Both the position numbers and the translations under genes were made by a program. A stretch of DNA of 64,000 nt from Achromobacter dolens (GTDB lineage Bacteria; Pseudomonadota; Gammaproteobacteria; Burkholderiales; Burkholderiaceae_B), in NCBI RefSeq assembly GCF_902859745.1, contig NZ_CADIJW010000002.1:62001-126000 (forward strand), read 5' to 3'. The notes beneath the pieces are model-generated. The model saw only the letters and a program-made list of their open reading frames with translations, did not search any database and was not told the DNA's origin. This document shows, one piece after another, positions 1-64,000 of this stretch (positions are counted from its first letter, which is position 1; each line of letters begins with the position of its first letter).

Positions 1-681
1 AACTTCGACTGGCGTTCGCGCACCGACTTCGACGCGCGCTGGGAAACCCGCCGCTACGATCTGTCGAAGCTGGCCTCGGTGGACCTGGCGCTGTCGTATT
101 GGGGCCGGCCGGCGATCGCGCATGCGCTGGTGTCGTTCGGGTTCACCGATGGCCAGTACGTGGTGTTCTCGGTGGAAATCCGGCGCAAGCGCAATGACAC
201 ATTCTCGGAGATCGGCGGATTCTTCCGCCAGTACGAATTGTCGGTGCTGGCCTCGGCCGAGGAAGACAGCCTGCGCGTGCGCACCAACGTGCGCGGCGAG
301 GACGGCTACCTTTACCGCGTGCGCATGCCGGCCGGCGCGCCGCGCAAACTGCTGCTGTCGTACGTGGAAACGGCCACGCGCCTGCGGCGCCAGCCGCGCT
401 TCTACAACACGCTCACGGCCAACTGCATCACCATCGTGTACCGGCTGGCCGACAAGATCGTGCCGGGCCTGCCGCTGGACTACCGCCTGCTGCTGTCCGG
501 GTACCTGCCGGAATATCTGTACCGGCTCGGGGCCCTGGCGGGCGCGGACAGCTTGCAGGCGTACCGCGACGCCGGCCGCTACACCGACCGCGCCCGCGCC
601 ACGCGGGACGCGGCGCAGTATTCGCGCAACATCCGGCGCGGCGTGCCGGGCGTCGCGCAACCGTCGTCGGTGGAACAGTAA
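1..681 (+). CDS. Lnb_N/DUF4105 periplasmic domain protein, 5' end cut by window
   Basis: The reading frame is open from the first base to a TAA at 679-681, so the start lies upstream of the window and 226 C-terminal residues are visible. An in-frame GTG at 79 is an internal codon. The visible part matches the Pfam Lnb_N (formerly DUF4105) family: an SFGF segment, a VFSVEIRRKR strand, FFRQYEL, a TNVRG strand, and a late TANC motif whose cysteine is the expected thiol of this papain-like fold. Lnb proteins of Bacteroides act on lipoprotein N-termini, but many proteobacterial members are uncharacterised, so no specific reaction is assigned. Normal members have an N-terminal membrane or signal segment, which is outside the window. 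The gene converges on the TetR gene with a 61-bp gap. Confidence 0.8.
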   Translation, partial: NFDWRSRTDFDARWETRRYDLSKLASVDLALSYWGRPAIAHALVSFGFTDGQYVVFSVEIRRKRNDTFSEIGGFFRQYELSVLASAEEDSLRVRTNVRGEDGYLYRVRMPAGAPRKLLLSYVETATRLRRQPRFYNTLTANCITIVYRLADKIVPGLPLDYRLLLSGYLPEYLYRLGALAGADSLQAYRDAGRYTDRARATRDAAQYSRNIRRGVPGVAQPSSVEQ

Positions 682-742
682 TGGCGTCCGCCTCCCCGGC
701 AGTTGTACGCAATGGCGCGAGAGACAGCCTCCCCCTTGCAGA

Positions 743-1405
743 TTACTTGGCGGCACGCCGGCGCGGCTGTCGACTGTCGCCCGCCAGGCTCTCGAGATAC
801 GCGCACAGCATGTCGGCCAGCGCGTCCGCGTAGGTCTCGATCTCGGCCTCGGTGCGCGGGCTTTCCGAGAACTGCTTGCCGACGGCGCTGAGCGTGTGGG
901 TGATGAGATCGCCGGCCAGCGCGCGGGTGGCGTCGCTGGCCTGAGGCAAGGCCTCGCCGAGAAAGGCGAGCACGACGCGGCCGCCCTCTTCCTTGGTGGC
1001 GCGCGCCTCGGGCGCATCGCGGTACAGCGGCGCGGCGTCGTTGAGGGCGACGCGCATCACGGCCTCTTCGCATTCCGAGCGCACGAAGGCATGCACCAGG
1101 TTGCGCAGCCGCCGGGGCGGCGCGTAGCGGGTGTCTTCGAGCAAACGCCGCAACAGGTCGGACGTCTGCTGCCATTCCTGCGTCTGCAGGCGGTACAGGA
1201 TGGCGGCCTTGTTGGGGAAGTATTGATAGAGCGAACCGATGCTGACGCCGGCCTTCTCGGCCACGCGGGCAGTGGTGAAGCGCGTGGCCCCCTCCTTGGC
1301 CAAAACCTGAGCCCCCGCCTGCAGGATGGCCGCGACCAGCTCGGCAGAACGGGCCTGCTGCGGCTGTTTTCTCTCGGAAAGCCGGGTGCTGCGGCGTGTG
1401 GTCAT
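743..1405 (-). CDS. TetR/AcrR-family transcriptional regulator
   Basis: This is a 220-residue protein of typical TetR length. The N-terminal three-helix DNA-binding domain is clear at about residues 20-70, with the helix-turn-helix running through RVAEKAGVSIGSLYQYFPNK, a classic TetR recognition-helix pattern. The remaining 150 residues are the helical ligand-binding and dimerisation domain, which gives no ligand clue. It is divergent from an O-methyltransferase-like gene, separated by 83 bp that hold a near-perfect palindrome covering the probable -10 of the neighbour. Autorepression and repression of the methyltransferase are therefore the likely roles. The ATG at 1405 is the first methionine before the domain. 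Confidence 0.88.
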   Translation of the reverse strand: MTTRRSTRLSERKQPQQARSAELVAAILQAGAQVLAKEGATRFTTARVAEKAGVSIGSLYQYFPNKAAILYRLQTQEWQQTSDLLRRLLEDTRYAPPRRLRNLVHAFVRSECEEAVMRVALNDAAPLYRDAPEARATKEEGGRVVLAFLGEALPQASDATRALAGDLITHTLSAVGKQFSESPRTEAEIETYADALADMLCAYLESLAGDSRQPRRRAAK

Positions 1406-1431
1406 GGCGGCGCGCGAAATGCGAATAGGGA

Positions 1432-1453
1432 AATGCGACGAATTCGTCGTATT
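1432..1453. promoter_or_regulatory. Candidate TetR operator palindrome
   Basis: The core CGACGAATTCGTCG (1436-1449) is a perfect 14-bp palindrome, and the outer AAT/ATT triplets extend it to 22 bp with one mismatched pair (G1435/T1450). It sits between divergent start codons and abuts TATTCT (1450-1455), a possible -10 for the methyltransferase gene. Size, symmetry and place fit a TetR-family operator. Confidence 0.7.
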
Positions 1454-1488
1454 CTAAACCGGAGCCCTCCGACTGGAAACCCATCACC

Positions 1489-2157
1489 ATGACCAACACC
1501 CTGACTTCCGCGCCCCTGGCCTCGCTGCTCGACCGGCTGTTCACGCAGGCCGACGCCTCCTGGGCCAATGCCGGCCCCGCCCTGGCGAACATGTCCGACG
1601 CCGAACAGTCGCGGCTGATGCGCAGCAAGACCGAATACCGCGAGTTCTACGGCCGCATGAAGGACCTGCCGCTGGCCGTGTCTCCCGAGACCGGCACGCT
1701 GCTGTACATGCTGGCGCGCAGCACACAGGCCCGTTCCATCATCGAATTCGGCACCTCGTTCGGCATCTCGACGCTGCACCTGGCGGCGGCGCTGCGCGAC
1801 AACGGCGGCGGCCGGCTGATCACTACCGAATTCGAGCCTTCCAAGGTCTCGCTGGCCAGCGGCCACCTGGCCGAAGCCGGCCTGGCCGACCTGGTGGAAC
1901 TGCGCCAGGGCGACGCGCTGCAAACGCTCGCCACCGGGCTGCCGGACCGCATCGACCTGGTCCTGCTCGATGGCGCCAAGGCGCTCTATTCGGACGTCCT
2001 GGCATTGCTGGAGGACCGCCTGCGACCCGGCGCGCTGATCGTGGCGGACAACGCCGACCATTGCCCGGAATACCTGGCGCGGGTGCGCTCGCCGGCGTCG
2101 GGCTACCTGTCGACGCCCTTCGGCGGCGACGTGGAACTGTCGATGCGGCTGGGGTAG
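1489..2157 (+). CDS. Class I SAM-dependent methyltransferase, O-methyltransferase family 3-like
   Basis: This 222-residue protein has the glycine-rich SAM-binding motif I (IIEFGTSFGISTLHLAAALR, residues about 84-103), an acidic end to strand 2 (TTEFEPSK), and DLVLLDGAK followed by LRPGALIVADN, the order seen in catechol and caffeoyl-CoA O-methyltransferases. It ends at about the standard family length. The acceptor molecule cannot be read from sequence. Divergence from a TetR gene over a shared palindrome suggests induction by a small molecule, perhaps the one it modifies. It converges on the hybrid kinase gene with a 14-bp gap. Confidence 0.82.
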   Translation: MTNTLTSAPLASLLDRLFTQADASWANAGPALANMSDAEQSRLMRSKTEYREFYGRMKDLPLAVSPETGTLLYMLARSTQARSIIEFGTSFGISTLHLAAALRDNGGGRLITTEFEPSKVSLASGHLAEAGLADLVELRQGDALQTLATGLPDRIDLVLLDGAKALYSDVLALLEDRLRPGALIVADNADHCPEYLARVRSPASGYLSTPFGGDVELSMRLG

Positions 2158-2171
2158 GACGCGGCGCCGGC

Positions 2172-4856
2172 TCACGCCACCGGCATGCGCTCGCACAGCT
2201 CGCCGATGGCCGCGAGATCGCCCAGCCGCGCCAGGCGCTGCACCTGCTGGCTGAAATCCGTAAAGGCCGGATCGCGCGCCTGCACGGCGCGCGCCCAATC
2301 CATCAGGTCCGAAATGCCGCCGATGTCCAGCAGGCGCCGCACCTGTTCCAGTTCGGCGCGCGACAGGCGCGGCATCGGCGACGGCGCCGGGGCCGGCTCG
2401 CCGGCCGTCGAAGGCATCGGCAGATGCAGCAGCCGGCCCAGCAAGTGGCGCAGCTCAACCAGATTGATGGGCTTGAGCAGGCTGGCGTCATAGCCAACGC
2501 CGTCCAGGGCCGCGGTCTCCTGCGGCGTGGCAGATACCGCCACCACCGGCAGGTCCGGCCAGCGCGCGCGGGCCGCGCGCAGCACGGCCGAGCCGTCGGC
2601 GCCTTCCATGCGGTGATCGGTCAGGATCAGGTCGGGCCGGCGCGCGTTATCGGCCTGGATGCGCGCCACCATGCCGCGGCCGTCCGCCTCGCTTTCCACC
2701 TGGAAGCCCAGGCTGGCCAGTTCCTCGACCAGGAACTCGCGGATTTCCGGCGTGTCCTCGGCCAGCCAGATGCGACGCCCGGATCCGTCGAGCTGGGGCA
2801 GCACATGCGCCGCGGCGGCGATGTAGTGATGCGACACGCCCGATTCGTCCACCTGCCTGACCGGCAGCGACACGCTGATGGTGGTGCCCTGGCCGACTTC
2901 GCTGTCGACGTGGATGCGGCCATTCATGCGCTGCACCCATTGCTGGACGATGGCCAGGCCTAGCCCGACGCCGGGCTGGCTCTCGGCCGCGCCCAGCCGC
3001 TGGAACGGTTCGAAGATGTGCTGCCGGTCCGCGGGCGCGATGCCGCACCCGGTATCGCGCACCGACAGCGTCAACCAGCCCGTGGCTTCGCCCGCGCCTG
3101 GAGCGGCATAGTCCGCCGTCAGTGTCAGCACGCCGCCGCGCGTGAACTTGGCGGCATTGTCGATGAGATTGGACAGCACCTGCCGCACTCGCTTGCCGTC
3201 CATCTCCAGCACGGCCGGCAGCGCGTCCGCCACCCGCAGCTCGAAACGGTTGTCCTGTCGCGCCGCGATCGGCGCGGATTCCTTGGCCACGGTGTCGAGC
3301 AAGGCGTGCACGTACTCGGGCGCCAGGCGCAAGGCCTGGCCGTCCGCGCCGGCGGCGTAGTCGATCAGGTCGTTCACCATGCCCAGCATGTGGTCGGCGC
3401 TGCGGCGGATGACGGCGCCGCGCGGCGCGTCGTCGCGGCCGCCGGCCTGGATCAGGTCGGCGAAGCCGATGATCGAGGTCAGCGGCGTGCGCAGGTCGTG
3501 GCTGATGCGCGCCAGGAAGTCCTGGCGCACGCGGCCGGCCTCGTCGGCCAGGATCAATGCCGCCTGCAGCGCCTGGGTGCGCTCGGTGACGGCCTGATCC
3601 AGTCGCTGGTGTTCGCGTTCGCGCGCCTGCGCCAGTTCGCGCTGGGCCGCCAGCCGTTCCTGGCGATGCTGGCGCGAACGGCCATGCAGCAGCACGGCCA
3701 GCATCAGCGACACAGACAGCAGATCCCAGGCGACTTCCGGCCCGCCGATCCAGCGGCCCGGCAGCAGGCCCTGGATATAGGCCACGCGCAGGAACAGGCA
3801 GGAACAATAGATCGCAAACGACAGCAGGAAGATGCGCGCATTGGCATGGCCGCGGCGCCAGCCGTCCGCCATGGACACCAGCCATACCAGCGCCCACAGG
3901 AAGATCAGCCCGATCAGCGCCTGCGCCGCTTCGCGGTAGTCGCCCAGCGCGGCCCAGACCGCGCCGGCCACGCCCGCGGCGATCAGCGCCAGATAGACCC
4001 GGCGCCAGATGCGCACCCGATGCAGGTCGGCGAACAGCATCGCCATCAGCCCGAACAGCGACGCCGCCAACGTCGCCAGGACGCTGGGCGCGCGCAGCAC
4101 CAGTTCGCCGCCGCCGGTCAATACATACCGATACAGCAGCCCCTGGAACGACAGGCTGTAGAGGATTTCGACGAAGATGGCGCAGGACAGCAGCAGGTAG
4201 ACCGGATCGCGCTGGGCCGCGCCCAGCACCCCGGCATACAGGCCCACCATCATGAGCGCGCCGATCAGCAGCGCCACCACCATGGTGTTGCGCTGGGTCA
4301 CGCCGACGAAGGCCGCGGGCGTGCGCAGGGTGGGCTCCATGCTGATGGCCGAACGGCTCTGCACCCGCACCAGCACCGTCATGCGCTGGCCCGGTTCGAG
4401 CCGCAGCGGCACCACGGACACCGTGGCCGGCACCTCGCGCCGCGCCAGCGGCTCGCGGTTGCCCGCCAGCAGAATGCCGGAAGGCTGCCGCTGCCCCGGC
4501 GCGAACAGATAGAAGCGCACGTCCTCCAGCCGCGGCACGCCGAACGAAAGCCAGCGCTCCTGGGCGCGGTCGGAGGTATTGCTGACCTCCAGCCTGAGCC
4601 AGAACGCCGAGGCGGAATATCCCCGGTTGAGCCAGCGGGCGGTCACCGGCTGCCAGGCGCCGTCCAGGACCTGGCTGGCATTCTGATCGCCGGCCTTGTC
4701 CTCGATGCCCCGCAGCTCGCCGACCAGCGGCAGGGTGCCGCCCACGGTGCTCAGATCGATCACGGGCTGGGCATCCTGCCCGCGCGCGGGCAGGCTCAGG
4801 CAGGACAGGGCCAGCCACAGCAACCAGGCCAGCCAGCCCAGGCGACGGTCAGGCAT
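2172..4856 (-). CDS. Hybrid sensor histidine kinase with 7TMR-DISM sensor and receiver domain
   Basis: This is an 894-residue inner-membrane kinase. In order: signal peptide (about 1-25), a periplasmic 7TMR-DISMED2-like beta domain (about 30-170), seven hydrophobic segments (about 185-390), a coiled coil, a HisKA domain with His453 in ISHDLRTPL, an HATPase with the N box (NLIDNAAKF) and G boxes (DTGCGIAP, GVGLGLAIV), and a receiver domain whose acceptor is Asp747 in LTDHRMEG. The last 80 residues are helical and are not a recognisable Hpt. DISMED2 domains are thought to bind carbohydrates. The ATG at 4856 overlaps the end of the response-regulator gene by 8 bp, so the two are translationally coupled. 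The upstream in-frame ATG at 4940 would add 28 residues before the signal peptide and is less likely. Confidence 0.9.
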   Translation of the reverse strand: MPDRRLGWLAWLLWLALSCLSLPARGQDAQPVIDLSTVGGTLPLVGELRGIEDKAGDQNASQVLDGAWQPVTARWLNRGYSASAFWLRLEVSNTSDRAQERWLSFGVPRLEDVRFYLFAPGQRQPSGILLAGNREPLARREVPATVSVVPLRLEPGQRMTVLVRVQSRSAISMEPTLRTPAAFVGVTQRNTMVVALLIGALMMVGLYAGVLGAAQRDPVYLLLSCAIFVEILYSLSFQGLLYRYVLTGGGELVLRAPSVLATLAASLFGLMAMLFADLHRVRIWRRVYLALIAAGVAGAVWAALGDYREAAQALIGLIFLWALVWLVSMADGWRRGHANARIFLLSFAIYCSCLFLRVAYIQGLLPGRWIGGPEVAWDLLSVSLMLAVLLHGRSRQHRQERLAAQRELAQAREREHQRLDQAVTERTQALQAALILADEAGRVRQDFLARISHDLRTPLTSIIGFADLIQAGGRDDAPRGAVIRRSADHMLGMVNDLIDYAAGADGQALRLAPEYVHALLDTVAKESAPIAARQDNRFELRVADALPAVLEMDGKRVRQVLSNLIDNAAKFTRGGVLTLTADYAAPGAGEATGWLTLSVRDTGCGIAPADRQHIFEPFQRLGAAESQPGVGLGLAIVQQWVQRMNGRIHVDSEVGQGTTISVSLPVRQVDESGVSHHYIAAAAHVLPQLDGSGRRIWLAEDTPEIREFLVEELASLGFQVESEADGRGMVARIQADNARRPDLILTDHRMEGADGSAVLRAARARWPDLPVVAVSATPQETAALDGVGYDASLLKPINLVELRHLLGRLLHLPMPSTAGEPAPAPSPMPRLSRAELEQVRRLLDIGGISDLMDWARAVQARDPAFTDFSQQVQRLARLGDLAAIGELCERMPVA

Positions 4857-5664
4857 GGGGATCCTGCTCCTGGCGCAAGGCGGTGGGCGCCATGCCGAAA
4901 CGCTCGCGGAAAGCGGTGGAAAAATTGCCGCGGTTGCCATACCCCACCGCCTGCGAAATGGCCTGGATGTCCAGGCCGGTCTCGCACAGCAGGCGGCGCG
5001 CCTCGCGCATGCGCTCTTCGCGCAGGAACTCGAACACGGTGGTGCCCGCGCAGCGGCGGAAAGCCTGGTTCAACCGACGGGCGTTGGTGCCCAGCGCCTG
5101 GGCCAGGGCCACCAGCTCGGGCGTGTGGTCGAGCCGTTCGCGCAGCAGCTTGCGCGCGGCGCGGAACAGCACGCCGTCGAGCGACGCGCCGGTGGCGGCG
5201 GACGACGCCCCGTCCTCGGCCGGCTTGGCGGGCGGCGTCGCGGCCAGCACGGGCGCCACCCGCAGATGTATCAGCAGGCGCAGGCGCACTTCCTCGAAAT
5301 CGAACGGCTTGGCGACGTAATCGACCGCGCCCGCCGACAGCCCCGCCACCCGCTCGGCCGGCAGGGCGGCAGCGGTCAGGAAAATGATCGGAATGGCGCG
5401 CGTGGCCTGATCGGCCTTCAGCAGCCGGCAGGCCGCCAGGCCGTCGCAGCCCGGCATGTTCACGTCCATCAGGATGATGTCCGGCTGCACCAGTTGCGCT
5501 TTGCGGTAGCCGTCGTTGCCATCCTCGGCCACGTAGACCCGGCAGTCCTGGCTGGTCAGGAAATCCACCAGCAGCATGCGGTCCTCGGGCCGGTCCTCGA
5601 CGACCAGCACGCGCAAGCCGGCAAGCTGGCCCGGGATAAGCGGATGGGAAGCGGCGTCATTCAT
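4849..5664 (-). CDS. Response regulator with receiver and AraC-type DNA-binding domain
   Basis: The 271-residue protein starts with a CheY-like receiver: the acidic pair in VLVVEDRPED, the phosphoacceptor Asp67 in ILMDVNMPG, the Thr in FLTAAA and the Lys in YVAKPFDF. A 40-residue Ala/Pro linker leads to an AraC/XylS two-HTH domain (about 165-268), with the second HTH and signature in ISQAVGYGNRGNFSTAFRERFG. Receiver-AraC fusions are transcription activators that usually bind direct repeats. The gene is the first of a two-gene operon with the hybrid kinase and is divergent from the tpsB-tpsA operon, the obvious candidate target. The ATG at 5664 is preferred over upstream ATGs (to 5793), which would add a low-complexity leader before the receiver. 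Confidence 0.9.
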   Translation of the reverse strand: MNDAASHPLIPGQLAGLRVLVVEDRPEDRMLLVDFLTSQDCRVYVAEDGNDGYRKAQLVQPDIILMDVNMPGCDGLAACRLLKADQATRAIPIIFLTAAALPAERVAGLSAGAVDYVAKPFDFEEVRLRLLIHLRVAPVLAATPPAKPAEDGASSAATGASLDGVLFRAARKLLRERLDHTPELVALAQALGTNARRLNQAFRRCAGTTVFEFLREERMREARRLLCETGLDIQAISQAVGYGNRGNFSTAFRERFGMAPTALRQEQDPHA

Positions 5665-5748
5665 GCCGCGCATTCTTTCATGCCGAGGCAGGGGCGCGTT
5701 GGTAACAAGCGACGAAACCGTGCCGGGTTTGTGAATATTTTTCCTTTT

Positions 5749-5776
5749 GGCAAACGTGCCGTGCATTCCGGCAAAC
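5749..5776. promoter_or_regulatory. Direct repeat GGCAAAC x2, 21-bp period
   Basis: GGCAAAC occurs at 5749-5755 and again at 5770-5776. The 21-bp period is two DNA turns and equals the spacing of AraC I1/I2 half-sites. The flanks also partly agree (TT two bases before, T after). It lies 85 bp upstream of the AraC-type response regulator and about 310 bp before tpsB. Binding by that regulator is inference. Confidence 0.4.
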
Positions 5777-5935
5777 CTCTCAATCGCAATCATTATTCAC
5801 ACATGATAGTGTTTGTTACATTGAGCAATCTGCCGGAAGGGTGGGTTCTTCGTCGACCCGAACCACCGCAACGCCTCGCGATGACCACATCCCGACGACA
5901 CCTGGACACCACGCCGGCACGCTCCCTCTTCTGAC

Positions 5936-5951
5936 GCATCCGCAAGGATGC
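5936..5951 (+). other. GCAA-tetraloop hairpin upstream of tpsB
   Basis: GCATCC and GGATGC (6-bp perfect stem) enclose a GCAA loop, a GNRA-type tetraloop that is very stable as RNA. No U-tract follows, so it is not a standard terminator. It would form only if transcripts begin upstream of 5936, giving tpsB a leader of at least 149 nt. Confidence 0.4.
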
Positions 5952-6084
5952 CATTGCCCGGCCAAGAATCCCGCAGTGTCGGGGAGTTGTAAAGAACTTT
6001 AGAAATTCCGTTTATTGATGTTTACGAAATATATCAAATAGCTTCGTTTAATTCTGATTGTAACGAATCATCACTTACGTATCC

Positions 6085-7815
6085 ATGCGCCGTCCAGCCC
6101 AACCCCGCCCCGCCGTCCTCCGCCAGCCCCCTTTCTCCCTACGCGCCGGCTTTGCCGCCGTGGTGCTGGCGCTCGCCGCCGGGCCGGTTGCCGCCCAGAA
6201 CGTGCAGTTGCGCCTGCCGTCAGGCGCCGAACCCGGCCGCCAGTTGCCGCAACCCGTCCTGCCGGAAAGCGCCCCCGCCGCACCGCCGGTGACGGTGCAG
6301 CAAGGCGGCGCCACGGAAGCGCCCGCCGGCGCCGACAAGCTGACCTTCACGCTGACCGACATGCGCGTGGAAGGCGTGACCCGCTACCCGGCCGATTCGC
6401 TGCGCCCGCTCTACCAGGGGCTGGTCGGCAAGACGATCACCGTCGCGGACGCCTTCAAGGTGGCCAACGAGATCGAGCTGCGCTACCGCAACGACGGCTA
6501 CGTCACCACGCGCGTGATCGTGCCGGCGCAGACCATCGATGACGGCCGCTTCCGCATCATGGTGGTCGAGGGCTACATCGCCGACGTCAAATATGACGGC
6601 GACATCGGCCCGGCGCAGGCGGCGGTCGAGAAGCTGGTGCAGCGCCTGCGCGGCGTTCGTCCCATCAACGTGGCGGAAGTCGAGCGCCAGTTGCTGCTCG
6701 CCAACGACCTGAACGGCCTGACCGTGCGCGCCTCGCTGGAAGCCTCGCCCACGGAAGTGGGCGGCTCGGTGCTGGTGGTGCGCAGCGAACGCAAGGCGGT
6801 CGACGCGCGCCTGGGCATCGACAACCGCGCCTCGCCCTACCTGGGCTGGAGCGAAATGACCGGCCAGGTCACGCTGAACTCGTTCGGCGGCCGCGCCGAC
6901 AGTCTCACCCTGACCGGCCGCGTGGGCTTCCCGGCCTACCGCAGCAAGGCCGTGGGCGCCAACTACAACATGCTGGTGTCCGACAGCGGCACGACGGTCG
7001 ACGTGGCCGCCAGCTACGCCAAGAGCGAGCCGGGGCGCGAACTGGCTCCGTTGAACGTCGCCAGCGACGTGCAGGCCTATTCGGCCACCGTCACCCATCC
7101 GCTGATCCGGTCGCGCCTGGAGAACCTGCGCGCCTTCGGCATGCTCGACGTGCGCAACGTCGCCACCGACATTGTCGAAACCCCCTTCACGCGCGACCGC
7201 CTGCGCGTGCTGCGCGCCGGCCTGAGCTATGACCGCACCGACAGTTGGAATGGCATCACCGCCGTGCGCGGCACCGTGCACCAGGGCCTGGACGCGATGG
7301 GCGCCTCCAAGGAAGGCAACGAGCTGGCCTCGCGCGCCAAGGGCCGCCCGGACTTCCTCAAGCTCACCGCCGAACTGACCCGCCTGCAGCAGTTGTCCGA
7401 CCGCTTCAGCCTGGTGGCCACCTTCGCCGGCCAGTACAGCGCCAGCCCGCTGCTGGCCAGCGAGGAATTCGCCCTGGGCGGCCCCAACTTCGGCCGCGGC
7501 TACGACGACGGCGAAATGTCGGCCGACTCGGGCGTGGCCGCGTCGCTGGAACTGCGCTATGCCATCTCCACCGACCGCTTCCTGCCCAGCGGCGCGCACG
7601 TCTACACGTTCGTGGACGGCGGCCACATCTGGTCGCGCAGCGAAAGCGCGCCGCTCACGCGCGCCAAGCTGTCCTCCTACGGCGCCGGCATGCGCGCCAA
7701 CCTGACCAAAAATCTGTACGCCACGATCGAAGTGGCCAAGCCCATGAGTTCCGACGTCCTGACCCAGGGCAACAAAGATCCCCGCGTGTTCTTCAGCCTC
7801 TCGGCCCAGTACTAA
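6085..7815 (+). CDS. TpsB outer-membrane transporter, FhaC/ShlB family
   Basis: The 576-residue protein is the probable export pore for the adjacent giant TpsA. It has a signal peptide (about 1-37, ending VAAQ), a Pro/Ala-rich stretch that corresponds to the helix plug and linker region of FhaC (about 40-85), two POTRA repeats (about 85-240, beginning FTLTDMRVEGVTRYP), and a 16-strand ShlB-type barrel to the end. The conserved L6 tip motif is present as Arg471-Gly-Tyr473 within GGPNFGRGYDDGE. The chain ends in an aromatic residue (FFSLSAQY), as expected for BAM-assembled barrels. It is the first gene of the secretion operon, 24 bp before tpsA. The region before the ATG at 6085 lacks a clear ribosome-binding site. 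Confidence 0.95.
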   Translation: MRRPAQPRPAVLRQPPFSLRAGFAAVVLALAAGPVAAQNVQLRLPSGAEPGRQLPQPVLPESAPAAPPVTVQQGGATEAPAGADKLTFTLTDMRVEGVTRYPADSLRPLYQGLVGKTITVADAFKVANEIELRYRNDGYVTTRVIVPAQTIDDGRFRIMVVEGYIADVKYDGDIGPAQAAVEKLVQRLRGVRPINVAEVERQLLLANDLNGLTVRASLEASPTEVGGSVLVVRSERKAVDARLGIDNRASPYLGWSEMTGQVTLNSFGGRADSLTLTGRVGFPAYRSKAVGANYNMLVSDSGTTVDVAASYAKSEPGRELAPLNVASDVQAYSATVTHPLIRSRLENLRAFGMLDVRNVATDIVETPFTRDRLRVLRAGLSYDRTDSWNGITAVRGTVHQGLDAMGASKEGNELASRAKGRPDFLKLTAELTRLQQLSDRFSLVATFAGQYSASPLLASEEFALGGPNFGRGYDDGEMSADSGVAASLELRYAISTDRFLPSGAHVYTFVDGGHIWSRSESAPLTRAKLSSYGAGMRANLTKNLYATIEVAKPMSSDVLTQGNKDPRVFFSLSAQY

Positions 7816-7839
7816 TCCGCGACAGAAAAGCGACCGACC

Positions 7840-10800
7840 ATGACTCGTCAATCCCGCATCCTCGCCCAATCCGCCCGCCGCCAGGCCCTGAAGGCCCCGC
7901 CCCTGCCCGCGCTCACCACCATGGCGATGGTGATCGGCTCGCTGGTCTCCGGCGGCGCCCACGCCAACCCCACCGGCGGCAACGTCGTGGCTGGCGGCGC
8001 GACCATCAATGACCGCGGCAACGGCACGCTGGACATCAACCAGTCGACCGGCAAGGCGATCATCAACTGGAAGGGTTTCAGCATCGGCGCCAACGAGACG
8101 GTCAATTTCCGTCAGCCGGGCAGCAACAGCGTCACGCTGAACCGCGTGGTCGGCAATGATCCGTCGGCCATCTTCGGCCGCCTCAACGCCAACGGCAACG
8201 TGATCCTGGTCAACCCGAACGGCGTGCTGTTCGGCAAGGGCGCGCGCGTGGACGTGGGCGGACTGGTCGCCACCACCGCCAACATCAGCGACAAGGACTT
8301 CCTGGCCGGCAAGTACAAGTTCGACCAGCCCTCGTCCAAGGCCAATGCCATGATCGTGAACGAAGGCACGATCAGCATCAAGGACAGCGGCCTGGCGGTG
8401 CTGGTGGCGCCGGCGGTGCGCAACTCGGGCGTGATCGAGGCCAAGCTGGGCCGCGTGGCCCTGGCCGGCGCAAAGACCGTCACGGTCGACTTCCACGGCG
8501 ACGGCCTGCTGAGCTTTGACGCCACCTCGGCCGTCAGCGAGCTGCCCAAGGACGCCGATGGCAAGCCGGTCTCGGCCCTCGTCGCCAACAACGGCGTGAT
8601 CCGCGCCGACGGCGGCACGGTGCTGATGACGGCGCGCGCGGTCAAGGGCGTGATCGACAACGTGGTCAACACCGACGGCATCGTCAGCGCCAAGGCGGTG
8701 GGCACGCAGAACGGCAAGATCGTGCTGTCCGGCGGCGACGCCGGCACGGTCAATGTGGCCGGCACCGTCGAGGCCACCGGCGTCAACGCCGGCGAGCGTG
8801 GCGGCAAGGTGGTGGTGACCGGCGAACACGTCAACGTGGCGCGCGGCGCCGCGATCGACGTGTCCGGCGCGGCCGGCGGCGGCGAGATCGCGCTGGGCAG
8901 CCAGGGCGTCGCGCCTGACGACGGCTCGGCCGCGTTCAGCGGCAAGTCGTCGACCGTGAAGGTGGCGGCGGGCGCCACCCTCAAGGCCGACGCGCTCGTC
9001 AGCGGCAACGGCGGCAACGTCACCATGTGGTCCAACGACGCCACCGCATTCGCCGGCAGCCTGTCGGCGCGCGGCGGCGCGCAAGGCGGCGATGGCGGCT
9101 TCGCCGAAGTCTCCAGCAACAAGAACATCGGCCTGACCGGATCGGCCGACCTGCGCGCGCCCAAGGGCAAGACCGGCCTGCTGCTGATCGACCCGACCGA
9201 CCTGCGCATCGTCGACTCCGCCAGCGGCGGCGGCTCGCAGGACGGCGCGGCCGGCGACGGCACCATCAACGGCGGCGACGCCAACACCGCCAACAACACC
9301 GTGTCGCGCGGCCTGCTCGAAAGCCTGGCCGGCACCACCAATATCAAGCTGGAAGCCACCGGCCAGATCACGGTCGCGGACATGGCCGCGATCAACCTGA
9401 AGACCACCGCCGGCCACAGCTTCACGATGCGCTCGACCCAGACGGGTGGCATCCGCTTCGAGAACTCGAACACCGAGATCAGCACCCAGGGCGGCTCCAT
9501 CACGCTGGAAGCGCTGGGCGTGGGCAGCACGCTGGACAACATCGGCAAGCTGACCAGCCGCGGCGGCGCGATCACGCTGAACGCCACCGGCGACATCAAC
9601 CTGGCCAACGTCATCAATGCCGGCAACGGCGCGGCGCAGATCCGCACCAGCGCCGGCTCGATCCGCAATACCGGCGGCGCCAACCAGGTGGTGGCGGGCA
9701 GCACCGTCAAGCTGGACGCCAGCGGCGGCAGCATCGGCGACCTGGCCGCCCCGGTCAATACCCAGACGGCGCTGCTGTCGCTGGCGACCGGCGGCAACCT
9801 GGCGGTGGCCAACCGCCAGGCCCTGACGTCGCTGGACATCACCAGCCGCCACGCGCAACCGGGCGTCAACAACAGCTTCCTGCTGACCTCGCCGGACTTG
9901 GCCTTCGCGCTGCAGGACAACGGCGGCTACCAACTCAACACCGTCAACCAGTCGGCCCTGCACTTCTCGTTCACCGGCGACCGCACCATCACCGTCGGCG
10001 ACGTGGCCCTGGGCACCGGCACGCTGGCGCTGACGTCGACGGCCGGCCATATCTACGGCACGGCCGGCGGCCTGCTGAACGCCAACCAGGTCACGCTGAG
10101 CGCCGCCGGCAGCGACGGCCGCAACGGCGCGATCGGTTCGTCCGCGCAGGCCCTGCGCATGCAGACCGTGGGGTTGACCGCCACCAGCGGCACCGGCGGC
10201 ATCTATGTGAACGGCCTGGGCTCGCTGAACCTGAAGGCAATCGACACCACCGGCAACCTGGCCATCCAGACCACCGCCACGCTGACCTTGGGCGATATCA
10301 AGGCGGGCGGCGCCGCCGCGCTGACATCGATGCTCGGCAGCATCGTCGACGACGGCAACGACGCCACCAGCATTTCCACCTCGTCGCTGACGCTGTCGGC
10401 CGCGCAGGGCATCATCGGCAACGCCGCGCGCGCCCTCAAGACCAACGCCAGCACCCTGTCCGCCACCGCGGGCGCGGGCGGCGTCTACCTGGACAGCTCC
10501 AGCGCCAACCTGAACATCACACAGGCGCAGGCCGACGGCGGACCCGTCACGATCACGGGCGCGGGCAGCGTCTCGGCCAACAACGTCAGCTCCGGCGGCG
10601 GCGCCATCAACCTGACCGGCAACAGCATCGCCGCCGGCCAGATCAACGCGGGCGCCGGCAATGTCACGCTGACCGCGCGCGCCGGCAGCATCACCGGCAC
10701 GTCGGCCTCCCTGATCACCGGCAACGTCGTCACCCTGCTGGCCCCGGCCGCCAACACCAGCTACACCGTCGGCACCGCGGGCACCTACCTGCGCACCGCC

Positions 10801-13800
10801 GCCGGCGTGCTGAACGCCACTGGCGGCAGCATCTACCTGAACCAGGCCCAGGGCTCGGTGCTGCTGGACGACCTGAAGGCCAATAACGGCATCTTCGTCA
10901 CCGGCGTGGCGAACCTGAGCGCCAACATGCTGGATGCCGGCACCGGCACGCTCTCGCTCAACGCGCAGGGCGGCAGCATCGTGCGCGCCAATGCCAACAG
11001 CGCGCTGGCGGGCAGCAGCATCCTCCTGCAAGCCCAGCAACACATCGGCACGGCCAGCGACCACCTCACGACGGCCACCACCAGCCTCACGCTGGGCAGC
11101 GGCGGCGACATCTACGTCGACAATCCCGCCAAGACGCTGACCTACCTGGCCATCACCAATTCGCACGCCGATCCGGCCCGTCGCAACACCATCCAGGTAG
11201 CCGCGCCGTTCCTGAATTTCGACGTCAATGACGACCTGGGCAACGCCTATGAGCTGCGCCAGGTCTACAGTTCGCTGCTGAGCCAGTTCTCGTTCACCGG
11301 CGACCAGAGCCTGAAGCTGGGCAACCTGCGCGCCGGCAGCAACATCACGCTGGTATCGAACCAGGGCAGCATCCTGGACGACGGCATCGCCGACACGCGC
11401 GTCACCGCCAACAACGTCAGCCTCCGGGCCGCCCAGGACATCGGCACCAGCGCCAATTTCGTCGCCGTCAACGCGCCGGGCCTGACGCTGGACACGCGCG
11501 GCAACCTCTACGCCACCGACATCGCCGACCTCACCTCGTTGACGGTGTACGCGCGCCACAAGGACGTGGACGACCGCTACACGCTGGACGTGCGCGCGCC
11601 GTCGCTGCTGTTCAACATCACCGACGATGTCGGCGGCCACACGATCCATGAGGTCCGCGACAGCAACTGGGTCAACTTCAGCTTCAACAGCGACCGCGAC
11701 ATCACGGTCGGCAGCATCGACGCCGGCTACAGCGGCAGCATCACGCTGAACGCCGCGGGCGACCTGCGTGACGACGGCAACAAGCAGACCCGCCTGCTGG
11801 CCAACTCGGTCAACCTGAGCGCCGGCAAGGCGGTCGGCGCGACCGGCACGGGCTATCTGGACGTGCTGACCGGCTACCTGAGCGGCACGGCGAGCAATGG
11901 CGGCTTCTATGTCCAGTTGCCCAATCCCACCGGCTACGCCAATTACACCGGCATCGTCACCCTGAACAACATCACCGCCAGCGACGCCGTGCAGATCGAC
12001 CTGCGCCAGGGCGACGCGCTGCTGGCCGGCACGGTGCGCAGCAACGCCGGCAACGTCACGCTGAACGTGGCCAACGGCTCGCTGTACGGCAGCGGCGGCG
12101 GGGTCTATGCGGGCGCCAACGACATCACGCTGTCGGCCGCGGGCACGATCGGCGGCGTGTACGGCGGCACCCTGCGCTACGTCGGCGTGGGCGCGGCGGG
12201 CCAGGCCAACGTACAGGCCACCGCCGGCACCGACATCTACCTGAACGGCACCACCGGCAACATCAAGCTGACGCGCCTGCAGGCCGGCAGCGGCCAGATC
12301 GGCTACACCCAGTCCTCGGGCACCACCACCATCGGCAGCCTGAGCGCCGGCGGCGCGGCCACGCTGGCCAATAGCGGCGGCTCGCTGCTGGACGACGGCG
12401 ATGCCGCCACCGTGATCCGCGCCAGCAACATCGCCCTGACGGCGGGCGGCGCGATCGGCGCGGCCGGCGCGGCGCTGACGCTGCAGGCGCCCGACGTCAG
12501 CCTGACCAGCGGCGGCAACATCGCCGTGGACAGCCTCACCGGCCTGACGCGATTGAATGTCACGCGCAATGGCACGGCCAATGGCGTGTACGGCATCACC
12601 GCGCCCAACCTGACGGCCTTCACGCTCACGGACGACGGCCTCGGCATCCACCTGACGGACATCGCCAGCTCGACCAACCTGGACTTCGGCTTCACCGCCA
12701 ACAACAAGAACCTGCTGGTCGGCAACATCGACGCGGGCGCCAACGGCAAGGTCAGCCTGGCATCGGCCCAGAACATCAGCAACGACAATCCGGCCAGTCC
12801 CGGCGTCATCCGCGCCGCGACCGTCGCGCTGACGGCCGGCTCGAACGGCTCCATCGGCTCGTCCATCACGGGCGGCACGCTGGCCCTGAGCGGCACCTCG
12901 GCGCTCAGCCTGACCGCCGGCAACAACATGTACGTCGGCAGCGACACCGTGCTGCGCAACCTGACCATCAACAGCCTGAAGAACGCCGGCAGCGCCAGCA
13001 CGTTCGCCATCGGCGGCGGCGCCGGCCAGGTCATCACCCTCAGCGACGACGGCACCACCCAGTACCTGGAGCAGGTCACGGGCGGCCTGACCGACTTCAG
13101 CTTCAGCGGCCGCAAGAACATCCAGGTCGGCGCCATCACCGCCACCAATTCCGTCAGCCTGACCACCGCCGGCGGCGGCGTCTATTCCAGCATCACCAGC
13201 GATGGCGGCACCGGGCGCATCACGGCCGGCAGCGTCACGCTGTCCGCCACCGGCTCGGACAGCTACACCGCGCGCGACGCCAACACCGGCGCCATCGGCG
13301 CCGGCAGCCGCGCGCTGCGCCTGAGCACCAGCAACCTGGCCATCACCAACAACGGCGACATCAACCTGAACAACGGCGGGCTGGCGCTGAACAGCCTGAA
13401 CCTGTACCTGTCGCGCCGCGACGCCGGCAGCAGCGCCAACTTCGACACCAACAGCTACGCCTTCGGCAACCTGGGCAGCCAGTCGCTGACGATCGGCGGC
13501 GGCACCAATCTGTCGATCGGCGCCAGCATGAGCGGCGCCGCGCTGACGATCAATACCGACACCGCCATCACCGCCAACGCCATCAACACCGGCAGCGGCT
13601 CGGTGTCGCTGACCTCGCGCTACGCCAATACCGACCTGGCCCCGACCATCGGCGGCTCGGGCCTGATCACCGGCAACAACGTCAGCCTGAGCGCGCTCGG
13701 CACCAACGGCAGCGTCTCGGCGCAGACCAGCGCGTCCAACCTGTCGATCGCCTCGGCCGGCAACGTGTCCGTCGCCAACAACAAGGCGCTGACCGCGCTG

Positions 13801-16800
13801 TCGCTGACGGCCAACCACAACAGCAGCAGCGGTTCGATCAATAACACGTACAACATCAGCGCCAGCGGCATGACGGCGTTCTCGCTGAGCGACTCCACCG
13901 GCGTCGCCGGCCTGACGCTCAACAACATCACCAATACGGGCAACCTGGCGCTGTCGATCTCGTCGGACCGCGCGCTGACGGTCAACAACGTCAGCACCGC
14001 CGCCGGCGGCTCGGTGACGCTGGCGAGCAACGGCACCATCTATGGCAACAGCTCCAGCGCCAGCTCGCCCAACATCACCACCGGCGCGCTGACCCTGAAC
14101 GCCGGTTCGGTCACGGGCACCTACGCCACCAACCAGCCGCTGTTCGTCAGCGTCGACTCGCTCTCGTCCAATGTCCGCGGCAGCCTGTGGGTGTCGAACA
14201 ACAAGAACCTGACGCTGCTGGACAACAGCGCCACCAGCTCGGCCCAGGTCAACGTGACCAACGGCTCGATCACGCAGGGCGCCGGCCGCTTCGTCACGCC
14301 GGTCCTGACGCTGACCGCCACGCAGTCGATCGGCGCCGCCGGCAACGCGATGCAGACCGACACCCGCCAACTGACCACGCAGTCGGGCGGCAACCTGTAC
14401 GTCAACAACGCCAGCGACCTGTTCTCGCTGAACATCACCGCCAACCACGCCAACAGCGCCGTGGACAACGTGGTGCAGGTGGCGGCCAAGGGCCTGACGT
14501 TCAACGTCACCGACGCCGGCGTCTACACGATGACCGAGGTCAGCGACCTGACCGGCCTGAACTTCTCGTTCAACGGCGACCGCACGCTGTACGTCGGCAA
14601 CGTCGACGTCGGCCCGGCCAACACCGTGAGCCTGGGCGCCTTTGGCTCGGGCGCCCACATCCTGAACCTGACGCCGACCTCGCACATCACCGGCGACGTG
14701 GTCACGCTGGGCGCCAGCGGCCAGATCGGCGTGGCGTCGGGCGACAACTCGGGCTCGATCCACACCACCACCGGCGAGCTGTACCTGACCGCCGGCAGCC
14801 ACGTCTACCTGGACAACGACCGCGACCTGGCCAGCCTGTCGCTGTACGCCACCGGCTCGTCGGCGGCCACCTACCAGATCCTGTCCAACGAACTGCTGTT
14901 CGACGTGGCCCACGATGGCAGCCGCCTGCAGGTCAACGAGGTGCGCGACAACACCGGGCTGAACCTGATGCTGTCGAGCAACGTCGGCCAGGACATCGGC
15001 ATCATCGACACCACCCAGAACGGCACGGTGCGCCTGTCGAGCAACAACAGCATCCTGGGCAGCGCCGACGACAGCCAGCGCGTCACCGCCGCGTCGGTGC
15101 AGATCACCACCCAGGGCTCGGGCGCCATCGGCGCCGTGGGCCGCGAGATCAACCTGTCGGCGCCGCTGGTGAACATCCAGAACGCCGGCGACGTCTACAT
15201 CGACTCCGACCGCCACATCGACGCGCTGACGCTGTATTCCACCGGCAACAGCGCCCGCAGCTACGGCATCACCTCGCCCACCCGCGACGGCGGCAACATC
15301 GTGTTCGAGGCCACGGACGGCGGCAGCGGCAGCAGCGCCGGCCTGGTCCTGACCAAGGTCGAGGACGCGGGCGGCCTGAACCTGAGCGTGACCAGCGACC
15401 GCAATATCACCGTGGGCGCGATCAATGTCGGCTACGACAACGTGGCGCTGTACTCGCGCGGCGGCTCGCTGCTGGGCGACGGCGACGCCAACAGCAAGAT
15501 CGACGCGGCCGGCCTGACCCTGACGGCGGCCAACGCCATCGGCGCCGCCGGCACCGGCAACGCCATCGACACCCGCGTCAGCACGCTGAGCGGCCGCGCC
15601 GACAACGGCGGCGCGTTCATCACGGTGGAAGGCAACACCAGCCTGCCGAGCCTGACCTCGACCGGCGCCAGCTCGGTGGGCAACACCCTCGGCGACATCG
15701 AGCTGGGCACGGTCAACACCAATGGCAACGCCTTCTCGGTCAACAACACGGGCGGCTCGATCCTGAGCGGCACGATCAACAACGCCACCACCGTCAACCT
15801 GACGGCCAACGGCTCGATCGGCAACAAGAGCGCCATCCGCACCAATGCCCTGAACGGCGGCACCACCACGGTCACGCTCAGCGCCACCAAGACCGACCGC
15901 GCCGATGGCAGCATCGCGCTGAACGAGACCTATGGCCTGCAGGCAACCTCGGTTACCGCGGCCGGCGACATCACGCTGGCCGCCGACACCGGCAGCAACG
16001 GCCGCAACCTGACCGTGGGCACCGTCACGTCCACCGACGGCGCCGTCACCCTGTCGACCGCGCGCGGCAGCATCACCGGCATCAACAACAGCAACCTGGT
16101 CACCGGCAAGAGCGTCAACCTGACGGCCAACTACGGCACGGCCGCGACGATTGGCGCGTCCAACTCGGCGCGCCTGCACCTGAACACCGGCAAGCTGACG
16201 ATGGCCACGCCGGGCAGCATCTACGTCGACAACCTGGCCGACCTGTCCGACCTGACCATCATCCGCAACAACGCGCAGGGCTCGAACCTGGGCAGCGCCG
16301 GCTTCCTGACCATCGACGCCCAGAACCTGACGTTCAGCGGCGCCGACACCGGCAACGTCACCGCGCTGACCATCGTGCGCGACACGACCGGCCTGAACTT
16401 CACGTACCAGGCCGTGGGCGCGATCAACGTGCACGACATCGACGTCACCCAGAATGGCTCGGTCACACTGTCGACCAACCCGTACTACTACACCGGCGGT
16501 TCGATCCAGGGCATGAACGCGTCCTCCAAGATCGTCGCCGGCGACCTGACGCTGTCCACCGGGTCGGGCGACACGCCCAACACCATCGGCTCGTCCAGCC
16601 TGGCCCTGAACACCCAGGTCAAGAACATCGCCGCCACCGCCTCGGGCGGCATCTGGCTCAAGCAGACCGGTTCGATCAACCTGGGCAACCTGCGTGCGGG
16701 CGGCGACCTGTCGGTCACCACCACCACCGGCGACATCCTGGTCGGCACGGTCAGCTACGGCACTGGCAACGCCCTGACCCTGAACGCCCAGACCGGCAGC

Positions 16801-19800
16801 ATCCTGTACGGCGGCGGCACGCTCTCGGGCGCGGGCGCCGGCGCCATCACGCTGACGGCGCAGAACGGTATCGGCACGCGCGACGCGGCCATCAAGATCG
16901 CCGCGCCCAACAGCCCGGTGTCGGCCACCGTCACCGGCGACGGCTCGCTCTACCTGGAGAGCAGCGGCAACCTGCTGGGCGGCCTGACGACCTCGGTCGC
17001 CAATGGCGAGACGCGCATCACCGGCAACGGCAGCCTGGCGCTGACCAGCGTCACCTCTGGCACCGACGCCACCGGCAACGACATCTCGGTCAAGACCACC
17101 TCGGGCAACATCACGGTCAAGAACGTGCAGGCCGGCGCCAACCACGGCCAGGTCACGCTCAACGCCGAGAACGGTTCGATCCTGGCCGACGCGGCCGGCG
17201 CCACCGTCAAGGCCTACGGCGTGGCGCTCAACGCCGCCAACGCCATCGGCGCCAGCAACGGCCGCATCAACGCGACCGGCCAGCGCGTCGAAGCCACCAC
17301 CAGCGGCGGCATGTACCTGGCGGCGGACAACAACTCCGTCTACTCCTACCTGTCGGGCAACATCATCGACATCGCCGCCGCCGGCAATCTGCAGATCGCC
17401 AACGCGATCTCGTCCAATGGCGCGATCAAGATCACCGGCAACGGCGCCAACAGCCAGTTGGTGGCCGGCAACATCGACGCCGGCGCCGGCAGCGTCAACA
17501 TCGACTTCAGCAAGACGGGCAGCACCATCGTCGACGACCGCGAGGACTCCACGCGCATCATCGGCAACAACGTTGTGCTCAAGGCCGGCGCGGGCATCGG
17601 CGGCGCCGCCGGCTCGCCCGACAACCTGCAGACGACCGCCGCCAACATCACCGCCGAAGTCACCGGCGCGGGCTCGATCTACCTGAACGACAACCGCGCG
17701 GCCGGCACCACGCTGGCGTCGGTCATCACCCAGAACGGCGCGATCGGTATCACCACCGCCGGCCCCACCCTGGTCACCAGCGCCATCAGCCGCAACGGCT
17801 CGGCCAGCAACAACATCTCGATCGCCACCACCAGCGGCGACCTGTCGGTGAACACGATCGACGCCTCGGCGGGCGGCGACATCAGCCTGAATGCGGCCGG
17901 CTCCATCCTGGGCGCGGTGGCCAACAACCTGGTCCTGGGCAACACGCTGACAGCCGTCGCCGGCGGCAGCATCGGCTCGGCCGCCTACCCGGGCAATGGC
18001 TCGGGCGGCATCGCGCTGCGCACCAACCTCGGCGCCCTGGGCAACCTGTCGACCGCCGCCGACGGCGCGGTCATCGTGGTCAACAACATCGGCACGCGGG
18101 CCCTCAGCGCCAACAGCGGCAACATCCAGCAGAGCGGCGCCATCAGCTCGGTCTACCTGACCACGGCCGGCGACCTGGACGCCAGCGGCGGCATGTCGAA
18201 CACCGCCGCCAACCTGCTGCTGTCCTCGGGCGGCAAGCTGACGCTGGCCAGCGCCGGCGTGCAGGCCAACGGCACCATCACGCTCAAGGGCACGCAGGAC
18301 GTGGTGGCCGCCGGCGCCACGCCGCGCACGATCAACGTCAAGGGCACCACGCTGAATTTCAGCAGCGGCGCCGCGGGCGGCAACACCACGCTGGCGACCG
18401 AGGCCCGCACCATCGGGGCCAGCCTGACCGGCACCAGCACGCCGGCCAACCTGACGCTGACCAACACCGGCGCGCTCGACGCGTCGCTGAGCGCCGCCAA
18501 CGGCGACATCAGCGCCACGGCCACCGGCTCGCTGAACGCCTCGGCCACCGCCGTCGGCAGCAACCGCACCATCGCGCTGACCTCGCAGCACGGCGATGTC
18601 GAGATCGGCATCGTCAACGCCGGCGCCGCCAGCGGCACCGTGATCCTGAGCGCCGCCGAGGGCTCGCTGCTGGGGCTGGACAACACCCTCATGGCCAACA
18701 GCCTGGACCTGACCAGCAAGACCGGCATCGGCACCCAGGCCGACCACTTCACCACGTCGGCCCGCAATCTCAAGGCCAACGTGCTGGGCAGCGGCGACAT
18801 CTATGTGGACGCCTCCGGTCCGTTGACGCTGGGCCGCGTCGCGACGGCCGACGGCAACATCGGCATTGCCTCCGCCGGCAACCTGGCGAGCACGGTCGGC
18901 CTGTCGGCCGGCAACCGCGGCGACGTCGCGCTGGCCTCCACCGCCGGCAACGTCACCGTCAGCCACGACATCGCCAGCGCCGACGTGCATGACCTGTCCG
19001 TGAGCGGCGCGGCCATCGCCATGGCCGCCGCCAACACCAGCGGCAGCCAGACCTACACCGGCAACGTCACCCTCAACGGCGACCTGACCGGCAGCGCCAT
19101 CGGCATCACCGGCAACGCCACGCTGGCCGGCGGCAAGCGCACCCTGACGGCCAACGGCGCCAACGGCGGCGTCGCCCTCTCGGGCGCGCTGAACGGCGGC
19201 GCGCAGCAGGCCGTGATCGTGGCCGACGACGGCGACGTCACGCTGGGCGGCAATGCCTCCAACCTGGCCAGCCTGACCATCACCGGCAACAACATCGACC
19301 TGCGCCAGGTCGCCACCACCGGCGCTCAGCAGTACAACGGCGCCACCACGCTGCGCGGCGCGTACACCACCGCCAACGGCGCCTTCGGCGTCGACGGCGC
19401 CACCACGCTGGCCAGCACCGTGAGCGTGACCACCGGCAGCGGCGCGGTCGCCTTCACGGGCGCCGTGTCGGGCGCCAACGCGCTGACCGTCACCAGCAGC
19501 GGCACCACCACCTACGGCGGCGCGGTCGACATCGCCTCGCTCAACCAGGCGGGCACCGGCGACACGGCCATCAACGGCGGCAGCGTCACCACCAGCGGCA
19601 CGCAGACCTACGTCGGCCACGTGACGCTGGGCGACGATGCGGTGCTGACCGGCACCACCGTCACCCTGGCCAACGGCGCCGACGGCGCCCATGCGCTGGA
19701 AATCGACGGCACGGCCCTGCTGACCGGCGCCATCGGCGCCACCACCAAGCTGGCCAGCCTGACGCTGGACGGCGCCGCCACGCTCAATGCGGGCAGCATC

Positions 19801-22500
19801 GCCACCACCGGCAACCAGCGCTACAAGGGCGCCGTGACGCTGAGCGGCGATCACACGCTGAGCACCACCACCGGCGGCGTGGCCTTCGACGGCGCGCTGG
19901 ACGGCACGCATGACCTGCACGTCGTGTCCACGGCCGGCGGCGACGTCAGCTTCGACGCGGTCGGCAGCGCCACGCAACGCCTGGGCAGCCTGACGGTCGA
20001 CACGGCCGGCACGACCGCCTTCAATGGTTCGGTCTACGCGGCATCGGTGCAGACCGACGACCCGGGCGCCGTGACCATCACGGGAGAGCGCGTCGACACC
20101 ACTGGCGTCATGCGATTCGGCGAGCTGGTCACGCTGGGCGGCAACGTCACGCTCAAGGGCGCCAGCGTCACCCTGGCCGGCGGCGCGAACTCGACCGACG
20201 AGGGCCAGGGCCTGACCATCGAAGGTCCGGCCACGATCAACGGCCCGGTGGGCGCCGGCGCCAATGGCCGCCTGGCCTATCTGACCGTCGACGGCGACGC
20301 GACGCTCGGCGGCGGCCCGCTCAAGACGGTGGGCGAACAGTCCTACCTGGGCAAGGTCGAACTGTCCGGCAATGCGCAACTGAGCACCGCCGACGCCAAG
20401 GTGACCTTCAACGATACGGTCACCAGCGGCAACGGCAGCGGCCTGACGGTCAGCAGCGGCAGCGGCGACGTGCGCTTTGCCGAACAGGTCGGCGACGCCG
20501 CCACGGGCCGCCTGGGCGCCCTGGCCGTCAACAGCAACGGCGCCACCACCTTCGAGAAGGCCGTGTACGCCGCGTCGGTCAACACCGACGCGGGCGGCAC
20601 CTTGGCCATCAACGGCGGCCTGATCGACACCACCGGCACGCAGTCCTATGGCGAACGCGCCGTGTTCAGCACCGACACCGTGCTCAAGGGCAGCACCGTC
20701 AGCCTGCTGGGCGGCGGCGACGGCAAGCACGACCTGACCATCGACGGCAATGCCGTGCTCAAGGGACCGCTGGGCGCCAATGATCCGCTGGCCAGCCTGA
20801 CGGTCACGGGCAACGCCACGCTGGGCGCCGGCAGCATCGTCACCGACGGCGAACAGTCGTACCAGGGCAATGTGACCGTGGGCGGCAACGTCTCGGTGAC
20901 CAGCCGCCAGGGCGACATCGGCTTCGACCGCGCGGTCGATGGCGGCCACGGCCTGACGGTCGTCGCCAACCAAGGCGAAGTGACCTTCTCCGGCCCGGTC
21001 GGCCAGGGCTCGCGCCTGGGCGACCTGAAGGTCAGCGCCGCCGGCGACATCGTGCTGGACGGCCCGGTGCGCGCCGCCTCGGTGCAGACCGGCGGCAATG
21101 GCGACGTGCTGATCAACGGCGGCTCGGTGGACACCACCGGCACGCAGCAATACGGCCAGCACGTCATCCTGAGCGGCGTGGACACCACCCTGACCGGCGC
21201 CAACGTGCAGCTCAAGGCCGGCGTCGACGGCACCCAGCCGGGCCAGCAAGGCCTGGTCATCGTCGGCAACGCCGATATCCAGGGCGACGTCGGCGCCACC
21301 ACGCCGCTGCGCAGCGTGGCCGTCACGGGCGCCACCACCCTGGGCGGCGGCAAGACGCACACCACCGGCGACCAGGTCTACAACGGCGCCGTGACGCTGA
21401 AGGGCGACCGCGACCTGACCAGCGACACCGGCTCGGTGATCCTGGGCAGCAAGCTGGATGGCGGCAACGGCAACAACCTGAACGTCAACGCCGGCAAGAA
21501 CATCCAGGTCGCGGGCGACGCCACCGGCCTGGGTTCGCTGACCCTGCGCGCCGTCGACACCATCGTGTTCAACGGCGACGTCAGCGCCTACCGTGTGCAG
21601 CAGTTGGAGGCCAAGTCCGCCAGCTACAACGGCGCGGTGCGCGCCTCCGGCCCGGACGGCATCGACATTTCGGGCGGCACGCTGTCATTTGGCAAGAACG
21701 TCACCGCCGACACGGGTTCGATCCGCATCGCCAATACCAGCCCGACCGGCACCACGTCCTTTGGCGCGGGCAGCACCGTGAAGGCCGCCACCGGCTTCAC
21801 CCAGACCGGCGGCGCCGGGCTGACGCTGCCGGCGCAATTGCTGGTGACGCAGGGCCCCATCAACCTGGGCGCGCCGGCGAAGCTGCAAGGCGGCAACGCG
21901 GTCATCCAGACCAACGGCGACATCACCGCCATCGGCCTGAGCGGCCCGCAGACCTCGCTGACGCTGGCCTCCGGCGTGGGCGCGCTGCGCATCGGCCTGA
22001 ACGACGCGGATCCGAGCCACAAGCTGAACGTGGCCGGGCTGACCGTGCAGAACGCCGGCTCCGCCGACATGTGGGGCGCGATCGGCGGCAAGACCGGCTC
22101 CATGGCCGCCACCACGATCCGCAGCTCGCTGGCCGGCGCGCCGTACTTCATGAACGGCGCCGCCTGGGGCCAGACGGACGTGATCGACCGCCTGGCGGCG
22201 GTCACGGCCCCGCGCTCGGTGATCCCCAGCACGCCCACCGCCAACCCGCTGTTCCAGGGCACCGTGCCGTCCAAGGGCTTCGGCCCCGACGTGCTGGGCG
22301 CCTTCGCCGATCCGCAGGTGCTGACGGTGGCCTCGGCCTTTTCCTGGCAACTGCCTTCCGGCGACAATGCGGTCTTGACCGTGCCGACCGGCAACCACCC
22401 GGTGCTGCAAACCCCGGGCGGCAACCCACAACGCCCCGCCGTCGAAGGCGCCGCCGACGACGCGCGCCGCGACACCGACATCCAATCCCGTACTCTCTGA
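7840..22500 (+). CDS. Giant TpsA exoprotein, filamentous-haemagglutinin-type adhesin, 4886 aa
   Basis: This is the secreted partner of TpsB. Residues 1-42 form a long signal peptide ending in GGAHA, without the ESPR motif of some large autotransporters. Residues about 43-290 are the TPS secretion domain that nucleates the beta-helix; the diagnostic NPNGVLFGKGARV follows an NxNGNVILV strand. A KTGLLLIDPTDL segment (about 445) marks the start of the stalk. The stalk is beta-strand repeats of two kinds: a 130-140-residue class (about 660-2870) and a 168-177-residue class (about 3917-4500), listed separately. The C-terminal 150 residues are Pro/Gly-rich, with no autotransporter barrel, LPXTG-like anchor or cysteine pair. 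The size exceeds FhaB of Bordetella pertussis (about 3590). Base composition and codon use match the neighbouring genes. A role in adhesion or biofilm is inferred from the family; a toxic C-terminal domain of the CdiA kind is not seen. Confidence 0.93.
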   Translation: MTRQSRILAQSARRQALKAPPLPALTTMAMVIGSLVSGGAHANPTGGNVVAGGATINDRGNGTLDINQSTGKAIINWKGFSIGANETVNFRQPGSNSVTLNRVVGNDPSAIFGRLNANGNVILVNPNGVLFGKGARVDVGGLVATTANISDKDFLAGKYKFDQPSSKANAMIVNEGTISIKDSGLAVLVAPAVRNSGVIEAKLGRVALAGAKTVTVDFHGDGLLSFDATSAVSELPKDADGKPVSALVANNGVIRADGGTVLMTARAVKGVIDNVVNTDGIVSAKAVGTQNGKIVLSGGDAGTVNVAGTVEATGVNAGERGGKVVVTGEHVNVARGAAIDVSGAAGGGEIALGSQGVAPDDGSAAFSGKSSTVKVAAGATLKADALVSGNGGNVTMWSNDATAFAGSLSARGGAQGGDGGFAEVSSNKNIGLTGSADLRAPKGKTGLLLIDPTDLRIVDSASGGGSQDGAAGDGTINGGDANTANNTVSRGLLESLAGTTNIKLEATGQITVADMAAINLKTTAGHSFTMRSTQTGGIRFENSNTEISTQGGSITLEALGVGSTLDNIGKLTSRGGAITLNATGDINLANVINAGNGAAQIRTSAGSIRNTGGANQVVAGSTVKLDASGGSIGDLAAPVNTQTALLSLATGGNLAVANRQALTSLDITSRHAQPGVNNSFLLTSPDLAFALQDNGGYQLNTVNQSALHFSFTGDRTITVGDVALGTGTLALTSTAGHIYGTAGGLLNANQVTLSAAGSDGRNGAIGSSAQALRMQTVGLTATSGTGGIYVNGLGSLNLKAIDTTGNLAIQTTATLTLGDIKAGGAAALTSMLGSIVDDGNDATSISTSSLTLSAAQGIIGNAARALKTNASTLSATAGAGGVYLDSSSANLNITQAQADGGPVTITGAGSVSANNVSSGGGAINLTGNSIAAGQINAGAGNVTLTARAGSITGTSASLITGNVVTLLAPAANTSYTVGTAGTYLRTAAGVLNATGGSIYLNQAQGSVLLDDLKANNGIFVTGVANLSANMLDAGTGTLSLNAQGGSIVRANANSALAGSSILLQAQQHIGTASDHLTTATTSLTLGSGGDIYVDNPAKTLTYLAITNSHADPARRNTIQVAAPFLNFDVNDDLGNAYELRQVYSSLLSQFSFTGDQSLKLGNLRAGSNITLVSNQGSILDDGIADTRVTANNVSLRAAQDIGTSANFVAVNAPGLTLDTRGNLYATDIADLTSLTVYARHKDVDDRYTLDVRAPSLLFNITDDVGGHTIHEVRDSNWVNFSFNSDRDITVGSIDAGYSGSITLNAAGDLRDDGNKQTRLLANSVNLSAGKAVGATGTGYLDVLTGYLSGTASNGGFYVQLPNPTGYANYTGIVTLNNITASDAVQIDLRQGDALLAGTVRSNAGNVTLNVANGSLYGSGGGVYAGANDITLSAAGTIGGVYGGTLRYVGVGAAGQANVQATAGTDIYLNGTTGNIKLTRLQAGSGQIGYTQSSGTTTIGSLSAGGAATLANSGGSLLDDGDAATVIRASNIALTAGGAIGAAGAALTLQAPDVSLTSGGNIAVDSLTGLTRLNVTRNGTANGVYGITAPNLTAFTLTDDGLGIHLTDIASSTNLDFGFTANNKNLLVGNIDAGANGKVSLASAQNISNDNPASPGVIRAATVALTAGSNGSIGSSITGGTLALSGTSALSLTAGNNMYVGSDTVLRNLTINSLKNAGSASTFAIGGGAGQVITLSDDGTTQYLEQVTGGLTDFSFSGRKNIQVGAITATNSVSLTTAGGGVYSSITSDGGTGRITAGSVTLSATGSDSYTARDANTGAIGAGSRALRLSTSNLAITNNGDINLNNGGLALNSLNLYLSRRDAGSSANFDTNSYAFGNLGSQSLTIGGGTNLSIGASMSGAALTINTDTAITANAINTGSGSVSLTSRYANTDLAPTIGGSGLITGNNVSLSALGTNGSVSAQTSASNLSIASAGNVSVANNKALTALSLTANHNSSSGSINNTYNISASGMTAFSLSDSTGVAGLTLNNITNTGNLALSISSDRALTVNNVSTAAGGSVTLASNGTIYGNSSSASSPNITTGALTLNAGSVTGTYATNQPLFVSVDSLSSNVRGSLWVSNNKNLTLLDNSATSSAQVNVTNGSITQGAGRFVTPVLTLTATQSIGAAGNAMQTDTRQLTTQSGGNLYVNNASDLFSLNITANHANSAVDNVVQVAAKGLTFNVTDAGVYTMTEVSDLTGLNFSFNGDRTLYVGNVDVGPANTVSLGAFGSGAHILNLTPTSHITGDVVTLGASGQIGVASGDNSGSIHTTTGELYLTAGSHVYLDNDRDLASLSLYATGSSAATYQILSNELLFDVAHDGSRLQVNEVRDNTGLNLMLSSNVGQDIGIIDTTQNGTVRLSSNNSILGSADDSQRVTAASVQITTQGSGAIGAVGREINLSAPLVNIQNAGDVYIDSDRHIDALTLYSTGNSARSYGITSPTRDGGNIVFEATDGGSGSSAGLVLTKVEDAGGLNLSVTSDRNITVGAINVGYDNVALYSRGGSLLGDGDANSKIDAAGLTLTAANAIGAAGTGNAIDTRVSTLSGRADNGGAFITVEGNTSLPSLTSTGASSVGNTLGDIELGTVNTNGNAFSVNNTGGSILSGTINNATTVNLTANGSIGNKSAIRTNALNGGTTTVTLSATKTDRADGSIALNETYGLQATSVTAAGDITLAADTGSNGRNLTVGTVTSTDGAVTLSTARGSITGINNSNLVTGKSVNLTANYGTAATIGASNSARLHLNTGKLTMATPGSIYVDNLADLSDLTIIRNNAQGSNLGSAGFLTIDAQNLTFSGADTGNVTALTIVRDTTGLNFTYQAVGAINVHDIDVTQNGSVTLSTNPYYYTGGSIQGMNASSKIVAGDLTLSTGSGDTPNTIGSSSLALNTQVKNIAATASGGIWLKQTGSINLGNLRAGGDLSVTTTTGDILVGTVSYGTGNALTLNAQTGSILYGGGTLSGAGAGAITLTAQNGIGTRDAAIKIAAPNSPVSATVTGDGSLYLESSGNLLGGLTTSVANGETRITGNGSLALTSVTSGTDATGNDISVKTTSGNITVKNVQAGANHGQVTLNAENGSILADAAGATVKAYGVALNAANAIGASNGRINATGQRVEATTSGGMYLAADNNSVYSYLSGNIIDIAAAGNLQIANAISSNGAIKITGNGANSQLVAGNIDAGAGSVNIDFSKTGSTIVDDREDSTRIIGNNVVLKAGAGIGGAAGSPDNLQTTAANITAEVTGAGSIYLNDNRAAGTTLASVITQNGAIGITTAGPTLVTSAISRNGSASNNISIATTSGDLSVNTIDASAGGDISLNAAGSILGAVANNLVLGNTLTAVAGGSIGSAAYPGNGSGGIALRTNLGALGNLSTAADGAVIVVNNIGTRALSANSGNIQQSGAISSVYLTTAGDLDASGGMSNTAANLLLSSGGKLTLASAGVQANGTITLKGTQDVVAAGATPRTINVKGTTLNFSSGAAGGNTTLATEARTIGASLTGTSTPANLTLTNTGALDASLSAANGDISATATGSLNASATAVGSNRTIALTSQHGDVEIGIVNAGAASGTVILSAAEGSLLGLDNTLMANSLDLTSKTGIGTQADHFTTSARNLKANVLGSGDIYVDASGPLTLGRVATADGNIGIASAGNLASTVGLSAGNRGDVALASTAGNVTVSHDIASADVHDLSVSGAAIAMAAANTSGSQTYTGNVTLNGDLTGSAIGITGNATLAGGKRTLTANGANGGVALSGALNGGAQQAVIVADDGDVTLGGNASNLASLTITGNNIDLRQVATTGAQQYNGATTLRGAYTTANGAFGVDGATTLASTVSVTTGSGAVAFTGAVSGANALTVTSSGTTTYGGAVDIASLNQAGTGDTAINGGSVTTSGTQTYVGHVTLGDDAVLTGTTVTLANGADGAHALEIDGTALLTGAIGATTKLASLTLDGAATLNAGSIATTGNQRYKGAVTLSGDHTLSTTTGGVAFDGALDGTHDLHVVSTAGGDVSFDAVGSATQRLGSLTVDTAGTTAFNGSVYAASVQTDDPGAVTITGERVDTTGVMRFGELVTLGGNVTLKGASVTLAGGANSTDEGQGLTIEGPATINGPVGAGANGRLAYLTVDGDATLGGGPLKTVGEQSYLGKVELSGNAQLSTADAKVTFNDTVTSGNGSGLTVSSGSGDVRFAEQVGDAATGRLGALAVNSNGATTFEKAVYAASVNTDAGGTLAINGGLIDTTGTQSYGERAVFSTDTVLKGSTVSLLGGGDGKHDLTIDGNAVLKGPLGANDPLASLTVTGNATLGAGSIVTDGEQSYQGNVTVGGNVSVTSRQGDIGFDRAVDGGHGLTVVANQGEVTFSGPVGQGSRLGDLKVSAAGDIVLDGPVRAASVQTGGNGDVLINGGSVDTTGTQQYGQHVILSGVDTTLTGANVQLKAGVDGTQPGQQGLVIVGNADIQGDVGATTPLRSVAVTGATTLGGGKTHTTGDQVYNGAVTLKGDRDLTSDTGSVILGSKLDGGNGNNLNVNAGKNIQVAGDATGLGSLTLRAVDTIVFNGDVSAYRVQQLEAKSASYNGAVRASGPDGIDISGGTLSFGKNVTADTGSIRIANTSPTGTTSFGAGSTVKAATGFTQTGGAGLTLPAQLLVTQGPINLGAPAKLQGGNAVIQTNGDITAIGLSGPQTSLTLASGVGALRIGLNDADPSHKLNVAGLTVQNAGSADMWGAIGGKTGSMAATTIRSSLAGAPYFMNGAAWGQTDVIDRLAAVTAPRSVIPSTPTANPLFQGTVPSKGFGPDVLGAFADPQVLTVASAFSWQLPSGDNAVLTVPTGNHPVLQTPGGNPQRPAVEGAADDARRDTDIQSRTL
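9817..16450 (+). repeat. Class A protein repeats in TpsA, about 130-140 residues each
   Basis: About ten diverged copies share the order L..L.I...HA (strand), a D.G.Y.L..V turn, then the hallmark NFSFxxDRxITVGxIDAG. Hallmark codons begin at 9964, 11287, 11677, 12685, 13096, 13945, 14563, 14965, 15382 and 16399. Adjacent copies are 390 bp (11287 to 11677), 411 bp (12685 to 13096), 402 bp and 417 bp apart. Six copies carry a downstream GS-xx-DDG-like turn. Copies differ widely in sequence, so the array is old. Confidence 0.75.
19588..21400 (+). repeat. Class B protein repeats in TpsA, 168-177 residues each
   Basis: Four copies begin at TTSGTQTY (19588), TTGVMRFG (20098), TTGTQSYG (20629) and TTGTQQYG (21133), giving periods of 510, 531 and 504 bp. 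Each copy runs through V.L..GA.V.L..G.DG...L.I.G.A...G.VGA, SL.V.G.ATLG, a TTG.Q.Y.G strand, F...VDGG.GL.V and SVYAASVQTD-type strands. They are better conserved with each other than class A copies are and share no clear motif with class A. Confidence 0.75.
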
Positions 22501-22509
22501 CCAGACACC

Positions 22510-23268
22510 ATGACGACGCAAACCTCGCTTCCCCTCTTCTACGAGCAACCCCGTCCGCTCGCCGCCGGCGCGCACGCCAACCTGTCGCTGGCCGGCAACA
22601 CCGGCTTCGCCTACGCCGCCAGGACCAACGCGGTGCCGCTGGTCGCCACCGAGCTGCCGACCGCGTGCCGCCACTTCCCCATCGTCTTCACCGATGGCGA
22701 ACAGCCCACGCCGGTCGCGGTGCTGGGCGTGCGCGGCCAGGAAAACCTGTTCGTCGACGCGCAGGGCCAATGGCGCCCCGGCACCTACATCCCGGCCTAC
22801 GTGCGCCGCTATCCCTTCATCTTCATGGAGAACGAAGACCGCAGCCAGTACACGCTGTGCGTCGACGAGAAGGCCGCCTCGGTGGTCGAAGGCCGTGACA
22901 ACCCGTTCTTCGACGAGGCCGGCGAGCCGACCGCGCTGGCCCGCAGCGCCCTGGAATTCTGCCGCGACTACCAGAACCAGCACGCCTACACGCTGGAATT
23001 CGCGCGCGCCCTGGCCGACGCCGACCTGCTGATCGAGAACCGCGCCGACATCACCCTGGCCGACGGCCAGCGCCTGGCCATGTCCGGCTTCAAGGTGATC
23101 GACGAAGCCAAGTTCAACAAGCTGCCGGAAGCGGAATTCCTGCGCTGGCGCGCCAATGGCTGGCTGCCGCTGGTCTATTGCCACCTGCTGTCGATCAACA
23201 CCTGGCCCAGCCTGATCGACCAGGTGCAGCCGGTCGCCGCGACCGAGGAAGCCGCCGCCGAGGCATGA
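22510..23268 (+). CDS. SapC-family protein
   Basis: The 252-residue protein matches the SapC family (Pfam PF07277), named after a gene of the Campylobacter fetus S-layer locus. Visible family features are HFPIVFTDG near residue 56, LGVRGQENLFVD, a YIPAYVRRYPFIF strand, the FFDEAGEPT loop, and a late LAMSGFKVIDEAKFNKLPEAEF followed by GWLPLVYCHLLSI. There is no signal peptide, so it is probably cytoplasmic. Its biochemical role is not established. It starts 9 bp after the tpsA stop, so it should be cotranscribed and perhaps coupled. That position beside a giant surface protein parallels the S-layer context of the family name. A cytoplasmic assembly, modification or regulatory role is inference. 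Confidence 0.85.
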   Translation: MTTQTSLPLFYEQPRPLAAGAHANLSLAGNTGFAYAARTNAVPLVATELPTACRHFPIVFTDGEQPTPVAVLGVRGQENLFVDAQGQWRPGTYIPAYVRRYPFIFMENEDRSQYTLCVDEKAASVVEGRDNPFFDEAGEPTALARSALEFCRDYQNQHAYTLEFARALADADLLIENRADITLADGQRLAMSGFKVIDEAKFNKLPEAEFLRWRANGWLPLVYCHLLSINTWPSLIDQVQPVAATEEAAAEA

Positions 23269-23282
23269 TCTTCTGGAACGCC

Positions 23283-23347
23283 CGCGGGCCGGCGCATGCG
23301 CCAGCCCGCGCCCCACGGCCCCGCCGGCCTCTCCGGTCGGGGCCGTG
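23283..23347. terminator. Two strong hairpins ending the TPS-SapC operon
   Basis: Hairpin one (23283-23310) pairs CGCGGGC with GCCCGCG around an inner GGCGC/GCGCC stem. Hairpin two (23314-23347) pairs CACGGCCCCG with CGGGGCCGTG, with an inner CCGG pair. They lie between convergent genes. Neither has a U-tract, so termination is likely but could instead be processing or 3'-end protection. Confidence 0.55.
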
Positions 23348-23351
23348 CGCG

Positions 23352-24650
23352 TTACTGGCCTTGCCCGGTCGCGCGCGCCAGGAAGGCCAGCACCGCGCGA
23401 TAGGATCCCTCATTGCCGGCAGCGTTGGCCGGCGGCGTGCCGCCCGCGTCCAGCAACAGGCCGGACATGGCGTGCGGCTTGCTGATCAGCGTGGCCGGCA
23501 GGCACGGATAGTGCACGTGATGCCCCGCCCCCTTGCAGACGTAATGCGACGTGGGCAGCCCGTGCGCCTCGCGCTGGCGCATGACGATCTCGGAATACGC
23601 GGTGCTGGGCCAGAAGCCGTCGTCCGACGCGCTCACCAGCAGCACCGGGCCGGGATAGCGTTCCACCGGGATGCGGGCGCGTTCGAACGCGGCGGCATCG
23701 CGGCTGGCGCTCAGGAACGCATGGGTCTGCCGATAGGGCGGATCCGAGGCGTAGGCCGCCTCCCAATCGGCGCTGGGGTTGTCCTGCCACAGGTGCGGCA
23801 AGGGTTCGCCGCCCTTGCGCCAGACCTGCGCATTGCGTCCCGTGCCCGGCTCGCCGGCGCTGACCACGCCATGCGTCACCGGCGACGGCACGTAGGCCAC
23901 CACCGCGCTCACCAGGTCGGGATAGTGCGACGCCACGAGCAATGAGGTCTCGCCGCCGCGGCTGATGCCGGACAGCGCCACGAAACCATCGCGCGGCTTG
24001 AGCTCGGCGCGGGCCCAGCGCAGCGCCTGCTCGAAGTATTCCAGCGGCATGTCGTTCAGGTACTTGGGCCGGCCATCGTAGTTGAAGATGGCCAGCGCCA
24101 GGCACTGGTAGCCGCGGGCCGCGAACAGCGCCGCGCGCGGCGCGTTGACGCCGCCGGACGAGCCGTTCATGTAGATCACCAGCGGGTGCGGGCCGGGGCC
24201 GGCGGGCGTGTAGAGTTCGCCCGACAGCGTCATGCCGCCGACCTGCTCGCGCACCGCGCGATGCGTGACGCCCTCGGCCACGAAGGTCTGCACCAGCCGC
24301 GCGGTAGCCTCACGCTGGCCGTCGGTGGCGTGCAGGTCGATCGCCAGCGGCTCGGTGCGATCGGGCGGAAACACCACCCGGTCCATCTCCTCGCAGGTCA
24401 TCGACCACACCAGCCCCATGGCGGACGGCTCGGCATAGCTGCCGGACACCGGGCAATCGCGCGCCAGGTCCAGGCTGCCGTCGTGGCCGGCCAAGAACAC
24501 CGCCTGCGAGCGCCACGGCACGCCGCTCATCGACATGCGGGCCGTGACGGTGACGAAGGCGTAGGCGGGAAAGCCGTCGATGCGGATCTCGCGCGGCACG
24601 TCGATCAGCGCGGATTCGGGACTGACGGTGATGCGGGCTGTTTCAGTCAT
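23352..24650 (-). CDS. Acyl-CoA thioesterase/BAAT-type alpha/beta hydrolase
   Basis: The 432-residue protein has the two-part layout of the BAAT family: an N-terminal beta-sandwich (about 1-125, IRIDGFPAYAFVTVTA) and a C-terminal alpha/beta hydrolase. The nucleophile elbow is GISRGGE with Ser230, where mammalian BAAT has Cys, so hydrolysis rather than amidation is expected. The acid lies in SASDDGFWPS and the histidine in KGAGHHVHYP. It follows the Bug-family gene on the same strand with a 9-bp gap, so the two form an operon. The inferred role is cleaving an ester or thioester tied to the compound bound by the Bug protein. No signal peptide is seen, so it is cytoplasmic. Confidence 0.8.
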   Translation of the reverse strand: MTETARITVSPESALIDVPREIRIDGFPAYAFVTVTARMSMSGVPWRSQAVFLAGHDGSLDLARDCPVSGSYAEPSAMGLVWSMTCEEMDRVVFPPDRTEPLAIDLHATDGQREATARLVQTFVAEGVTHRAVREQVGGMTLSGELYTPAGPGPHPLVIYMNGSSGGVNAPRAALFAARGYQCLALAIFNYDGRPKYLNDMPLEYFEQALRWARAELKPRDGFVALSGISRGGETSLLVASHYPDLVSAVVAYVPSPVTHGVVSAGEPGTGRNAQVWRKGGEPLPHLWQDNPSADWEAAYASDPPYRQTHAFLSASRDAAAFERARIPVERYPGPVLLVSASDDGFWPSTAYSEIVMRQREAHGLPTSHYVCKGAGHHVHYPCLPATLISKPHAMSGLLLDAGGTPPANAAGNEGSYRAVLAFLARATGQGQ

Positions 24651-24659
24651 GGCGCGTCC

Positions 24660-25652
24660 TCAGCCTTTCAGATCGGTCTTGGGCACGTTGTTGGCGCGGA
24701 TCACGCCGGCCCACATGGCGGACTCTTCGGCGATGACCCGGTCCAGGTCGGCCGACGAGGTGAACTCCACGGTCACCCCCTGCTCGGCGAACTGCTTGAC
24801 CAGGCTGGGGTCGCGCGTGCCTTCGCGCACCGCGTTCTCCAGCGTCGCGGCGACCGCCGCCGGCATCGCCGCCGGGCCCGAGATCATCATGCGGGTGTAC
24901 AGCTCGAAGCCATCGACGCCGGCCTCTTTCATGGTCGGCACGTCGGGCAGGCTCGACAGGCGCCGGTCGGCCGTCACCGCCAGCACCTGCAGCTTGCCCG
25001 ACTGGATGTTGGGCAGCGCCGAGGTCGGGAAATCGAAGGTGCTCTGCACCGTGCCCGCCATCAGGTCCAGCAGCGCCGGGCCGCTGCCCTTGTAGGGCAC
25101 GTCCTGGAACTGCGTGCCGGTCTTGGACTGGAAGTGCAGCAGCGCCAGGTGGTTGATGACGCCGCGCCCGGCATGGGCGCAGGTGATGTCGCCCGGCTTC
25201 TTCTTGGCCAGCGCGATGAATTCCTGCACGTTCTTGACGCCCAGCGCCGGATGCACGATCAGCAGCATCGGCGACTTGCCCATCGACCCCAACTGCTTGA
25301 AGTCCGACTGCTGGTACGGCAGGTTGTTGTAGAGCAAGGGGTTCAGGATCATGCCGTTGGTGCCGGCAAAGCCCAGCGTGTAGCCGTCCGGCTCGGCCCG
25401 CGCCACCGCAACCGTGGCGATGATGGCCTGGCCGCCCGGCCGGTTCTCGACCACCACGTTGCCCTTCAGGACCTTGCCCATGCGTTCGGCCAGCGCGCGC
25501 GCGGCGATGTCGGTCAGGCCGCCGGGCGCGAAGCCGACCAGCAGGCGCACGGGGCGGGTGGGGAAATCGGCCTGGGCCTGGGCATGCGCCAGGCGAGGCA
25601 TCAACGGCAGCGCGGCAAGCGCGCCCAGGGCGTGGCGGCGGGTGAACGGCAT
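24660..25652 (-). CDS. Bug-family (TctC-like) periplasmic solute-binding protein
   Basis: The 330-residue protein is a tripartite-tricarboxylate-transporter binding protein of the Bug class, greatly expanded in Bordetella and Achromobacter. The mature start (DFPTRPVRLLVGFAPGGLTDI) shows the FAPGG loop of the ligand pocket, and the VVENRPGG and GTNGM segments follow in the family order. The leader contains FTRRHALGALAAL, a twin-arginine-like signal, unlike the ordinary Sec leader of the second Bug protein in this window. No TctA/TctB membrane partners are nearby, which is normal for orphan Bug genes. It is first in an operon with the BAAT-type hydrolase. The ligand is probably a carboxylate but is unknown. 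Confidence 0.92.
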   Translation of the reverse strand: MPFTRRHALGALAALPLMPRLAHAQAQADFPTRPVRLLVGFAPGGLTDIAARALAERMGKVLKGNVVVENRPGGQAIIATVAVARAEPDGYTLGFAGTNGMILNPLLYNNLPYQQSDFKQLGSMGKSPMLLIVHPALGVKNVQEFIALAKKKPGDITCAHAGRGVINHLALLHFQSKTGTQFQDVPYKGSGPALLDLMAGTVQSTFDFPTSALPNIQSGKLQVLAVTADRRLSSLPDVPTMKEAGVDGFELYTRMMISGPAAMPAAVAATLENAVREGTRDPSLVKQFAEQGVTVEFTSSADLDRVIAEESAMWAGVIRANNVPKTDLKG

Positions 25653-25899
25653 AAGGCTCTCTCCAGACAGGCGCGCACGACGACCGCGCGACAGGCGGCC
25701 GCGCGAGCCATGCGATGAACAAGGGGGAAGGAAGCACAGGCCGCCCGCCGAACGGCGGGGGGTCTCAATGACGGTATCTTGTATGCAATATGGCGCGGGG
25801 GCTATCTAGGGATATCCCGGTGCCGGGTTCGCCCCCACGCCGCGCGCCTGCGCGGCCCCGCGCAGGAGAGGCCAGCCTGGAACCTGAGCAAAACCCGCC
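25653..25899. promoter_or_regulatory. Leader/promoter region of the Bug-hydrolase operon
   Basis: No gene is seen. It holds a hairpin CCCGCCG/CGGCGGG (25744-25759), an almost symmetrical TTGTATGCAA (25779-25788) that resembles GntR/FadR-type sites, and a perfect GGGATATCCC palindrome (25809-25818). No regulator gene for the operon is adjacent, so these are only candidate sites. Confidence 0.35.
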
Positions 25900-26457
25900 T
25901 CAGGACTTGCTCATCAACCGCTTCCAGCCTTCCAGGCCAAGCCGCTGCATCGTGTCGATGTTCTTCTCGTAGATCTCGGCGGCGTCCGGGAACGACTCGA
26001 CCGCGCGGTCGATGCTGTCCTCGCGCAGCAGGTGCAGGACGGGATACGGCGACCGGTTGGTGTAGTTCTCGATATCGTCCGGCTGGGTGTCGGCGAACTG
26101 GAACTGCGGGTGGAACGTGGCCACCTGCAGCTCGCCCACCAGGCGCATGCGCTTGAGCAGGCGGTCCGACAGGTCCTCGAAGTCGTTGAATTCCAGGAAA
26201 TCGTCGAGCGCGTCGGGAATGATCAGCAGCGTGGTGTCGATCTTTTCCGGATCGGCCTCGGCCAGCAGCGCCAGCTCGTCCTGCAGGTCGGTCAGGACGC
26301 CTTCGGCGTCGGTCGCATCGCTGACGGCAAAGCGGATCTGATCCTTGACCTGGACCGCCTTGGCGAACGGACAGAGATTCAGGCCGATCACGGCCTGGGT
26401 GAGCCAGTGGCGGGTTTCGGCAACCACGTTGGCGTAGGCGTCGGAAGTGGAAATCAT
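25900..26457 (-). CDS. DUF1415 family protein
   Basis: The 185-residue cytoplasmic protein matches DUF1415. Features are the N-terminal TRHWLTQAVIGLNLCPFAK, with a conserved cysteine in the LNLCPFA motif, a central TTLLIIPDALDDFLEFNDF, and FHPQFQFADTQPDDIENYTNRSPYPVLHLLRE, the family core. No function is known. Start choice: the ATG at 26457 begins directly before the conserved domain, whereas longer in-frame starts (to 26811) run through the fluoride riboswitch region on the other strand and give unrelated sequence. It is divergent from crcB. Confidence 0.88.
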   Translation of the reverse strand: MISTSDAYANVVAETRHWLTQAVIGLNLCPFAKAVQVKDQIRFAVSDATDAEGVLTDLQDELALLAEADPEKIDTTLLIIPDALDDFLEFNDFEDLSDRLLKRMRLVGELQVATFHPQFQFADTQPDDIENYTNRSPYPVLHLLREDSIDRAVESFPDAAEIYEKNIDTMQRLGLEGWKRLMSKS

Positions 26458-26554
26458 GGCGGGTAATCCTGGCAAACCGCGAGTATAGGCGACCGGTGGA
26501 AGGCGCCCGCGACCGGGTTCGCTTTGGGGCCACGCCCGGCCGCCGCGCCTGGGA

Positions 26555-26560
26555 TACAAT
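26555..26560 (+). promoter_or_regulatory. crcB: Candidate -10 element of the crcB transcript
   Basis: TACAAT lies 10 bp before the first aptamer base, which would put the transcription start at about 26567, right before P1. No good -35 is visible at 17 bp. Confidence 0.45.
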
Positions 26561-26570
26561 CGATCGCAAT

Positions 26571-26621
26571 GGGAATGGAGCTTCCCAAAACCACCGATCC
26601 TTCGGCTGATGGCTCCTGCTG
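26571..26621 (+). ncRNA. Fluoride riboswitch (crcB motif) aptamer
   Basis: The sequence follows the crcB motif closely. P1 pairs GGGA with TCCC, the ATGGAGC loop segment pairs with GGCTCC downstream to form the pseudoknot, AAAAC follows P1, CCGATCC-TTCGG forms the second stem, and CTGATGGCTCCTGCTG is the diagnostic 3' half. The order matches the Thermotoga petrophila crystal aptamer. The downstream gene is a fluoride channel. Fluoride binding should stabilise the pseudoknot and favour read-through into crcB. Confidence 0.93.
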
Positions 26622-26660
26622 ACCGGGCAACATGCCCGCAGCGGGTGCCGTCCGGACAAA

Positions 26661-26687
26661 ACCCGCCGCGGCGGGTTTCTTGTTTTT
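26661..26687 (+). terminator. Riboswitch-controlled intrinsic terminator
   Basis: ACCCGC-CGCG-GCGGGT is followed by TTCTTGTTTTT. An upstream GCGGGT (26641-26646) can pair with ACCCGC (26661-26666), giving a competing antiterminator. A separate hairpin (CGGGCA/TGCCCG, 26624-26638) lies between aptamer and terminator. This layout indicates transcriptional control of crcB by fluoride. Confidence 0.85.
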
Positions 26688-26788
26688 CGGGCCGCGGCCT
26701 CGTCGCAGGCCGCCCGCGCCTGCAACCGGCGCGGCCCGTGGACAAGCCCCAGGCTGTTGCTCTCCATCGTTTCACCTGGAGAGAAATC

Positions 26789-27160
26789 TTGAATCTAGTG
26801 CTGGTTTTCATCGGCGGCGGCCTGGGATCGGCCGCGCGCTACGGCATGAGCCTGGCCGCGTTGCGCCTGGGCTGGATTGCCTTCCCCTACGCCACCCTGG
26901 CCACCAACGTGATCGGCTGCTTCGTCATGGGGCTGATCACCGAACTGCTGGCGCTGAAGTTCTCGGTGTCGCAGCCGACCCGGCTGTTCCTGACCACCGG
27001 CATTGTCGGCGGCTTCACCACCTTTTCGACCTTCGCGCTGGAGACCGCGCTGCATGTGGAACAGGGGCGCATCGGCACCGCGCTGCTGTATGCCGGCCTG
27101 TCGCTCGGGTTGGGGCTGGCGGCGCTGTTCGGGGCGATGGCGCTGGTGCGGACGCTGTGA
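26789..27160 (+). CDS. crcB: Fluoride channel CrcB/FluC
   Basis: The 123-residue inner-membrane protein works as a dual-topology dimer and exports fluoride. Family signatures are GGGLGSAARYGMS near the N-terminus, the PYATLATNVIGCFVMG segment with the pore Asn, and GIVGGFTTFSTFALE, which carries the Phe-box and the central Na+-site residues. Four membrane helices are evident. The start is a TTG at 26789, with GGAGAG five bases upstream and directly before NLVLVFIGGG. Longer ATG or GTG options would translate the riboswitch and its terminator and are rejected. It is controlled by the upstream fluoride riboswitch. Confidence 0.95.
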   Translation: MNLVLVFIGGGLGSAARYGMSLAALRLGWIAFPYATLATNVIGCFVMGLITELLALKFSVSQPTRLFLTTGIVGGFTTFSTFALETALHVEQGRIGTALLYAGLSLGLGLAALFGAMALVRTL

Positions 27161-27288
27161 CGGCGGCGGCCGGGGCGCCGTTGACGGCCGCGCTCGCCAT
27201 CCACCCTCCGTCCGACATTGCCGGAGCCTGTGGCACCGCGCGACGGGGCCGCGCTAGAGTGGCGCCACGACTACCACGAGAGAAACGG

Positions 27289-27672
27289 ATGGCCATCGCG
27301 CTCACCTATTTCGCCAACCGCCTGTCCGACGATGAACTGGTGATGCTGCTGCGGCAACGCGAGAACTTCTACGTCGAGAACATCAGCGCCATGGATATGC
27401 TGACGCGACGCATGCAGGCGCTGCTGGCGACGGACGGCCTGTACAGCGTAGTACAGATCGCGCCCCAAAATACGGCCCCCCTCTCATTCATTCCCAACCC
27501 GATCACGGACACCGTCTTCATCCTGAGCGGCCTATGGGCATTACTGCGGCGGATCGCGCAACGATTCACCCGCCCCCGCTGCGACGTACTCCTGCGGGTG
27601 ACGTCCGAGACAGCCATGCGCGTCGTGTTCCGCCCATCGGCGCGCCCCTCGGCAGCGCATCCCACGCCATGA
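27289..27672 (+). CDS. Hypothetical protein, 127 aa
   Basis: I do not recognise this protein. The ATG at 27289 has an AGAGAAA purine run nine bases upstream. The N-terminal 45 residues look helical (NRLSDDELVMLLRQRENFY, then MDMLTRRMQALL). A segment ITDTVFILSGLWALLRRIAQRF could be an amphipathic or single membrane helix. The tail is Arg/Pro/Ala-rich. A rho-independent terminator begins within three bases of the stop, which supports a real transcript end here. Codon usage in the second half is less GC3-biased than in neighbouring genes. It may be a lineage-specific gene. Confidence 0.5.
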   Translation: MAIALTYFANRLSDDELVMLLRQRENFYVENISAMDMLTRRMQALLATDGLYSVVQIAPQNTAPLSFIPNPITDTVFILSGLWALLRRIAQRFTRPRCDVLLRVTSETAMRVVFRPSARPSAAHPTP

Positions 27673-27674
27673 AA

Positions 27675-27700
27675 AAAGCCCGGCCAGGCCGGGCTTTCTT
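27675..27700. terminator. Bidirectional rho-independent terminator
   Basis: AAAGCCCGGCC-A-GGCCGGGCTTT (27675-27697) is flanked by A-rich sequence on the left and TCTTTC on the right. It separates the convergent hypothetical gene and the M20 peptidase gene and can serve both. Confidence 0.88.
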
Positions 27701-27717
27701 TCATCCGCCAACGCCGA

Positions 27718-29190
27718 TCAGGCCGCCGGCATCGCCGCCATGGTCTGCGCGACCGCGGCGGTCAGCTTCTTGCCGTAGGGCACGTGCAGGAATTCATTCG
27801 GGCCGTGGGCGTTGGACTTGGGGCCCAGCACGCCGCACACCATGAACTGGGCCTTGGGGAAGCCCTTCTGCAGCATGCTCATCAGCGGAATGGTGCCGCC
27901 CTGGCCGATGTAGCCGCAGGGCGCGCCATAGTACTGCTGCGAGGCGGCATCCAGCGCCTGGGTCAACCACGGCGCCGAGGCCGGCGCGTTCCAGCCGGTG
28001 GCGGCGCCTTCGTTGGCCTTGAAGAGGACCTTGGCGTTGTAGGGCGCGTCGGCTTCCAGCAGGGCCTTGATTTCCTCCGAGGCGGCGACGGCGTCGACCA
28101 GCGGCGGCAGGCGCAGCGACAGCTTGAAGGCGGTGCGCGGGCGCAGCACGTTGCCGGCGCTGGACAGCGGCGGCAGGCCTTCGGCGCCGGTCACCGACAG
28201 CGTCGGGCGCCAGGTGCGGTTCAACAGGGCCTGTTCCGGCTCGGTGGTCATGGGCAGCACGAAGCCGCCGTCGGCGCCGCAGCTCCAGGGGAAACGGCGC
28301 CACACTTCGTCGCCCAGGATGCGGGCGGTGGCGTGCACCTGCTCGATGCGGTCGGCGGGAATTTCGCAGTGCAGGCTCTGCGGCAGCAGGCGGCCGGTGG
28401 CGCTGTCTTCGAGGCGGTCCAGCAGATGGCGCAGGATGCGGAACGACGACGGCACCACGCCGCTGGAGTCACCCGAGTGCACGCCTTCGTCCAGCACCTG
28501 CACTTCCAGCGTGCCCGACACCATGCCGCGCAGCGACGTGGTCATCCACAGCTGGTCGTAGTTGCCGGCGCCCGAATCCAGGCACACCACCAGGGCCACG
28601 TTGCCCAGGCGGTCGCGCAGCGCGTCGACATAGGGCAGCAGGTCGTAGCTGCCGGATTCCTCACAGGTCTCGACGATGCCGACGCAGCGCGGGCGCGGAA
28701 TGCCCTGCTTGTCCAGCGCCATGATGGCGGTGAGCGAGGCGTACACGGCATAGCCATCGTCGGCGCCGCCGCGGCCGTAGAGCTTGCCGTCTTCGTACTT
28801 GGGGGTCCAGGGGCCGAGGCCGGCGCGCCAGCCCGAGAATTCCGGCTGCTTGTCCAGGTGGCCGTACAGCAGCACGGTGTCGCCGTTGTCGCTGCGGGTG
28901 GCGGGCGCGTCAAAGAAGATCACCGGCGTGCGGCCGGGCAGGCGCACCACTTCCAGCTTCAGGCCCGAGACCTTCTGGGCTTCGACCCACTGCGCCGCGT
29001 CGCGCACCACGCGCTCGATGAACGCGTTCTTTTCCCAGTCGGCGTCGAACGCCGGGCTCTTGGCCGGGATGGCGATGTAGTCGGTCAGCGCGGGGATGAT
29101 CTCGTTGTCCCACTTGTCGTCCACAAAAGCCTGCAGAGCCTTCGGATCGAGGGTAGGAGGAAGTGCGTCGTCGGGGATGCGTGCGTTCAT
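27718..29190 (-). CDS. M20-family metallopeptidase (dipeptidase-like)
   Basis: The 490-residue cytoplasmic zinc peptidase shows all metal-site motifs of family M20: His in LLYGHLDKQPE, the bridging Asp in YGRGGADDGY, the catalytic Glu pair in ETCEESGSYDLLP, Asp in VCLDSGAGNYD, and the final His in NAHGPNEF. The insert with EGVHSGDSSGVVPSSF is the dimerisation domain, including its conserved His. YGHLDKQPE and NAHGPNEFLHVP are typical of the M20 dipeptidase group, which cleaves short peptides. It stands alone between a terminator and a LysR gene. The ATG at 29190 gives full family length. Confidence 0.9.
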   Translation of the reverse strand: MNARIPDDALPPTLDPKALQAFVDDKWDNEIIPALTDYIAIPAKSPAFDADWEKNAFIERVVRDAAQWVEAQKVSGLKLEVVRLPGRTPVIFFDAPATRSDNGDTVLLYGHLDKQPEFSGWRAGLGPWTPKYEDGKLYGRGGADDGYAVYASLTAIMALDKQGIPRPRCVGIVETCEESGSYDLLPYVDALRDRLGNVALVVCLDSGAGNYDQLWMTTSLRGMVSGTLEVQVLDEGVHSGDSSGVVPSSFRILRHLLDRLEDSATGRLLPQSLHCEIPADRIEQVHATARILGDEVWRRFPWSCGADGGFVLPMTTEPEQALLNRTWRPTLSVTGAEGLPPLSSAGNVLRPRTAFKLSLRLPPLVDAVAASEEIKALLEADAPYNAKVLFKANEGAATGWNAPASAPWLTQALDAASQQYYGAPCGYIGQGGTIPLMSMLQKGFPKAQFMVCGVLGPKSNAHGPNEFLHVPYGKKLTAAVAQTMAAMPAA

Positions 29191-29238
29191 GGCGCGGGAT
29201 CCTGTGGTCGGGAAGCGGAATAATCCTCTATTTTATGC

Positions 29239-30156
29239 CTAGCGCGCCGCGTAGGCCTCGATCCGCCCCCATACCTGGCGCGCCAGCGGCTTGGCGTTGG
29301 CCACCGACTGGTACAGCCGGATCTCCATGTGGATGTCGTTGCGCGCGCTGTCGGCGCGCACCAGGGCGCCGGCGCGCAGGTCGGATTCGACCAGCGTGTG
29401 GGGCAGCCACGCCAGGCCGAAGCCCTGCCGCGCCATGGCATGCAGCGCGTCCGCCAGGTCGGATTCATACATGGCCTGCAACCGCGCCGGCACGCACAGG
29501 CCGCGCAGGCGATCGCGCAGGATGCGGCCCAGCGACATGCTGTCGGCGTAGGCCAGGAACGGCACGGCCGGATCCGAGGCCAGCTTGGGCACGGCATGGC
29601 GCGGATGGCGGCTGCCCGGCGCCAGCGGCGCGCTGACCGCCACCAGCTTGTCGGCGCCGACCCGGCGAAAGCGGTAGTTGGGGTTGTCGATCTGCGCGTA
29701 CAGCGGCTCGTGCGCGTGGCACAGCAGGAAATCGACCTCGCCGTCGGCCAGCATGTCGATGCCAAAGTTGAGCGTGGTGGTGACCACCTTCAACTGGAAC
29801 GGCTGCATGCCCTGCTGCACCCTGGCCATCAGCCCCGGCAGCACCGAATGCGCCAGCGTCTTGCCGGAGGCGATGGCGATGCGGCGGACACGCTCCTGTT
29901 CCGGCTTCTGCAGACCCTGGCGCGTCTCGCGCAGGATGTCCAGCACGTCGATGGCGGCCGCCAGCATGCTGCGCCCGGCCGCGTTCAGCGTCGACACCTG
30001 GTGGCCGCGCTCGACCAGCGGCACGCCGGCCCAGTCCTCCAGCGCCTTGATGCGGCGCCCGAAGGCCGGATGCGTCACGTTGCGCGCCTCGGCCGCCTGG
30101 AACAGGTTGCGCGCCTTCGACAGCGCCACGAAGTCCTCCAGCCACTTGATGTCCAT
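29239..30156 (-). CDS. LysR-family transcriptional regulator
   Basis: The 305-residue protein has the winged HTH at residues about 3-60 (WLEDFVALSKARNLFQAAEA, then HPAFGRRIKALE) and a two-lobed effector domain from about 90. The Phe-rich, non-canonical recognition segment (THPAFGRRIKALE instead of TQPALSRQI) resembles the HypT/YjiE subgroup, but a redox role is not claimed. The ATG at 30156 has GGGGAG six bases upstream. It is divergent from the hydrolase-Bug operon, and the spacer holds two T-N11-A motifs, so it likely controls that operon. Confidence 0.88.
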   Translation of the reverse strand: MDIKWLEDFVALSKARNLFQAAEARNVTHPAFGRRIKALEDWAGVPLVERGHQVSTLNAAGRSMLAAAIDVLDILRETRQGLQKPEQERVRRIAIASGKTLAHSVLPGLMARVQQGMQPFQLKVVTTTLNFGIDMLADGEVDFLLCHAHEPLYAQIDNPNYRFRRVGADKLVAVSAPLAPGSRHPRHAVPKLASDPAVPFLAYADSMSLGRILRDRLRGLCVPARLQAMYESDLADALHAMARQGFGLAWLPHTLVESDLRAGALVRADSARNDIHMEIRLYQSVANAKPLARQVWGRIEAYAAR

Positions 30157-30180
30157 CCGTCTCCCCTCTTCTTGTGTGGC

Positions 30181-30217
30181 TGTGCCGTATCGGCACAGGC
30201 CCTGCACATTTTGCACA
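30181..30217. promoter_or_regulatory. Two T-N11-A LysR-type sites
   Basis: TGTGCCG-TAT-CGGCACA (30181-30197) is a perfect 7-bp-arm dyad that contains T-N11-A. A second, weaker T-N11-A is TGCACATTTTGCA (30203-30215), about 20 bp further on and so on the same DNA face. They sit between the LysR gene and the hydrolase-Bug operon and overlap TTGCAC (30211-30216), a possible -35. Confidence 0.6.
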
Positions 30218-30266
30218 AACCCCGCGCTTGTTACAACTAGTATTACGGCATTCCCTGGAGATGCCG

Positions 30267-31220
30267 ATGTCCGACGCCCCCATCCTGCTGAAATCCCTGC
30301 GCAGCCACTTCCTGGGCGGCCGCGAGGTCGCGGCCAGCGGACTCCCGGTGCTGCGCAAGCAAGTGGTGGGCAACGGCGCCGCGCGCGCCATCGACATGAA
30401 CGGCAGCTACTGCGCCGGCCAGCTCTATGTGCAGGAATACCGCCTGGCCGAGCCGCGCCACCCGCATCCGGTGCTGCTGTGGCACGGCGGCGGCATGACC
30501 GGCGCACAATGGGAGAGCACCCCCGACGGCCGCCAGGGCTGGCTCTGGCGGCTGCTGCAATCCGGCTATGACGTGTTCGTGGCCGACGCGCCCGAGCGCG
30601 GCCGCGCCTCGTGGGCGATGTACCCGCAGATCTACGACGCGGCGCCGATCTTCCGTTCCAAGGAAGAAGCCTGGCACCTGTTCCGCGTCGGCCCGGCCGG
30701 CGGCTACGCGCCCGCCGGCCAGCCGCGCCGCGCCCACCCCGCCCAGCAATTCCCCACCGAGGCCTTCGACACCTTCGCCAAGCAGTTCGTGCCGCGCTGG
30801 CTGGCGCATGACGCCATGGCGCTGGATGCCTATCGCGAACTGCTGGACCTGGCCGGCCCCTGCATCGTCATCGGCCACAGCCAGGGCGGGGGCTACGCCA
30901 CGCAACTGGCGCGCGAATGCCCCGGCCCGATCCGCGCGGTGGTGGCGGTGGAACCGACCGGCACGCCCGAACACGTCGACGGCCCCCTGCCCCCGCAACT
31001 GCTGGTCTGGGGCGACCACTTCGACCACCACGACACCTGGCAACGCTACCGCGCCCAGACCGACGCCTACTGGGACGCCCTGCGGCGGGCCGGCCGCCGC
31101 GCCGACGTGCTGGACCTGCCCGCAGCGGGCATCGCCGGCAATTCCCATTTCTGCATGCTGGACCGCAACAGCGACCGCATCGCCGAACTCATCGTCGACT
31201 GGCTCAACGGCCTCGACTAA
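30267..31220 (+). CDS. Alpha/beta hydrolase (esterase-like)
   Basis: The 317-residue protein has the oxyanion-loop HGGGMTGAQW, the nucleophile elbow IVIGHSQGGGYATQLA, an acidic site in LLVWGDHFDHHD, and a late histidine in GIAGNSHFCMLDRN. No signal peptide is seen. The ATG at 30267 is six bases after CTGGAG; the ATG at 30261 touches that Shine-Dalgarno and is unlikely. It is followed after 18 bp by a Bug-family binding protein and preceded by a divergent LysR gene, so the three probably serve uptake and hydrolysis of one carboxylic ester. The substrate is unknown. Confidence 0.85.
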   Translation: MSDAPILLKSLRSHFLGGREVAASGLPVLRKQVVGNGAARAIDMNGSYCAGQLYVQEYRLAEPRHPHPVLLWHGGGMTGAQWESTPDGRQGWLWRLLQSGYDVFVADAPERGRASWAMYPQIYDAAPIFRSKEEAWHLFRVGPAGGYAPAGQPRRAHPAQQFPTEAFDTFAKQFVPRWLAHDAMALDAYRELLDLAGPCIVIGHSQGGGYATQLARECPGPIRAVVAVEPTGTPEHVDGPLPPQLLVWGDHFDHHDTWQRYRAQTDAYWDALRRAGRRADVLDLPAAGIAGNSHFCMLDRNSDRIAELIVDWLNGLD

Positions 31221-31238
31221 CCTTCGCCTGGAGACACC

Positions 31239-32225
31239 ATGAAACTAACCAAAACCGCAATCGCCGTCGCGTTGCTGAGCGGCGCCTCGCTGATCGCGGG
31301 CGCGGCCTCGGCGCAGCAGGCCGACTACCCCAACAAGCCCGTGCGCCTGATCGTGCCGTTCGCCCCCGGCGGCACCGCCGACATCATCGGCCGCGTGTTC
31401 GCCGCGCAACTGGGCGCCGAGCTGGGCGCCACCGTGGTGGTCGAGAACAAGGCCGGCGCGGGCGGCTCGATCGGCACCCGCTTCGTGGCCGACGCGGCGC
31501 CCGACGGCTACATCCTGCTGCTGGCCTCGTCCAGCACCCACGGCACCAACCCGGCGGTGTACAAGAACCTGACCTACGACGCGGTGCAGGACTTCACCGC
31601 CATCACGCAACTGGTGACCGTGCCGGGCGTACTGAGCGTGACCAAGGACTTCCCCGCCGCCGACCTGAACGGCCTGATCGCCGCCGCCAAGGCCAACCCG
31701 GACAAGTACACCTACGCCTCGTCGGGCGCGGGCGGCCTGGGCAACCTGGCGATGGAACTGATGAAGTCGATGACGGGCGCCAAGCTCATGCATATCGCCT
31801 ACCGTGGCGCCGGCCCGGCCTTCACCGACGTCATCAGCGGCCAGGTGTCGATGATCTGGGAGCCGGTGCCGGCCTCGCTGCCGTACATCAAGGGCGGCCA
31901 GATCCGCCCCATCGCCATCGCCGCCGACACCCGTTCGCCCGAACTGCCCGACACGCCGACCTTCAAGGAAGCCGGCCTGCCGCGCTACGAGGCCAACGCC
32001 TGGAACGGCCTGCTGGCGCCCAAGGGGCTGCCGGCCGACGTGACGCAGAAGCTGCACGACGCCTCGGTCAAGGCGCTCAACAACCCCGAGGTCAAGGCCA
32101 AGCTGGCCAGCCTGGGCGGCACGGTGGTGGCCGGCACGTCCGAAGCGTTCAAGAACGTGATCGCCAGCGACGTGAAGAAGTGGAAGAACGTGGCGGCCGA
32201 CGCCAAGATCCAACTGGATCAGTAA
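31239..32225 (+). CDS. Bug-family (TctC-like) periplasmic solute-binding protein
   Basis: The 328-residue protein has a Sec signal peptide (about 1-26, ASAQQ) and a mature start YPNKPVRLIVPFAPGGTADIIGR with the FAPGG ligand loop. VVENKAGAGGSIGT and SSGAGGLGNLAMEL follow in Bug-family order. No TctA/TctB genes are present. It is the last gene of the operon with the alpha/beta hydrolase and ends at a strong terminator. The ligand is probably a carboxylate; the operon suggests one released from or related to an ester. Confidence 0.92.
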   Translation: MKLTKTAIAVALLSGASLIAGAASAQQADYPNKPVRLIVPFAPGGTADIIGRVFAAQLGAELGATVVVENKAGAGGSIGTRFVADAAPDGYILLLASSSTHGTNPAVYKNLTYDAVQDFTAITQLVTVPGVLSVTKDFPAADLNGLIAAAKANPDKYTYASSGAGGLGNLAMELMKSMTGAKLMHIAYRGAGPAFTDVISGQVSMIWEPVPASLPYIKGGQIRPIAIAADTRSPELPDTPTFKEAGLPRYEANAWNGLLAPKGLPADVTQKLHDASVKALNNPEVKAKLASLGGTVVAGTSEAFKNVIASDVKKWKNVAADAKIQLDQ

Positions 32226-32254
32226 GCCGCGCGCGCCACGGCGCCTGTTTCGCG

Positions 32255-32280
32255 GGCCGGCGATTTGCGCCGGCCTTTTT
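32255..32280 (+). terminator. Rho-independent terminator of the hydrolase-Bug operon
   Basis: GGCCGGCG and CGCCGGCC pair around a five-base loop (32255-32275) and five T residues follow. The T-run reaches the last base of the convergent kinase gene. Confidence 0.85.
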
Positions 32281-33638
32281 CATGTCGCGGCGGCCGCGGG
32301 AAAGGTGACCATCAGGCCGATCCCCCGGCCGTTCAGGCCGGGGGTGAAAACCACCACGGCGCCATGGCGCGCGGCGATCTGCGCCACCAGCGACAGGCCG
32401 ATGCCGCTGCCGCCGCCATTGGCGCCCGGGGCGCGGTAGAAGCGGTCGAACACCCGCGCGCGTTCGGCCGGCGCGATGCCGGGACCGTCGTCGGCCACCC
32501 GCAGCCAGGCCCTGCCGGATTCGTCCGGCCCGCAGGACACCGCGATCTGGCCGCCCTCGGGGGTGTAGCGCAGGGCGTTGTCGAGCAGGTTGCGCACCAG
32601 CACCCCCAGCGTGTCCATGTCGCCGCGCGCGCCGCAGGCCTGCACGTCCAGCAGGATGCGCTGGCGCTTGCGCGCCGCGGCCGCCTCGCAATCGCGCACC
32701 AGCAGCACCACCAGCGTATCCAGCGCCACCGGTCCGGAATCCGCGTCGGATTCGCTGGCCGCGTCCATGCGGGCCTGGTCCAGCAATTGCTCGGCCAGGC
32801 GCGCGGTGCGCTGCGCCACCGCGCGCAATTGCAGGGCGGCGTCGGCGGCCGGCGTGTCGGCGATGCGTTGCAGCAGCACTTCGGTCTGGGCGCCGAGCGC
32901 GGCCAGCGGCGTGCGCAGTTCGTGCGCGGCGTCGGCCAGGAAGCGGCGCTCGTGGTCCATGGCGGCCTGCAGGCGCAGCAACAGGGCATTGATGGACTGC
33001 ACATAGGGATGCAATTCGCCCGGCAGGCGGTCCAGCGGCAGGGGCGCCAGATCGAACGGCGCGCGCCGCAGGATCGCTTCGCCGGCCTGGTTGACCGGCC
33101 GGAAGGCCTGGCGCACCACGATCCAGGTGGCCGCCGCCAGCAGCAGGAACAAGGCGGTGACGATGACCAGGCCGCGCTTGAAGGCGGCCACCGTTTCGGC
33201 CCGCAGCACGCTGTCGGCGCGGGCCAACTGCACCTGCACCTGACCGGAGGCGTCGCTGAGCGAATACACGCGCCAGCGCCTGCCGTCGATCACACTGTCG
33301 CGGAAGCCATCATCGAAATGCGGATTGAGCGGCTGGGCCGGCGATTCCGGCGAACGCAGCGCCAGGCGCCGGTCGGCCAGCGACCAGATCTGCACCGAGG
33401 CGCGCTCGCCGCGGAAATGGCTGGACGGCGGCAGTTCGAAGCGCTCGTCCGGCCGTTCCTCGAGCAGGCTGCGGCGCAGCGACAGGATGGTCTGGTTGGC
33501 CGAGTCCACCAGCGCCTGGTCGCGGATGCCGGTGCGGGCCTCCGTCATGGAGTGCTGCTGGAACAGGAACACCGCCGCCCAGGTCAGCAGCAGGGTCAGC
33601 AACAGCGTGACGGTCAGGCGCTTGCGCAGCGTCTTCAC
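32280..33638 (-). CDS. Sensor histidine kinase, QseC/PmrB-like
   Basis: The 452-residue membrane kinase has an N-terminal helix (about 8-28, LTVTLLLTLLLTWAAVFLF), a periplasmic sensor (about 30-150), a second helix (about 158-180), a short HAMP region, HisKA with His239 in DAAHELRTPLAAL, and an HATPase with NLLDNALRYTP, DDGPGIAP and GSGIGLSLV. The layout is that of the QseC/TctE/PmrB group. The GTG start at 33638 overlaps the response-regulator stop in a GTGA arrangement, so translation is coupled. The system is divergent from mipA. The signal is unknown; relatives sense metal ions, catechols or envelope state. Confidence 0.9.
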   Translation of the reverse strand: MKTLRKRLTVTLLLTLLLTWAAVFLFQQHSMTEARTGIRDQALVDSANQTILSLRRSLLEERPDERFELPPSSHFRGERASVQIWSLADRRLALRSPESPAQPLNPHFDDGFRDSVIDGRRWRVYSLSDASGQVQVQLARADSVLRAETVAAFKRGLVIVTALFLLLAAATWIVVRQAFRPVNQAGEAILRRAPFDLAPLPLDRLPGELHPYVQSINALLLRLQAAMDHERRFLADAAHELRTPLAALGAQTEVLLQRIADTPAADAALQLRAVAQRTARLAEQLLDQARMDAASESDADSGPVALDTLVVLLVRDCEAAAARKRQRILLDVQACGARGDMDTLGVLVRNLLDNALRYTPEGGQIAVSCGPDESGRAWLRVADDGPGIAPAERARVFDRFYRAPGANGGGSGIGLSLVAQIAARHGAVVVFTPGLNGRGIGLMVTFPAAAAT

Positions 33639-34324
33639 GGCGCGTCCCCGCCGGCAATGCGATAGCCCAGCCCGTGCACGGTGGCGACCAGGTCCTCGCC
33701 CAGCTTGCGCCGCAATTGGTGCACGTACACCGCCACGGTGTTGCTTTCGATCGTGCCGCTGCCGCCGTAGACGGCGGATTCCAACTGCTCCCGGCTGACG
33801 GTCTGGCCGGCGCGCTCCATCAGCGCCAGCAGGGTGCGGTATTCGCTGGCGCTGAGCGTCACCTCGGCGCCCGCGCGGGTCACCACCCGCCGCGCCGGAT
33901 CCAGCGACACATCGCGGCAGCGCAGGACCGAGACCACCGAATTGCTGCTGCGGCGCACGACGGCGCGCAGCCGGGCCAGCAGCTCGTCGAGCTGGAACGG
34001 CTTGACGATATAGTCGTCGGCGCCGGCGTCCAGCCCCTGCACCCGCTCGCTCAGGCGGTCGCGCGCGGTGATGATGAGCACCGGCGTGGCGTCGTAGCGC
34101 CCGCGCAGGTGCTTGAGCACGGCCAGGCCGCTGCCGCCGGGCAGCCCCAGGTCGAGCAGCACGGCGCCGTAGCCGTGGTCGACCAGCGCCAGCCGGGCCT
34201 CGGGCACGTCGCGCACCCAGTCCACGCGCATGCCGGCCTGCGCCATGCTGGCGCGCAAGGCGTCTCCCAGCATCGCATCGTCTTCCACCAGTAGAACTTG
34301 CAAGAACGCTCCCTGACTCTCCAT
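33635..34324 (-). CDS. OmpR/PhoB-family response regulator, QseB/PmrA-like
   Basis: The 229-residue protein has a receiver (VLLVEDDAMLGDAL, phosphoacceptor Asp58 in LLDLGLPGGSG, Thr in IITARD, Lys in IVKPFQL) and a winged-helix output domain (LSASEYRTLLALM, SNTVAVYVHQLRRKLG, TVHGLGYRI). It is the first gene of the operon with the kinase. A TTG codon seven residues in (LQVLLVEDD) is an alternative start. Its likely target is mipA, reached across a spacer with a direct repeat matching the PmrA/QseB box. Confidence 0.92.
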   Translation of the reverse strand: MESQGAFLQVLLVEDDAMLGDALRASMAQAGMRVDWVRDVPEARLALVDHGYGAVLLDLGLPGGSGLAVLKHLRGRYDATPVLIITARDRLSERVQGLDAGADDYIVKPFQLDELLARLRAVVRRSSNSVVSVLRCRDVSLDPARRVVTRAGAEVTLSASEYRTLLALMERAGQTVSREQLESAVYGGSGTIESNTVAVYVHQLRRKLGEDLVATVHGLGYRIAGGDAP

Positions 34325-34348
34325 GGCGTCGCATTGTGCCGCCCTGGA

Positions 34349-34365
34349 TTTAAAGAATTTTTAAA
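34349..34365 (+). promoter_or_regulatory. PmrA/QseB-type box upstream of mipA
   Basis: TTTAAA-GAATT-TTTAAA is a perfect hexamer direct repeat with a 5-bp gap (11-bp period), the geometry of PmrA/QseB boxes (YTTAAK-N5-YTTAAK), although the last base of each half differs. It lies 25 bp before the response-regulator start and 79 bp before mipA. Confidence 0.65.
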
Positions 34366-34443
34366 AGCCGGCCCCGACAATGGCGCCTTGCCGCGCTCCG
34401 GCCATCGCCGGGCGCCCGCCCACGAGAAAGGAAAGTTCCCGCA

Positions 34444-35217
34444 ATGAAGCTGGCTATGTTAGCAACTGGCGCCGCCACGGCCGCCACCCTGGCCTGCGCC
34501 GCCGCCCCGGCCCAGGCCGATCAACCTGGCACCAATTTCATCGGATTGAGCGTCGGCTACGTGCCGGTCTACGAAGGCTCGCGCGAATACCGCGCCCTGC
34601 CGGTGCCGTTGGTCAACTACCACTCGGGCAACTTCTTCATCTCGCCACGCGCCGGCCTGCCTGCGATGGGCCTGCAGACCGCACTGGCGCCCGACTGGAA
34701 GGCGGGCGTGTTCGTCGGCATGGGCCTGGGCCGCGATTCCAGCGACGCCGACCGCACCAAGGGCCTGGACGACATCGATTTCCACGGCACCTACGGCGCC
34801 TTCGTCGAATGGGCGCCCGGCCCACTGTCCCTGGGCGCCGCCTACCGCCAGGCCGCGCGCAGCGCCTACGGCGGCACGCTCGAACTGCGCGCCACCTACG
34901 CCGCCTGGCAGGACGGCGCCCATCGCGTCAATATCGGCGCCAGCACGCAGTGGGCCAGCCACGACGCCATGCAGACCTGGTACGGCGTCACCTCCTCGCA
35001 GGCCGCCAGCAGCCGCGCCGGGCTGTCGACCTACTCGCCGTCCTCCGGCTTCAAGTCGGCGGCGCTGTTCACCACCTGGTCGTACCGCATCAACCCGAGC
35101 TGGAGCACCATCACCACGCTGGGCGTGAACACGCTGCTGGGCGACGCACGCGACAGCCCGCTGACCGAGCGCCGCGCCAACCTGTTCGGCAGCGTCGGCA
35201 TGGTCTACGCCTTCTGA
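34444..35217 (+). CDS. mipA: MipA/OmpV-family outer-membrane protein
   Basis: The 257-residue protein has a signal peptide (about 1-25, AAAPAQA) and a MipA/OmpV barrel: NFIGLSVGYVPVYEGSREY at the mature N-terminus, LPLVNYHSGNFF-like strands, and a C-terminal aromatic end VGMVYAF. In E. coli MipA links murein synthesis and lytic enzymes; other members are surface antigens or are induced by envelope stress. Divergence from an OmpR-type two-component pair is common for this family and points to control by that system through the 34349 box. AGGAAAG lies 8 bases before the ATG. Confidence 0.85.
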   Translation: MKLAMLATGAATAATLACAAAPAQADQPGTNFIGLSVGYVPVYEGSREYRALPVPLVNYHSGNFFISPRAGLPAMGLQTALAPDWKAGVFVGMGLGRDSSDADRTKGLDDIDFHGTYGAFVEWAPGPLSLGAAYRQAARSAYGGTLELRATYAAWQDGAHRVNIGASTQWASHDAMQTWYGVTSSQAASSRAGLSTYSPSSGFKSAALFTTWSYRINPSWSTITTLGVNTLLGDARDSPLTERRANLFGSVGMVYAF

Positions 35218-35253
35218 GCGGCCCCGGCCGCGCCTTCCAAGGAAACCCGCGCC

Positions 35254-35976
35254 ATGACACCGCTGCCCAGGATGGAAGTGTTCGCCAAGGTCACCAGCGT
35301 CGGGGCTTTCGGCCGCGCCGCCGCGGCGCTGGGCATTCCACTGACGCCGCCGCCGCGCCAGGCGGCCAGCGCGGGCCGCGACGCCGGGCTGCTGCGCGTG
35401 GACCTGCCCGACGCCCGCACCCGGCAGGCGCTGGCGCCCTTGCTGGCGGCCTTCGCGGCGCGCCATCCCGGCCTGCGGTTCCAATTGAGCGTGACGCCGG
35501 CCGCATCCCCGGCGCCGGACGGCGCCGATCTGACGATCCGGCTGGAACCGCCCTGCGACCCGTCCTGGCTGGCGCATCGCCTGGGCGCCCTGCGCGCCCG
35601 CCTGTATGCCGCCCCCGAGTATCTGGCGCGACGGCCGGCGCCGGAACGCCCGGCCGATCTGGCTGCGCACGACTGCATCGGCGTGCATGCCGACGACAAC
35701 GGCGCGCCCGCGCGCTGGCAACTGCGGCGCGGCCAGGACCGCGCCATCGTCATGACGCGCGAACGTTATTGCGTGGAGGATCCCGAGATGGCGCGGCAGT
35801 TGGCCGCGCGCGGCGCCGGCATCGCGCCGCTGCGCGAGGCCGCGCCCGGGCTGGTCGCAGTGCTGCCGGATTGGGAACTGGAGCCGGTGGCGTTGTACGC
35901 GTTGACCAGCGCACCCCGGCTGCCGGTGCGCACCCGCGCCTTGATCGCGCACCTGACGCAGGCGCTGGCGGACTGA
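35254..35976 (+). CDS. LysR-family regulator with truncated DNA-binding domain
   Basis: The 240-residue protein is about 60 residues shorter than normal. It begins like a LysR protein (MEVFAKVTSVGAFGRAAAALGIP), then jumps from LTPPPRQAASAGRDA straight to GLLRVDLPDARTRQALAPLL, which normally follows residue 90. The recognition helix, wing and linker helix are missing, while the effector domain (to about 235) looks intact. The frame is open, so this is an internal deletion rather than a frameshift. It is unlikely to bind DNA alone. It may be a decaying gene or act by dimerising with another LysR protein. It follows mipA after 36 bp. Confidence 0.72.
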   Translation: MTPLPRMEVFAKVTSVGAFGRAAAALGIPLTPPPRQAASAGRDAGLLRVDLPDARTRQALAPLLAAFAARHPGLRFQLSVTPAASPAPDGADLTIRLEPPCDPSWLAHRLGALRARLYAAPEYLARRPAPERPADLAAHDCIGVHADDNGAPARWQLRRGQDRAIVMTRERYCVEDPEMARQLAARGAGIAPLREAAPGLVAVLPDWELEPVALYALTSAPRLPVRTRALIAHLTQALAD

Positions 35977-36046
35977 CCGCAACGGCGGCGCGGCGCCACC
36001 TCATCAACAAGACGCGGCACGCACAGGCGTCCCGCGCCCCGAAGGA

Positions 36047-36082
36047 CGGCGATTCAGGCGGCGATTCAGGCGGCGATTCAGG
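36047..36082. repeat. 12-bp tandem repeat carrying three in-frame stop codons
   Basis: A unit containing GGCGATTCA repeats three times with a 12-bp period. On the minus strand each unit supplies a TGA (36078-36080, 36066-36068, 36054-36056), all in the chemoreceptor frame. Confidence 0.75.
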
Positions 36083-37703
36083 CGCCGATCAGCGCCGGCT
36101 CGGCGCCGCGGCCCAAGGCCGGCGCCTCGGCGTCGATCACCCGGCCGGTCTGCAGCTTGAACACCGCCACCGCTTCGCGCAGGCGTTGCGCCTGCGCTTC
36201 GAGCGAGGCGGCCGACGCGGCGGCCTGTTCGACCAGCGCGGCGTTCTGCTGCGTCACGCTGTCCATCTGCGACACCGCCTGGTTCACCTGCTCGATGCCC
36301 TGCGACTGCTCTTCGGAGGCACTGGAGATTTCGTTGATGATGTCCGTCACGCGGCGCACCGAGGTCACGATCTCCTGCATGGTGGCGCCGGCCGCTTCGA
36401 CCTGGTCGGAGCCGATCGAGACCTTCTGCACGGAGTCGTCGATCAGGCCCTTGATCTCCTTGGCGGCCTGGCCGCTGCGCTGCGCCAGCGCGCGCACTTC
36501 GCTGGCCACCACCGCGAAACCCTTGCCCTGCTCGCCGGCGCGGGCCGCTTCCACCGCGGCATTCAACGCCAGGATGTTGGTCTGGAAGGCGATGCCGTCG
36601 ATCACGCCGACGATGTCGGCGATGCGGTTGGAGCTGTCGGCGATGGCGCGCATGGTGCCGACCACATCGCCCACCGCCTGGCCGCCGCGGGTGGCCACGT
36701 CGGACGCCGCCGTCGCCAATTGCGAGGCGTTGCGCGAGCTGTCGGCGTTGTTCTTCACAGTGGACGACAACTCGTCCATGCTGGCGGCGGTTTCTTCCAG
36801 CGAAGCGGCCTGCTGCTCGGTGCGCGAGGACAGGTCGATGTTGCCGGCCGCGATCTCGCGCGAACCGGTGTGGATCTCTTCCACGCCCTGGCGCACGGCG
36901 GCCACGGTGCGCGCCAGGCTGTCCTGCATGCGCTTGACCGCCGCGTACAGCACGCCGATTTCGTTGTTGCCGCGCTGCTCGATGCGGTTGGTCAGGTCGC
37001 CGCCGGCGATGCGATCGAACAGGCGGCCGGCCTCGTGCAGCGGCCGGAACACCGAGCGCGCGAACACCGCGTACAGGCCCACCACCAGCACCGCCACCAC
37101 CACCAGCAGGCCGATCAGGAAGGCGATAGCGCCGTTGATGCGGGCGTTGGCTTCGCGCGCCACGCGCTTGCCGATTTCGTCGGCGAAGTCCACGTACTTC
37201 TGGATCGCCTGGGTGAAGGCGATGCCCAGCGGCGTGACCTTTTCCAGGTTCAGGCGGCTGGCGTCCTGCGCCTTGCCGGCGCGGATCGCGGCGATCATCG
37301 GCGTGATCGCGTCGCGCTGGTAGACCTCATAGGCGGCCAGCGCCTCGTCGAACAAGGGCTTGCCCACCGGCGACGTTTCGGGATTCTGGCGCGCGCTCTG
37401 GATCAGGTCGGCGGCCTTCTTGGTGTAGCCGTCCAGGCGCTGCATGCTGGCCAGGCTGTCGATGCTCTTGCCTTCCAGCAAGGTGGTCTGGGCCGCCAGC
37501 AACACCAGACGCGCGCGCAGCAGCTCGGCCCCGGCCGAGTCGACCGCGTTGGCGCGCACCAGGTTGGTGTCCAGCATCACCTCGATCGAGCTGCGGTTGG
37601 AGGTCAGTTGTTGGTAGACGGCGATGCCGGTGACCAGGAAAAGGGCGAAAAAGATACAGAGCGCGGTCGTCAGGACGGCGCGGATACTCAGATTCTTGAA
37701 CAT
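36078..37703 (-). CDS. Methyl-accepting chemotaxis protein
   Basis: The 541-residue receptor has a first membrane helix (about 8-30), a four-helix periplasmic ligand domain of the Tar/4HB type (about 31-185), a second helix (about 188-210), a HAMP domain with [18 protein letters not shown], and a long cytoplasmic coiled coil. The conserved CheA/CheW tip is [38 protein letters not shown]. The C-terminus has no CheR/CheB-binding pentapeptide. The ATG at 37703 starts directly at the membrane segment; a GTG at 37715 would add four residues. A sigma-28-like promoter lies 55 bp upstream, which ties it to the flagellar regulon. Confidence 0.93.
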
Positions 37704-37756
37704 GGGGAGGGCCACTCGGGGTTTGCAGGAGGCCGCCGCGGGCGGCTGTCCTCCTG

Positions 37757-37783
37757 TTTACGGCTTATTGCAATGAAAAGTTA
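37757..37783 (-). promoter_or_regulatory. Candidate sigma-28 (FliA) promoter of the chemoreceptor gene
   Basis: On the minus strand, TAACTTTT, an exact 11-bp spacer, then GCCGTAAA. This scores 6/8 and 6/8 against TAAAGTTT-N11-GCCGATAA. It implies a start near 37750 and a leader of about 47 nt. Confidence 0.65.
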
Positions 37784-37864
37784 AATATCTCATTGGGTTA
37801 CAGCACCGATTACAGCAACGGAGCGAATACCGGCGAGCCTCCCCAGCCGCCGCGCGTTGCTCGC

Positions 37865-37898
37865 ATGAAAAAAGCCCCACCGAAACCGGTGGGGCTTT
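37865..37898 (-). terminator. Rho-independent terminator of purL
   Basis: AAAGCCCCACCG pairs with CGGTGGGGCTTT around a four-base loop. On the minus strand it is followed by a run of six T residues. It lies about 80 bp after the purL stop. Confidence 0.88.
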
Positions 37899-37975
37899 GC
37901 CAGGTGGGCCATGTCCTGCGTGACGCATGGCCTCTCGGGGGCAGCTCGCGCGACACGCGCGGGCTGAGGCGCTTC

Positions 37976-40900
37976 TTATTTCAGCCAGGCGCGCGCGTTG
38001 CGGAAAATGCGCATCCACGGGCTGAACTGGCCGCCGCTGTCGGCGTTGCCCCACTTCTCGGGCGCCCACGACATCATGACGTTGCGGGTCACGCGTTCCG
38101 GGTGCGGCATCATCACGGTGAAGCGGCCGTCGGCGGTGGTGACGGAGGTCAGGCCGCCCGGGCTGCCGTTCGGGTTGAACGGATAGGCCTCGGTGGCGTT
38201 GCCGCGGTTGTCGATGTAGCGCGCCGCCGCCAGCACGCGGCCGGCGTCGCCCTGCTGCGAGAAGTCGGCGTAGCCTTCGCCATGCGCCACCGCGACCGGG
38301 ATGCGCGCGCCTTCCATGCCGGCAAAGAAGATCGACGGCGACTTGGCCAGCTCGACCATCGACAGACGCGCCTCGTACTTCTCGGACAGGTTGCGGGTGA
38401 AGCGCGGCCAGTGCTCGGCGCCGGGGATCATCGGGGCCAGCGCGGCCATCATCTGGCAGCCGTTGCACACGCCCAGCGCGAAGGTGTCGGGGCGGGCGAA
38501 GTACGCCGCGAACTGATCCGACAGCTTGCTGTTGAAGCGGATGGTGCGGGCCCAGCCCTCGCCGGCGCCCAGCACGTCGCCGTAGCTGAAGCCGCCCACG
38601 GCCACCAGGCCCTGCACCTGCGCCAGGTCCACGCGGCCCGCCAGCAGGTCGGTCATGTGCACGTCGACCGCGTCGAAACCGGCGGTGTCGAAGGCCCAGC
38701 CCATTTCCACCTGGCTGTTGCAGCCCTGCTCGCGCAGGATCGCCACGCGCGGGCGCTTGCCGCTGTTGATGAACGGCGCGGCCACGTCTTCCTGCGGGTC
38801 GAAGGCCACGTTCGGGCTCATGCCCGGATCCTGCGTGTCGTTCCAGACGTCCAGCTCGGCCTGGGCGCAGGCCGGGTTGTCGCGGCGCGCCATGATGCGG
38901 TAGGAGACTTCGCTCCAGGCGCGGCCGAGGTCGGCGCGCGGCTGGCCCCAGACCTTCTTGCCGTCGCGATAGAACTCGACCTCGTCGCCGCCGTTCAGGC
39001 CGCCGATGACGTGCGAGTGGGCCGACAGGCCGGCGCCGCGCAGCACCTGCATGACGGCGTCGCGCTGGGCGGCCGGCACCTGGATGACGGCGCCGGCTTC
39101 CTCGGCGAACAGCGCCTTGAGCGTCAGTTCGTCGCGCTGCACCGCCACCTGTTCCGGACGGATCTTGTAGTCGCCCCAATCGGCCGATTGCGGGTCGAAG
39201 GTCAGCATGTCCAGGTTGACCGAGATGCCGGTGCGGCCGGCGAAGGCCATTTCCACCAAAGTGGCGAACAGGCCGCCGTCGGAGCGGTCGTGGTAGGCCA
39301 GGATGGTGCCGGCCTCGGCCAGGGTGCGGATGGTGACGAAGAAGGCGCGCAGCGCTTCGGGCGAGTCGATGTCCGGCACGGTCTCGCCGACCTGGTTGTA
39401 GGTCTGCGCCAGGATCGAGCCGCCCATGCGGTGCAGGCCACGGCCCAGGTCGATCAGGATCAGCACGCTGTCGCCGGCGTCGGTGCGCAGTTGCGGCGTG
39501 AGGCTGGCGCGCACGTCGCCGACCGGCGCGAAGGCCGTGACGATCAGCGACACCGGCGCCACCACCTGGCGCTGCTCGCCGTCCTGTTCCCAGGAGGTCT
39601 TCATGGACAGCGAGTCCTTGCCCACCGGAATCGACAGGCCCGCGGCCTGGCACAGCTCGCTGACGGCCGACACGGTGTCGTACAGCGCGGCGTCCTGGCC
39701 CTCGACGCCGCAGGCGGCCATCCAGTTGGCGGACAGCTTGATGTCTTCCAGGCGCGCCACGTCGGCGGCGGCCAGGTTGGTCAGGGCCTCGGCCACGGCC
39801 ATGCGGCCGGAGGCCGGCGCGTTCAGCATGGCGATGGGCGTGCGTTCGCCCATGGCCATGGCTTCGCCGCGGAAGCCCTGGTAGTCAGCCAGGGTGACGG
39901 CGCAGTCGGCCACCGGCACCTGCCACGGGCCGACCATCTGGTCGCGGCTGGAGAGGCCGCCGACGGTGCGGTCGCCGATGGTGATGAGGAACGACTTGTT
40001 GGCCACCGTGGGGTGGCGCAGCACGCGGTAGGCCGCTTCGGTCAGGTCGATGCCGGCCAGGTCGAGCGGCTCGGACACGCCCGGCAGGCGGCGCACGTCG
40101 CGCGTCATGCGCGGCGGCTTGCCCAGGATGACGTCGATCGGCACGTCGACCGGACGCACCTCGGCCTCGCCCTGCGGACGGATCGTGTCCAGGCCGGGCA
40201 GGCCCTCGCCGTCGACCACGCGCAGTTGGCGTTCTTCGGTGGCCACGCCGACCACCGCGTAGGGGCAGCGTTCGCGGCGCGCGATGGCGTCAAAGCGCTC
40301 CAGGTCCTTGGGCAGGATCGACAGGACGTAGCGTTCCTGCGATTCATTGCTCCAGATCTCGGCGGGCGACAGGCCGGATTCTTCCAGCGGCACGCGCTTC
40401 AGATCGAAGATGGCGCCGCGGCCGGCGTCGTTGACCAGTTCCGGGAAGGCGTTGGACAGGCCGCCCGCGCCGACGTCATGGATGGCGATGATGGGGTTGT
40501 TCTCGGCCTGCTGCCAGCAGCGGTCGATGACCTCCTGGGCGCGGCGTTCCAATTCGGGGTTGCCGCGCTGGACCGAGTCGAAATCCAGCTCGGCCGAGTT
40601 GCTGCCCATGCTGATGCTGGAGGCGGCGCCGCCGCCCATGCCGATGCGGAAACCCGGGCCGCCCAACTGGATCAGCAGCGCGCCGGGGGGAATCACGTCC
40701 TTGTGCGTCAGGCCGGCGTCGATGCTGCCCAGGCCGCCCGCGATCATGATGGGCTTGTGGTAGCCCCAGCGGGTGCCGCCGGCGGTCTGCTCGAACGAAC
40801 GGAAATAGCCCAGCAGGTTGGGACGGCCGAATTCGTTATTGAAGGCGGCGCCGCCGATGGGGCCGTCGATCATGATGGACAGCGGCGAGGCGATGCGGTC

Positions 40901-42025
40901 CGGCAGGCCGTGGTGGTCGGCTTCCCAGGGCTGCGTGGCGTCGTCGAAGCGCAGGTGCGAGACGGTGAAACCGGTCAGGCCGGCCTTGGGCTTGGAGCCG
41001 CGGCCGGTGGCGCCTTCGTCGCGGATTTCGCCGCCGGCGCCGGTCGAGGCGCCGGGGAACGGCGCGATCGCGGTCGGGTGATTGTGCGTCTCGACCTTCA
41101 TCAGGGTGTGCACGGTGGTGTCGCGGCGGATGTACTTGGCGCCATCCACGCCCTCGCCCGTCACCCCGGGCACGCCGGCCTGGAAGCGCTGCGCCGGGCC
41201 GCCGGCCATGATGGCGGCGTTGTCCGAGTAGGCCACCACGGTGCCTTCCGGCTGCGCCTTGTGGGTGGCGCGGATCATGCCGAACAGCGTGTTGGGCTGC
41301 TCCTGGCCGTCGATCACCCACTGGGCGTTGAAGATCTTGTGGCGGCAGTGTTCGCTGTTGGCCTGCGCGAACATCATCAGTTCGACGTCGGTGGGATCGC
41401 GGCCCAGGTCGCTGAACGACTTGGCCAGGTATTCGATCTCGTCATCGGACAGGGCCAGGCCCAGGGTGCTGTTGGCCTCGACCAGGGCGGCGGCGCCGCG
41501 CGCCTGCACGTCGACCGTGCGCATCGGCTTGCCGGCCAGCGGCTGGAACAGCGCCTGGCCGTCGAAGCTGGCGTCGACCACGGTTTCGGTCATGCGGTCG
41601 TGCAGGCAGTCGGCCGCGCGCGCCAGCATGTCGGCGTCGAACGTCTTGCTGCCCAGCAGGCCGCGTTCGGGCGTGATGACGTAGCGCACGCCGCGTTCGA
41701 TGCGGTGCACGGCCGACAGGCCACAGTTGTGGGCGATGTCGGTGGCCTTGCTGGCCCACGGCGAGATCGTGCCCAGGCGCGGGATCACCAGCAGCGCCAG
41801 GCTCTTGGCCGGTGCCTCGCCGGTGGCGGGGGTGCCGTAGTCCAGCAATTGGGCCAGGTGCTGCTGCTGCTCGGCCGTCAGGGCGGCGTCGGTGCTGACG
41901 AAGTGCTCGTAGCGGGCGGAAATGTCGGCCACCGGCAGGCCGGCTTCCTTCAGTTGCGCCAGCAGGCGGTCACGACGAAAGGAGGACAGGACGGAGGAAC
42001 CAGGCAGATGCTGAACAAGGGACAC
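37976..42025 (-). CDS. purL: Phosphoribosylformylglycinamidine synthase (PurL, large form)
   Basis: The 1349-residue single-chain enzyme catalyses the fourth step of purine synthesis (FGAR + Gln + ATP to FGAM). It has the full layout: PurS-like N-domain, linker, two AIRS-like synthase halves ([16 protein letters not shown] carries the catalytic His; [11 protein letters not shown]-like and GLSNAFPEL loops), and a C-terminal glutaminase with the nucleophile Cys1187 in [10 protein letters not shown] and the HGEGY histidine. The reading frame is intact. The start is GTG at 42025 ([13 protein letters not shown]); no clear Shine-Dalgarno precedes it, and a TATATA (42038-42045 region, minus strand) just upstream may be its -10, giving a very short leader. 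It ends at its own terminator. Confidence 0.97.
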
Positions 42026-42392
42026 GATGCGGGCGCCGTATATAAGGAGGGAAGCAAAAACAGGATTTTACCCCGCTTGGCGGGTTTTCCCGGACGGAAG
42101 CACGGCCCTGTCCCGATCCGGCCCGAATTCGTCCGGCTTTGGTCATTGTTACAAAAGAATTCCGCGACGAGGCGCGGGGCCTGCTGCACAGCAATATGGC
42201 GCGCAAAGCCTTGCCGCCCGCGCGGATTATGGCGGGCCCAAGGCCCGCCCCAGCACCCCGGCTATTGCGATGCACCATGTTGCGGCCATACCGCAGCGCG
42301 GGAAAACACGAACACCCGCCCTTCCGCCCCGACGGTAGGATGCAGCGACCCCATACCAAGAAAGCGCCTCGCCGCGCTGGCCGTCGCCTCAC
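42026..42392. promoter_or_regulatory. Divergent promoter region between purL and the TRAP operon
   Basis: No gene is supported in these 367 bp. On the minus strand, TTATATA at about 42045-42039 could be the purL -10. A hairpin CCCGC-TTG-GCGGG followed by TTTT (plus strand, 42072-42088) looks like a small terminator or, on the minus strand, a purL leader stem if transcription starts further up. I see no clear operator or sigma-70 promoter for the TRAP genes. Confidence 0.4.
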
Positions 42393-42944
42393 ATGTCACG
42401 CCCCGAAGCCCCCGCCGAGCCCGTCGAACCGATCATCCCCGCCGAAGCAGACCCCGCCGTGAAAGTGCCGCTGGCCATCGAGGACTGGCTGGCCGTGATC
42501 CTGCTGGCGGCCTTGGCGCTGATTACCTTCCTGAACGTGCTGGTGCGCTACTTCACCGACCAGTCGTTCGCCTGGACCGAAGAGATCTCGGTGTTCCTGC
42601 TGATCGTGCTGACCATGGCCGGCGGCAGCGTCGCCTTCGTGCGCAACCACCACATCCGCATCGAGATCCTGGCCGACAACGGCTCGCCGCGGCGCCAGCG
42701 CATCATGGCGCTGATCGCCAACTTCTGCGTGCTGGCGTTCTTCGTGCTGCTGACGGTGCTGTCGGTCAAGCTGGTGTCCGATGAATTCATCTACGAGGAA
42801 ACCTCGCCCGCCATCGGCGTGCCGACCTGGTGGTATTCGATCTGGCTGCCGGTGATGGCCGCCGCCATCTCGCTGCGCACCCTGGGCACGCTGCGGCGCC
42901 TGTGGAAGGCGCCGCTACCCAAGGCCGACGGGGGCCAGGCATGA
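42393..42944 (+). CDS. TRAP transporter small permease (DctQ)
   Basis: The 183-residue inner-membrane protein has four membrane helices (about 30-50, 65-85, 108-130, 145-165). It carries the DctQ family motif VRYFTDQSFAWTEEISVFLLI in the first half and GGSVAFVRNHHIRIE between helices. DctQ supports the large permease in Na+-driven uptake. It opens a three-gene TRAP operon, and its stop overlaps the DctM start (ATGA). The first 28 residues are Pro/Ala/Glu-rich and cytoplasmic. No dedicated regulator is adjacent. Confidence 0.92.
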   Translation: MSRPEAPAEPVEPIIPAEADPAVKVPLAIEDWLAVILLAALALITFLNVLVRYFTDQSFAWTEEISVFLLIVLTMAGGSVAFVRNHHIRIEILADNGSPRRQRIMALIANFCVLAFFVLLTVLSVKLVSDEFIYEETSPAIGVPTWWYSIWLPVMAAAISLRTLGTLRRLWKAPLPKADGGQA

Positions 42945-44239
42945 TCGCCGGCATCCTGTTCGCGGTCTTCATCGCGCTGATGCTGATCGGCGTGCCGGTC
43001 GGCGTGGCGCTGGGCATCGGCGGCACCGTGGCCATCGTGCTGTCCAACCTGGACACGCCCTGGTATGGCCTGCTGACCGTGCCGCAGAACTTCTACGCCG
43101 GGCTGGCCAAGTACCCGCTGCTGGCGATTCCCATGTTCGTGCTGGTCGGCTCCATCTTCGACCGCTCCGGCGTGGCCAAGCGGCTGGTGGATTTCGCCAT
43201 CGCCATCGTCGGGCGCGGCCCGGGCATGCTGCCGCTGGTGTCGATCGCCGTGGCCATGTTCCTGGGCGGCATCTCCGGCTCCGGCCCGGCCTGCGCCGCC
43301 GCGGTGGGCGCGGTGATGATCGCGGCCATGTCGCGCGCCGGCTACCCGGGCTCGTTCTCGGCCTCGGTGGTGGCGGCCGGCGCGGCCACCGACATTCTGA
43401 TCCCGCCATCGGTGGCCTTCATCATCTATTCGGTGCTGGTGCCCGAGGCCTCGGTGCCGGCGCTGTTCGCCGCCGGCATGGTGCCGGGCGTCCTGGCCGG
43501 CCTGGCGCTGATCGTGCCGGCCGTGTGGCTGTCGCGCAAGCACAAGATGGGCATGCTGGAAGCGCACCTGCCGCGTCCGCCGTTCTGGAAAAGCCTGCGC
43601 GAAGCCTCGTGGGGCCTGGCCGCGCCGGTGCTGATTTTGGGCGGCATGCGCATGGGCTGGTTCACGCCCACCGAGGCGGCCGTGGTCGCGGTGTTCTACG
43701 GCCTGTTCGTGGGCATGTGCATCCACCGCACCATCAAGCTGCGCGACCTGTACGTGATCCTGCGCGAGGCCGCCGAGCTGTCGGCCGTGATCATGCTGGT
43801 GGTGACGCTGGCCGGCATCTTCGCCTGGGCCCTGTCCACGCTCAGCGTGATCGACCCGATCACCCACGCCATCGTCAATTCCGGGCTGGGCGAATGGGGC
43901 GTGCTGGCGCTGCTGATCCTGCTGCTGATGACCGTCGGCATGTTCCTGGACGGCATCTCCATCTTCCTGATCTTCGTGCCGCTCCTGATGCCGATCGCCA
44001 AGGCCTACAACTGGGATCCGGTGTGGTTCGGCGTGATCCTGACGCTGAAGGTCGCGCTGGGCCAGTTCACCCCGCCGCTGGCGGTCAACCTGATGGTGTC
44101 GTGCCGCATCGCGCGCGTGCCGATGGAATCGACCGTGCGCTGGGTGGTGTGGCTGCTGGGCGCGATGTTCCTGGTGCTGGTGGCGGTGCTGGTGTTCCCG
44201 CAGTTGGCGCTGTGGCTGCCGCACAAGCTGGGCTACTGA
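42941..44239 (+). CDS. TRAP transporter large permease (DctM)
   Basis: The 432-residue protein has about 12 membrane segments and the DctM signatures: GVPVGVALGIGG near the N-terminus, FLGGISGSGPACAAAVGAVMI, ATDILIPPSVAFIIYSVL, and the second-half repeat FLDGISIFLIFVPLLMPIAKAYNWDPVWFGVI, then GQFTPPLAVNLMVSCRIA. These are the Na+ and substrate-translocation hairpins. The ATG at 42941 overlaps the DctQ stop by four bases; a start at 42830 would lie inside dctQ. Confidence 0.94.
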   Translation: MIAGILFAVFIALMLIGVPVGVALGIGGTVAIVLSNLDTPWYGLLTVPQNFYAGLAKYPLLAIPMFVLVGSIFDRSGVAKRLVDFAIAIVGRGPGMLPLVSIAVAMFLGGISGSGPACAAAVGAVMIAAMSRAGYPGSFSASVVAAGAATDILIPPSVAFIIYSVLVPEASVPALFAAGMVPGVLAGLALIVPAVWLSRKHKMGMLEAHLPRPPFWKSLREASWGLAAPVLILGGMRMGWFTPTEAAVVAVFYGLFVGMCIHRTIKLRDLYVILREAAELSAVIMLVVTLAGIFAWALSTLSVIDPITHAIVNSGLGEWGVLALLILLLMTVGMFLDGISIFLIFVPLLMPIAKAYNWDPVWFGVILTLKVALGQFTPPLAVNLMVSCRIARVPMESTVRWVVWLLGAMFLVLVAVLVFPQLALWLPHKLGY

Positions 44240-44312
44240 GGGACCCGGACCGGCTCGTCCGGCATGCATTCATGACAACAACAGACAGACCCGCAAAGAG
44301 AGGAGACGCAAC

Positions 44313-45344
44313 ATGAATTTCCGCAAGCTGATCGGCGCCACCCTGTGCGCCGCCGCCGTGGTTGGCCTGCCCGCCGCCGCGCAGGCGCAGAACTACAAGC
44401 CCGAATACAAGCTCTCCATCGTTGTCGGCACCACTTTCCCGTGGGGCCAGGGCGCCGAGATCTGGTCGAACCTGGTGCGCGAGCGCACCCAGGGCCGCAT
44501 CAACATCAAGGTCTACCCCGGCACCTCGCTGGTGCAGGGCGACCAGACCCGCGAATTCACCGCCATCCGCCAGGGCGTGATCGACATGGCCGTCGGCTCG
44601 ACCATCAACTGGTCGCCGCAGATCAAGCAACTGAACCTGTTCTCGCTGCCCTTCCTGATGCCGGACTACGCCGCCATCGACGCGCTGGTGCAGGGCGACG
44701 TGGGCAAGGAGATGTTCAAGCTGATCGAGAAGGCCGGCGTGGTGCCGCTGGCCTGGGGCGAAAACGGCTACCGCCAGCTCAGCAACTCCAAGCGCGAGAT
44801 CAAGCGGCCCGAGGACATGAAGGGCATGAAGCTGCGCGTGGTCGGCTCGCCGCTCTACATCGACACGTTCACAGCGCTGGGCGCCAACCCGACCCAGATG
44901 AGCTGGGCCGACGCCCAGCCGGCGCTGGCCAGCGGCGCGGTCGACGGCCAGGAGAACCCGCTGTCGATCTACACCGGCTCCAAGCTCTACACCGTCGGCC
45001 AGAAATACCTGACGCTGTGGAACTACGTGGCCGATCCGCTGATCTTCGTGGTCAACCGCGAGGTGTGGAATTCGTGGTCGGAAAAGGACCGCGACATCGT
45101 GCGCCAGGCCGCGCTGGACGCCGGCAAGCAGCAGATCGTGATCGCGCGCAAGGGCGTCACGCCGGAAGATCCGTCCTTGCTCAAGGAGATCGAGGGCCAC
45201 GGCGTCACCGTGACCTCGCTCAGCCAGGCCGAGCACGACGCCTTCGCCAAGGTCACCCAGCCCGTCTACGACAAGTGGAAGAAGCAGATCGGCGATGACC
45301 TGGTCAACCTGGCCGAGAAGTCCATCGCGGCGCGCAAGAAGTAA
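44313..45344 (+). CDS. TRAP transporter substrate-binding protein (DctP)
   Basis: The 343-residue periplasmic protein has a Sec leader (about 1-25, AAAQAQN). The family features are TTFPWGQGAEIWSNLVRERTQGRINIKVYPG, the LPFLMPDY segment, the conserved Arg in MKLRVVGSPLY that salt-bridges a substrate carboxylate, QPALASGAVDGQENP, and YLTLWNYVADP. A sugar acid or C4-like carboxylate is likely, but the exact ligand is not readable. GAGAGGAG lies 8-15 bases before the ATG. It follows dctM by 73 bp and ends in a strong terminator. Confidence 0.93.
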   Translation: MNFRKLIGATLCAAAVVGLPAAAQAQNYKPEYKLSIVVGTTFPWGQGAEIWSNLVRERTQGRINIKVYPGTSLVQGDQTREFTAIRQGVIDMAVGSTINWSPQIKQLNLFSLPFLMPDYAAIDALVQGDVGKEMFKLIEKAGVVPLAWGENGYRQLSNSKREIKRPEDMKGMKLRVVGSPLYIDTFTALGANPTQMSWADAQPALASGAVDGQENPLSIYTGSKLYTVGQKYLTLWNYVADPLIFVVNREVWNSWSEKDRDIVRQAALDAGKQQIVIARKGVTPEDPSLLKEIEGHGVTVTSLSQAEHDAFAKVTQPVYDKWKKQIGDDLVNLAEKSIAARKK

Positions 45345-45441
45345 GCCGGCCAGGACACGATACCGAACAAGCAGCAAGCCCCAGGGGAACGGCGGCGCAA
45401 GCCGCCAACCGAGGCAGGGACGTCAGATCCCGCCCACCAAA

Positions 45442-45479
45442 GACGGGCGCCGGCCACAAGCCGGCGCCCGTCGCCTTTT
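45442..45479. terminator. Rho-independent terminator of the TRAP operon
   Basis: GACGGGCGCCGGC and GCCGGCGCCCGTC (13-bp stem) enclose CACAA; TTTT follows at 45476-45479. It lies between the convergent dctP and greB genes. Confidence 0.85.
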
Positions 45480-45530
45480 GGAGGGTCCGTTTCGGCGGCG
45501 GGCGCCGCAACGCCGCCGCGTGGCATCGCG

Positions 45531-46082
45531 CTACCCCGGGTAGCGCACTTCCAGGATGTCCAGCTCCTCGATCCCGCCCGGCGTGCGCAGCACCACCGTG
45601 TCGCCCTCCCGCGCCTTGATCAGCGCCCGCGCCACCGGCGAGATCCAACTGATCTTGCCGGCCAGCGGCTCGGCCTCGTCCACGCCGACGATGGTGACGG
45701 TATGTTCCTCGCCGGCCTTGTCGGAATACAGCACCGTGGCGCCGAAGAAGACCTGGTCGCGGTTCGGCTGGGCGGCCGGGTCGACCACCTCGGCGATGTC
45801 CAGGCGCTTGGTCAGGAAACGCATGCGGCGGTCGATCTCGCGCAGGCGCTTCTTGCCGTAGAGATAGTCGCCGTTCTCGGAACGGTCGCCGTTGGATGCG
45901 GCCCACGACACCACCTGCACCACCGCCGGCCGCTCCACGTTCATCAGGTGCGTCAGCTCGCCGCGCAGGCGCTCGTAGCCTTCCGGCGTCATGTAGTTCT
46001 TGGTGCCGGCCGGCAATGCCTGGGCCTGCGGCAGGTCATCGTCGTCCTCGTTGTCGGATTCTTTGACAAATGCTTTGTTCAT
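45531..46082 (-). CDS. greB: Transcription elongation factor GreB
   Basis: The 183-residue protein inserts its coiled coil into the RNA polymerase secondary channel to stimulate cleavage of backtracked RNA. The N-terminal coiled coil (about 30-100) has the acidic tip within ASNGDRSENGDYLYGKKRLREID, the GreB form (GreA has a different tip). The C-terminal FKBP-like domain holds FFGATVLY, VGVDEAEPLAGKISWISPVARALI and GDTVVLRTPGG. An acidic, low-complexity N-extension of about 25 residues (DNEDDDDLPQ) precedes the domain. It probably shares transcripts with the PHP gene 89 bp upstream. Confidence 0.93.
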   Translation of the reverse strand: MNKAFVKESDNEDDDDLPQAQALPAGTKNYMTPEGYERLRGELTHLMNVERPAVVQVVSWAASNGDRSENGDYLYGKKRLREIDRRMRFLTKRLDIAEVVDPAAQPNRDQVFFGATVLYSDKAGEEHTVTIVGVDEAEPLAGKISWISPVARALIKAREGDTVVLRTPGGIEELDILEVRYPG

Positions 46083-46171
46083 GGCGGCGGCGCGGTCGAC
46101 GCGCGATCAGTCAATTCAAGGGCGGCATGGACACTCCATGCCAGGAGCCGGGCGGCGACGCGCCGCCCGCG

Positions 46172-47017
46172 CTAGAACCAGTCGTGCCAGACCGGCTTCA
46201 GGTCCGGCGGCAGCGGGGGCAGCCGGCCCAGATCCATGCGGCTTTCTTTCGGGCTATGGAAGTCCGACCCGCGCGAGGCCAGGAAACCATAGCGGCGCGC
46301 CACCTCGGCATACTGGCGCGCCTCTTCAACGGTGTGGCTGCCGGTCGTGACTTCGATGCCCACGCCGCCCAACTGCAGGAATTCGTCGAACAGCGCGGCG
46401 AACTGCAGCGGCGTGTACTTGTAGCGCCCCGGATGCGCGATGACGGCAATGCCGCCGGCGCCGCGGATCCAGCCGACCGCCTCGGCCAAGGTGGCCCATT
46501 GCATGGGCACGTGGCCGGGGCGGTCGTCGCCCAGGTGCTTGGTGAAGACGGTCTGCACGTCGGGACAGTAACCCGCCTCGACCAGATAGCGCGCGAAGTG
46601 CGTGCGGCTGATCAATTCCGGGTTGCCGGCGAAAGGCAGCGCGCCTTCGTAGGCGCCAGGCATGCCCATCTCGGCCAGCCGCTCGCCGATGCGGCGGGCC
46701 CGCTCGGCGCGGCCCGAACGCGTCTTGCGCAGGCCGTCGGCCAGCGCCACATTGGACGGATCGAAACGCAGGCCGACGATGTGCACCGTCAGGCCGGCCC
46801 AGGTCACCGAGATCTCGACGCCCGTGGCAAAGCGCATGCCGAGTTCACCGGCCATGGCCGCGGCCTCGGCCAGGCCGCCGATCTCGTCATGGTCGGTCAG
46901 GGCCCAGACATCGACACCGTTGGCGTGCGCACGCTGCGCCACGTCGCGCGGCGCCAGGGCGCCATCGGACACGGTGGAATGGCAATGCAAATCGATGTTG
47001 AGAACGGGCGTAGTCAT
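46172..47017 (-). CDS. PHP-domain phosphatase, 3',5'-nucleoside-bisphosphate phosphatase-like
   Basis: The 281-residue protein carries the PHP metal motifs: HCHST (residues 11-15), LTDHDE (about 40), the Glu in GVEISV, HPGRY in the second half, and SDFHSPKE. The insertion and length match the RnmA/YciV and Chromobacterium CV1693 group, which removes the 3'-phosphate from 3',5'-nucleoside bisphosphates (pAp-type) and, in E. coli, matures 5' ends of rRNA as a 5'-3' exonuclease. It lies between a hydrolase gene and greB on one strand. It is probably cytoplasmic. Confidence 0.88.
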   Translation of the reverse strand: MTTPVLNIDLHCHSTVSDGALAPRDVAQRAHANGVDVWALTDHDEIGGLAEAAAMAGELGMRFATGVEISVTWAGLTVHIVGLRFDPSNVALADGLRKTRSGRAERARRIGERLAEMGMPGAYEGALPFAGNPELISRTHFARYLVEAGYCPDVQTVFTKHLGDDRPGHVPMQWATLAEAVGWIRGAGGIAVIAHPGRYKYTPLQFAALFDEFLQLGGVGIEVTTGSHTVEEARQYAEVARRYGFLASRGSDFHSPKESRMDLGRLPPLPPDLKPVWHDWF

Positions 47018-47107
47018 GGAACCTATTGTAGAGAAGCCCCGCCCCCCTGGGTAGCGGCGCCGGCCAGCGGCGTCCCCAATTGATCGACGGGGCCGCCGAG
47101 GCGGCCG

Positions 47108-48043
47108 TCACGCCAACAGGAAATCCGCCACCGCCGTCACCTGGTCGTCGGCCATCAGCGTCGGCGCGTGGCCCACGCCCCGCACCTCGTAGAGCCGGGC
47201 GCGCGGATTGCGCTGGCGCATTTCGTCGACGGTGGCGCGGGTCAGCAGATCGGAATGCTCGCCGCGCACGATCAGGATCGGGCAGTCGACCGCGTCATAC
47301 GAACGCCACAGGATCTGCTCGCCGGCGGCCAGTTCCTCGCCGGTCTGCAACGCCATCGGCTGCGCCAGCGCCAGGTCGTAGTGCTTGACCCACTGCCCGC
47401 CCTCCTCCGGATAGACAAAGCGCGCCAGGTGGTCCCACTGCGCGTCCGTGTGCGGGCCGAAGGTCTCGGAATTGGCGCGCATGGCCGCCACCGCCTCGGC
47501 AAACGAGCCGAACGCGCCCGGTTCGCCCACGTACTGGCCGATGCGCGCCAGCGCGCCGGTCTCCAGGCGCGGGCCGACGTCGTTGAGCACCAGCTTCGAC
47601 AAACGGATGCCGTCCTGCGGCGGCAGCATGCCCGCATGCGGGCGCAGCGGCAGCATCGCCCGCGCGAACGCGGCGGCGCCGGCCAGCCCCAGGCCGATCA
47701 GCCCGCCCATCGAGGTGCCGACCCAAGCCAGCGAGGCGGGCCGCAGCCGCGCCACCAGGGTGGTCATGTCGGACACGTACTGCGGCACGGTATAGAACGC
47801 CGGATTGACCAACCAGTCCGAGCGACCGCGGCCGACCACGTCGGGGCACACCACGCGGAACTGCCCCGCCAGGCGCCGCGCCAGCGTATCGAAATCGCGC
47901 CCGCTGCGGGTCAGGCCATGGACGCAGACCAGCACCCGGTCATTGGCCGGATCGCCCCACTCCCAGTACGCCATGCGGTGCAGGCCCGCCGGGCTGGCGC
48001 AGGTGACGAATTCCAAACGGGGTTCCAGGCTCGCATCCAGCAT
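47108..48043 (-). CDS. Alpha/beta hydrolase
   Basis: The 311-residue protein has the oxyanion-loop VCVHGLTRSGRDFDTLA, the nucleophile elbow in WVGTSMGGLIGLGLAG, an acid in LIVRGEHSDLLT, and the catalytic His in VRGVGHAPTLMA, in standard order and spacing. The lid region (about 140-225) is helical. No signal peptide is present. The substrate is unknown. It is the first gene of a minus-strand run with the PHP phosphatase and greB, with gaps of 90 and 89 bp, so cotranscription is possible but not certain. Confidence 0.87.
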   Translation of the reverse strand: MLDASLEPRLEFVTCASPAGLHRMAYWEWGDPANDRVLVCVHGLTRSGRDFDTLARRLAGQFRVVCPDVVGRGRSDWLVNPAFYTVPQYVSDMTTLVARLRPASLAWVGTSMGGLIGLGLAGAAAFARAMLPLRPHAGMLPPQDGIRLSKLVLNDVGPRLETGALARIGQYVGEPGAFGSFAEAVAAMRANSETFGPHTDAQWDHLARFVYPEEGGQWVKHYDLALAQPMALQTGEELAAGEQILWRSYDAVDCPILIVRGEHSDLLTRATVDEMRQRNPRARLYEVRGVGHAPTLMADDQVTAVADFLLA

Positions 48044-48183
48044 CGTTGTGCTCCGAAAAACCGGCGCGCGGCCGCAATGGCGGCGCCGTGCATGGCGGGT
48101 ATCTTATCGGAAGCGCGCGCCGCCGCCCGGACGCCGACGCGGCGGCCGCGCCCCAGTCGGCGCGGGATGGCCGCTGAAATGCC

Positions 48184-48756
48184 TCAGGCCGGACTCCTGG
48201 ATACCCGCATGTCCGGCGGCAATGCGGCCAGCACCTGGTCCGCCAGGTCGTCCACGCTGGCGCGCGTATCCAGCGTCAGCACCGGGCAATGCAGTTGGCG
48301 GATCCATTCCCGGTGCTGCGCCAAAGTGCGCGTTCCCTCGGCGCCCGTGTCGTAACCGGCGGCCCATTCCAGGAAAAGGCGGCTCTTCTCACGCACCGCG
48401 GGATCGTTTTCCAGCGCCGCGCCATAGCGTTCAACCTCGCGGCGGCGCAGCCGCGCCATGCGCTCGGCCGCCGGCAGCCGCAGGAACACCACCAGCGCGA
48501 ACGCGGGAATCAGGCCCTCGCCCCAGTGGTAGACCGAACCGCCGCTGAGCACCCAATCGTCATGCCCTCGCAGCCGTTCGCGGATGCGGCGCCAACGCTC
48601 CTCCTTGGGATACTTGTCGGTGAATGGCGGATCGGTCGGCAGCCAGTAGTAGTCGTCGGCTTCGAGGTGGGGCACGCCCAGGCGTGCGCCGAGCGCGGCG
48701 CCCAGCGTGGTGGCGCCGCAGCCGGACGCGCCGAAAAGATGGATGCGCGCAGCCAT
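48184..48756 (-). CDS. P-loop NTPase, adenylate-kinase-like fold
   Basis: The 190-residue protein opens with a Walker A loop in HLFGASGCGATTLG (residues about 7-20), in which Ala replaces the canonical Lys of GxxxxGKT: the visible run is GASGCGATT. Later parts are LEADDYYW, a DDWVLSGGS strand (Walker B-like), and an Arg-rich lid RMARLRRREVERYG. The length and order resemble small-molecule kinases annotated as AAA or adenylate-kinase-like proteins. The missing P-loop Lys makes normal phosphoryl transfer doubtful. It stands alone, with 140 bp before the hydrolase gene. Confidence 0.72.
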   Translation of the reverse strand: MAARIHLFGASGCGATTLGAALGARLGVPHLEADDYYWLPTDPPFTDKYPKEERWRRIRERLRGHDDWVLSGGSVYHWGEGLIPAFALVVFLRLPAAERMARLRRREVERYGAALENDPAVREKSRLFLEWAAGYDTGAEGTRTLAQHREWIRQLHCPVLTLDTRASVDDLADQVLAALPPDMRVSRSPA

Positions 48757-49157
48757 GGGACTCTCCTTGAGACGGATGCGACCCGGCGGAATCCGCCGGC
48801 GACAGGCACGAATGCCGCCCGGACAGGCCCGGGCGGCGCCGTTGCAGGCAACCAGTGTAGCGGCGTGCGACCGTCTGTCGGGCGCCTACGGCACCATTGG
48901 CCCCATGGTCTTTATCCTGGCCCCGGCCCTGTTGGTGGCAGGATGCGTCTGGGCCTTGCGCAGCAGCATACGTTGGTTAAGATTGGCGGGTCCCGGGTCA
49001 GCGGCCGCGGTGTCACGGCGCTGACACCCCGCTGAAATTACGATTGCCTATCGAGCCGATTCAATCATTAAATTGGATTCCATCCGCCGGTCCGGGCGAG
49101 AGTTATGCGCTTCGAGCATTGCCAGATCAGTCAGTCCAGAATTGATATGGAGCCACT
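48757..49157. other. 401-bp gene-poor spacer before cfa
   Basis: A strong hairpin pairs GCCGCCCGG (48814-48822) with CCGGGCGGC (48829-48837), with no U-tract. A 39-codon ORF at 48905 is not supported (see rejected items). The last 120 bp are A/T-richer and hold a candidate cfa promoter. Confidence 0.5.
49044..49073 (+). promoter_or_regulatory. cfa: Candidate sigma-70 promoter of cfa
   Basis: TTGCCT (49044-49049), 18 bp, then TTAAAT (49068-49073). It lies 85 bp before the cfa ATG. A GGAG at 49149-49152 is the ribosome-binding site. Confidence 0.45.
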
Positions 49158-50333
49158 ATGCACCAAAGCAGTCCGACTACTCAGCTAACGCCACCCCGCG
49201 CCGACGCCGGCCCCCCCGCACCGCCCAAGGTCCTGCAGGACCTGCTGGCGCGCGCGGATGTCCGGATCAACGGCTCGCGCCCCTGGGACATCCAGGTCCA
49301 TGACAAGCACATGTACGAGCGCGTCTTCGCCAGTTGGTCGCTGGGGCTGGGCGAGTCCTACATGGACGGCGAATGGGACTGCGAGCAGCTCGACGAACTC
49401 TTCACCCGCCTGCTGCGCGCCGACATGGGCTCGGCCGCGCTGGGCCTGGCGCGCGTCAAGCTGATCGCCGAACACCTGCGCCACAAGCTGTTCAACCTGC
49501 AATCCCGAAGCCGCGCCTTCGAAGTCGGCGAGCAGCACTACGACGCCGGCAACGACGTCTTCGAGGCCATGCTCGACAGCCGCATGATCTATTCCTGCGC
49601 CTTCTGGGAACAGGCCGACACGCTCGAAACCGCCCAGGAAGCCAAGCTCGACATGATCTGCCGCAAGCTGCAGCTCAAGCCCGGCGAGACGCTGCTGGAC
49701 ATCGGCTGCGGCTGGGGCGGGCTGGCCAAGTTCGCGGCCGAACGCTATGGCGTCAAGGTCACCGGCATCACCGTCTCCAAGGAGCAATTGGCGCTGGCCC
49801 AGGAGCGCGTGCGCGGCCTGCCGGTGGAACTGCTGCTGCAGGACTACCGCGACCTGCAGGGCAGCTTCGACAAGGTGGTGTCGGTCGGCATGTTCGAGCA
49901 CGTCGGCCCCAAGAACTACGACACCTACTTCACCAATGTGCAACGGCTGATGGCGCCCGGCGGCATCTTCCTGCTGCACACCATCGGCATCGCCTCGACC
50001 AGCCAGAGCACCGATCCCTGGATCGACCGCTACGTCTTCCCCAACGGCAAGCTGCCGTCGGCCCGCGAGATCAGCACCGCGGTCGAAGGCCGCTTCATCA
50101 TCGAGGACTGGCACAACTTCGGCGCCGACTACGACCGCACGCTGATGGCCTGGTGGGACAACTTCCAGCGCGCCTGGCCGCAATTGCAGGAACGCTACGG
50201 CACGCGCTTCTACCGCATGTGGCAGTACTACCTGATGTGTTGCGCCGGCTTCTTCCGCTCGCGCGAGGGGCAACTGTGGCAGGTGATCCTGACGCATCCG
50301 CAGCGCCAGGAGATGTACCGGTCGCTGCGCTGA
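49158..50333 (+). CDS. cfa: Cyclopropane-fatty-acyl-phospholipid synthase
   Basis: The 391-residue enzyme transfers a methylene group from SAM to cis double bonds of membrane phospholipids, usually on entry to stationary phase or under acid stress. The N-terminal lipid-binding domain (about 15-115) has FASWSLGLGESYMDGEWDCEQLDE. The active-site entry is HYDAGNDVFEAMLDSRMIYSCAFW. The SAM motif is LLDIGCGWGGLAKFAAERYGV (about 178-198), and VGMFEHVGPKNYDTYF carries a bicarbonate-site segment. The C-terminus has YYLMCCAGFFRSR. Full family length. The gene is monocistronic. Confidence 0.96.
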   Translation: MHQSSPTTQLTPPRADAGPPAPPKVLQDLLARADVRINGSRPWDIQVHDKHMYERVFASWSLGLGESYMDGEWDCEQLDELFTRLLRADMGSAALGLARVKLIAEHLRHKLFNLQSRSRAFEVGEQHYDAGNDVFEAMLDSRMIYSCAFWEQADTLETAQEAKLDMICRKLQLKPGETLLDIGCGWGGLAKFAAERYGVKVTGITVSKEQLALAQERVRGLPVELLLQDYRDLQGSFDKVVSVGMFEHVGPKNYDTYFTNVQRLMAPGGIFLLHTIGIASTSQSTDPWIDRYVFPNGKLPSAREISTAVEGRFIIEDWHNFGADYDRTLMAWWDNFQRAWPQLQERYGTRFYRMWQYYLMCCAGFFRSREGQLWQVILTHPQRQEMYRSLR

Positions 50334-50347
50334 GGCGGACTCGGGGA

Positions 50348-50381
50348 GCGCCTTCCGGGGACCGCCTCCTCTGGAAGGCGC
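50348..50381. terminator. Hairpin between convergent cfa and GMC genes
   Basis: GCGCCTTCC (50348-50356) pairs with GGAAGGCGC (50373-50381). No clear U-tract follows. Its place between convergent genes suggests a terminator. Confidence 0.5.
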
Positions 50382-50456
50382 CGCCCGGGCCCCAGGCTGG
50401 AAATGTCGGGCCTGGCCGCCCCCCTCCAACGCGCCACGGGCGCGTCCCGCTCCGCG

Positions 50457-52100
50457 TCACGCCACCAGCTCGGCCTCCTGCGCCTCGGCGCCGACGCGCA
50501 CCGCATCCTCCAGAATCATCTGCGCCGCCCGCTCCGCGATCATGATGGTGGGCGAATTGGTGTTGCCCGACGTAATCGTCGGCATGATCGACGCGTCGGC
50601 CACGCGCAGCCCCTGCAAGCCGTGCACGCGCAGGCGCGCGTCCACCACCGCGCCGTCGTCGGGGCGGCGGCCCATGGCGCAGGTGCCGACGGGATGGAAG
50701 ATGGTGGTGCCGATCTTGCCGGCCGCCTCGCGCAGCTCGGCCTCGCTCTGGCAGGCCGGGCCCGGCAGCCATTCCTCCGGCTGGTAGCGCTGCAAGGCCG
50801 GCGCCGCGCTGATGCGCCGCACCAGCCGGATGGCGTCGGCCGCCACCTTCAGGTCCTGTTCTTCCTTCAGGTAGTTCGGCGTGATCACCGGCGGCAGCGA
50901 ACCGTCCGCGCCCTGCGCGTGCACGCTGCCGCGCGACACCGGCCGCAGATTGCAGACGCTGGCCGTGAAGGCATCGAAACCATGCAGCGGCTCGCCAAAG
51001 GCGCCCAGCGACAAAGGCTGCACGTGGAATTCCAGGTTGGCGCGCGCCTGGCCCGGATCGGACTTGGCGAAGGCCCCCAACTGCGACGGCGCCATGCTCA
51101 TCGGCCCGCTGCGGTTCAGCAGGTATTCCAGGCCGATGCCGGCCTTGCCCCACCAGGTCGAGGCGATGCGGTTCAGCGTCTTCACGCCGCGCACCTTCAG
51201 GATGACGCGCAGTTGCAGGTGGTCCTGCAGGTTCTCGCCCACGCCGGGCAAGGCGTGATGCAGCGCAATGCCGCTTTCGCGCAGGCGCGCCGGCTCGCCG
51301 ATTCCCGACAATTCCAGCAGTTGCGGCGTATTGACGGCGCCCGCCGCCAGCACCACCTCGCGCGCCGCGCGGACGCTGACGGACTGCCCCTCGCGGCGCA
51401 CCTGCACGCCGACGCAGCGCGTGCCCTCGAACAGCAGGCGTTCAGCGTGCGCTCCCGTCATCACCCGCAGATTGGGCCGCTCGCGCACCGGCCGCAGGAA
51501 CGCCTTGGCGGTGTTCCAGCGCCAGCCGCGGCGCTGGTTCACATCGAAATAGCCGACCCCGAAGTTGTCGCCCCGGTTGAAGTCCGCCACGCGGGGGATG
51601 CCCGCCTGCTCCGCCGCGTCGGCGAAGGCGTCGAGGATGTCCCAGCGCAGCCGCTGGGCCTCGACCCGCCACTCGCCGCCGACGCCGTGGAATTCGTCGC
51701 CGCCGCGATAATGGTCTTCGCTGCGCTTGAACACCGGCAGCACCTCGTCCCAGCGCCATGACGGATCGCCGGCGGCCTCGGCCCACTCGTCGTAGTCCTG
51801 GCGCTGGCCGCGCATGTAGATCATGCCGTTGATCGACGAGCAACCGCCCAGCACCCGGCCGCGCGGATAGATCAGCGACCGCCCGCCCAGCCCAGGCTCG
51901 GCGCCGGTGCGGTACATCCAGTCGGTGCGCGGGTTGCCAATGCAGTACAGGTAGCCGACTGGAATGTGGATCCAATGGTAGTTGTCGCGGCCGCCCGCCT
52001 CCAGCAGCAGCACGCGCGCCGCCGGGTCACGGCTCAGGCGGTTGGCCAGCACGCAGCCAGCCGACCCGGCGCCCACGATGATGTAGTCGTATGTCTCCAT
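50457..52100 (-). CDS. GMC-family FAD-dependent oxidoreductase (choline/alcohol dehydrogenase-like)
   Basis: The 547-residue flavoprotein has the FAD-binding GAGSAGCVLANRLS at residues 10-23, the VLLLEAGG strand, the GMC signature 1 GRVLGGCSSINGMIYMRG, signature 2 (GAVNTPQLLELSGIG), and the active-site His in TTIFHPVGTCAMG with the paired Asn in GNTNSPT. No signal peptide is seen. Close relatives oxidise alcohols such as choline or long-chain and aromatic alcohols; BetB, BetI or a transporter are absent here, so choline is not proposed. It is divergent from a LysR gene 149 bp away, the likely regulator. Confidence 0.92.
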   Translation of the reverse strand: METYDYIIVGAGSAGCVLANRLSRDPAARVLLLEAGGRDNYHWIHIPVGYLYCIGNPRTDWMYRTGAEPGLGGRSLIYPRGRVLGGCSSINGMIYMRGQRQDYDEWAEAAGDPSWRWDEVLPVFKRSEDHYRGGDEFHGVGGEWRVEAQRLRWDILDAFADAAEQAGIPRVADFNRGDNFGVGYFDVNQRRGWRWNTAKAFLRPVRERPNLRVMTGAHAERLLFEGTRCVGVQVRREGQSVSVRAAREVVLAAGAVNTPQLLELSGIGEPARLRESGIALHHALPGVGENLQDHLQLRVILKVRGVKTLNRIASTWWGKAGIGLEYLLNRSGPMSMAPSQLGAFAKSDPGQARANLEFHVQPLSLGAFGEPLHGFDAFTASVCNLRPVSRGSVHAQGADGSLPPVITPNYLKEEQDLKVAADAIRLVRRISAAPALQRYQPEEWLPGPACQSEAELREAAGKIGTTIFHPVGTCAMGRRPDDGAVVDARLRVHGLQGLRVADASIMPTITSGNTNSPTIMIAERAAQMILEDAVRVGAEAQEAELVA

Positions 52101-52249
52101 TTGCGCTTCTTCTTTTGAGTCTCGACTTCTTGTCAGTCACCAGTCGCTGCGCCACTGTCGCGCAGCCGGACGCCCCTGTCCAATGAATTGTTGAAAAGCG
52201 CTTTATAAGACTCTTTAATAATGGGTATCGCCCTGACGGGACCGGAGCC

Positions 52250-53137
52250 ATGGACCTCAAGCACATCCGCACCTTCGCCGCGGTGGCGCGCGTCGGCAAC
52301 CTGACGCGCGCGGCCGAACACCTGCACCTGACGCAACCCGCGCTCAGCCTGCAGCTCAAGAGCTTCCAGGAAGCCCTGGACCTGCCGCTGTTCACCCGCA
52401 CCGCCCAGGGCCTGGCGCCCAACGCCGATGGGCGCGCGCTGCTGCCCTCGGCCCAGCGCGTGCTGGACGCGCTCGAGGACTTCGAGCGCGCCATCGGCGC
52501 GCTGCGCGTCACGGTGCAGGGCGAACTGCGCCTGGGCACCATCCTCGACCCCGAATTCCTGCGGCTGGGCGCCACCCTGCGCCACCTGGTCCAGCACTAT
52601 CCCAAGATCCGCCCCACGCTGCGCCACGGCATGTCCGGCTCGGTTGCGCGCCAGGTGCGCAACGGCGAGCTGGACGTCGGCTTTTCCCTCGGCCCGCGCG
52701 ACCAGGCCAGCGGCCAGCCCGCCCTGCATGCCCTGCCGCTGGCGGCGTTCTCCTACTACGTGGTCGCTCCCAAGGGTTGGGGTCCGCAACTGGCCGGCCG
52801 CGGCTGGCACGAGATCGCCGCGCTGCCCTGGATCTGGACGCCGCCCGACTCGGTCCATCACCGCCTGCTCGCGACGAAATTCAGCGAACTGGGCGTCGCC
52901 CCCAACGCGGTCGCCGAAGTCGACCAGGAGGCCTCGATGCTGGACCTGGTGCGCTCCGGCGTCGGCCTGACCCTGGCGCGCGACTCCATCGCCCTGCGCG
53001 AATCACAGGCGCACGGGCTGGCGCTGGCGCCGGGGCTGTCGATCGAGGCGGAACTGGCCTTCATCACGCTGGCCGCGCGGCGCGAGGAGCCGATGATCGC
53101 CGCGTCTTTCGACGCGGTGCGGGCGGCATTCGGCTGA
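52250..53137 (+). CDS. LysR-family transcriptional regulator
   Basis: The 295-residue protein has a standard LysR HTH (residues 3-60: FAAVARVGNLTRAAEHLHLTQPALSLQLKSFQE) and an effector domain to the end. The two T-rich half-sites near 52202-52220 (AAGA-C-TCTT core) lie just before its ATG, in the spacer shared with the divergent GMC gene. Control of that oxidoreductase is inferred. A TonB-like gene follows 16 bp downstream and may be cotranscribed. Confidence 0.92.
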   Translation: MDLKHIRTFAAVARVGNLTRAAEHLHLTQPALSLQLKSFQEALDLPLFTRTAQGLAPNADGRALLPSAQRVLDALEDFERAIGALRVTVQGELRLGTILDPEFLRLGATLRHLVQHYPKIRPTLRHGMSGSVARQVRNGELDVGFSLGPRDQASGQPALHALPLAAFSYYVVAPKGWGPQLAGRGWHEIAALPWIWTPPDSVHHRLLATKFSELGVAPNAVAEVDQEASMLDLVRSGVGLTLARDSIALRESQAHGLALAPGLSIEAELAFITLAARREEPMIAASFDAVRAAFG

Positions 53138-53153
53138 CCAGGAGAGACTCCCC

Positions 53154-54047
53154 ATGCGCTCACGCTTGCTCGCTATCGGCCTGGCCCTGGCCTGCGCCGC
53201 CGTCCCCGTCATGGCCGCCGCCCCCGGCAACGAAGCCGAATGGACCCGGGCCGTGCAACGCCGCCTGATCAGCCGCCTGGATTATCCGAAAGAGGCGCAC
53301 CGCCTCAGCGGCCCGATCAGCCTGTCCCTGAAGATCACGGCGCTACGCAACGGCGCCATCTACGACGTCGTGGTGAGCCGGTCCTCCGGCGACGCCGCCG
53401 TCGACCAGACCGCCGTCGCCATGGTGCGGCGCGCCGGCCCGCTGCCCGCTTTTCCGGACGCCATGACCCAGGAAAAGACCGAGCTGATGCTGCCGCTGCG
53501 CTTCCAGCAGGAAGACGACACGGCGCCCGCCACCGACCGGGGTCCGCCCGCCGACATCCCGCCGCGCCGCTACGTCGACGCCGCCACCGGCTTCAGCGTC
53601 ACCGTGCCCTCGCCGCTGCGGGCCGGCCCCGCGCCCACCCGCGGCAGGTACGACGCCCAGATCGAGATCTCCAGCCCCGATGACTTCCCGCCCAGGGCGC
53701 GGGACGCCAGGTACCTGTGCCGGATCGGCTTCCAGGCCACGCAGGCTGGCGCCAAGCCCCCCGCCGCGCCGGCGCCGAGCGCGCAGGTCGCCGCCGCCGA
53801 ACGCCGGCAGCGCCGGTTGGGCGGGTCCATCGAGCTGTACGACCGCTTCACCCTGGACGGCGCGCAGGGCCTGGACTACCTCGCGGCGCCGGGCCCCAGC
53901 CACCCGGACACGCTGCACTACTATGCCGACATCGTATTGCCGCAAGGCCGCGTCCGCATGGCCTGCGCCACCCAACGCGATGCCATGCCCGCCGCGATGA
54001 CGATGTTCCGGCAAGTGCGCGACGGCATCGCCGCCCGGGCCCGCTGA
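53154..54047 (+). CDS. Periplasmic TonB C-terminal-domain protein without membrane anchor
   Basis: The 297-residue protein has a cleavable signal peptide (about 1-22, VPVMAAA) instead of the N-terminal anchor of TonB. Residues about 27-120 form a TonB-C fold: RRLISRLDYPKEA, SLSLKITALRNGAIYDVVVSRSSGDAAVDQTAVAMVRRAGPLPAFP. Then come a Pro/Asp-rich linker (about 122-138) and a second domain (about 139-295) that I do not recognise, beginning RRYVDAATGFSVTVP. With no anchor or ExbB-facing helix it cannot be a normal energy transducer. It lies 16 bp after a LysR gene. A role in binding outer-membrane receptors or peptidoglycan is speculative. Confidence 0.75.
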   Translation: MRSRLLAIGLALACAAVPVMAAAPGNEAEWTRAVQRRLISRLDYPKEAHRLSGPISLSLKITALRNGAIYDVVVSRSSGDAAVDQTAVAMVRRAGPLPAFPDAMTQEKTELMLPLRFQQEDDTAPATDRGPPADIPPRRYVDAATGFSVTVPSPLRAGPAPTRGRYDAQIEISSPDDFPPRARDARYLCRIGFQATQAGAKPPAAPAPSAQVAAAERRQRRLGGSIELYDRFTLDGAQGLDYLAAPGPSHPDTLHYYADIVLPQGRVRMACATQRDAMPAAMTMFRQVRDGIAARAR

Positions 54048-54069
54048 CCCGGGCGGGGGACCTGACGCA

Positions 54070-55050
54070 TCAAGGCGGCGGCAGGTTGCCGGGCACCAGC
54101 CGCTCGGCCATGGTGAAACCGTCGATGTAGTCGCGAAAGTGCTTGAGGAAGGCCGCCTCGGCCGGACTGCGTTGCACGTCCCGGTGCCACAACAGGTGCA
54201 GGTCGACCGAACACACGCCCTCGCCGGGCGGCAGCCGCCACAACCGGCCCTCGGCGAGATCGCGCCGTACGCTGTGCTCGGGCAGGCAACCGATGCCGAA
54301 GCCGGCGACGAGCAAGCGCTTGACTTCGTCATGCTGCGTGGACGTCGCCACCACCCGCCCTGAAAACCCCCGCTGGTCGCGAAAAATCGTCAGCGGCGAC
54401 AGGCTGTCGCCCAGGGCATCGCTGGCGAAAGAGACGAAGTTTTCGCCCATCAGGTCTTCGATGCGCAGGTCCTGACGACCGAACAATGCGTGGTTGCGCC
54501 CGCAGAACAGCGCGTAGCGCTGGTGCAGGAAAACCTTGTTCTCGAGCCGCTTGGGCATCTGCCGGCAAAGCGCGATGCCGGCCGTGCCCACGCGTTGCTG
54601 CATCAGCGTAACGATCTCGCTGCTGGGCAACACATCCATCTGCACCTCGATGCGCGGATAGGCCGCATGGAACGCCGCCCAGAAATCGTCATAGACCTGG
54701 GAGTGAATACGGCTGGCCACCAGCAAGTGGATGCGGCCGGTCGCCTCGACTTCCGTCTGCGAGACGTCGGTCAGCAACTGCGCGACATTGCCATAGATGG
54801 CCTGCGCCGCGCGACACACCTCTTCACCGGCATTGGTGACGGTGAACGCCTGGTTGTGCCGTTCGATCAGGCGCCGGTCCAACTGTTCCTCCAGTCGCTT
54901 GAGCGCCTGGCTGACGGCCGATTGCGTCAGGTGCAGCTTGGCGGCCGCGCCGCTGATGCTGCGCTCCTGCACGATCACCAGGAAGGTCCGCAGCAGGTTC
55001 CAGTCGAGGCGGTCGCCGCTGCGGGCGTCGGCGGGGTGGGCGTTGTTCAT
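54070..55050 (-). CDS. LysR-family transcriptional regulator
   Basis: The 326-residue protein has the HTH at about 15-75 (LLRTFLVIVQERSISGAAAKLHLTQSAVSQALKRLEEQL) and a complete effector domain. It is divergent from the MFS-amidohydrolase operon, separated by 137 bp of A/T-rich DNA that contains ACTTAAGT (55089-55096, perfect palindrome). It is the likely regulator of that operon, with the cognate substrate as the presumed inducer. Confidence 0.92.
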   Translation of the reverse strand: MNNAHPADARSGDRLDWNLLRTFLVIVQERSISGAAAKLHLTQSAVSQALKRLEEQLDRRLIERHNQAFTVTNAGEEVCRAAQAIYGNVAQLLTDVSQTEVEATGRIHLLVASRIHSQVYDDFWAAFHAAYPRIEVQMDVLPSSEIVTLMQQRVGTAGIALCRQMPKRLENKVFLHQRYALFCGRNHALFGRQDLRIEDLMGENFVSFASDALGDSLSPLTIFRDQRGFSGRVVATSTQHDEVKRLLVAGFGIGCLPEHSVRRDLAEGRLWRLPPGEGVCSVDLHLLWHRDVQRSPAEAAFLKHFRDYIDGFTMAERLVPGNLPPP

Positions 55051-55088
55051 CGGCGGCCTTTGCAGGGAATCGGCAAGACATCAATTTA

Positions 55089-55146
55089 ACTTAAGTGAAA
55101 AATTAAAAATCATAAATTGACGTTATATCGAGGCGGGCGCGATAAA
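55089..55146 (+). promoter_or_regulatory. LysR/MFS divergent promoter region
   Basis: ACTTAAGT (55089-55096) is a perfect 8-bp palindrome within AT-rich DNA. Downstream, TTGACG (55117-55122), 18 bp and GATAAA (55141-55146) could be a sigma-70 promoter for the transporter gene. AGAGGAAA before the ATG at 55188 is the ribosome-binding site. Confidence 0.45.
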
Positions 55147-55187
55147 GACGCCTTCGAACAACGACAACACCCACAAGAGGAAACCCC

Positions 55188-56504
55188 ATGACCGCTCCCG
55201 CCCATGCTCCGGCGGCGCGCCAACCTGTCCGCGCCGCGACCGCCGCATTCGTCGGCACCACCATCGAGTGGTACGACTTCTACATCTACGCCACGGCCGC
55301 CGCGCTGGTGTTCGGCAAAGTGTTCTTCCCCACCGCCGATCCGTTCATCAGCACCATGGCGTCGTTTGGCACGTTCGCCGCCGGCTTCCTTGCACGGCCG
55401 CTCGGCGGCGTCCTCTTCGGCCACCTGGGCGACCGTGTCGGCCGCAAGAACGCACTGATGGCGACCCTGGTCATCATGGGGCTGGCCACGGTCGGCATCG
55501 GCCTGCTGCCCAGTTATGCCACCGCCGGCCTCTGGGCGCCCGCCCTGTTGCTGCTGTTGCGCCTGGCACAGGGGCTGGCGGTTGGCGGCGAGTGGGGCGG
55601 CGCTGTATTGATGGCCGGCGAACACGCCTCGCAACGCCGCCGCACGTTCGCCGCCTCGTTCGCGCAATTGGGCAGCCCGGCCGGCCTGATCCTGTCGCTA
55701 CTCGCGTTCCGGCTGCTGACCACGCTGGACGAGGCCGATTTCGTGAGCTGGGGCTGGCGCGTTCCCTTCCTGATCAGCGCGGTCCTGTTGCTGGTCGGCT
55801 ATTTCATCCGCGTCGGCGTCAATGAATCGCCCGATTTCGCGAAAGTGCTAGAGCGCCAGGAACGCGCCGAGATCCCGGCCAAGGAAGTGCTGCGCACCGC
55901 CTGGCGCACCGTGCTGCTGTGCATGGGGGTGTGCACCGTGGCGATCGGCGGCATCTACTTCACCAACACCTTCATGCTGTCGTACACGACCCAGACAATG
56001 GGCCTGAGCCGCACGCTGGTCCTGGACTGCCTGTTCGTGGTCGCCATCATCCAGTTCTTCGTGCAGCCGGTGGCGGCCTGGCTGGCCGACGCCGTTGGCC
56101 CCACCCGGGTCCTCATTACGGCGGCCTTCTTCTCGGTGTTGGCGCCCTATCCCATGTTCATGCTCGTGTCGCAAGGCACGCCCTACAGCATCGTCGGCGG
56201 CATCGCCATCGTGCTGGTCTTCATGGCCGCGATCTATTCCGCCATGGCCGGCTACATCAGCTCGGCGTTCCCCACCCACGTGCGTTATTCCGGCATCTCG
56301 CTGTCGTACCAGTTGTGCGGCGCGGTGGCGGGCGGCATGACGCCGCTGGTCGGCACCTGGCTGACCTACCACTACCCCGGCCAATGGCTGCCGCTGGCGA
56401 TCTTCTATTCGACGCTGTCGGCGATCACGCTCGTGTCGATCTGGGCCCTGGCCGGCCACAAGCGCCGCCTGGCGCTGGAAGTCACCCCCGCTGCCGCGGC
56501 CTGA
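55188..56504 (+). CDS. MFS transporter, metabolite:H+ symporter family
   Basis: The 438-residue inner-membrane protein has 12 predicted helices. The MHS-family signatures are ATAAFVGTTIEWYDFYIYATAAALVFG at the N-terminus, GRPLGG-like LARPLGGVLFGHLGDRVGRKNALMATL (MFS motif A in loop 2-3), and GLAVGGEWGGAVLMAGEHA. These are shared with shikimate, alpha-ketoglutarate and proline/betaine importers. The substrate is probably an organic acid or amino-acid derivative. It is followed after 33 bp by an M20 amidohydrolase that likely acts on the imported compound, and is preceded by a divergent LysR gene. Confidence 0.93.
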   Translation: MTAPAHAPAARQPVRAATAAFVGTTIEWYDFYIYATAAALVFGKVFFPTADPFISTMASFGTFAAGFLARPLGGVLFGHLGDRVGRKNALMATLVIMGLATVGIGLLPSYATAGLWAPALLLLLRLAQGLAVGGEWGGAVLMAGEHASQRRRTFAASFAQLGSPAGLILSLLAFRLLTTLDEADFVSWGWRVPFLISAVLLLVGYFIRVGVNESPDFAKVLERQERAEIPAKEVLRTAWRTVLLCMGVCTVAIGGIYFTNTFMLSYTTQTMGLSRTLVLDCLFVVAIIQFFVQPVAAWLADAVGPTRVLITAAFFSVLAPYPMFMLVSQGTPYSIVGGIAIVLVFMAAIYSAMAGYISSAFPTHVRYSGISLSYQLCGAVAGGMTPLVGTWLTYHYPGQWLPLAIFYSTLSAITLVSIWALAGHKRRLALEVTPAAAA

Positions 56505-56537
56505 GCCGCCCCGCTTCTCCTTCTTTCAGGAAACCCG

Positions 56538-57854
56538 ATGACACAGACCACCTCCCCGCCCGCGCTCACCGAAGCGCAGACCCGCCGGATCCTGCAAGCC
56601 GTTGACGCGCATTTCGACGCCCAACTGGCCTTCACCCAGGATCTGGTGCGCTTCCCCTCGCTGCGCGAACAGGAGCATACGGCGCAAGACTTTCTCTACG
56701 AGGCGATGCGCGCGCGCGGCTTCGCGATGGACCGCTGGAAAATCGACGTCAAGGACATCGAGTCCCACCCCGGCTTCGGCCCGGTGACCGTCTCGTATGA
56801 AAACGCCTTCAACGTGGTCGGCACTTATCGTCCCTCGCGGCAACAGGGCCGCTCGCTCATCCTGAACGGACATATCGACGTGGTGCCCACCGGCCCCGTG
56901 GATATGTGGTCCCGCTCACCGTGGGACCCCGCGATCATCGACGGCTGGATGTACGGACGTGGCGCTGCCGACATGAAGGCGGGCCTGGCCGCCAACCTGT
57001 ATGCCTACGACGCCGTGCGCGCCGCCGGCTATGAACCCGCCGCCCCGATCTATTTCCAGTCGGTGGTCGAAGAGGAATGCACCGGCAACGGCGCCCTGTC
57101 CGCCCTGCTGCGCGGCTACCAGGCCGACGCCGTGATCATTCCGGAGCCGGAAGAGAACATGCTGGTGCGCGCCAACGTCGGCGTGCTGTGGTTCAAGGTC
57201 CGCGTGCAGGGCCATCCCACCCATACCCGCGAGATGGCCAACGGCTTCAACGCCATCGACGCCGCCTACGCCGCCATCGAGGCGTTGCGCGGGATCGAAG
57301 CCAAATGGAACGCGGAGCACCACTGCCATCGCCATTTCGAACATCTCGACCATCCGATCAATTTCAACATCGGCAAGATCGAGGGCGGCGACTGGCCGTC
57401 GACGGTACCGCCCTGGTGTGAATTCGACGTGCGCGCGGCAATCTATCCGGGCACCACCGCGGATGAGGCCCGCGCGCAGATCGACGCCTGCCTGCGCGAC
57501 GCCGTCGCCGACCCGCGGCTTGGCGGCACGCCGCCCCAGGTCGCCTACACCGGCTTCTATGCCGAAGGCTACGTGCTCGAAGAAGGCAGCGATGCCGAAA
57601 ACACGCTGCGCGATTGCCACCAGCAGGCCTTCAAGAGCGAGCTCGAAAGCTTCACGACCCCGGGCTATCTCGATGCCCGTGTCTTCGTGATCTATGGCGA
57701 CATGCCGACGCTGGTCTATGGTCCAAAGTCGCTCGACATCCATGGCTTTGATGAACGTGTCCACATCGAGTCGCTGCGGCTGATCACCAAGACCATTGCG
57801 CTTTTCATTGCCCAATGGTGTGGCGTCAGCGAAACGAACGACCAGGCGGACTGA
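56538..57854 (+). CDS. M20-family deacylase (ArgE/DapE-like)
   Basis: The 438-residue zinc enzyme has all M20 ligands: His in LILNGHIDVVPTG, the bridging Asp in YGRGAADMKAG, catalytic Glu in VVEEECTGNGA, Glu in IIPEPEENM, and the final His in SLDIHGFDERVH. The lid contains the conserved HPTHTREM histidine. Relatives hydrolyse N-acyl amino acids or N-formyl/carbamoyl compounds. The neighbours point to a catabolic deacylase whose N-acyl substrate is imported by the MFS protein, rather than a biosynthetic ArgE or DapE. It is the last gene of the operon and converges on comEC with a 17-bp gap. Confidence 0.92.
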   Translation: MTQTTSPPALTEAQTRRILQAVDAHFDAQLAFTQDLVRFPSLREQEHTAQDFLYEAMRARGFAMDRWKIDVKDIESHPGFGPVTVSYENAFNVVGTYRPSRQQGRSLILNGHIDVVPTGPVDMWSRSPWDPAIIDGWMYGRGAADMKAGLAANLYAYDAVRAAGYEPAAPIYFQSVVEEECTGNGALSALLRGYQADAVIIPEPEENMLVRANVGVLWFKVRVQGHPTHTREMANGFNAIDAAYAAIEALRGIEAKWNAEHHCHRHFEHLDHPINFNIGKIEGGDWPSTVPPWCEFDVRAAIYPGTTADEARAQIDACLRDAVADPRLGGTPPQVAYTGFYAEGYVLEEGSDAENTLRDCHQQAFKSELESFTTPGYLDARVFVIYGDMPTLVYGPKSLDIHGFDERVHIESLRLITKTIALFIAQWCGVSETNDQAD

Positions 57855-57871
57855 ACCCGGCGCGGGCCGGC

Positions 57872-60349
57872 TCAGCGCCCATGCCAGTAGCGCCGGTGCC
57901 GCTCGCGTTGCGCCCACACCGCCAGCCCATCGGCGCGCGACTCGGCCGTCACCGCCCCATCGCGGTCACTGCGCCAGAACGCCGCGCCCGCGCGGAGCCA
58001 GCGCCGTTCCACCGCCGGGGCCGGGTGGCCGAAACGGTTCAGGTAGCCGCACTGGGCAATCGCGTGGCCGGCATGCGCGGCGGCCACCAGCTCCCGCCCG
58101 GATGACCATGCCGACCCGTGATGCGGCGCCAGCACGATATCGGTCGGCGGCAGGCCGAGCGCGGCCAGCTCGCGCTCCTGCGCCACGCCGATGTCGCCGG
58201 TCAGCAGCAGCGAATGGGCGCGGCCCGCGACGCGCAACACGCAACTGTTGGCGTTGCGATCGGCCCCGAGCGCGGCCGCTGCCGCCGCGGGATGCAGGAA
58301 GGTGAAGGTCACGCCGTCAACACGCCAACTGTCGCCGCGCTCGCAGCGCAGCATCCGGGCCGGAGAAACGTAGGAGGCGCCCCGGTCCGGTGCGCGATTC
58401 GAAGATTCGCCGGCCGGCAAACTGCCCCGGGACGATGTCGCCGCCGTCGATGCCCCACGCTGCCCGGACCATAGCCTGGCATCACGCCGCAGCCACGCCG
58501 CCACATCGAACGACGCATAGCTGCGCGCCACCGGCACCGCCGCCAGCACCGAGCGCGTGCCGCCCACGTGATCCAGGTCCGCGTGCGACAGCACCAGCAC
58601 GTCCAGCTTGCCGATGCCGCGCGCCTGCAACTGCGGCGCGATCACCCGTTCGCCCGCGTCGCCGCCGCCGAAATGGCGCGGACCGGCATCGAACAACAGG
58701 GCCTGGGTCGCGGTCTCCACCAGGATCGCGCTGCCCTGGCCGATGTCCATCGCGCTCATGCGCCAGTAGCCCGGCTCGGGCCTTTCGGGCCGCCAGCACA
58801 ACAGCGGCAGCATGCACAGCCAGCCCAGGCGCCGCGCCGGCCAGCCCTGTGCCTGCAGGGCCCACGCCATCCCAGCCAGCGCCCACAGCAGCCAGGGCCA
58901 CGGCGCCGCCGCCACCGTGAAGCTGGCCCAGTCCGCGTTGCCCACCCACGCGACCACCGTCATCGCCAGGTCGAACACCCACGCCCCCGCCTGCCCCGCC
59001 ACCGCGGCCACGCCGGCCGTGGCCGGCGCCACAGAGAACATGGCGCACAGCAGCGCCAGCGGCGTGACCAGGAACGTCACCGCCGGAATCGCCACCGCAT
59101 TGGCCAGCGGCGACCCGAGCGAGACCTGATGCACCAGGAACGCCAGCAGCGGCGTCAGTCCCAGCGTCACGGTCAACTGCAGCCGCGTCGCCTGCGCCAG
59201 CGCCGCGGCCCAGCGCTGGCGCCACCCGGCATCGGCGTCGCGCGGCGCCTGCGCCACGCGCAGCAGGATCGCCACCGCGCCGAACGACAACCAGAAACCC
59301 GCCGTTATCGGCGCCCATGGATCCAGCATCACCACAGCCGCCGCCGCGAACGCCAGCACCCGCCCCGCCGATATCCGCAGGCGCGACCAGCCCGCCGCCA
59401 ACACCACCAGCAGCATGAAGAACGTGCGCCGCGACGGCACGCCCCAGCCCGCCAGCAGGCAATACGCCAGCCCCACGGCCATCGCCGCGGCGCCGCCGGC
59501 GATACGCGCCGGCACCCGCTCGGCCAGGCCGATGCCGCGCCAGCGCGCGCGCCGCCACATCGCCGCCAACGACCAGGCCGCCAGGCCCGCGATCGAGGTC
59601 ACATGCATGCCGCTGATGGACACCAGATGCGTGATGCCGCTGCGATTGAAGACGCGCCAGTCGTCCCGCGCCACGCCGGCCTGGTCGCCGATCGCCAGCG
59701 CGATCAGCACCGGCGCGTAGCGATGGCCGCCGAGCGCCCGCCGCATGCCTGCGCGCACGCGATACCTGGCACGCTCGATGGCGATGCCGGCAGACGCCCA
59801 GGGCTGGTCTTCCAGCAATCGCGGCTGGCCCCGCACCGTGCCGGTGGCGCGCAGGCCACGCGCGAACAGGCGCGCCTCGCCATCCGGCGCATCGGGATTG
59901 AGCGGCGCATGGGGACGGCGCAGCACCAGGGCCATGCGCCACACCTGCCCCGGCGCCACCGGCGGCAATTCCGGCTGCGCGCCGGGCGGCGCCAACCACG
60001 ACACCAGGATGCGCCGCGGAATGCCCGAACGCGCCGGCCCGACCTGCTCGCCCACGAACCGCACGCCGCCCGCGTCATCGTCGGGCAGCTCGGCCACGCG
60101 CAACGCCAGCCGCGCGACGGCATCCTGGTGCGCGTCGGCCAGCGCGTCATCCAGGCGCCATTGCGCCCGCAGCGCGGCATTGACCGCGCCCACCAGCAAC
60201 CCCGCGATCAGGCAGGCCAGCATCCCCGCCAGCCAGCCCTGCCAGCGCCGGGCAGCCACAGGCAACACGGCGCAGGCCACGCCGGCGGTCAGGTAGAACC
60301 CCGCCCCCGGCAGCGCCGCGAGTGTCTGCACCGCCCCCGCGCCCGCCAC
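57872..60349 (-). CDS. comEC: DNA internalisation competence protein ComEC/Rec2
   Basis: The 825-residue membrane protein carries transforming DNA across the inner membrane. It has an N-terminal DUF4131 region (about 20-190), the Competence domain with many helices (about 215-500, LVSISGMHVTSIAGLAAW), and a C-terminal metallo-beta-lactamase-like domain (about 540-820) with DIGQGSAILVET, LSHADLDHVGG and APHHGSAWSSG, which keeps the metal-site residues. Start: the first ATG/GTG/TTG in frame is GTG at 60349, but the hydrophobic N-helix continues upstream (frame open to about 60410) without a standard start, and AAGGGG lies at 60370-60375, so a rare start is possible. It is 136 bp downstream of trpA. 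Confidence 0.93.
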   Translation of the reverse strand: MAGAGAVQTLAALPGAGFYLTAGVACAVLPVAARRWQGWLAGMLACLIAGLLVGAVNAALRAQWRLDDALADAHQDAVARLALRVAELPDDDAGGVRFVGEQVGPARSGIPRRILVSWLAPPGAQPELPPVAPGQVWRMALVLRRPHAPLNPDAPDGEARLFARGLRATGTVRGQPRLLEDQPWASAGIAIERARYRVRAGMRRALGGHRYAPVLIALAIGDQAGVARDDWRVFNRSGITHLVSISGMHVTSIAGLAAWSLAAMWRRARWRGIGLAERVPARIAGGAAAMAVGLAYCLLAGWGVPSRRTFFMLLVVLAAGWSRLRISAGRVLAFAAAAVVMLDPWAPITAGFWLSFGAVAILLRVAQAPRDADAGWRQRWAAALAQATRLQLTVTLGLTPLLAFLVHQVSLGSPLANAVAIPAVTFLVTPLALLCAMFSVAPATAGVAAVAGQAGAWVFDLAMTVVAWVGNADWASFTVAAAPWPWLLWALAGMAWALQAQGWPARRLGWLCMLPLLCWRPERPEPGYWRMSAMDIGQGSAILVETATQALLFDAGPRHFGGGDAGERVIAPQLQARGIGKLDVLVLSHADLDHVGGTRSVLAAVPVARSYASFDVAAWLRRDARLWSGQRGASTAATSSRGSLPAGESSNRAPDRGASYVSPARMLRCERGDSWRVDGVTFTFLHPAAAAAALGADRNANSCVLRVAGRAHSLLLTGDIGVAQERELAALGLPPTDIVLAPHHGSAWSSGRELVAAAHAGHAIAQCGYLNRFGHPAPAVERRWLRAGAAFWRSDRDGAVTAESRADGLAVWAQRERHRRYWHGR

Positions 60350-60485
60350 GATGGCCAGGCAGAATATGCGCCCCTTGATATCCGTCTCCCGGGAAACGGA
60401 TCAGCGTAGGGCGACAGGCGCTCAGGCGGTCGGTGTATGAAGGGATTTGCCCACCTCGGGAAACCGTCGGTGTCCCATCCAGCCA

Positions 60486-61274
60486 TCACTCCCCTCTTGC
60501 CGCCGCCCCTAACCCGCGCACTTCGGCCAGCGCCGCCCCCACCCCGCCCGCCGCCAGCACCTCGACCAGCCGGGTCCCCACCGCCACCAGATCCGCATGG
60601 CGCCCGACCGCCTTCATTTGTTCGGCGGTGCGCACGCCGAAGCCCGCGGCAATCGGCAGGGAGGTCTTCGCCCGGATGCGTTCCAGCGCAGCGGCGATCA
60701 CGGCGTGCGACGGCAGCGCCGCGCCCGTCGTGCCCGCCAGCATCACGTGGTACACGAAGCCGCTGGCGCCTTCCAGCACTTTCTCCAGGCGCGCTTCGGT
60801 CGTCGTCGGCGCGGTCATCTTGATGAGCGCAATGCCGTGGCGCCGCGCCAACCGCTCGATGCCGGCGGCGTGCTCGGGCGACAGGTCCACCACGATCAGC
60901 CCGTCGACGCCGGCCCAGGCCGCATCGGCCATGAAGCTGGCCGCCTCATAGCGCAGCAGCGGGTTCAGATAGCCCATCAGCACGACAGGCGTGCGCTCGT
61001 CCTCTTCGCGGAAGGCGGCGACCAGGTCGAGCGTGCGGCGCAGGGTCTGCCCCGCCTTCAGCGCGCGCGCATTGGCCTGTTGCAGCACGGGCCCGTCGGC
61101 GATCGGGTCGCTGAACGGCATGCCCAGTTCGATCACGTCTGCCCCGGCGGCGGGCAGGCCTTTCAGCAAGGCCAGGCAGTCATCGTAGGACGGATCGCCC
61201 GCCGTGAAATAAGCGGCCAGGCCCGGCCGGCCGGCGGCGCGCAACGCCGCCAGGGTCTGTTCGATACGGCTCAT
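60486..61274 (-). CDS. trpA: Tryptophan synthase alpha subunit
   Basis: The 262-residue TIM barrel cleaves indole-3-glycerol phosphate to indole, which is channelled to TrpB. The catalytic Glu is in [18 protein letters not shown], the catalytic Asp is in the same segment, and the phosphate loop is FGVRTAEQM with the GTRLVE end. The ATG at 61274 overlaps the trpB stop (ATGA). The length is normal. The neighbour on the far side is comEC rather than the accD usual in Burkholderiales. Confidence 0.95.
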
Positions 61275-62479
61275 GCGGCCTCTCCGGTGAATTGCAGGAC
61301 CGAATTCAGGTCCTTGTCTCCGCGTCCGCTCAGGCAGACCACCAGCGCCTGGTCGCGCTCCATGAGCGGGGCGAGTTTCCTGGCATAGGCCAAGGCATGG
61401 GCGCTTTCCAGCGCGGGGATGATGCCCTGCCGCCGCGTCAGCCACAGAAAGGCGTCGACCGCCTCGGTATCGGTGACCGATTCGTAGACGACCCGCCCGG
61501 TATCGTGCAGCAGGGCATGCTCCGGGCCGACGCCGGGGTAATCGAGACCGGCCGAAATCGAATGCGCGTTCTGGATCTGGCCGTCCGCGTCCTGCAGGAA
61601 GTAGCTGCGGCAGCCATGCAGGACGCCGGGGGAGCCTTCGCCGATGCTGGCGGCGTGCTCGGCGGTGTGCGTGCCGCGTCCGCCCGCCTCGATGCCGAAC
61701 AGCCGCACGCCGGCATCGTTCAGGAAGGGATGGAAGAAGCCGATGGCGTTGGAGCCGCCGCCCACGCAGGCGACCATCGCGTCCGGCAGCCGCCCGGTCT
61801 TCGCGAGAATCTGCGCCCGCGTCTCCTCGCCGATGACTTTCTGCAACTCCCGCACCAGCCAGGGATAGGGATGCGGCCCCGCGCCCGTCCCCAGCAGGTA
61901 GTAGGTGTCGTCCGGATGCGCGATCCAGTCGCGGATGGCGGCGTTCATTGCGTCCTTCAGCGTGGCGCTGCCGTCCGGCACGGGCCGGACCTGCGCGCCC
62001 AGCATCTCCATGCGCGCCACATTGGAGGACTGCCGCGCCACGTCGACCTCGCCCATGTAGACCACGCATTCCAGGCCGAACAAGGCGCACACCGTGGCGG
62101 TGGCCACTCCGTGCTGCCCCGCGCCGGTCTCGGCGATGATGCGGCGCTTGCCCATGCGCCGGGCGAGCAGCGCCTGGCCCAGGCAATTGTTGATCTTGTG
62201 GGCGCCGGTGTGGTTCAGGTCCTCGCGCTTGAGGAAGACGCGCGCGCCGCCCAGTTCCTCGCTGATCGCCTCGGCATGCAGCAGCGGACTCGGGCGTCCG
62301 ACGTAGTCGGCCAGCATGGCGCGGTACTCGGTCCAGAACGCAGGGTCCTCGCGAACCGCGCGGAAGGTGTGTTCCAGCGCATCGAGCGCCGGGGCCAGCG
62401 TCTCGGGCATGTAGCGGCCGCCATAACGGCCGAACTGCCCGGCGGCATCGGGATATTCAGGATGTGGGATAAAAGACAT
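61271..62479 (-). CDS. trpB: Tryptophan synthase beta subunit
   Basis: The 402-residue PLP enzyme joins indole and serine. The PLP lysine is in [19 protein letters not shown], the phosphate-binding glycine loop is VGGGSNAIG, and the COMM-domain region and [13 protein letters not shown] loop are intact. It is first in the trpBA operon and divergent from a LysR gene, with two clear dyads in between. trpF, usually just upstream of trpB in this order of bacteria, is absent. Confidence 0.96.
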
Positions 62480-62512
62480 GATTTCAGGCCTTCGGGAACA
62501 TGTCCGCCATGG

Positions 62513-62535
62513 TATCTAGGTGAAATGCCTAGATA
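62513..62535. promoter_or_regulatory. Perfect dyad, LysR-type site near trpB
   Basis: TATCTAGG-N7-CCTAGATA is an exact 8-bp-arm inverted repeat. It is 34 bp before the trpB start, close to the expected -35/-10 region, so it resembles a LysR activation site. Confidence 0.75.
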
Positions 62536-62555
62536 AATCATAGATTTCTTGCTCA

Positions 62556-62580
62556 TTGATATCAGATTTTCTAATATCAA
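62556..62580. promoter_or_regulatory. Perfect dyad, LysR-type recognition site
   Basis: TTGATAT-N11-ATATCAA is an exact 7-bp-arm dyad. Its centre is about 44 bp from that of the first dyad, roughly four DNA turns, so both face the same side. It lies directly before the regulator ATG (62584), as expected for autoregulation. Confidence 0.75.
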
Positions 62581-62583
62581 AAC

Positions 62584-63459
62584 ATGAGAAACCTGCCTCC
62601 CATGAATTCGCTGCGCGTCTTCGACAGCGCCGCCCGCCACCTGAACCTGTCGCTCGCCGCGCAAGAGCTCGGCGTGTCGCACAGCGCGGTCAGCCAGCAG
62701 GTCCGGCAACTCGAGACCTGGCTCGGCGGCAAGCTGTTCGAGCGGCATTCCGACGGCGTGCGGCTGACCGCGGCGGGCCAGGACCTGCAACGCGTCTGCC
62801 TGCCGGCGTTCGACATGCTCGAGCAGCGCCTGGCCGAACTGCTCGGCCGCGCCACCTCGGCGGAGGTGGTCGTCGGCGCGCCTGCCAGCCTGCTGTCCAA
62901 CTGGATCATCCCCCGGCTCGAGGATTTCGAACGCGCCCATCCCGGCGTCCAGGTACGGCTGCAGACGGCGGCCGACATCGCATTGCTGGAACGGCGCGTG
63001 GTCGATGTGCTGATCGTGGCCGACGAACACCGGTCGCCGGACATCGAGGCGGTGCCGCTGTTCCGGGAGAGCATCGGACCCGTCTGCGCCCCGGCGTTGG
63101 CCGGGCGGATCCGGCGGCCGGCCGACGTGCTGGGCTCCCCGTTGCTGCATGCCGCGGCGCGCCCCGCCGCCTGGGAGCACTGGGCGCAGGCCCACGGCGT
63201 GACGCTGGACGCGCAACAGCCCCGGCGCCAGTTCGACCAGCTCGGCCATCTGCTCGAGGCCGCGGTAGCCGGCCTGGGCATCGGCATCGCGCCGCGGGAA
63301 CTGGCGCAGGCCGACATCCGGGCCGGCCGGCTGGCCGCCCCGCTCGGGTTCCAGGATACCGGCGGCCGGTTCAGCCTGTACGCCCGCACCGACGCCCGGG
63401 AAGTCGTTGCCGACTTCAGGCGCTGGCTGAAGGCGCAGGCGCTGTCCGACGCTCCCTGA
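62584..63459 (+). CDS. LysR-family regulator, TrpI-like
   Basis: The 291-residue protein has the HTH at about 8-65 (SLRVFDSAARHLNLSLAAQELGVSHSAVSQQVRQLE) typical of the GcvA/TrpI group, then a standard effector domain. It is divergent from trpBA with two operator dyads between them, the arrangement of Pseudomonas trpI-trpBA, where TrpI activates trpBA in response to indole-3-glycerol phosphate. The same effector here is inference. The second methionine (residue 7, MNSLRVF) is an alternative start. Confidence 0.88.
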   Translation: MRNLPPMNSLRVFDSAARHLNLSLAAQELGVSHSAVSQQVRQLETWLGGKLFERHSDGVRLTAAGQDLQRVCLPAFDMLEQRLAELLGRATSAEVVVGAPASLLSNWIIPRLEDFERAHPGVQVRLQTAADIALLERRVVDVLIVADEHRSPDIEAVPLFRESIGPVCAPALAGRIRRPADVLGSPLLHAAARPAAWEHWAQAHGVTLDAQQPRRQFDQLGHLLEAAVAGLGIGIAPRELAQADIRAGRLAAPLGFQDTGGRFSLYARTDAREVVADFRRWLKAQALSDAP

Positions 63460-63582
63460 GCCGCGCCCCATAGGACGAATCTGGGATTCGCGCGCGCGGC
63501 GAGACGGCCGGCGGGGGATCGGCTTAGCATTTTTGATCGGCCCGCGGCCTCGCCGGCGGGCAATCTTGCATTGGAGAACAAC

Positions 63583-64000
63583 ATGCCCTCGATCAGAAGC
63601 CAGTCCCTGTCGCTGCGGGCTCGCACCAATCTGGGCAAATCGGAAGCCGCGCAAGGCGTGGCCATCGAGCGGCTGTCATCCGGCCAGCGCATCAATCACG
63701 CGGCGGATGACGCCGCCGGCGAAGCCATCGCCAACCACTTCACTGCGCAGATCCGCGGCCAGCGCCAGGCGGCGCGCAACGCCAACGACGGTATCTCGCT
63801 GGCGCAGACCATCGAGGGCGCGCTGGGCGAGATGGATCGCAGCCTGCATCGCATCCGCGAACTCTCGGTGCAGGCGCAGAATTCCACCAACTCGCTCAGC
63901 GACCTCGAATCCATCCAGGCCGAGATCGACCAGCAACTGGGCGAAATCGAGCGGATATCGCACCAGACCCGTTTCAACAACCTGGACGTGCTGGCGCGGG
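63583..64000 (+). CDS. Flagellin N-terminal part, cut by window end
   Basis: The first 139 residues of a flagellin are visible. The D0/D1 signatures are AIERLSSGQRINHAADDAAGEAIANHFTAQIRG, ARNANDGISLAQTIEGALGEMDRSLHRIRELSVQAQN and SIQAEIDQQLGEIERIS. Compared with typical FliC, the start is unusual (MPSIRSQSLSLRART in place of a MAxxINTNxxSLxAQ-type leader) and has extra basic residues in the D0 helix. GGAGA at 63572-63576 precedes the ATG. I see no clear sigma-28 promoter in the 120 bp before it. It may be a secondary flagellin. The C-terminal half lies outside. Confidence 0.9.
   Translation, partial: MPSIRSQSLSLRARTNLGKSEAAQGVAIERLSSGQRINHAADDAAGEAIANHFTAQIRGQRQAARNANDGISLAQTIEGALGEMDRSLHRIRELSVQAQNSTNSLSDLESIQAEIDQQLGEIERISHQTRFNNLDVLAR

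Follow-up and report, generated by a model that had tools for sequence, protein, structure and literature searches.

SapC (PF07277) as a putative cytoplasmic third partner of giant two-partner exoproteins in Achromobacter dolens and other Proteobacteria

In Bordetella, which belongs to the same bacterial family as the organism considered here, the FHA/FhaC system associates a giant FHA-type TpsA exoprotein with a TpsB transporter. The transcription of the two-partner secretion (TPS) genes is controlled there by BvgAS, which consists of a BvgS-type sensor and a LuxR-type regulator, and we know of no SapC partner for FHA/FhaC under BvgAS. In CdiBAI systems, a small gene lies beside the gene of a giant TPS exoprotein. 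The sap locus of Campylobacter fetus, whose SapC we take to be the name-giver of the family PF07277, serves S-layer proteins by the type I route; as in the locus described below, sapC lies there beside surface-protein genes, a likeness at the level of description. To our knowledge, the mechanism by which chains of 5,000 to 13,000 residues are kept unfolded and on their export path is poorly understood. In HMW1ABC and HMW2ABC from Haemophilus influenzae, TpsA, TpsB and a cytoplasmic third protein are encoded together; this third TPS partner, HMW1C, is a glycosyltransferase that modifies HMW1 (PMC5422565, PMC3983070).

The window, a stretch of 64,000 nucleotides from Achromobacter dolens, carries a block of five genes that are all open reading frames (Table 1). 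A preliminary description, made from the sequence alone, had recognized a 7TM hybrid kinase, an AraC-type regulator, TpsB, a giant TpsA and SapC, and Pfam agrees with the five assignments, that of TpsA through its first 500 residues, while NCBIfam recognizes adhes_NPXG in TpsA. The coordinates also bear out the divergence of the kinase/regulator pair from tpsB-tpsA-sapC, the intergenic gaps (24 bp between tpsB and tpsA, 9 bp between tpsA and sapC) and the 8-bp overlap of the pair. The longest open reading frame of the kinase starts at 4940. With the start at 4856, at codon 29 and ahead of a hydrophobic stretch, the kinase gene shares 8 bp with that of the regulator, of which the open reading frame ends at 4849. 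The kinase matches 7TMR-DISMED2, 7TMR-DISM_7TM, HisKA, HATPase_c and Response_reg, all five above cut-off, and thus joins the sensory and 7TM domains of 7TMR-DISM hybrid sensor kinases to HisKA, HATPase_c and a receiver. TpsB possesses the POTRA and Omp85-type barrel of two-partner (type Vb) transporters (POTRA_2 66.1 bits, ShlB 91.3, Omp85 39.7, each above cut-off), with a single POTRA stretch according to Pfam. TpsA carries the N-terminal TPS domain of the exoproteins of such systems (PF05860, 130.9 bits for a cut-off of 33.5, when the first 500 residues were scanned alone) and matches adhes_NPXG (TIGR01901, 79.9 bits, cut-off 29.1); no Pfam match was obtained with the full-length protein of 4,886 residues. 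A tandem-repeat search of tpsA returned six rows, short and weak, and the protein holds 105 N-glycosylation sequons versus a mean of 85 in shuffled sequences. The five-gene block is kept in three further genomes of the genus in our sample (G098, G168 and G075), so that a chance arrangement is no concern.

Table 1. Position of the five genes and of two further features in the window
Feature	Coordinates	Strand	Basis
7TM-DISM hybrid histidine kinase	2172..4856	-	Pfam domains, start and overlap, distribution
Response regulator with AraC-type HTH	4849..5793	-	Response_reg and HTH_18 (Pfam), distribution
tpsB upstream element TRTCAAATAGC-N16-TGTAAC	6032..6064	+	Variants 5' of tpsB elsewhere
TpsB outer-membrane transporter	6085..7815	+	POTRA_2 and ShlB (Pfam)
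Giant TpsA exoprotein, 4,886 aa, cysteine-free	7840..22500	+	TPS domain, adhes_NPXG, composition
TpsA C-terminal domain (CTD), ~103 aa	22024..22332	+	Every match adjoins SapC; Pfam: none
SapC (PF07277), 252 aa	22510..23268	+	Pfam, hydrophobicity, structure model

The unit kept during evolution is tpsB, giant tpsA and sapC, to the exclusion of the kinase and regulator. At 35 of 73 named loci, a TpsA-like gene lies directly 5' of sapC on the same strand, and 30 of the 35 corresponding genomes have, in the 24 kb upstream, a tpsB in the same orientation, four of the five others being contig-edge cuts or short contigs. This arrangement recurs in alpha-, beta- and gammaproteobacteria, one of its carriers being the harmless plant-associated Azospirillum argentinense Az39, and 34 of the 35 TPS-linked SapC group in a single clade of 43 rows (support 100/97).

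We give a probability of roughly one half to the view that this unit encodes a three-partner variant of type Vb secretion, with SapC acting on TpsA in the cytoplasm. Judging from sequence comparisons, the process could be viewed as follows: TpsB would export the giant adhesin-like TpsA, and the action of SapC on TpsA would take place in the cytoplasm, ahead of or during the crossing of the inner membrane. SapC may hold or pace the giant unfolded chain and so keep it competent for export. A cytoplasmic partnership of SapC with the giant TpsA had already been proposed in the preliminary description; the partnership is supported here, and SapC is probably cytoplasmic, as it has no strongly hydrophobic segment. 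The protein belongs to PF07277 (232.2 bits, cut-off 28.9, positions 3-220 of 220), which is the only family reported by Pfam, NCBIfam giving none. Its AlphaFold2 model (pLDDT 89) found no match in PDB fold searches, and its comparison with PDB sequences gave nothing or chance-level matches (best E 0.62). A phage origin was considered and rejected, PHROGs being empty for two SapC proteins and viral folds giving none at E <= 0.001.

Instead, SapC might catalyze a chemical modification of TpsA while the latter is still in the cytoplasm, in the manner of HMW1C. The HMW systems offer a precedent for a TPS operon that encodes a third partner acting in the cytoplasm (PMC5422565, PMC3983070), and many polar or aromatic residues of SapC are strictly conserved (E48, N79, R100, Y101, C117 and S228 in 56 of 56 proteins, D119 and H225 in 55 of 56). 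However, the third partner of HMW1ABC-type systems is a GT41 glycosyltransferase, whereas SapC belongs to another family, has only 252 residues without any glycosyltransferase domain and matches neither an enzyme family nor a fold in Pfam, PDB sequences and fold searches. On these grounds we rejected its assignment to the glycosyltransferases or to any other known enzymes, and we regard the enzymatic explanation in general as unlikely. The preliminary description knew of no system with this composition, and none was found in the literature searched: no paper found joins SapC with two-partner secretion and none addresses the function of PF07277, the matches on PF07277-like terms lying, by their titles, off the bacterial family and those listed for the bare word SapC concerning, again by title, saposin C or unrelated subjects. 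A single mention of sapC, as a component of the Sap transporter, was seen in the consulted part of one article (PMC3887049).

The part of TpsA on which SapC would act may be its CTD, an unannotated domain without Pfam match, which makes the SapC-linked CTD a concrete candidate interaction. Genome searches found CTD matches in 10 genomes of a first set of 200 and in 21 of a second set of 82, fewer than the 62 and 49 genomes that have SapC; these sets overlap (e.g. G098/G202, G176/G204, G068/G205) and counts of SapC, regulator and TPS loci are not independent across them. All 31 CTD matches adjoin SapC, 61-504 bp before the SapC match, and the association holds for 22 of 22 after the genomes that supplied profile rows are set aside; the search scored 24 candidates per genome in the first set and up to 59 in the second, so further copies are possible beyond these and an absence is no proof. 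The distances between SapC proteins and between CTDs are correlated (Mantel r 0.85 over 34 loci, with 0 of 2000 permutations as high), as would also be expected from linked inheritance alone. Across three classes, the CTD retains a mean column identity of 51% (alignment A3). This conservation is difficult to reconcile with contact-dependent inhibition, in which the C-terminus of TpsA would be a toxin and SapC the immunity protein. A small gene directly 3' of that of a giant TPS exoprotein does recall CdiBAI, but such systems have a variable toxin C-terminus and a variable immunity gene, whereas here both the CTD and SapC are conserved across classes without abrupt variability. Moreover, Pfam and NCBIfam report neither a toxin nor a VENN-type domain in TpsA, and SapC is also found beside exoproteins devoid of CTD and in orphan positions. 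The conserved C-terminus led us to reject this explanation, which appears very improbable.

Alternatively, SapC and the CTD could act as a brake that holds the end of TpsA inside the cell, the exoprotein staying tethered to the surface until its release. It is indeed the C-terminus of TpsA that is found solely beside SapC, and PMC5422565 describes control of release by the C-terminus in CdrA as well as proteolytic maturation and release of FHA. However, six giants of other kinds that adjoin SapC lack the CTD, and two genomes (G105 and G083) encode a SapC that is 67-71% identical, yet have neither TpsA nor TpsB in the ~24 kb upstream and no CTD match. Such a brake therefore seems rather improbable. 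The two genomes with an isolated SapC count against the favored partnership with TpsA as well. Because these six giants lack it, the CTD is no general docking site for SapC either.

A function of SapC on the export of TpsA, as we favor, may be one case of a wider role. SapC is often, although not always, encoded next to giant exoproteins with features of autotransporters or of type I secretion: its neighbors include type I secretion genes, autotransporter-type genes for proteins of 5,368-7,174 residues, LEPR-XLL or DUF4347 giants and, together with ShlB, an LktA-type adhesin. For a possible role of PF07277 in surface layers or their export, the evidence here consists of such neighborhoods. In many other places, no giant adjoins SapC (in Sphingopyxis, Rhodocyclaceae, Thiodictyon, Marivivens, Mitsuaria and Sphingomonas, and in UvrD-like or iron-transport contexts), which counts against this view. 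Outside the TPS clade, the association was observed in 6 of 20 windows versus 1 of 18 random ones (Fisher one-sided p = 0.06) and is only suggestive, the samples being partial and hand-picked: the 20 windows were chosen for variety from 65 places and include one (L167) in which gene calling missed SapC, and 18 of the 20 control windows sought, also hand-picked, were obtained. Adding ten CTD loci gives 16 of 32 versus 1 of 18 (p = 0.001), a test that is not relied on because the added loci were found through SapC. Among 34 plasmid records, 18 were examined, two of them unannotated, without matched control, leaving out 6 from Azospirillum, 5 from Aminobacter and 5 others.

Since SapC stays while the transporter type varies, its contact would be with the giant exported protein and not with the transporter. 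SapC is most likely a cytoplasmic partner of giant exoproteins. With somewhat less than even confidence, we propose that PF07277 SapC is a small, cytoplasmic, client-side factor of unrepresented fold, independent of the export route and repeatedly recruited by the type I, Va and Vb systems that export very large repetitive proteins, the CTD having evolved for recognition in the TPS branch. This would provide a putative role for a widespread family and, as SapC often follows giants across three export routes, a handle on the export of very long chains.

The kinase and regulator were at first read as a dedicated circuit controlling the giant exoprotein, which was contrasted with BvgAS as another kinase/regulator type. 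The contrast is right, as a 7TM-DISM kinase and an AraC-type regulator are found here by Pfam and differ in domain types from BvgAS as generally defined; the regulator is also the inconstant part of this locus. All five genes occur together in four Achromobacter genomes, including that of the window, in which the pair is adjacent and divergent to TPS-SapC, and neither the pair nor TPS-SapC was found in the seven other sampled genomes of the genus. Elsewhere, tpsB-tpsA-sapC occurs without the pair. The regulator is missing from 6 of 10 such loci in the 200-genome sample and was found at the locus in only 4 of the 35 named TPS-SapC genomes, all Achromobacter, the other 31 having no match there; 12 candidates per genome were scored in the former set and up to 73 in the latter, an absence being firm at loci read directly and no proof elsewhere. 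Neither the five-gene block as a single conserved system nor the dedicated circuit as a conserved feature survives these counts.

A regulator with at least 76% identity was detected in 7 of 200 genomes of the family. The preliminary description had taken a wide occurrence of the pair without TPS genes as an argument against its own proposal, and this is partly what is seen: four of the seven pairs lie beside TPS-SapC and three lie away from it, two in Bordetella ansorpii, on a contig other than that of TPS-SapC, and one in a genome (G163) without TPS-class SapC. In these three genomes, the pair is divergent to a P47-like gene. The kinase and regulator therefore look like a separate module, added locally beside TPS-SapC in Achromobacter, and the first reading has to be corrected: they are neighbors and no defining part of the system.

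A signal-sensing pair that turns on the TPS-SapC genes is nevertheless conceivable, given its constant position in the four Achromobacter genomes and, in B. ansorpii, where the pair lies elsewhere, the presence 5' of the regulator of a string (TATCAAATA) resembling that found 5' of tpsB. Against this, the TPS-SapC locus of Achromobacter insolitus, read directly, keeps the upstream element without a regulator, and of 109 candidates in that genome, the 73 that were scored include no regulator match at E <= 1e-40. Together with the P47-like neighbors and the 31 named genomes, this makes a dedicated circuit doubtful, local control by the pair in Achromobacter being possible. Close variants of the element precede tpsB where the kinase and regulator are unlinked, and the element was rejected as proof of regulator binding, as it persists where the regulator was not found. 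In the genome of the window, the element matches perfectly at this site only; three other matches, each with 3 mismatches, equal the control count.

All five genes named in the preliminary description are present in the window (see the table). The kinase and regulator genes overlap by 8 bp if the kinase start is taken at 4856, and the other intergenic gaps are 24 and 9 bp. The flanks of the block are partly different among genomes of the same genus.

Genes of the block and its flanks in the window
Feature	Coordinates	Description	Basis
Kinase		7TM-DISM hybrid kinase	domain scan
Regulator		receiver-HTH_18	domain scan
TpsB		POTRA_2-ShlB	domain scan
TpsA		4,886 residues; N-terminal TPS domain	domain scan
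SapC		PF07277	domain scan
O-methyltransferase gene	1489-2157	one flank of block	
BAAT-type acyl-CoA thioester hydrolase and TctC gene	23352-25652	other flank of block	

Close relatives of the window's SapC (TPS class, E <= 1e-60) were found in 12 of 200 genomes of the bacterial family, own genome counted, and giant TpsA and TpsB adjoin them in 10 of these (all but G105 and G083). Among 73 SapC loci from a GTDB scan, 35 carry a TpsA-like gene immediately upstream of SapC on the same strand (Achromobacter, Bordetella, Pollutimonas, Aquabacterium, Azospirillum, Nitrospirillum, Niveispirillum, Ferrovibrio, Pseudomonas argentinensis, Stutzerimonas kirkiae and others); Spiribacter, whose TpsA-like gene lacks the C-terminal domain described below, is counted via its YDG/MBG-type repeats. 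An ShlB-type TpsB gene lies upstream, on the same strand and within 13-24 kb, in 30 of 35 genomes (locus L073 excluded; L112, whose SapC was missed by gene calling, included). In four of the other five genomes (G206, G227, G233, G234) the locus is truncated by the end of a contig or sits on a short one; in Spiribacter the closest ShlB-type TpsB is 36 kb off.

The last part of TpsA contains a conserved domain of about 103 residues (CTD), with a motif around APYFIN-TPWGP and PSTP-LF-GTV-PQVL and no match in Pfam. A profile built from 14 rows matched 10 of the 200 family genomes and 21 of 82 genomes around Azospirillum, in searches limited to 24 and up to 59 scored candidates per genome; more copies may therefore exist. 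In all 31 matches the CTD lies 61-504 bp ahead of a SapC match on the same strand; 9 belong to genomes that supplied a profile row, and the remaining 22, from genomes without one, all adjoin SapC. The converse fails, as 62 of the 200 genomes (61 above the cut-off) and 49 of the 82 have some kind of SapC, in most cases not next to a CTD match. SapC and CTD distances are correlated (r 0.85, 34 loci), which linked inheritance would likewise give. At one locus (G288:C4:168170-169293), SapC is inside a 1,313-aa open frame and the CTD in a neighbouring 373-aa frame; these frames look unusual.

The tree built from 78 SapC proteins places 34 of the 35 TPS-linked ones in one clade of 43 rows (support 100/97), where alpha-, beta- and gammaproteobacteria are intermixed. 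The nine other members are the one from Pollutimonas harenae, three Nitrospirillum genes that adjoin TolC/HlyD/M50 genes, and five Azospirillaceae genes (one at a contig start) that are close to TPS-linked copies.

SapC is also found beside giant exoproteins of other types. From plasmid records, 18 of 34 SapC matches were examined, 16 of them annotated there; 9 of these 16 records have a gene of 10,419-38,757 bp lying at least partly in the stretch around SapC (flanks 6-20 kb). These giants are FHA-type in Thalassospira and Azospirillum (the latter with ShlB), autotransporter-type in Agrobacterium, Methylobacterium and Sphingobium, LktA-type with ShlB in Terrarubrum, and LEPR-XLL in Rhodobacteraceae M382 (divergent) and Pseudosulfitobacter (HlyD and site-2 protease genes in between); in Aminobacter, an unnamed 12.5-kb gene lies some genes from SapC. 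Type I or repeat-protein genes are near SapC in three further records (R. rubrum, Gemmobacter, Sulfitobacter), and four of the 16 (Thiodictyon, Marivivens, Mitsuaria, Sphingomonas) have no giant, type I or repeat-protein gene. When nine giants were compared with the CTD profile, two TPS ones (Azospirillum, Thalassospira) proved to have the domain; the threshold was not reached in the L175 and Terrarubrum giants, which inspection or annotation assigns to the TPS type, nor in five of other or unknown kind, the Sphingobium C-terminus being outside the stretch compared. Outside the TPS class, 6 of 20 windows chosen by hand from 65 family SapC places contain a gene encoding 1,500 aa or more, versus 1 of 18 hand-chosen controls (one-sided p 0.06). 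Three of the six (L166, L168, L173), together with L167, represent a second SapC class, whose giant has a LEPR-XLL-like start: in these three the order runs SapC, genes of ~280-360 aa and ~530-590 aa, then the giant, L167 has the last two in common with them, and the L168 giant, the only one scanned in this class, contains DUF4347. Genes for apparent type I exporter parts, read by eye, are near SapC in three other windows (L180-L182). The general association of SapC with giants thus holds strongly at some loci and is lacking at others.

Some neighbourhoods show further features. In L210 (NZ_CP085155.1), HlyD, site-2 protease and SapC genes come after a 38,757-bp LEPR-XLL gene (~12,900 aa), an order that HlyD / M50-HlyD / SapC in Nitrospirillum L113 resembles. 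An 'invasion associated locus B' gene lies within 6 kb of SapC, near the giant, in Agrobacterium, Methylobacterium and Terrarubrum (L160, L162, L207), and a response regulator follows SapC in Terrarubrum. In another SapC class (L171, L172, L177, L184), SapC precedes a ~735-aa gene that resembles a helicase on inspection; apparent iron ABC transporter genes lie near three of these loci.

SapC has no strongly hydrophobic segment (highest 19-residue mean 1.02), so it is probably cytoplasmic, as proposed in the preliminary description. Since the transporter type varies among SapC loci while SapC is constant, SapC more likely partners the substrate than the transporter; as a holding or pacing factor it would suit a giant unfolded chain. 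The main rival is that SapC might be an enzyme, like the third partner in HMW1ABC (PMC5422565, PMC3983070). TPS systems with three partners are already known (PMC5422565), and HMW1ABC is alike in having three partners and differs from the present system in its third one, here SapC. SapC in that position was not found in the literature searched.

The kinase/regulator pair had been proposed as a circuit dedicated to the giant exoprotein. Of the 10 family loci, four have it next to the TPS genes, all from a single genus (G000, the own genome, G098, G168, G075). Three genomes have the pair elsewhere: in Bordetella ansorpii (G068, G176), pair and TPS-SapC genes are on separate contigs, and G163 lacks TPS-class SapC. 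These findings therefore count in part against the proposed dedicated circuit. The family regulator search scored 12 candidates per genome, so that regulators may be missed; the TPS loci were read directly. In G163, G176 and G068 (L061, L064, L065), the gene divergent to the regulator encodes a Clostridium_P47 (PF06597) domain, assigned by Pfam scan for G176 and G163 and by similarity for G068. A chemoreceptor gene is at the kinase end of the pair in B. ansorpii. Of the 35 GTDB genomes examined for TpsB, four have the regulator at the locus (A. ruhlandii, A. insuavis, A. pulmonis, A. kerstersii; G200, G201, G202, G211). A. insolitus (G203) keeps the TPS-SapC locus with different genes upstream; 73 of its 109 candidates were scored, and none of these matched the regulator at E <= 1e-40.

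Upstream of tpsB, the window carries the element TRTCAAATAGC - 16 - TGTAAC, with close variants (TCAAAT, TGTAA 25 bp further) in G168, G075, G077, G100, G120 and A. insolitus. It is partial in G098, differently spaced in B. ansorpii and reduced to its first half in Pollutimonas G061. The own genome has a single perfect match, at tpsB, and three others with three mismatches, equal to the reversed-control count. Because A. insolitus and others retain the element without a linked regulator, it was rejected as evidence of binding by this regulator. The string TATCAAATA also lies upstream of the B. ansorpii regulators, so that a link between regulator and element may exist.
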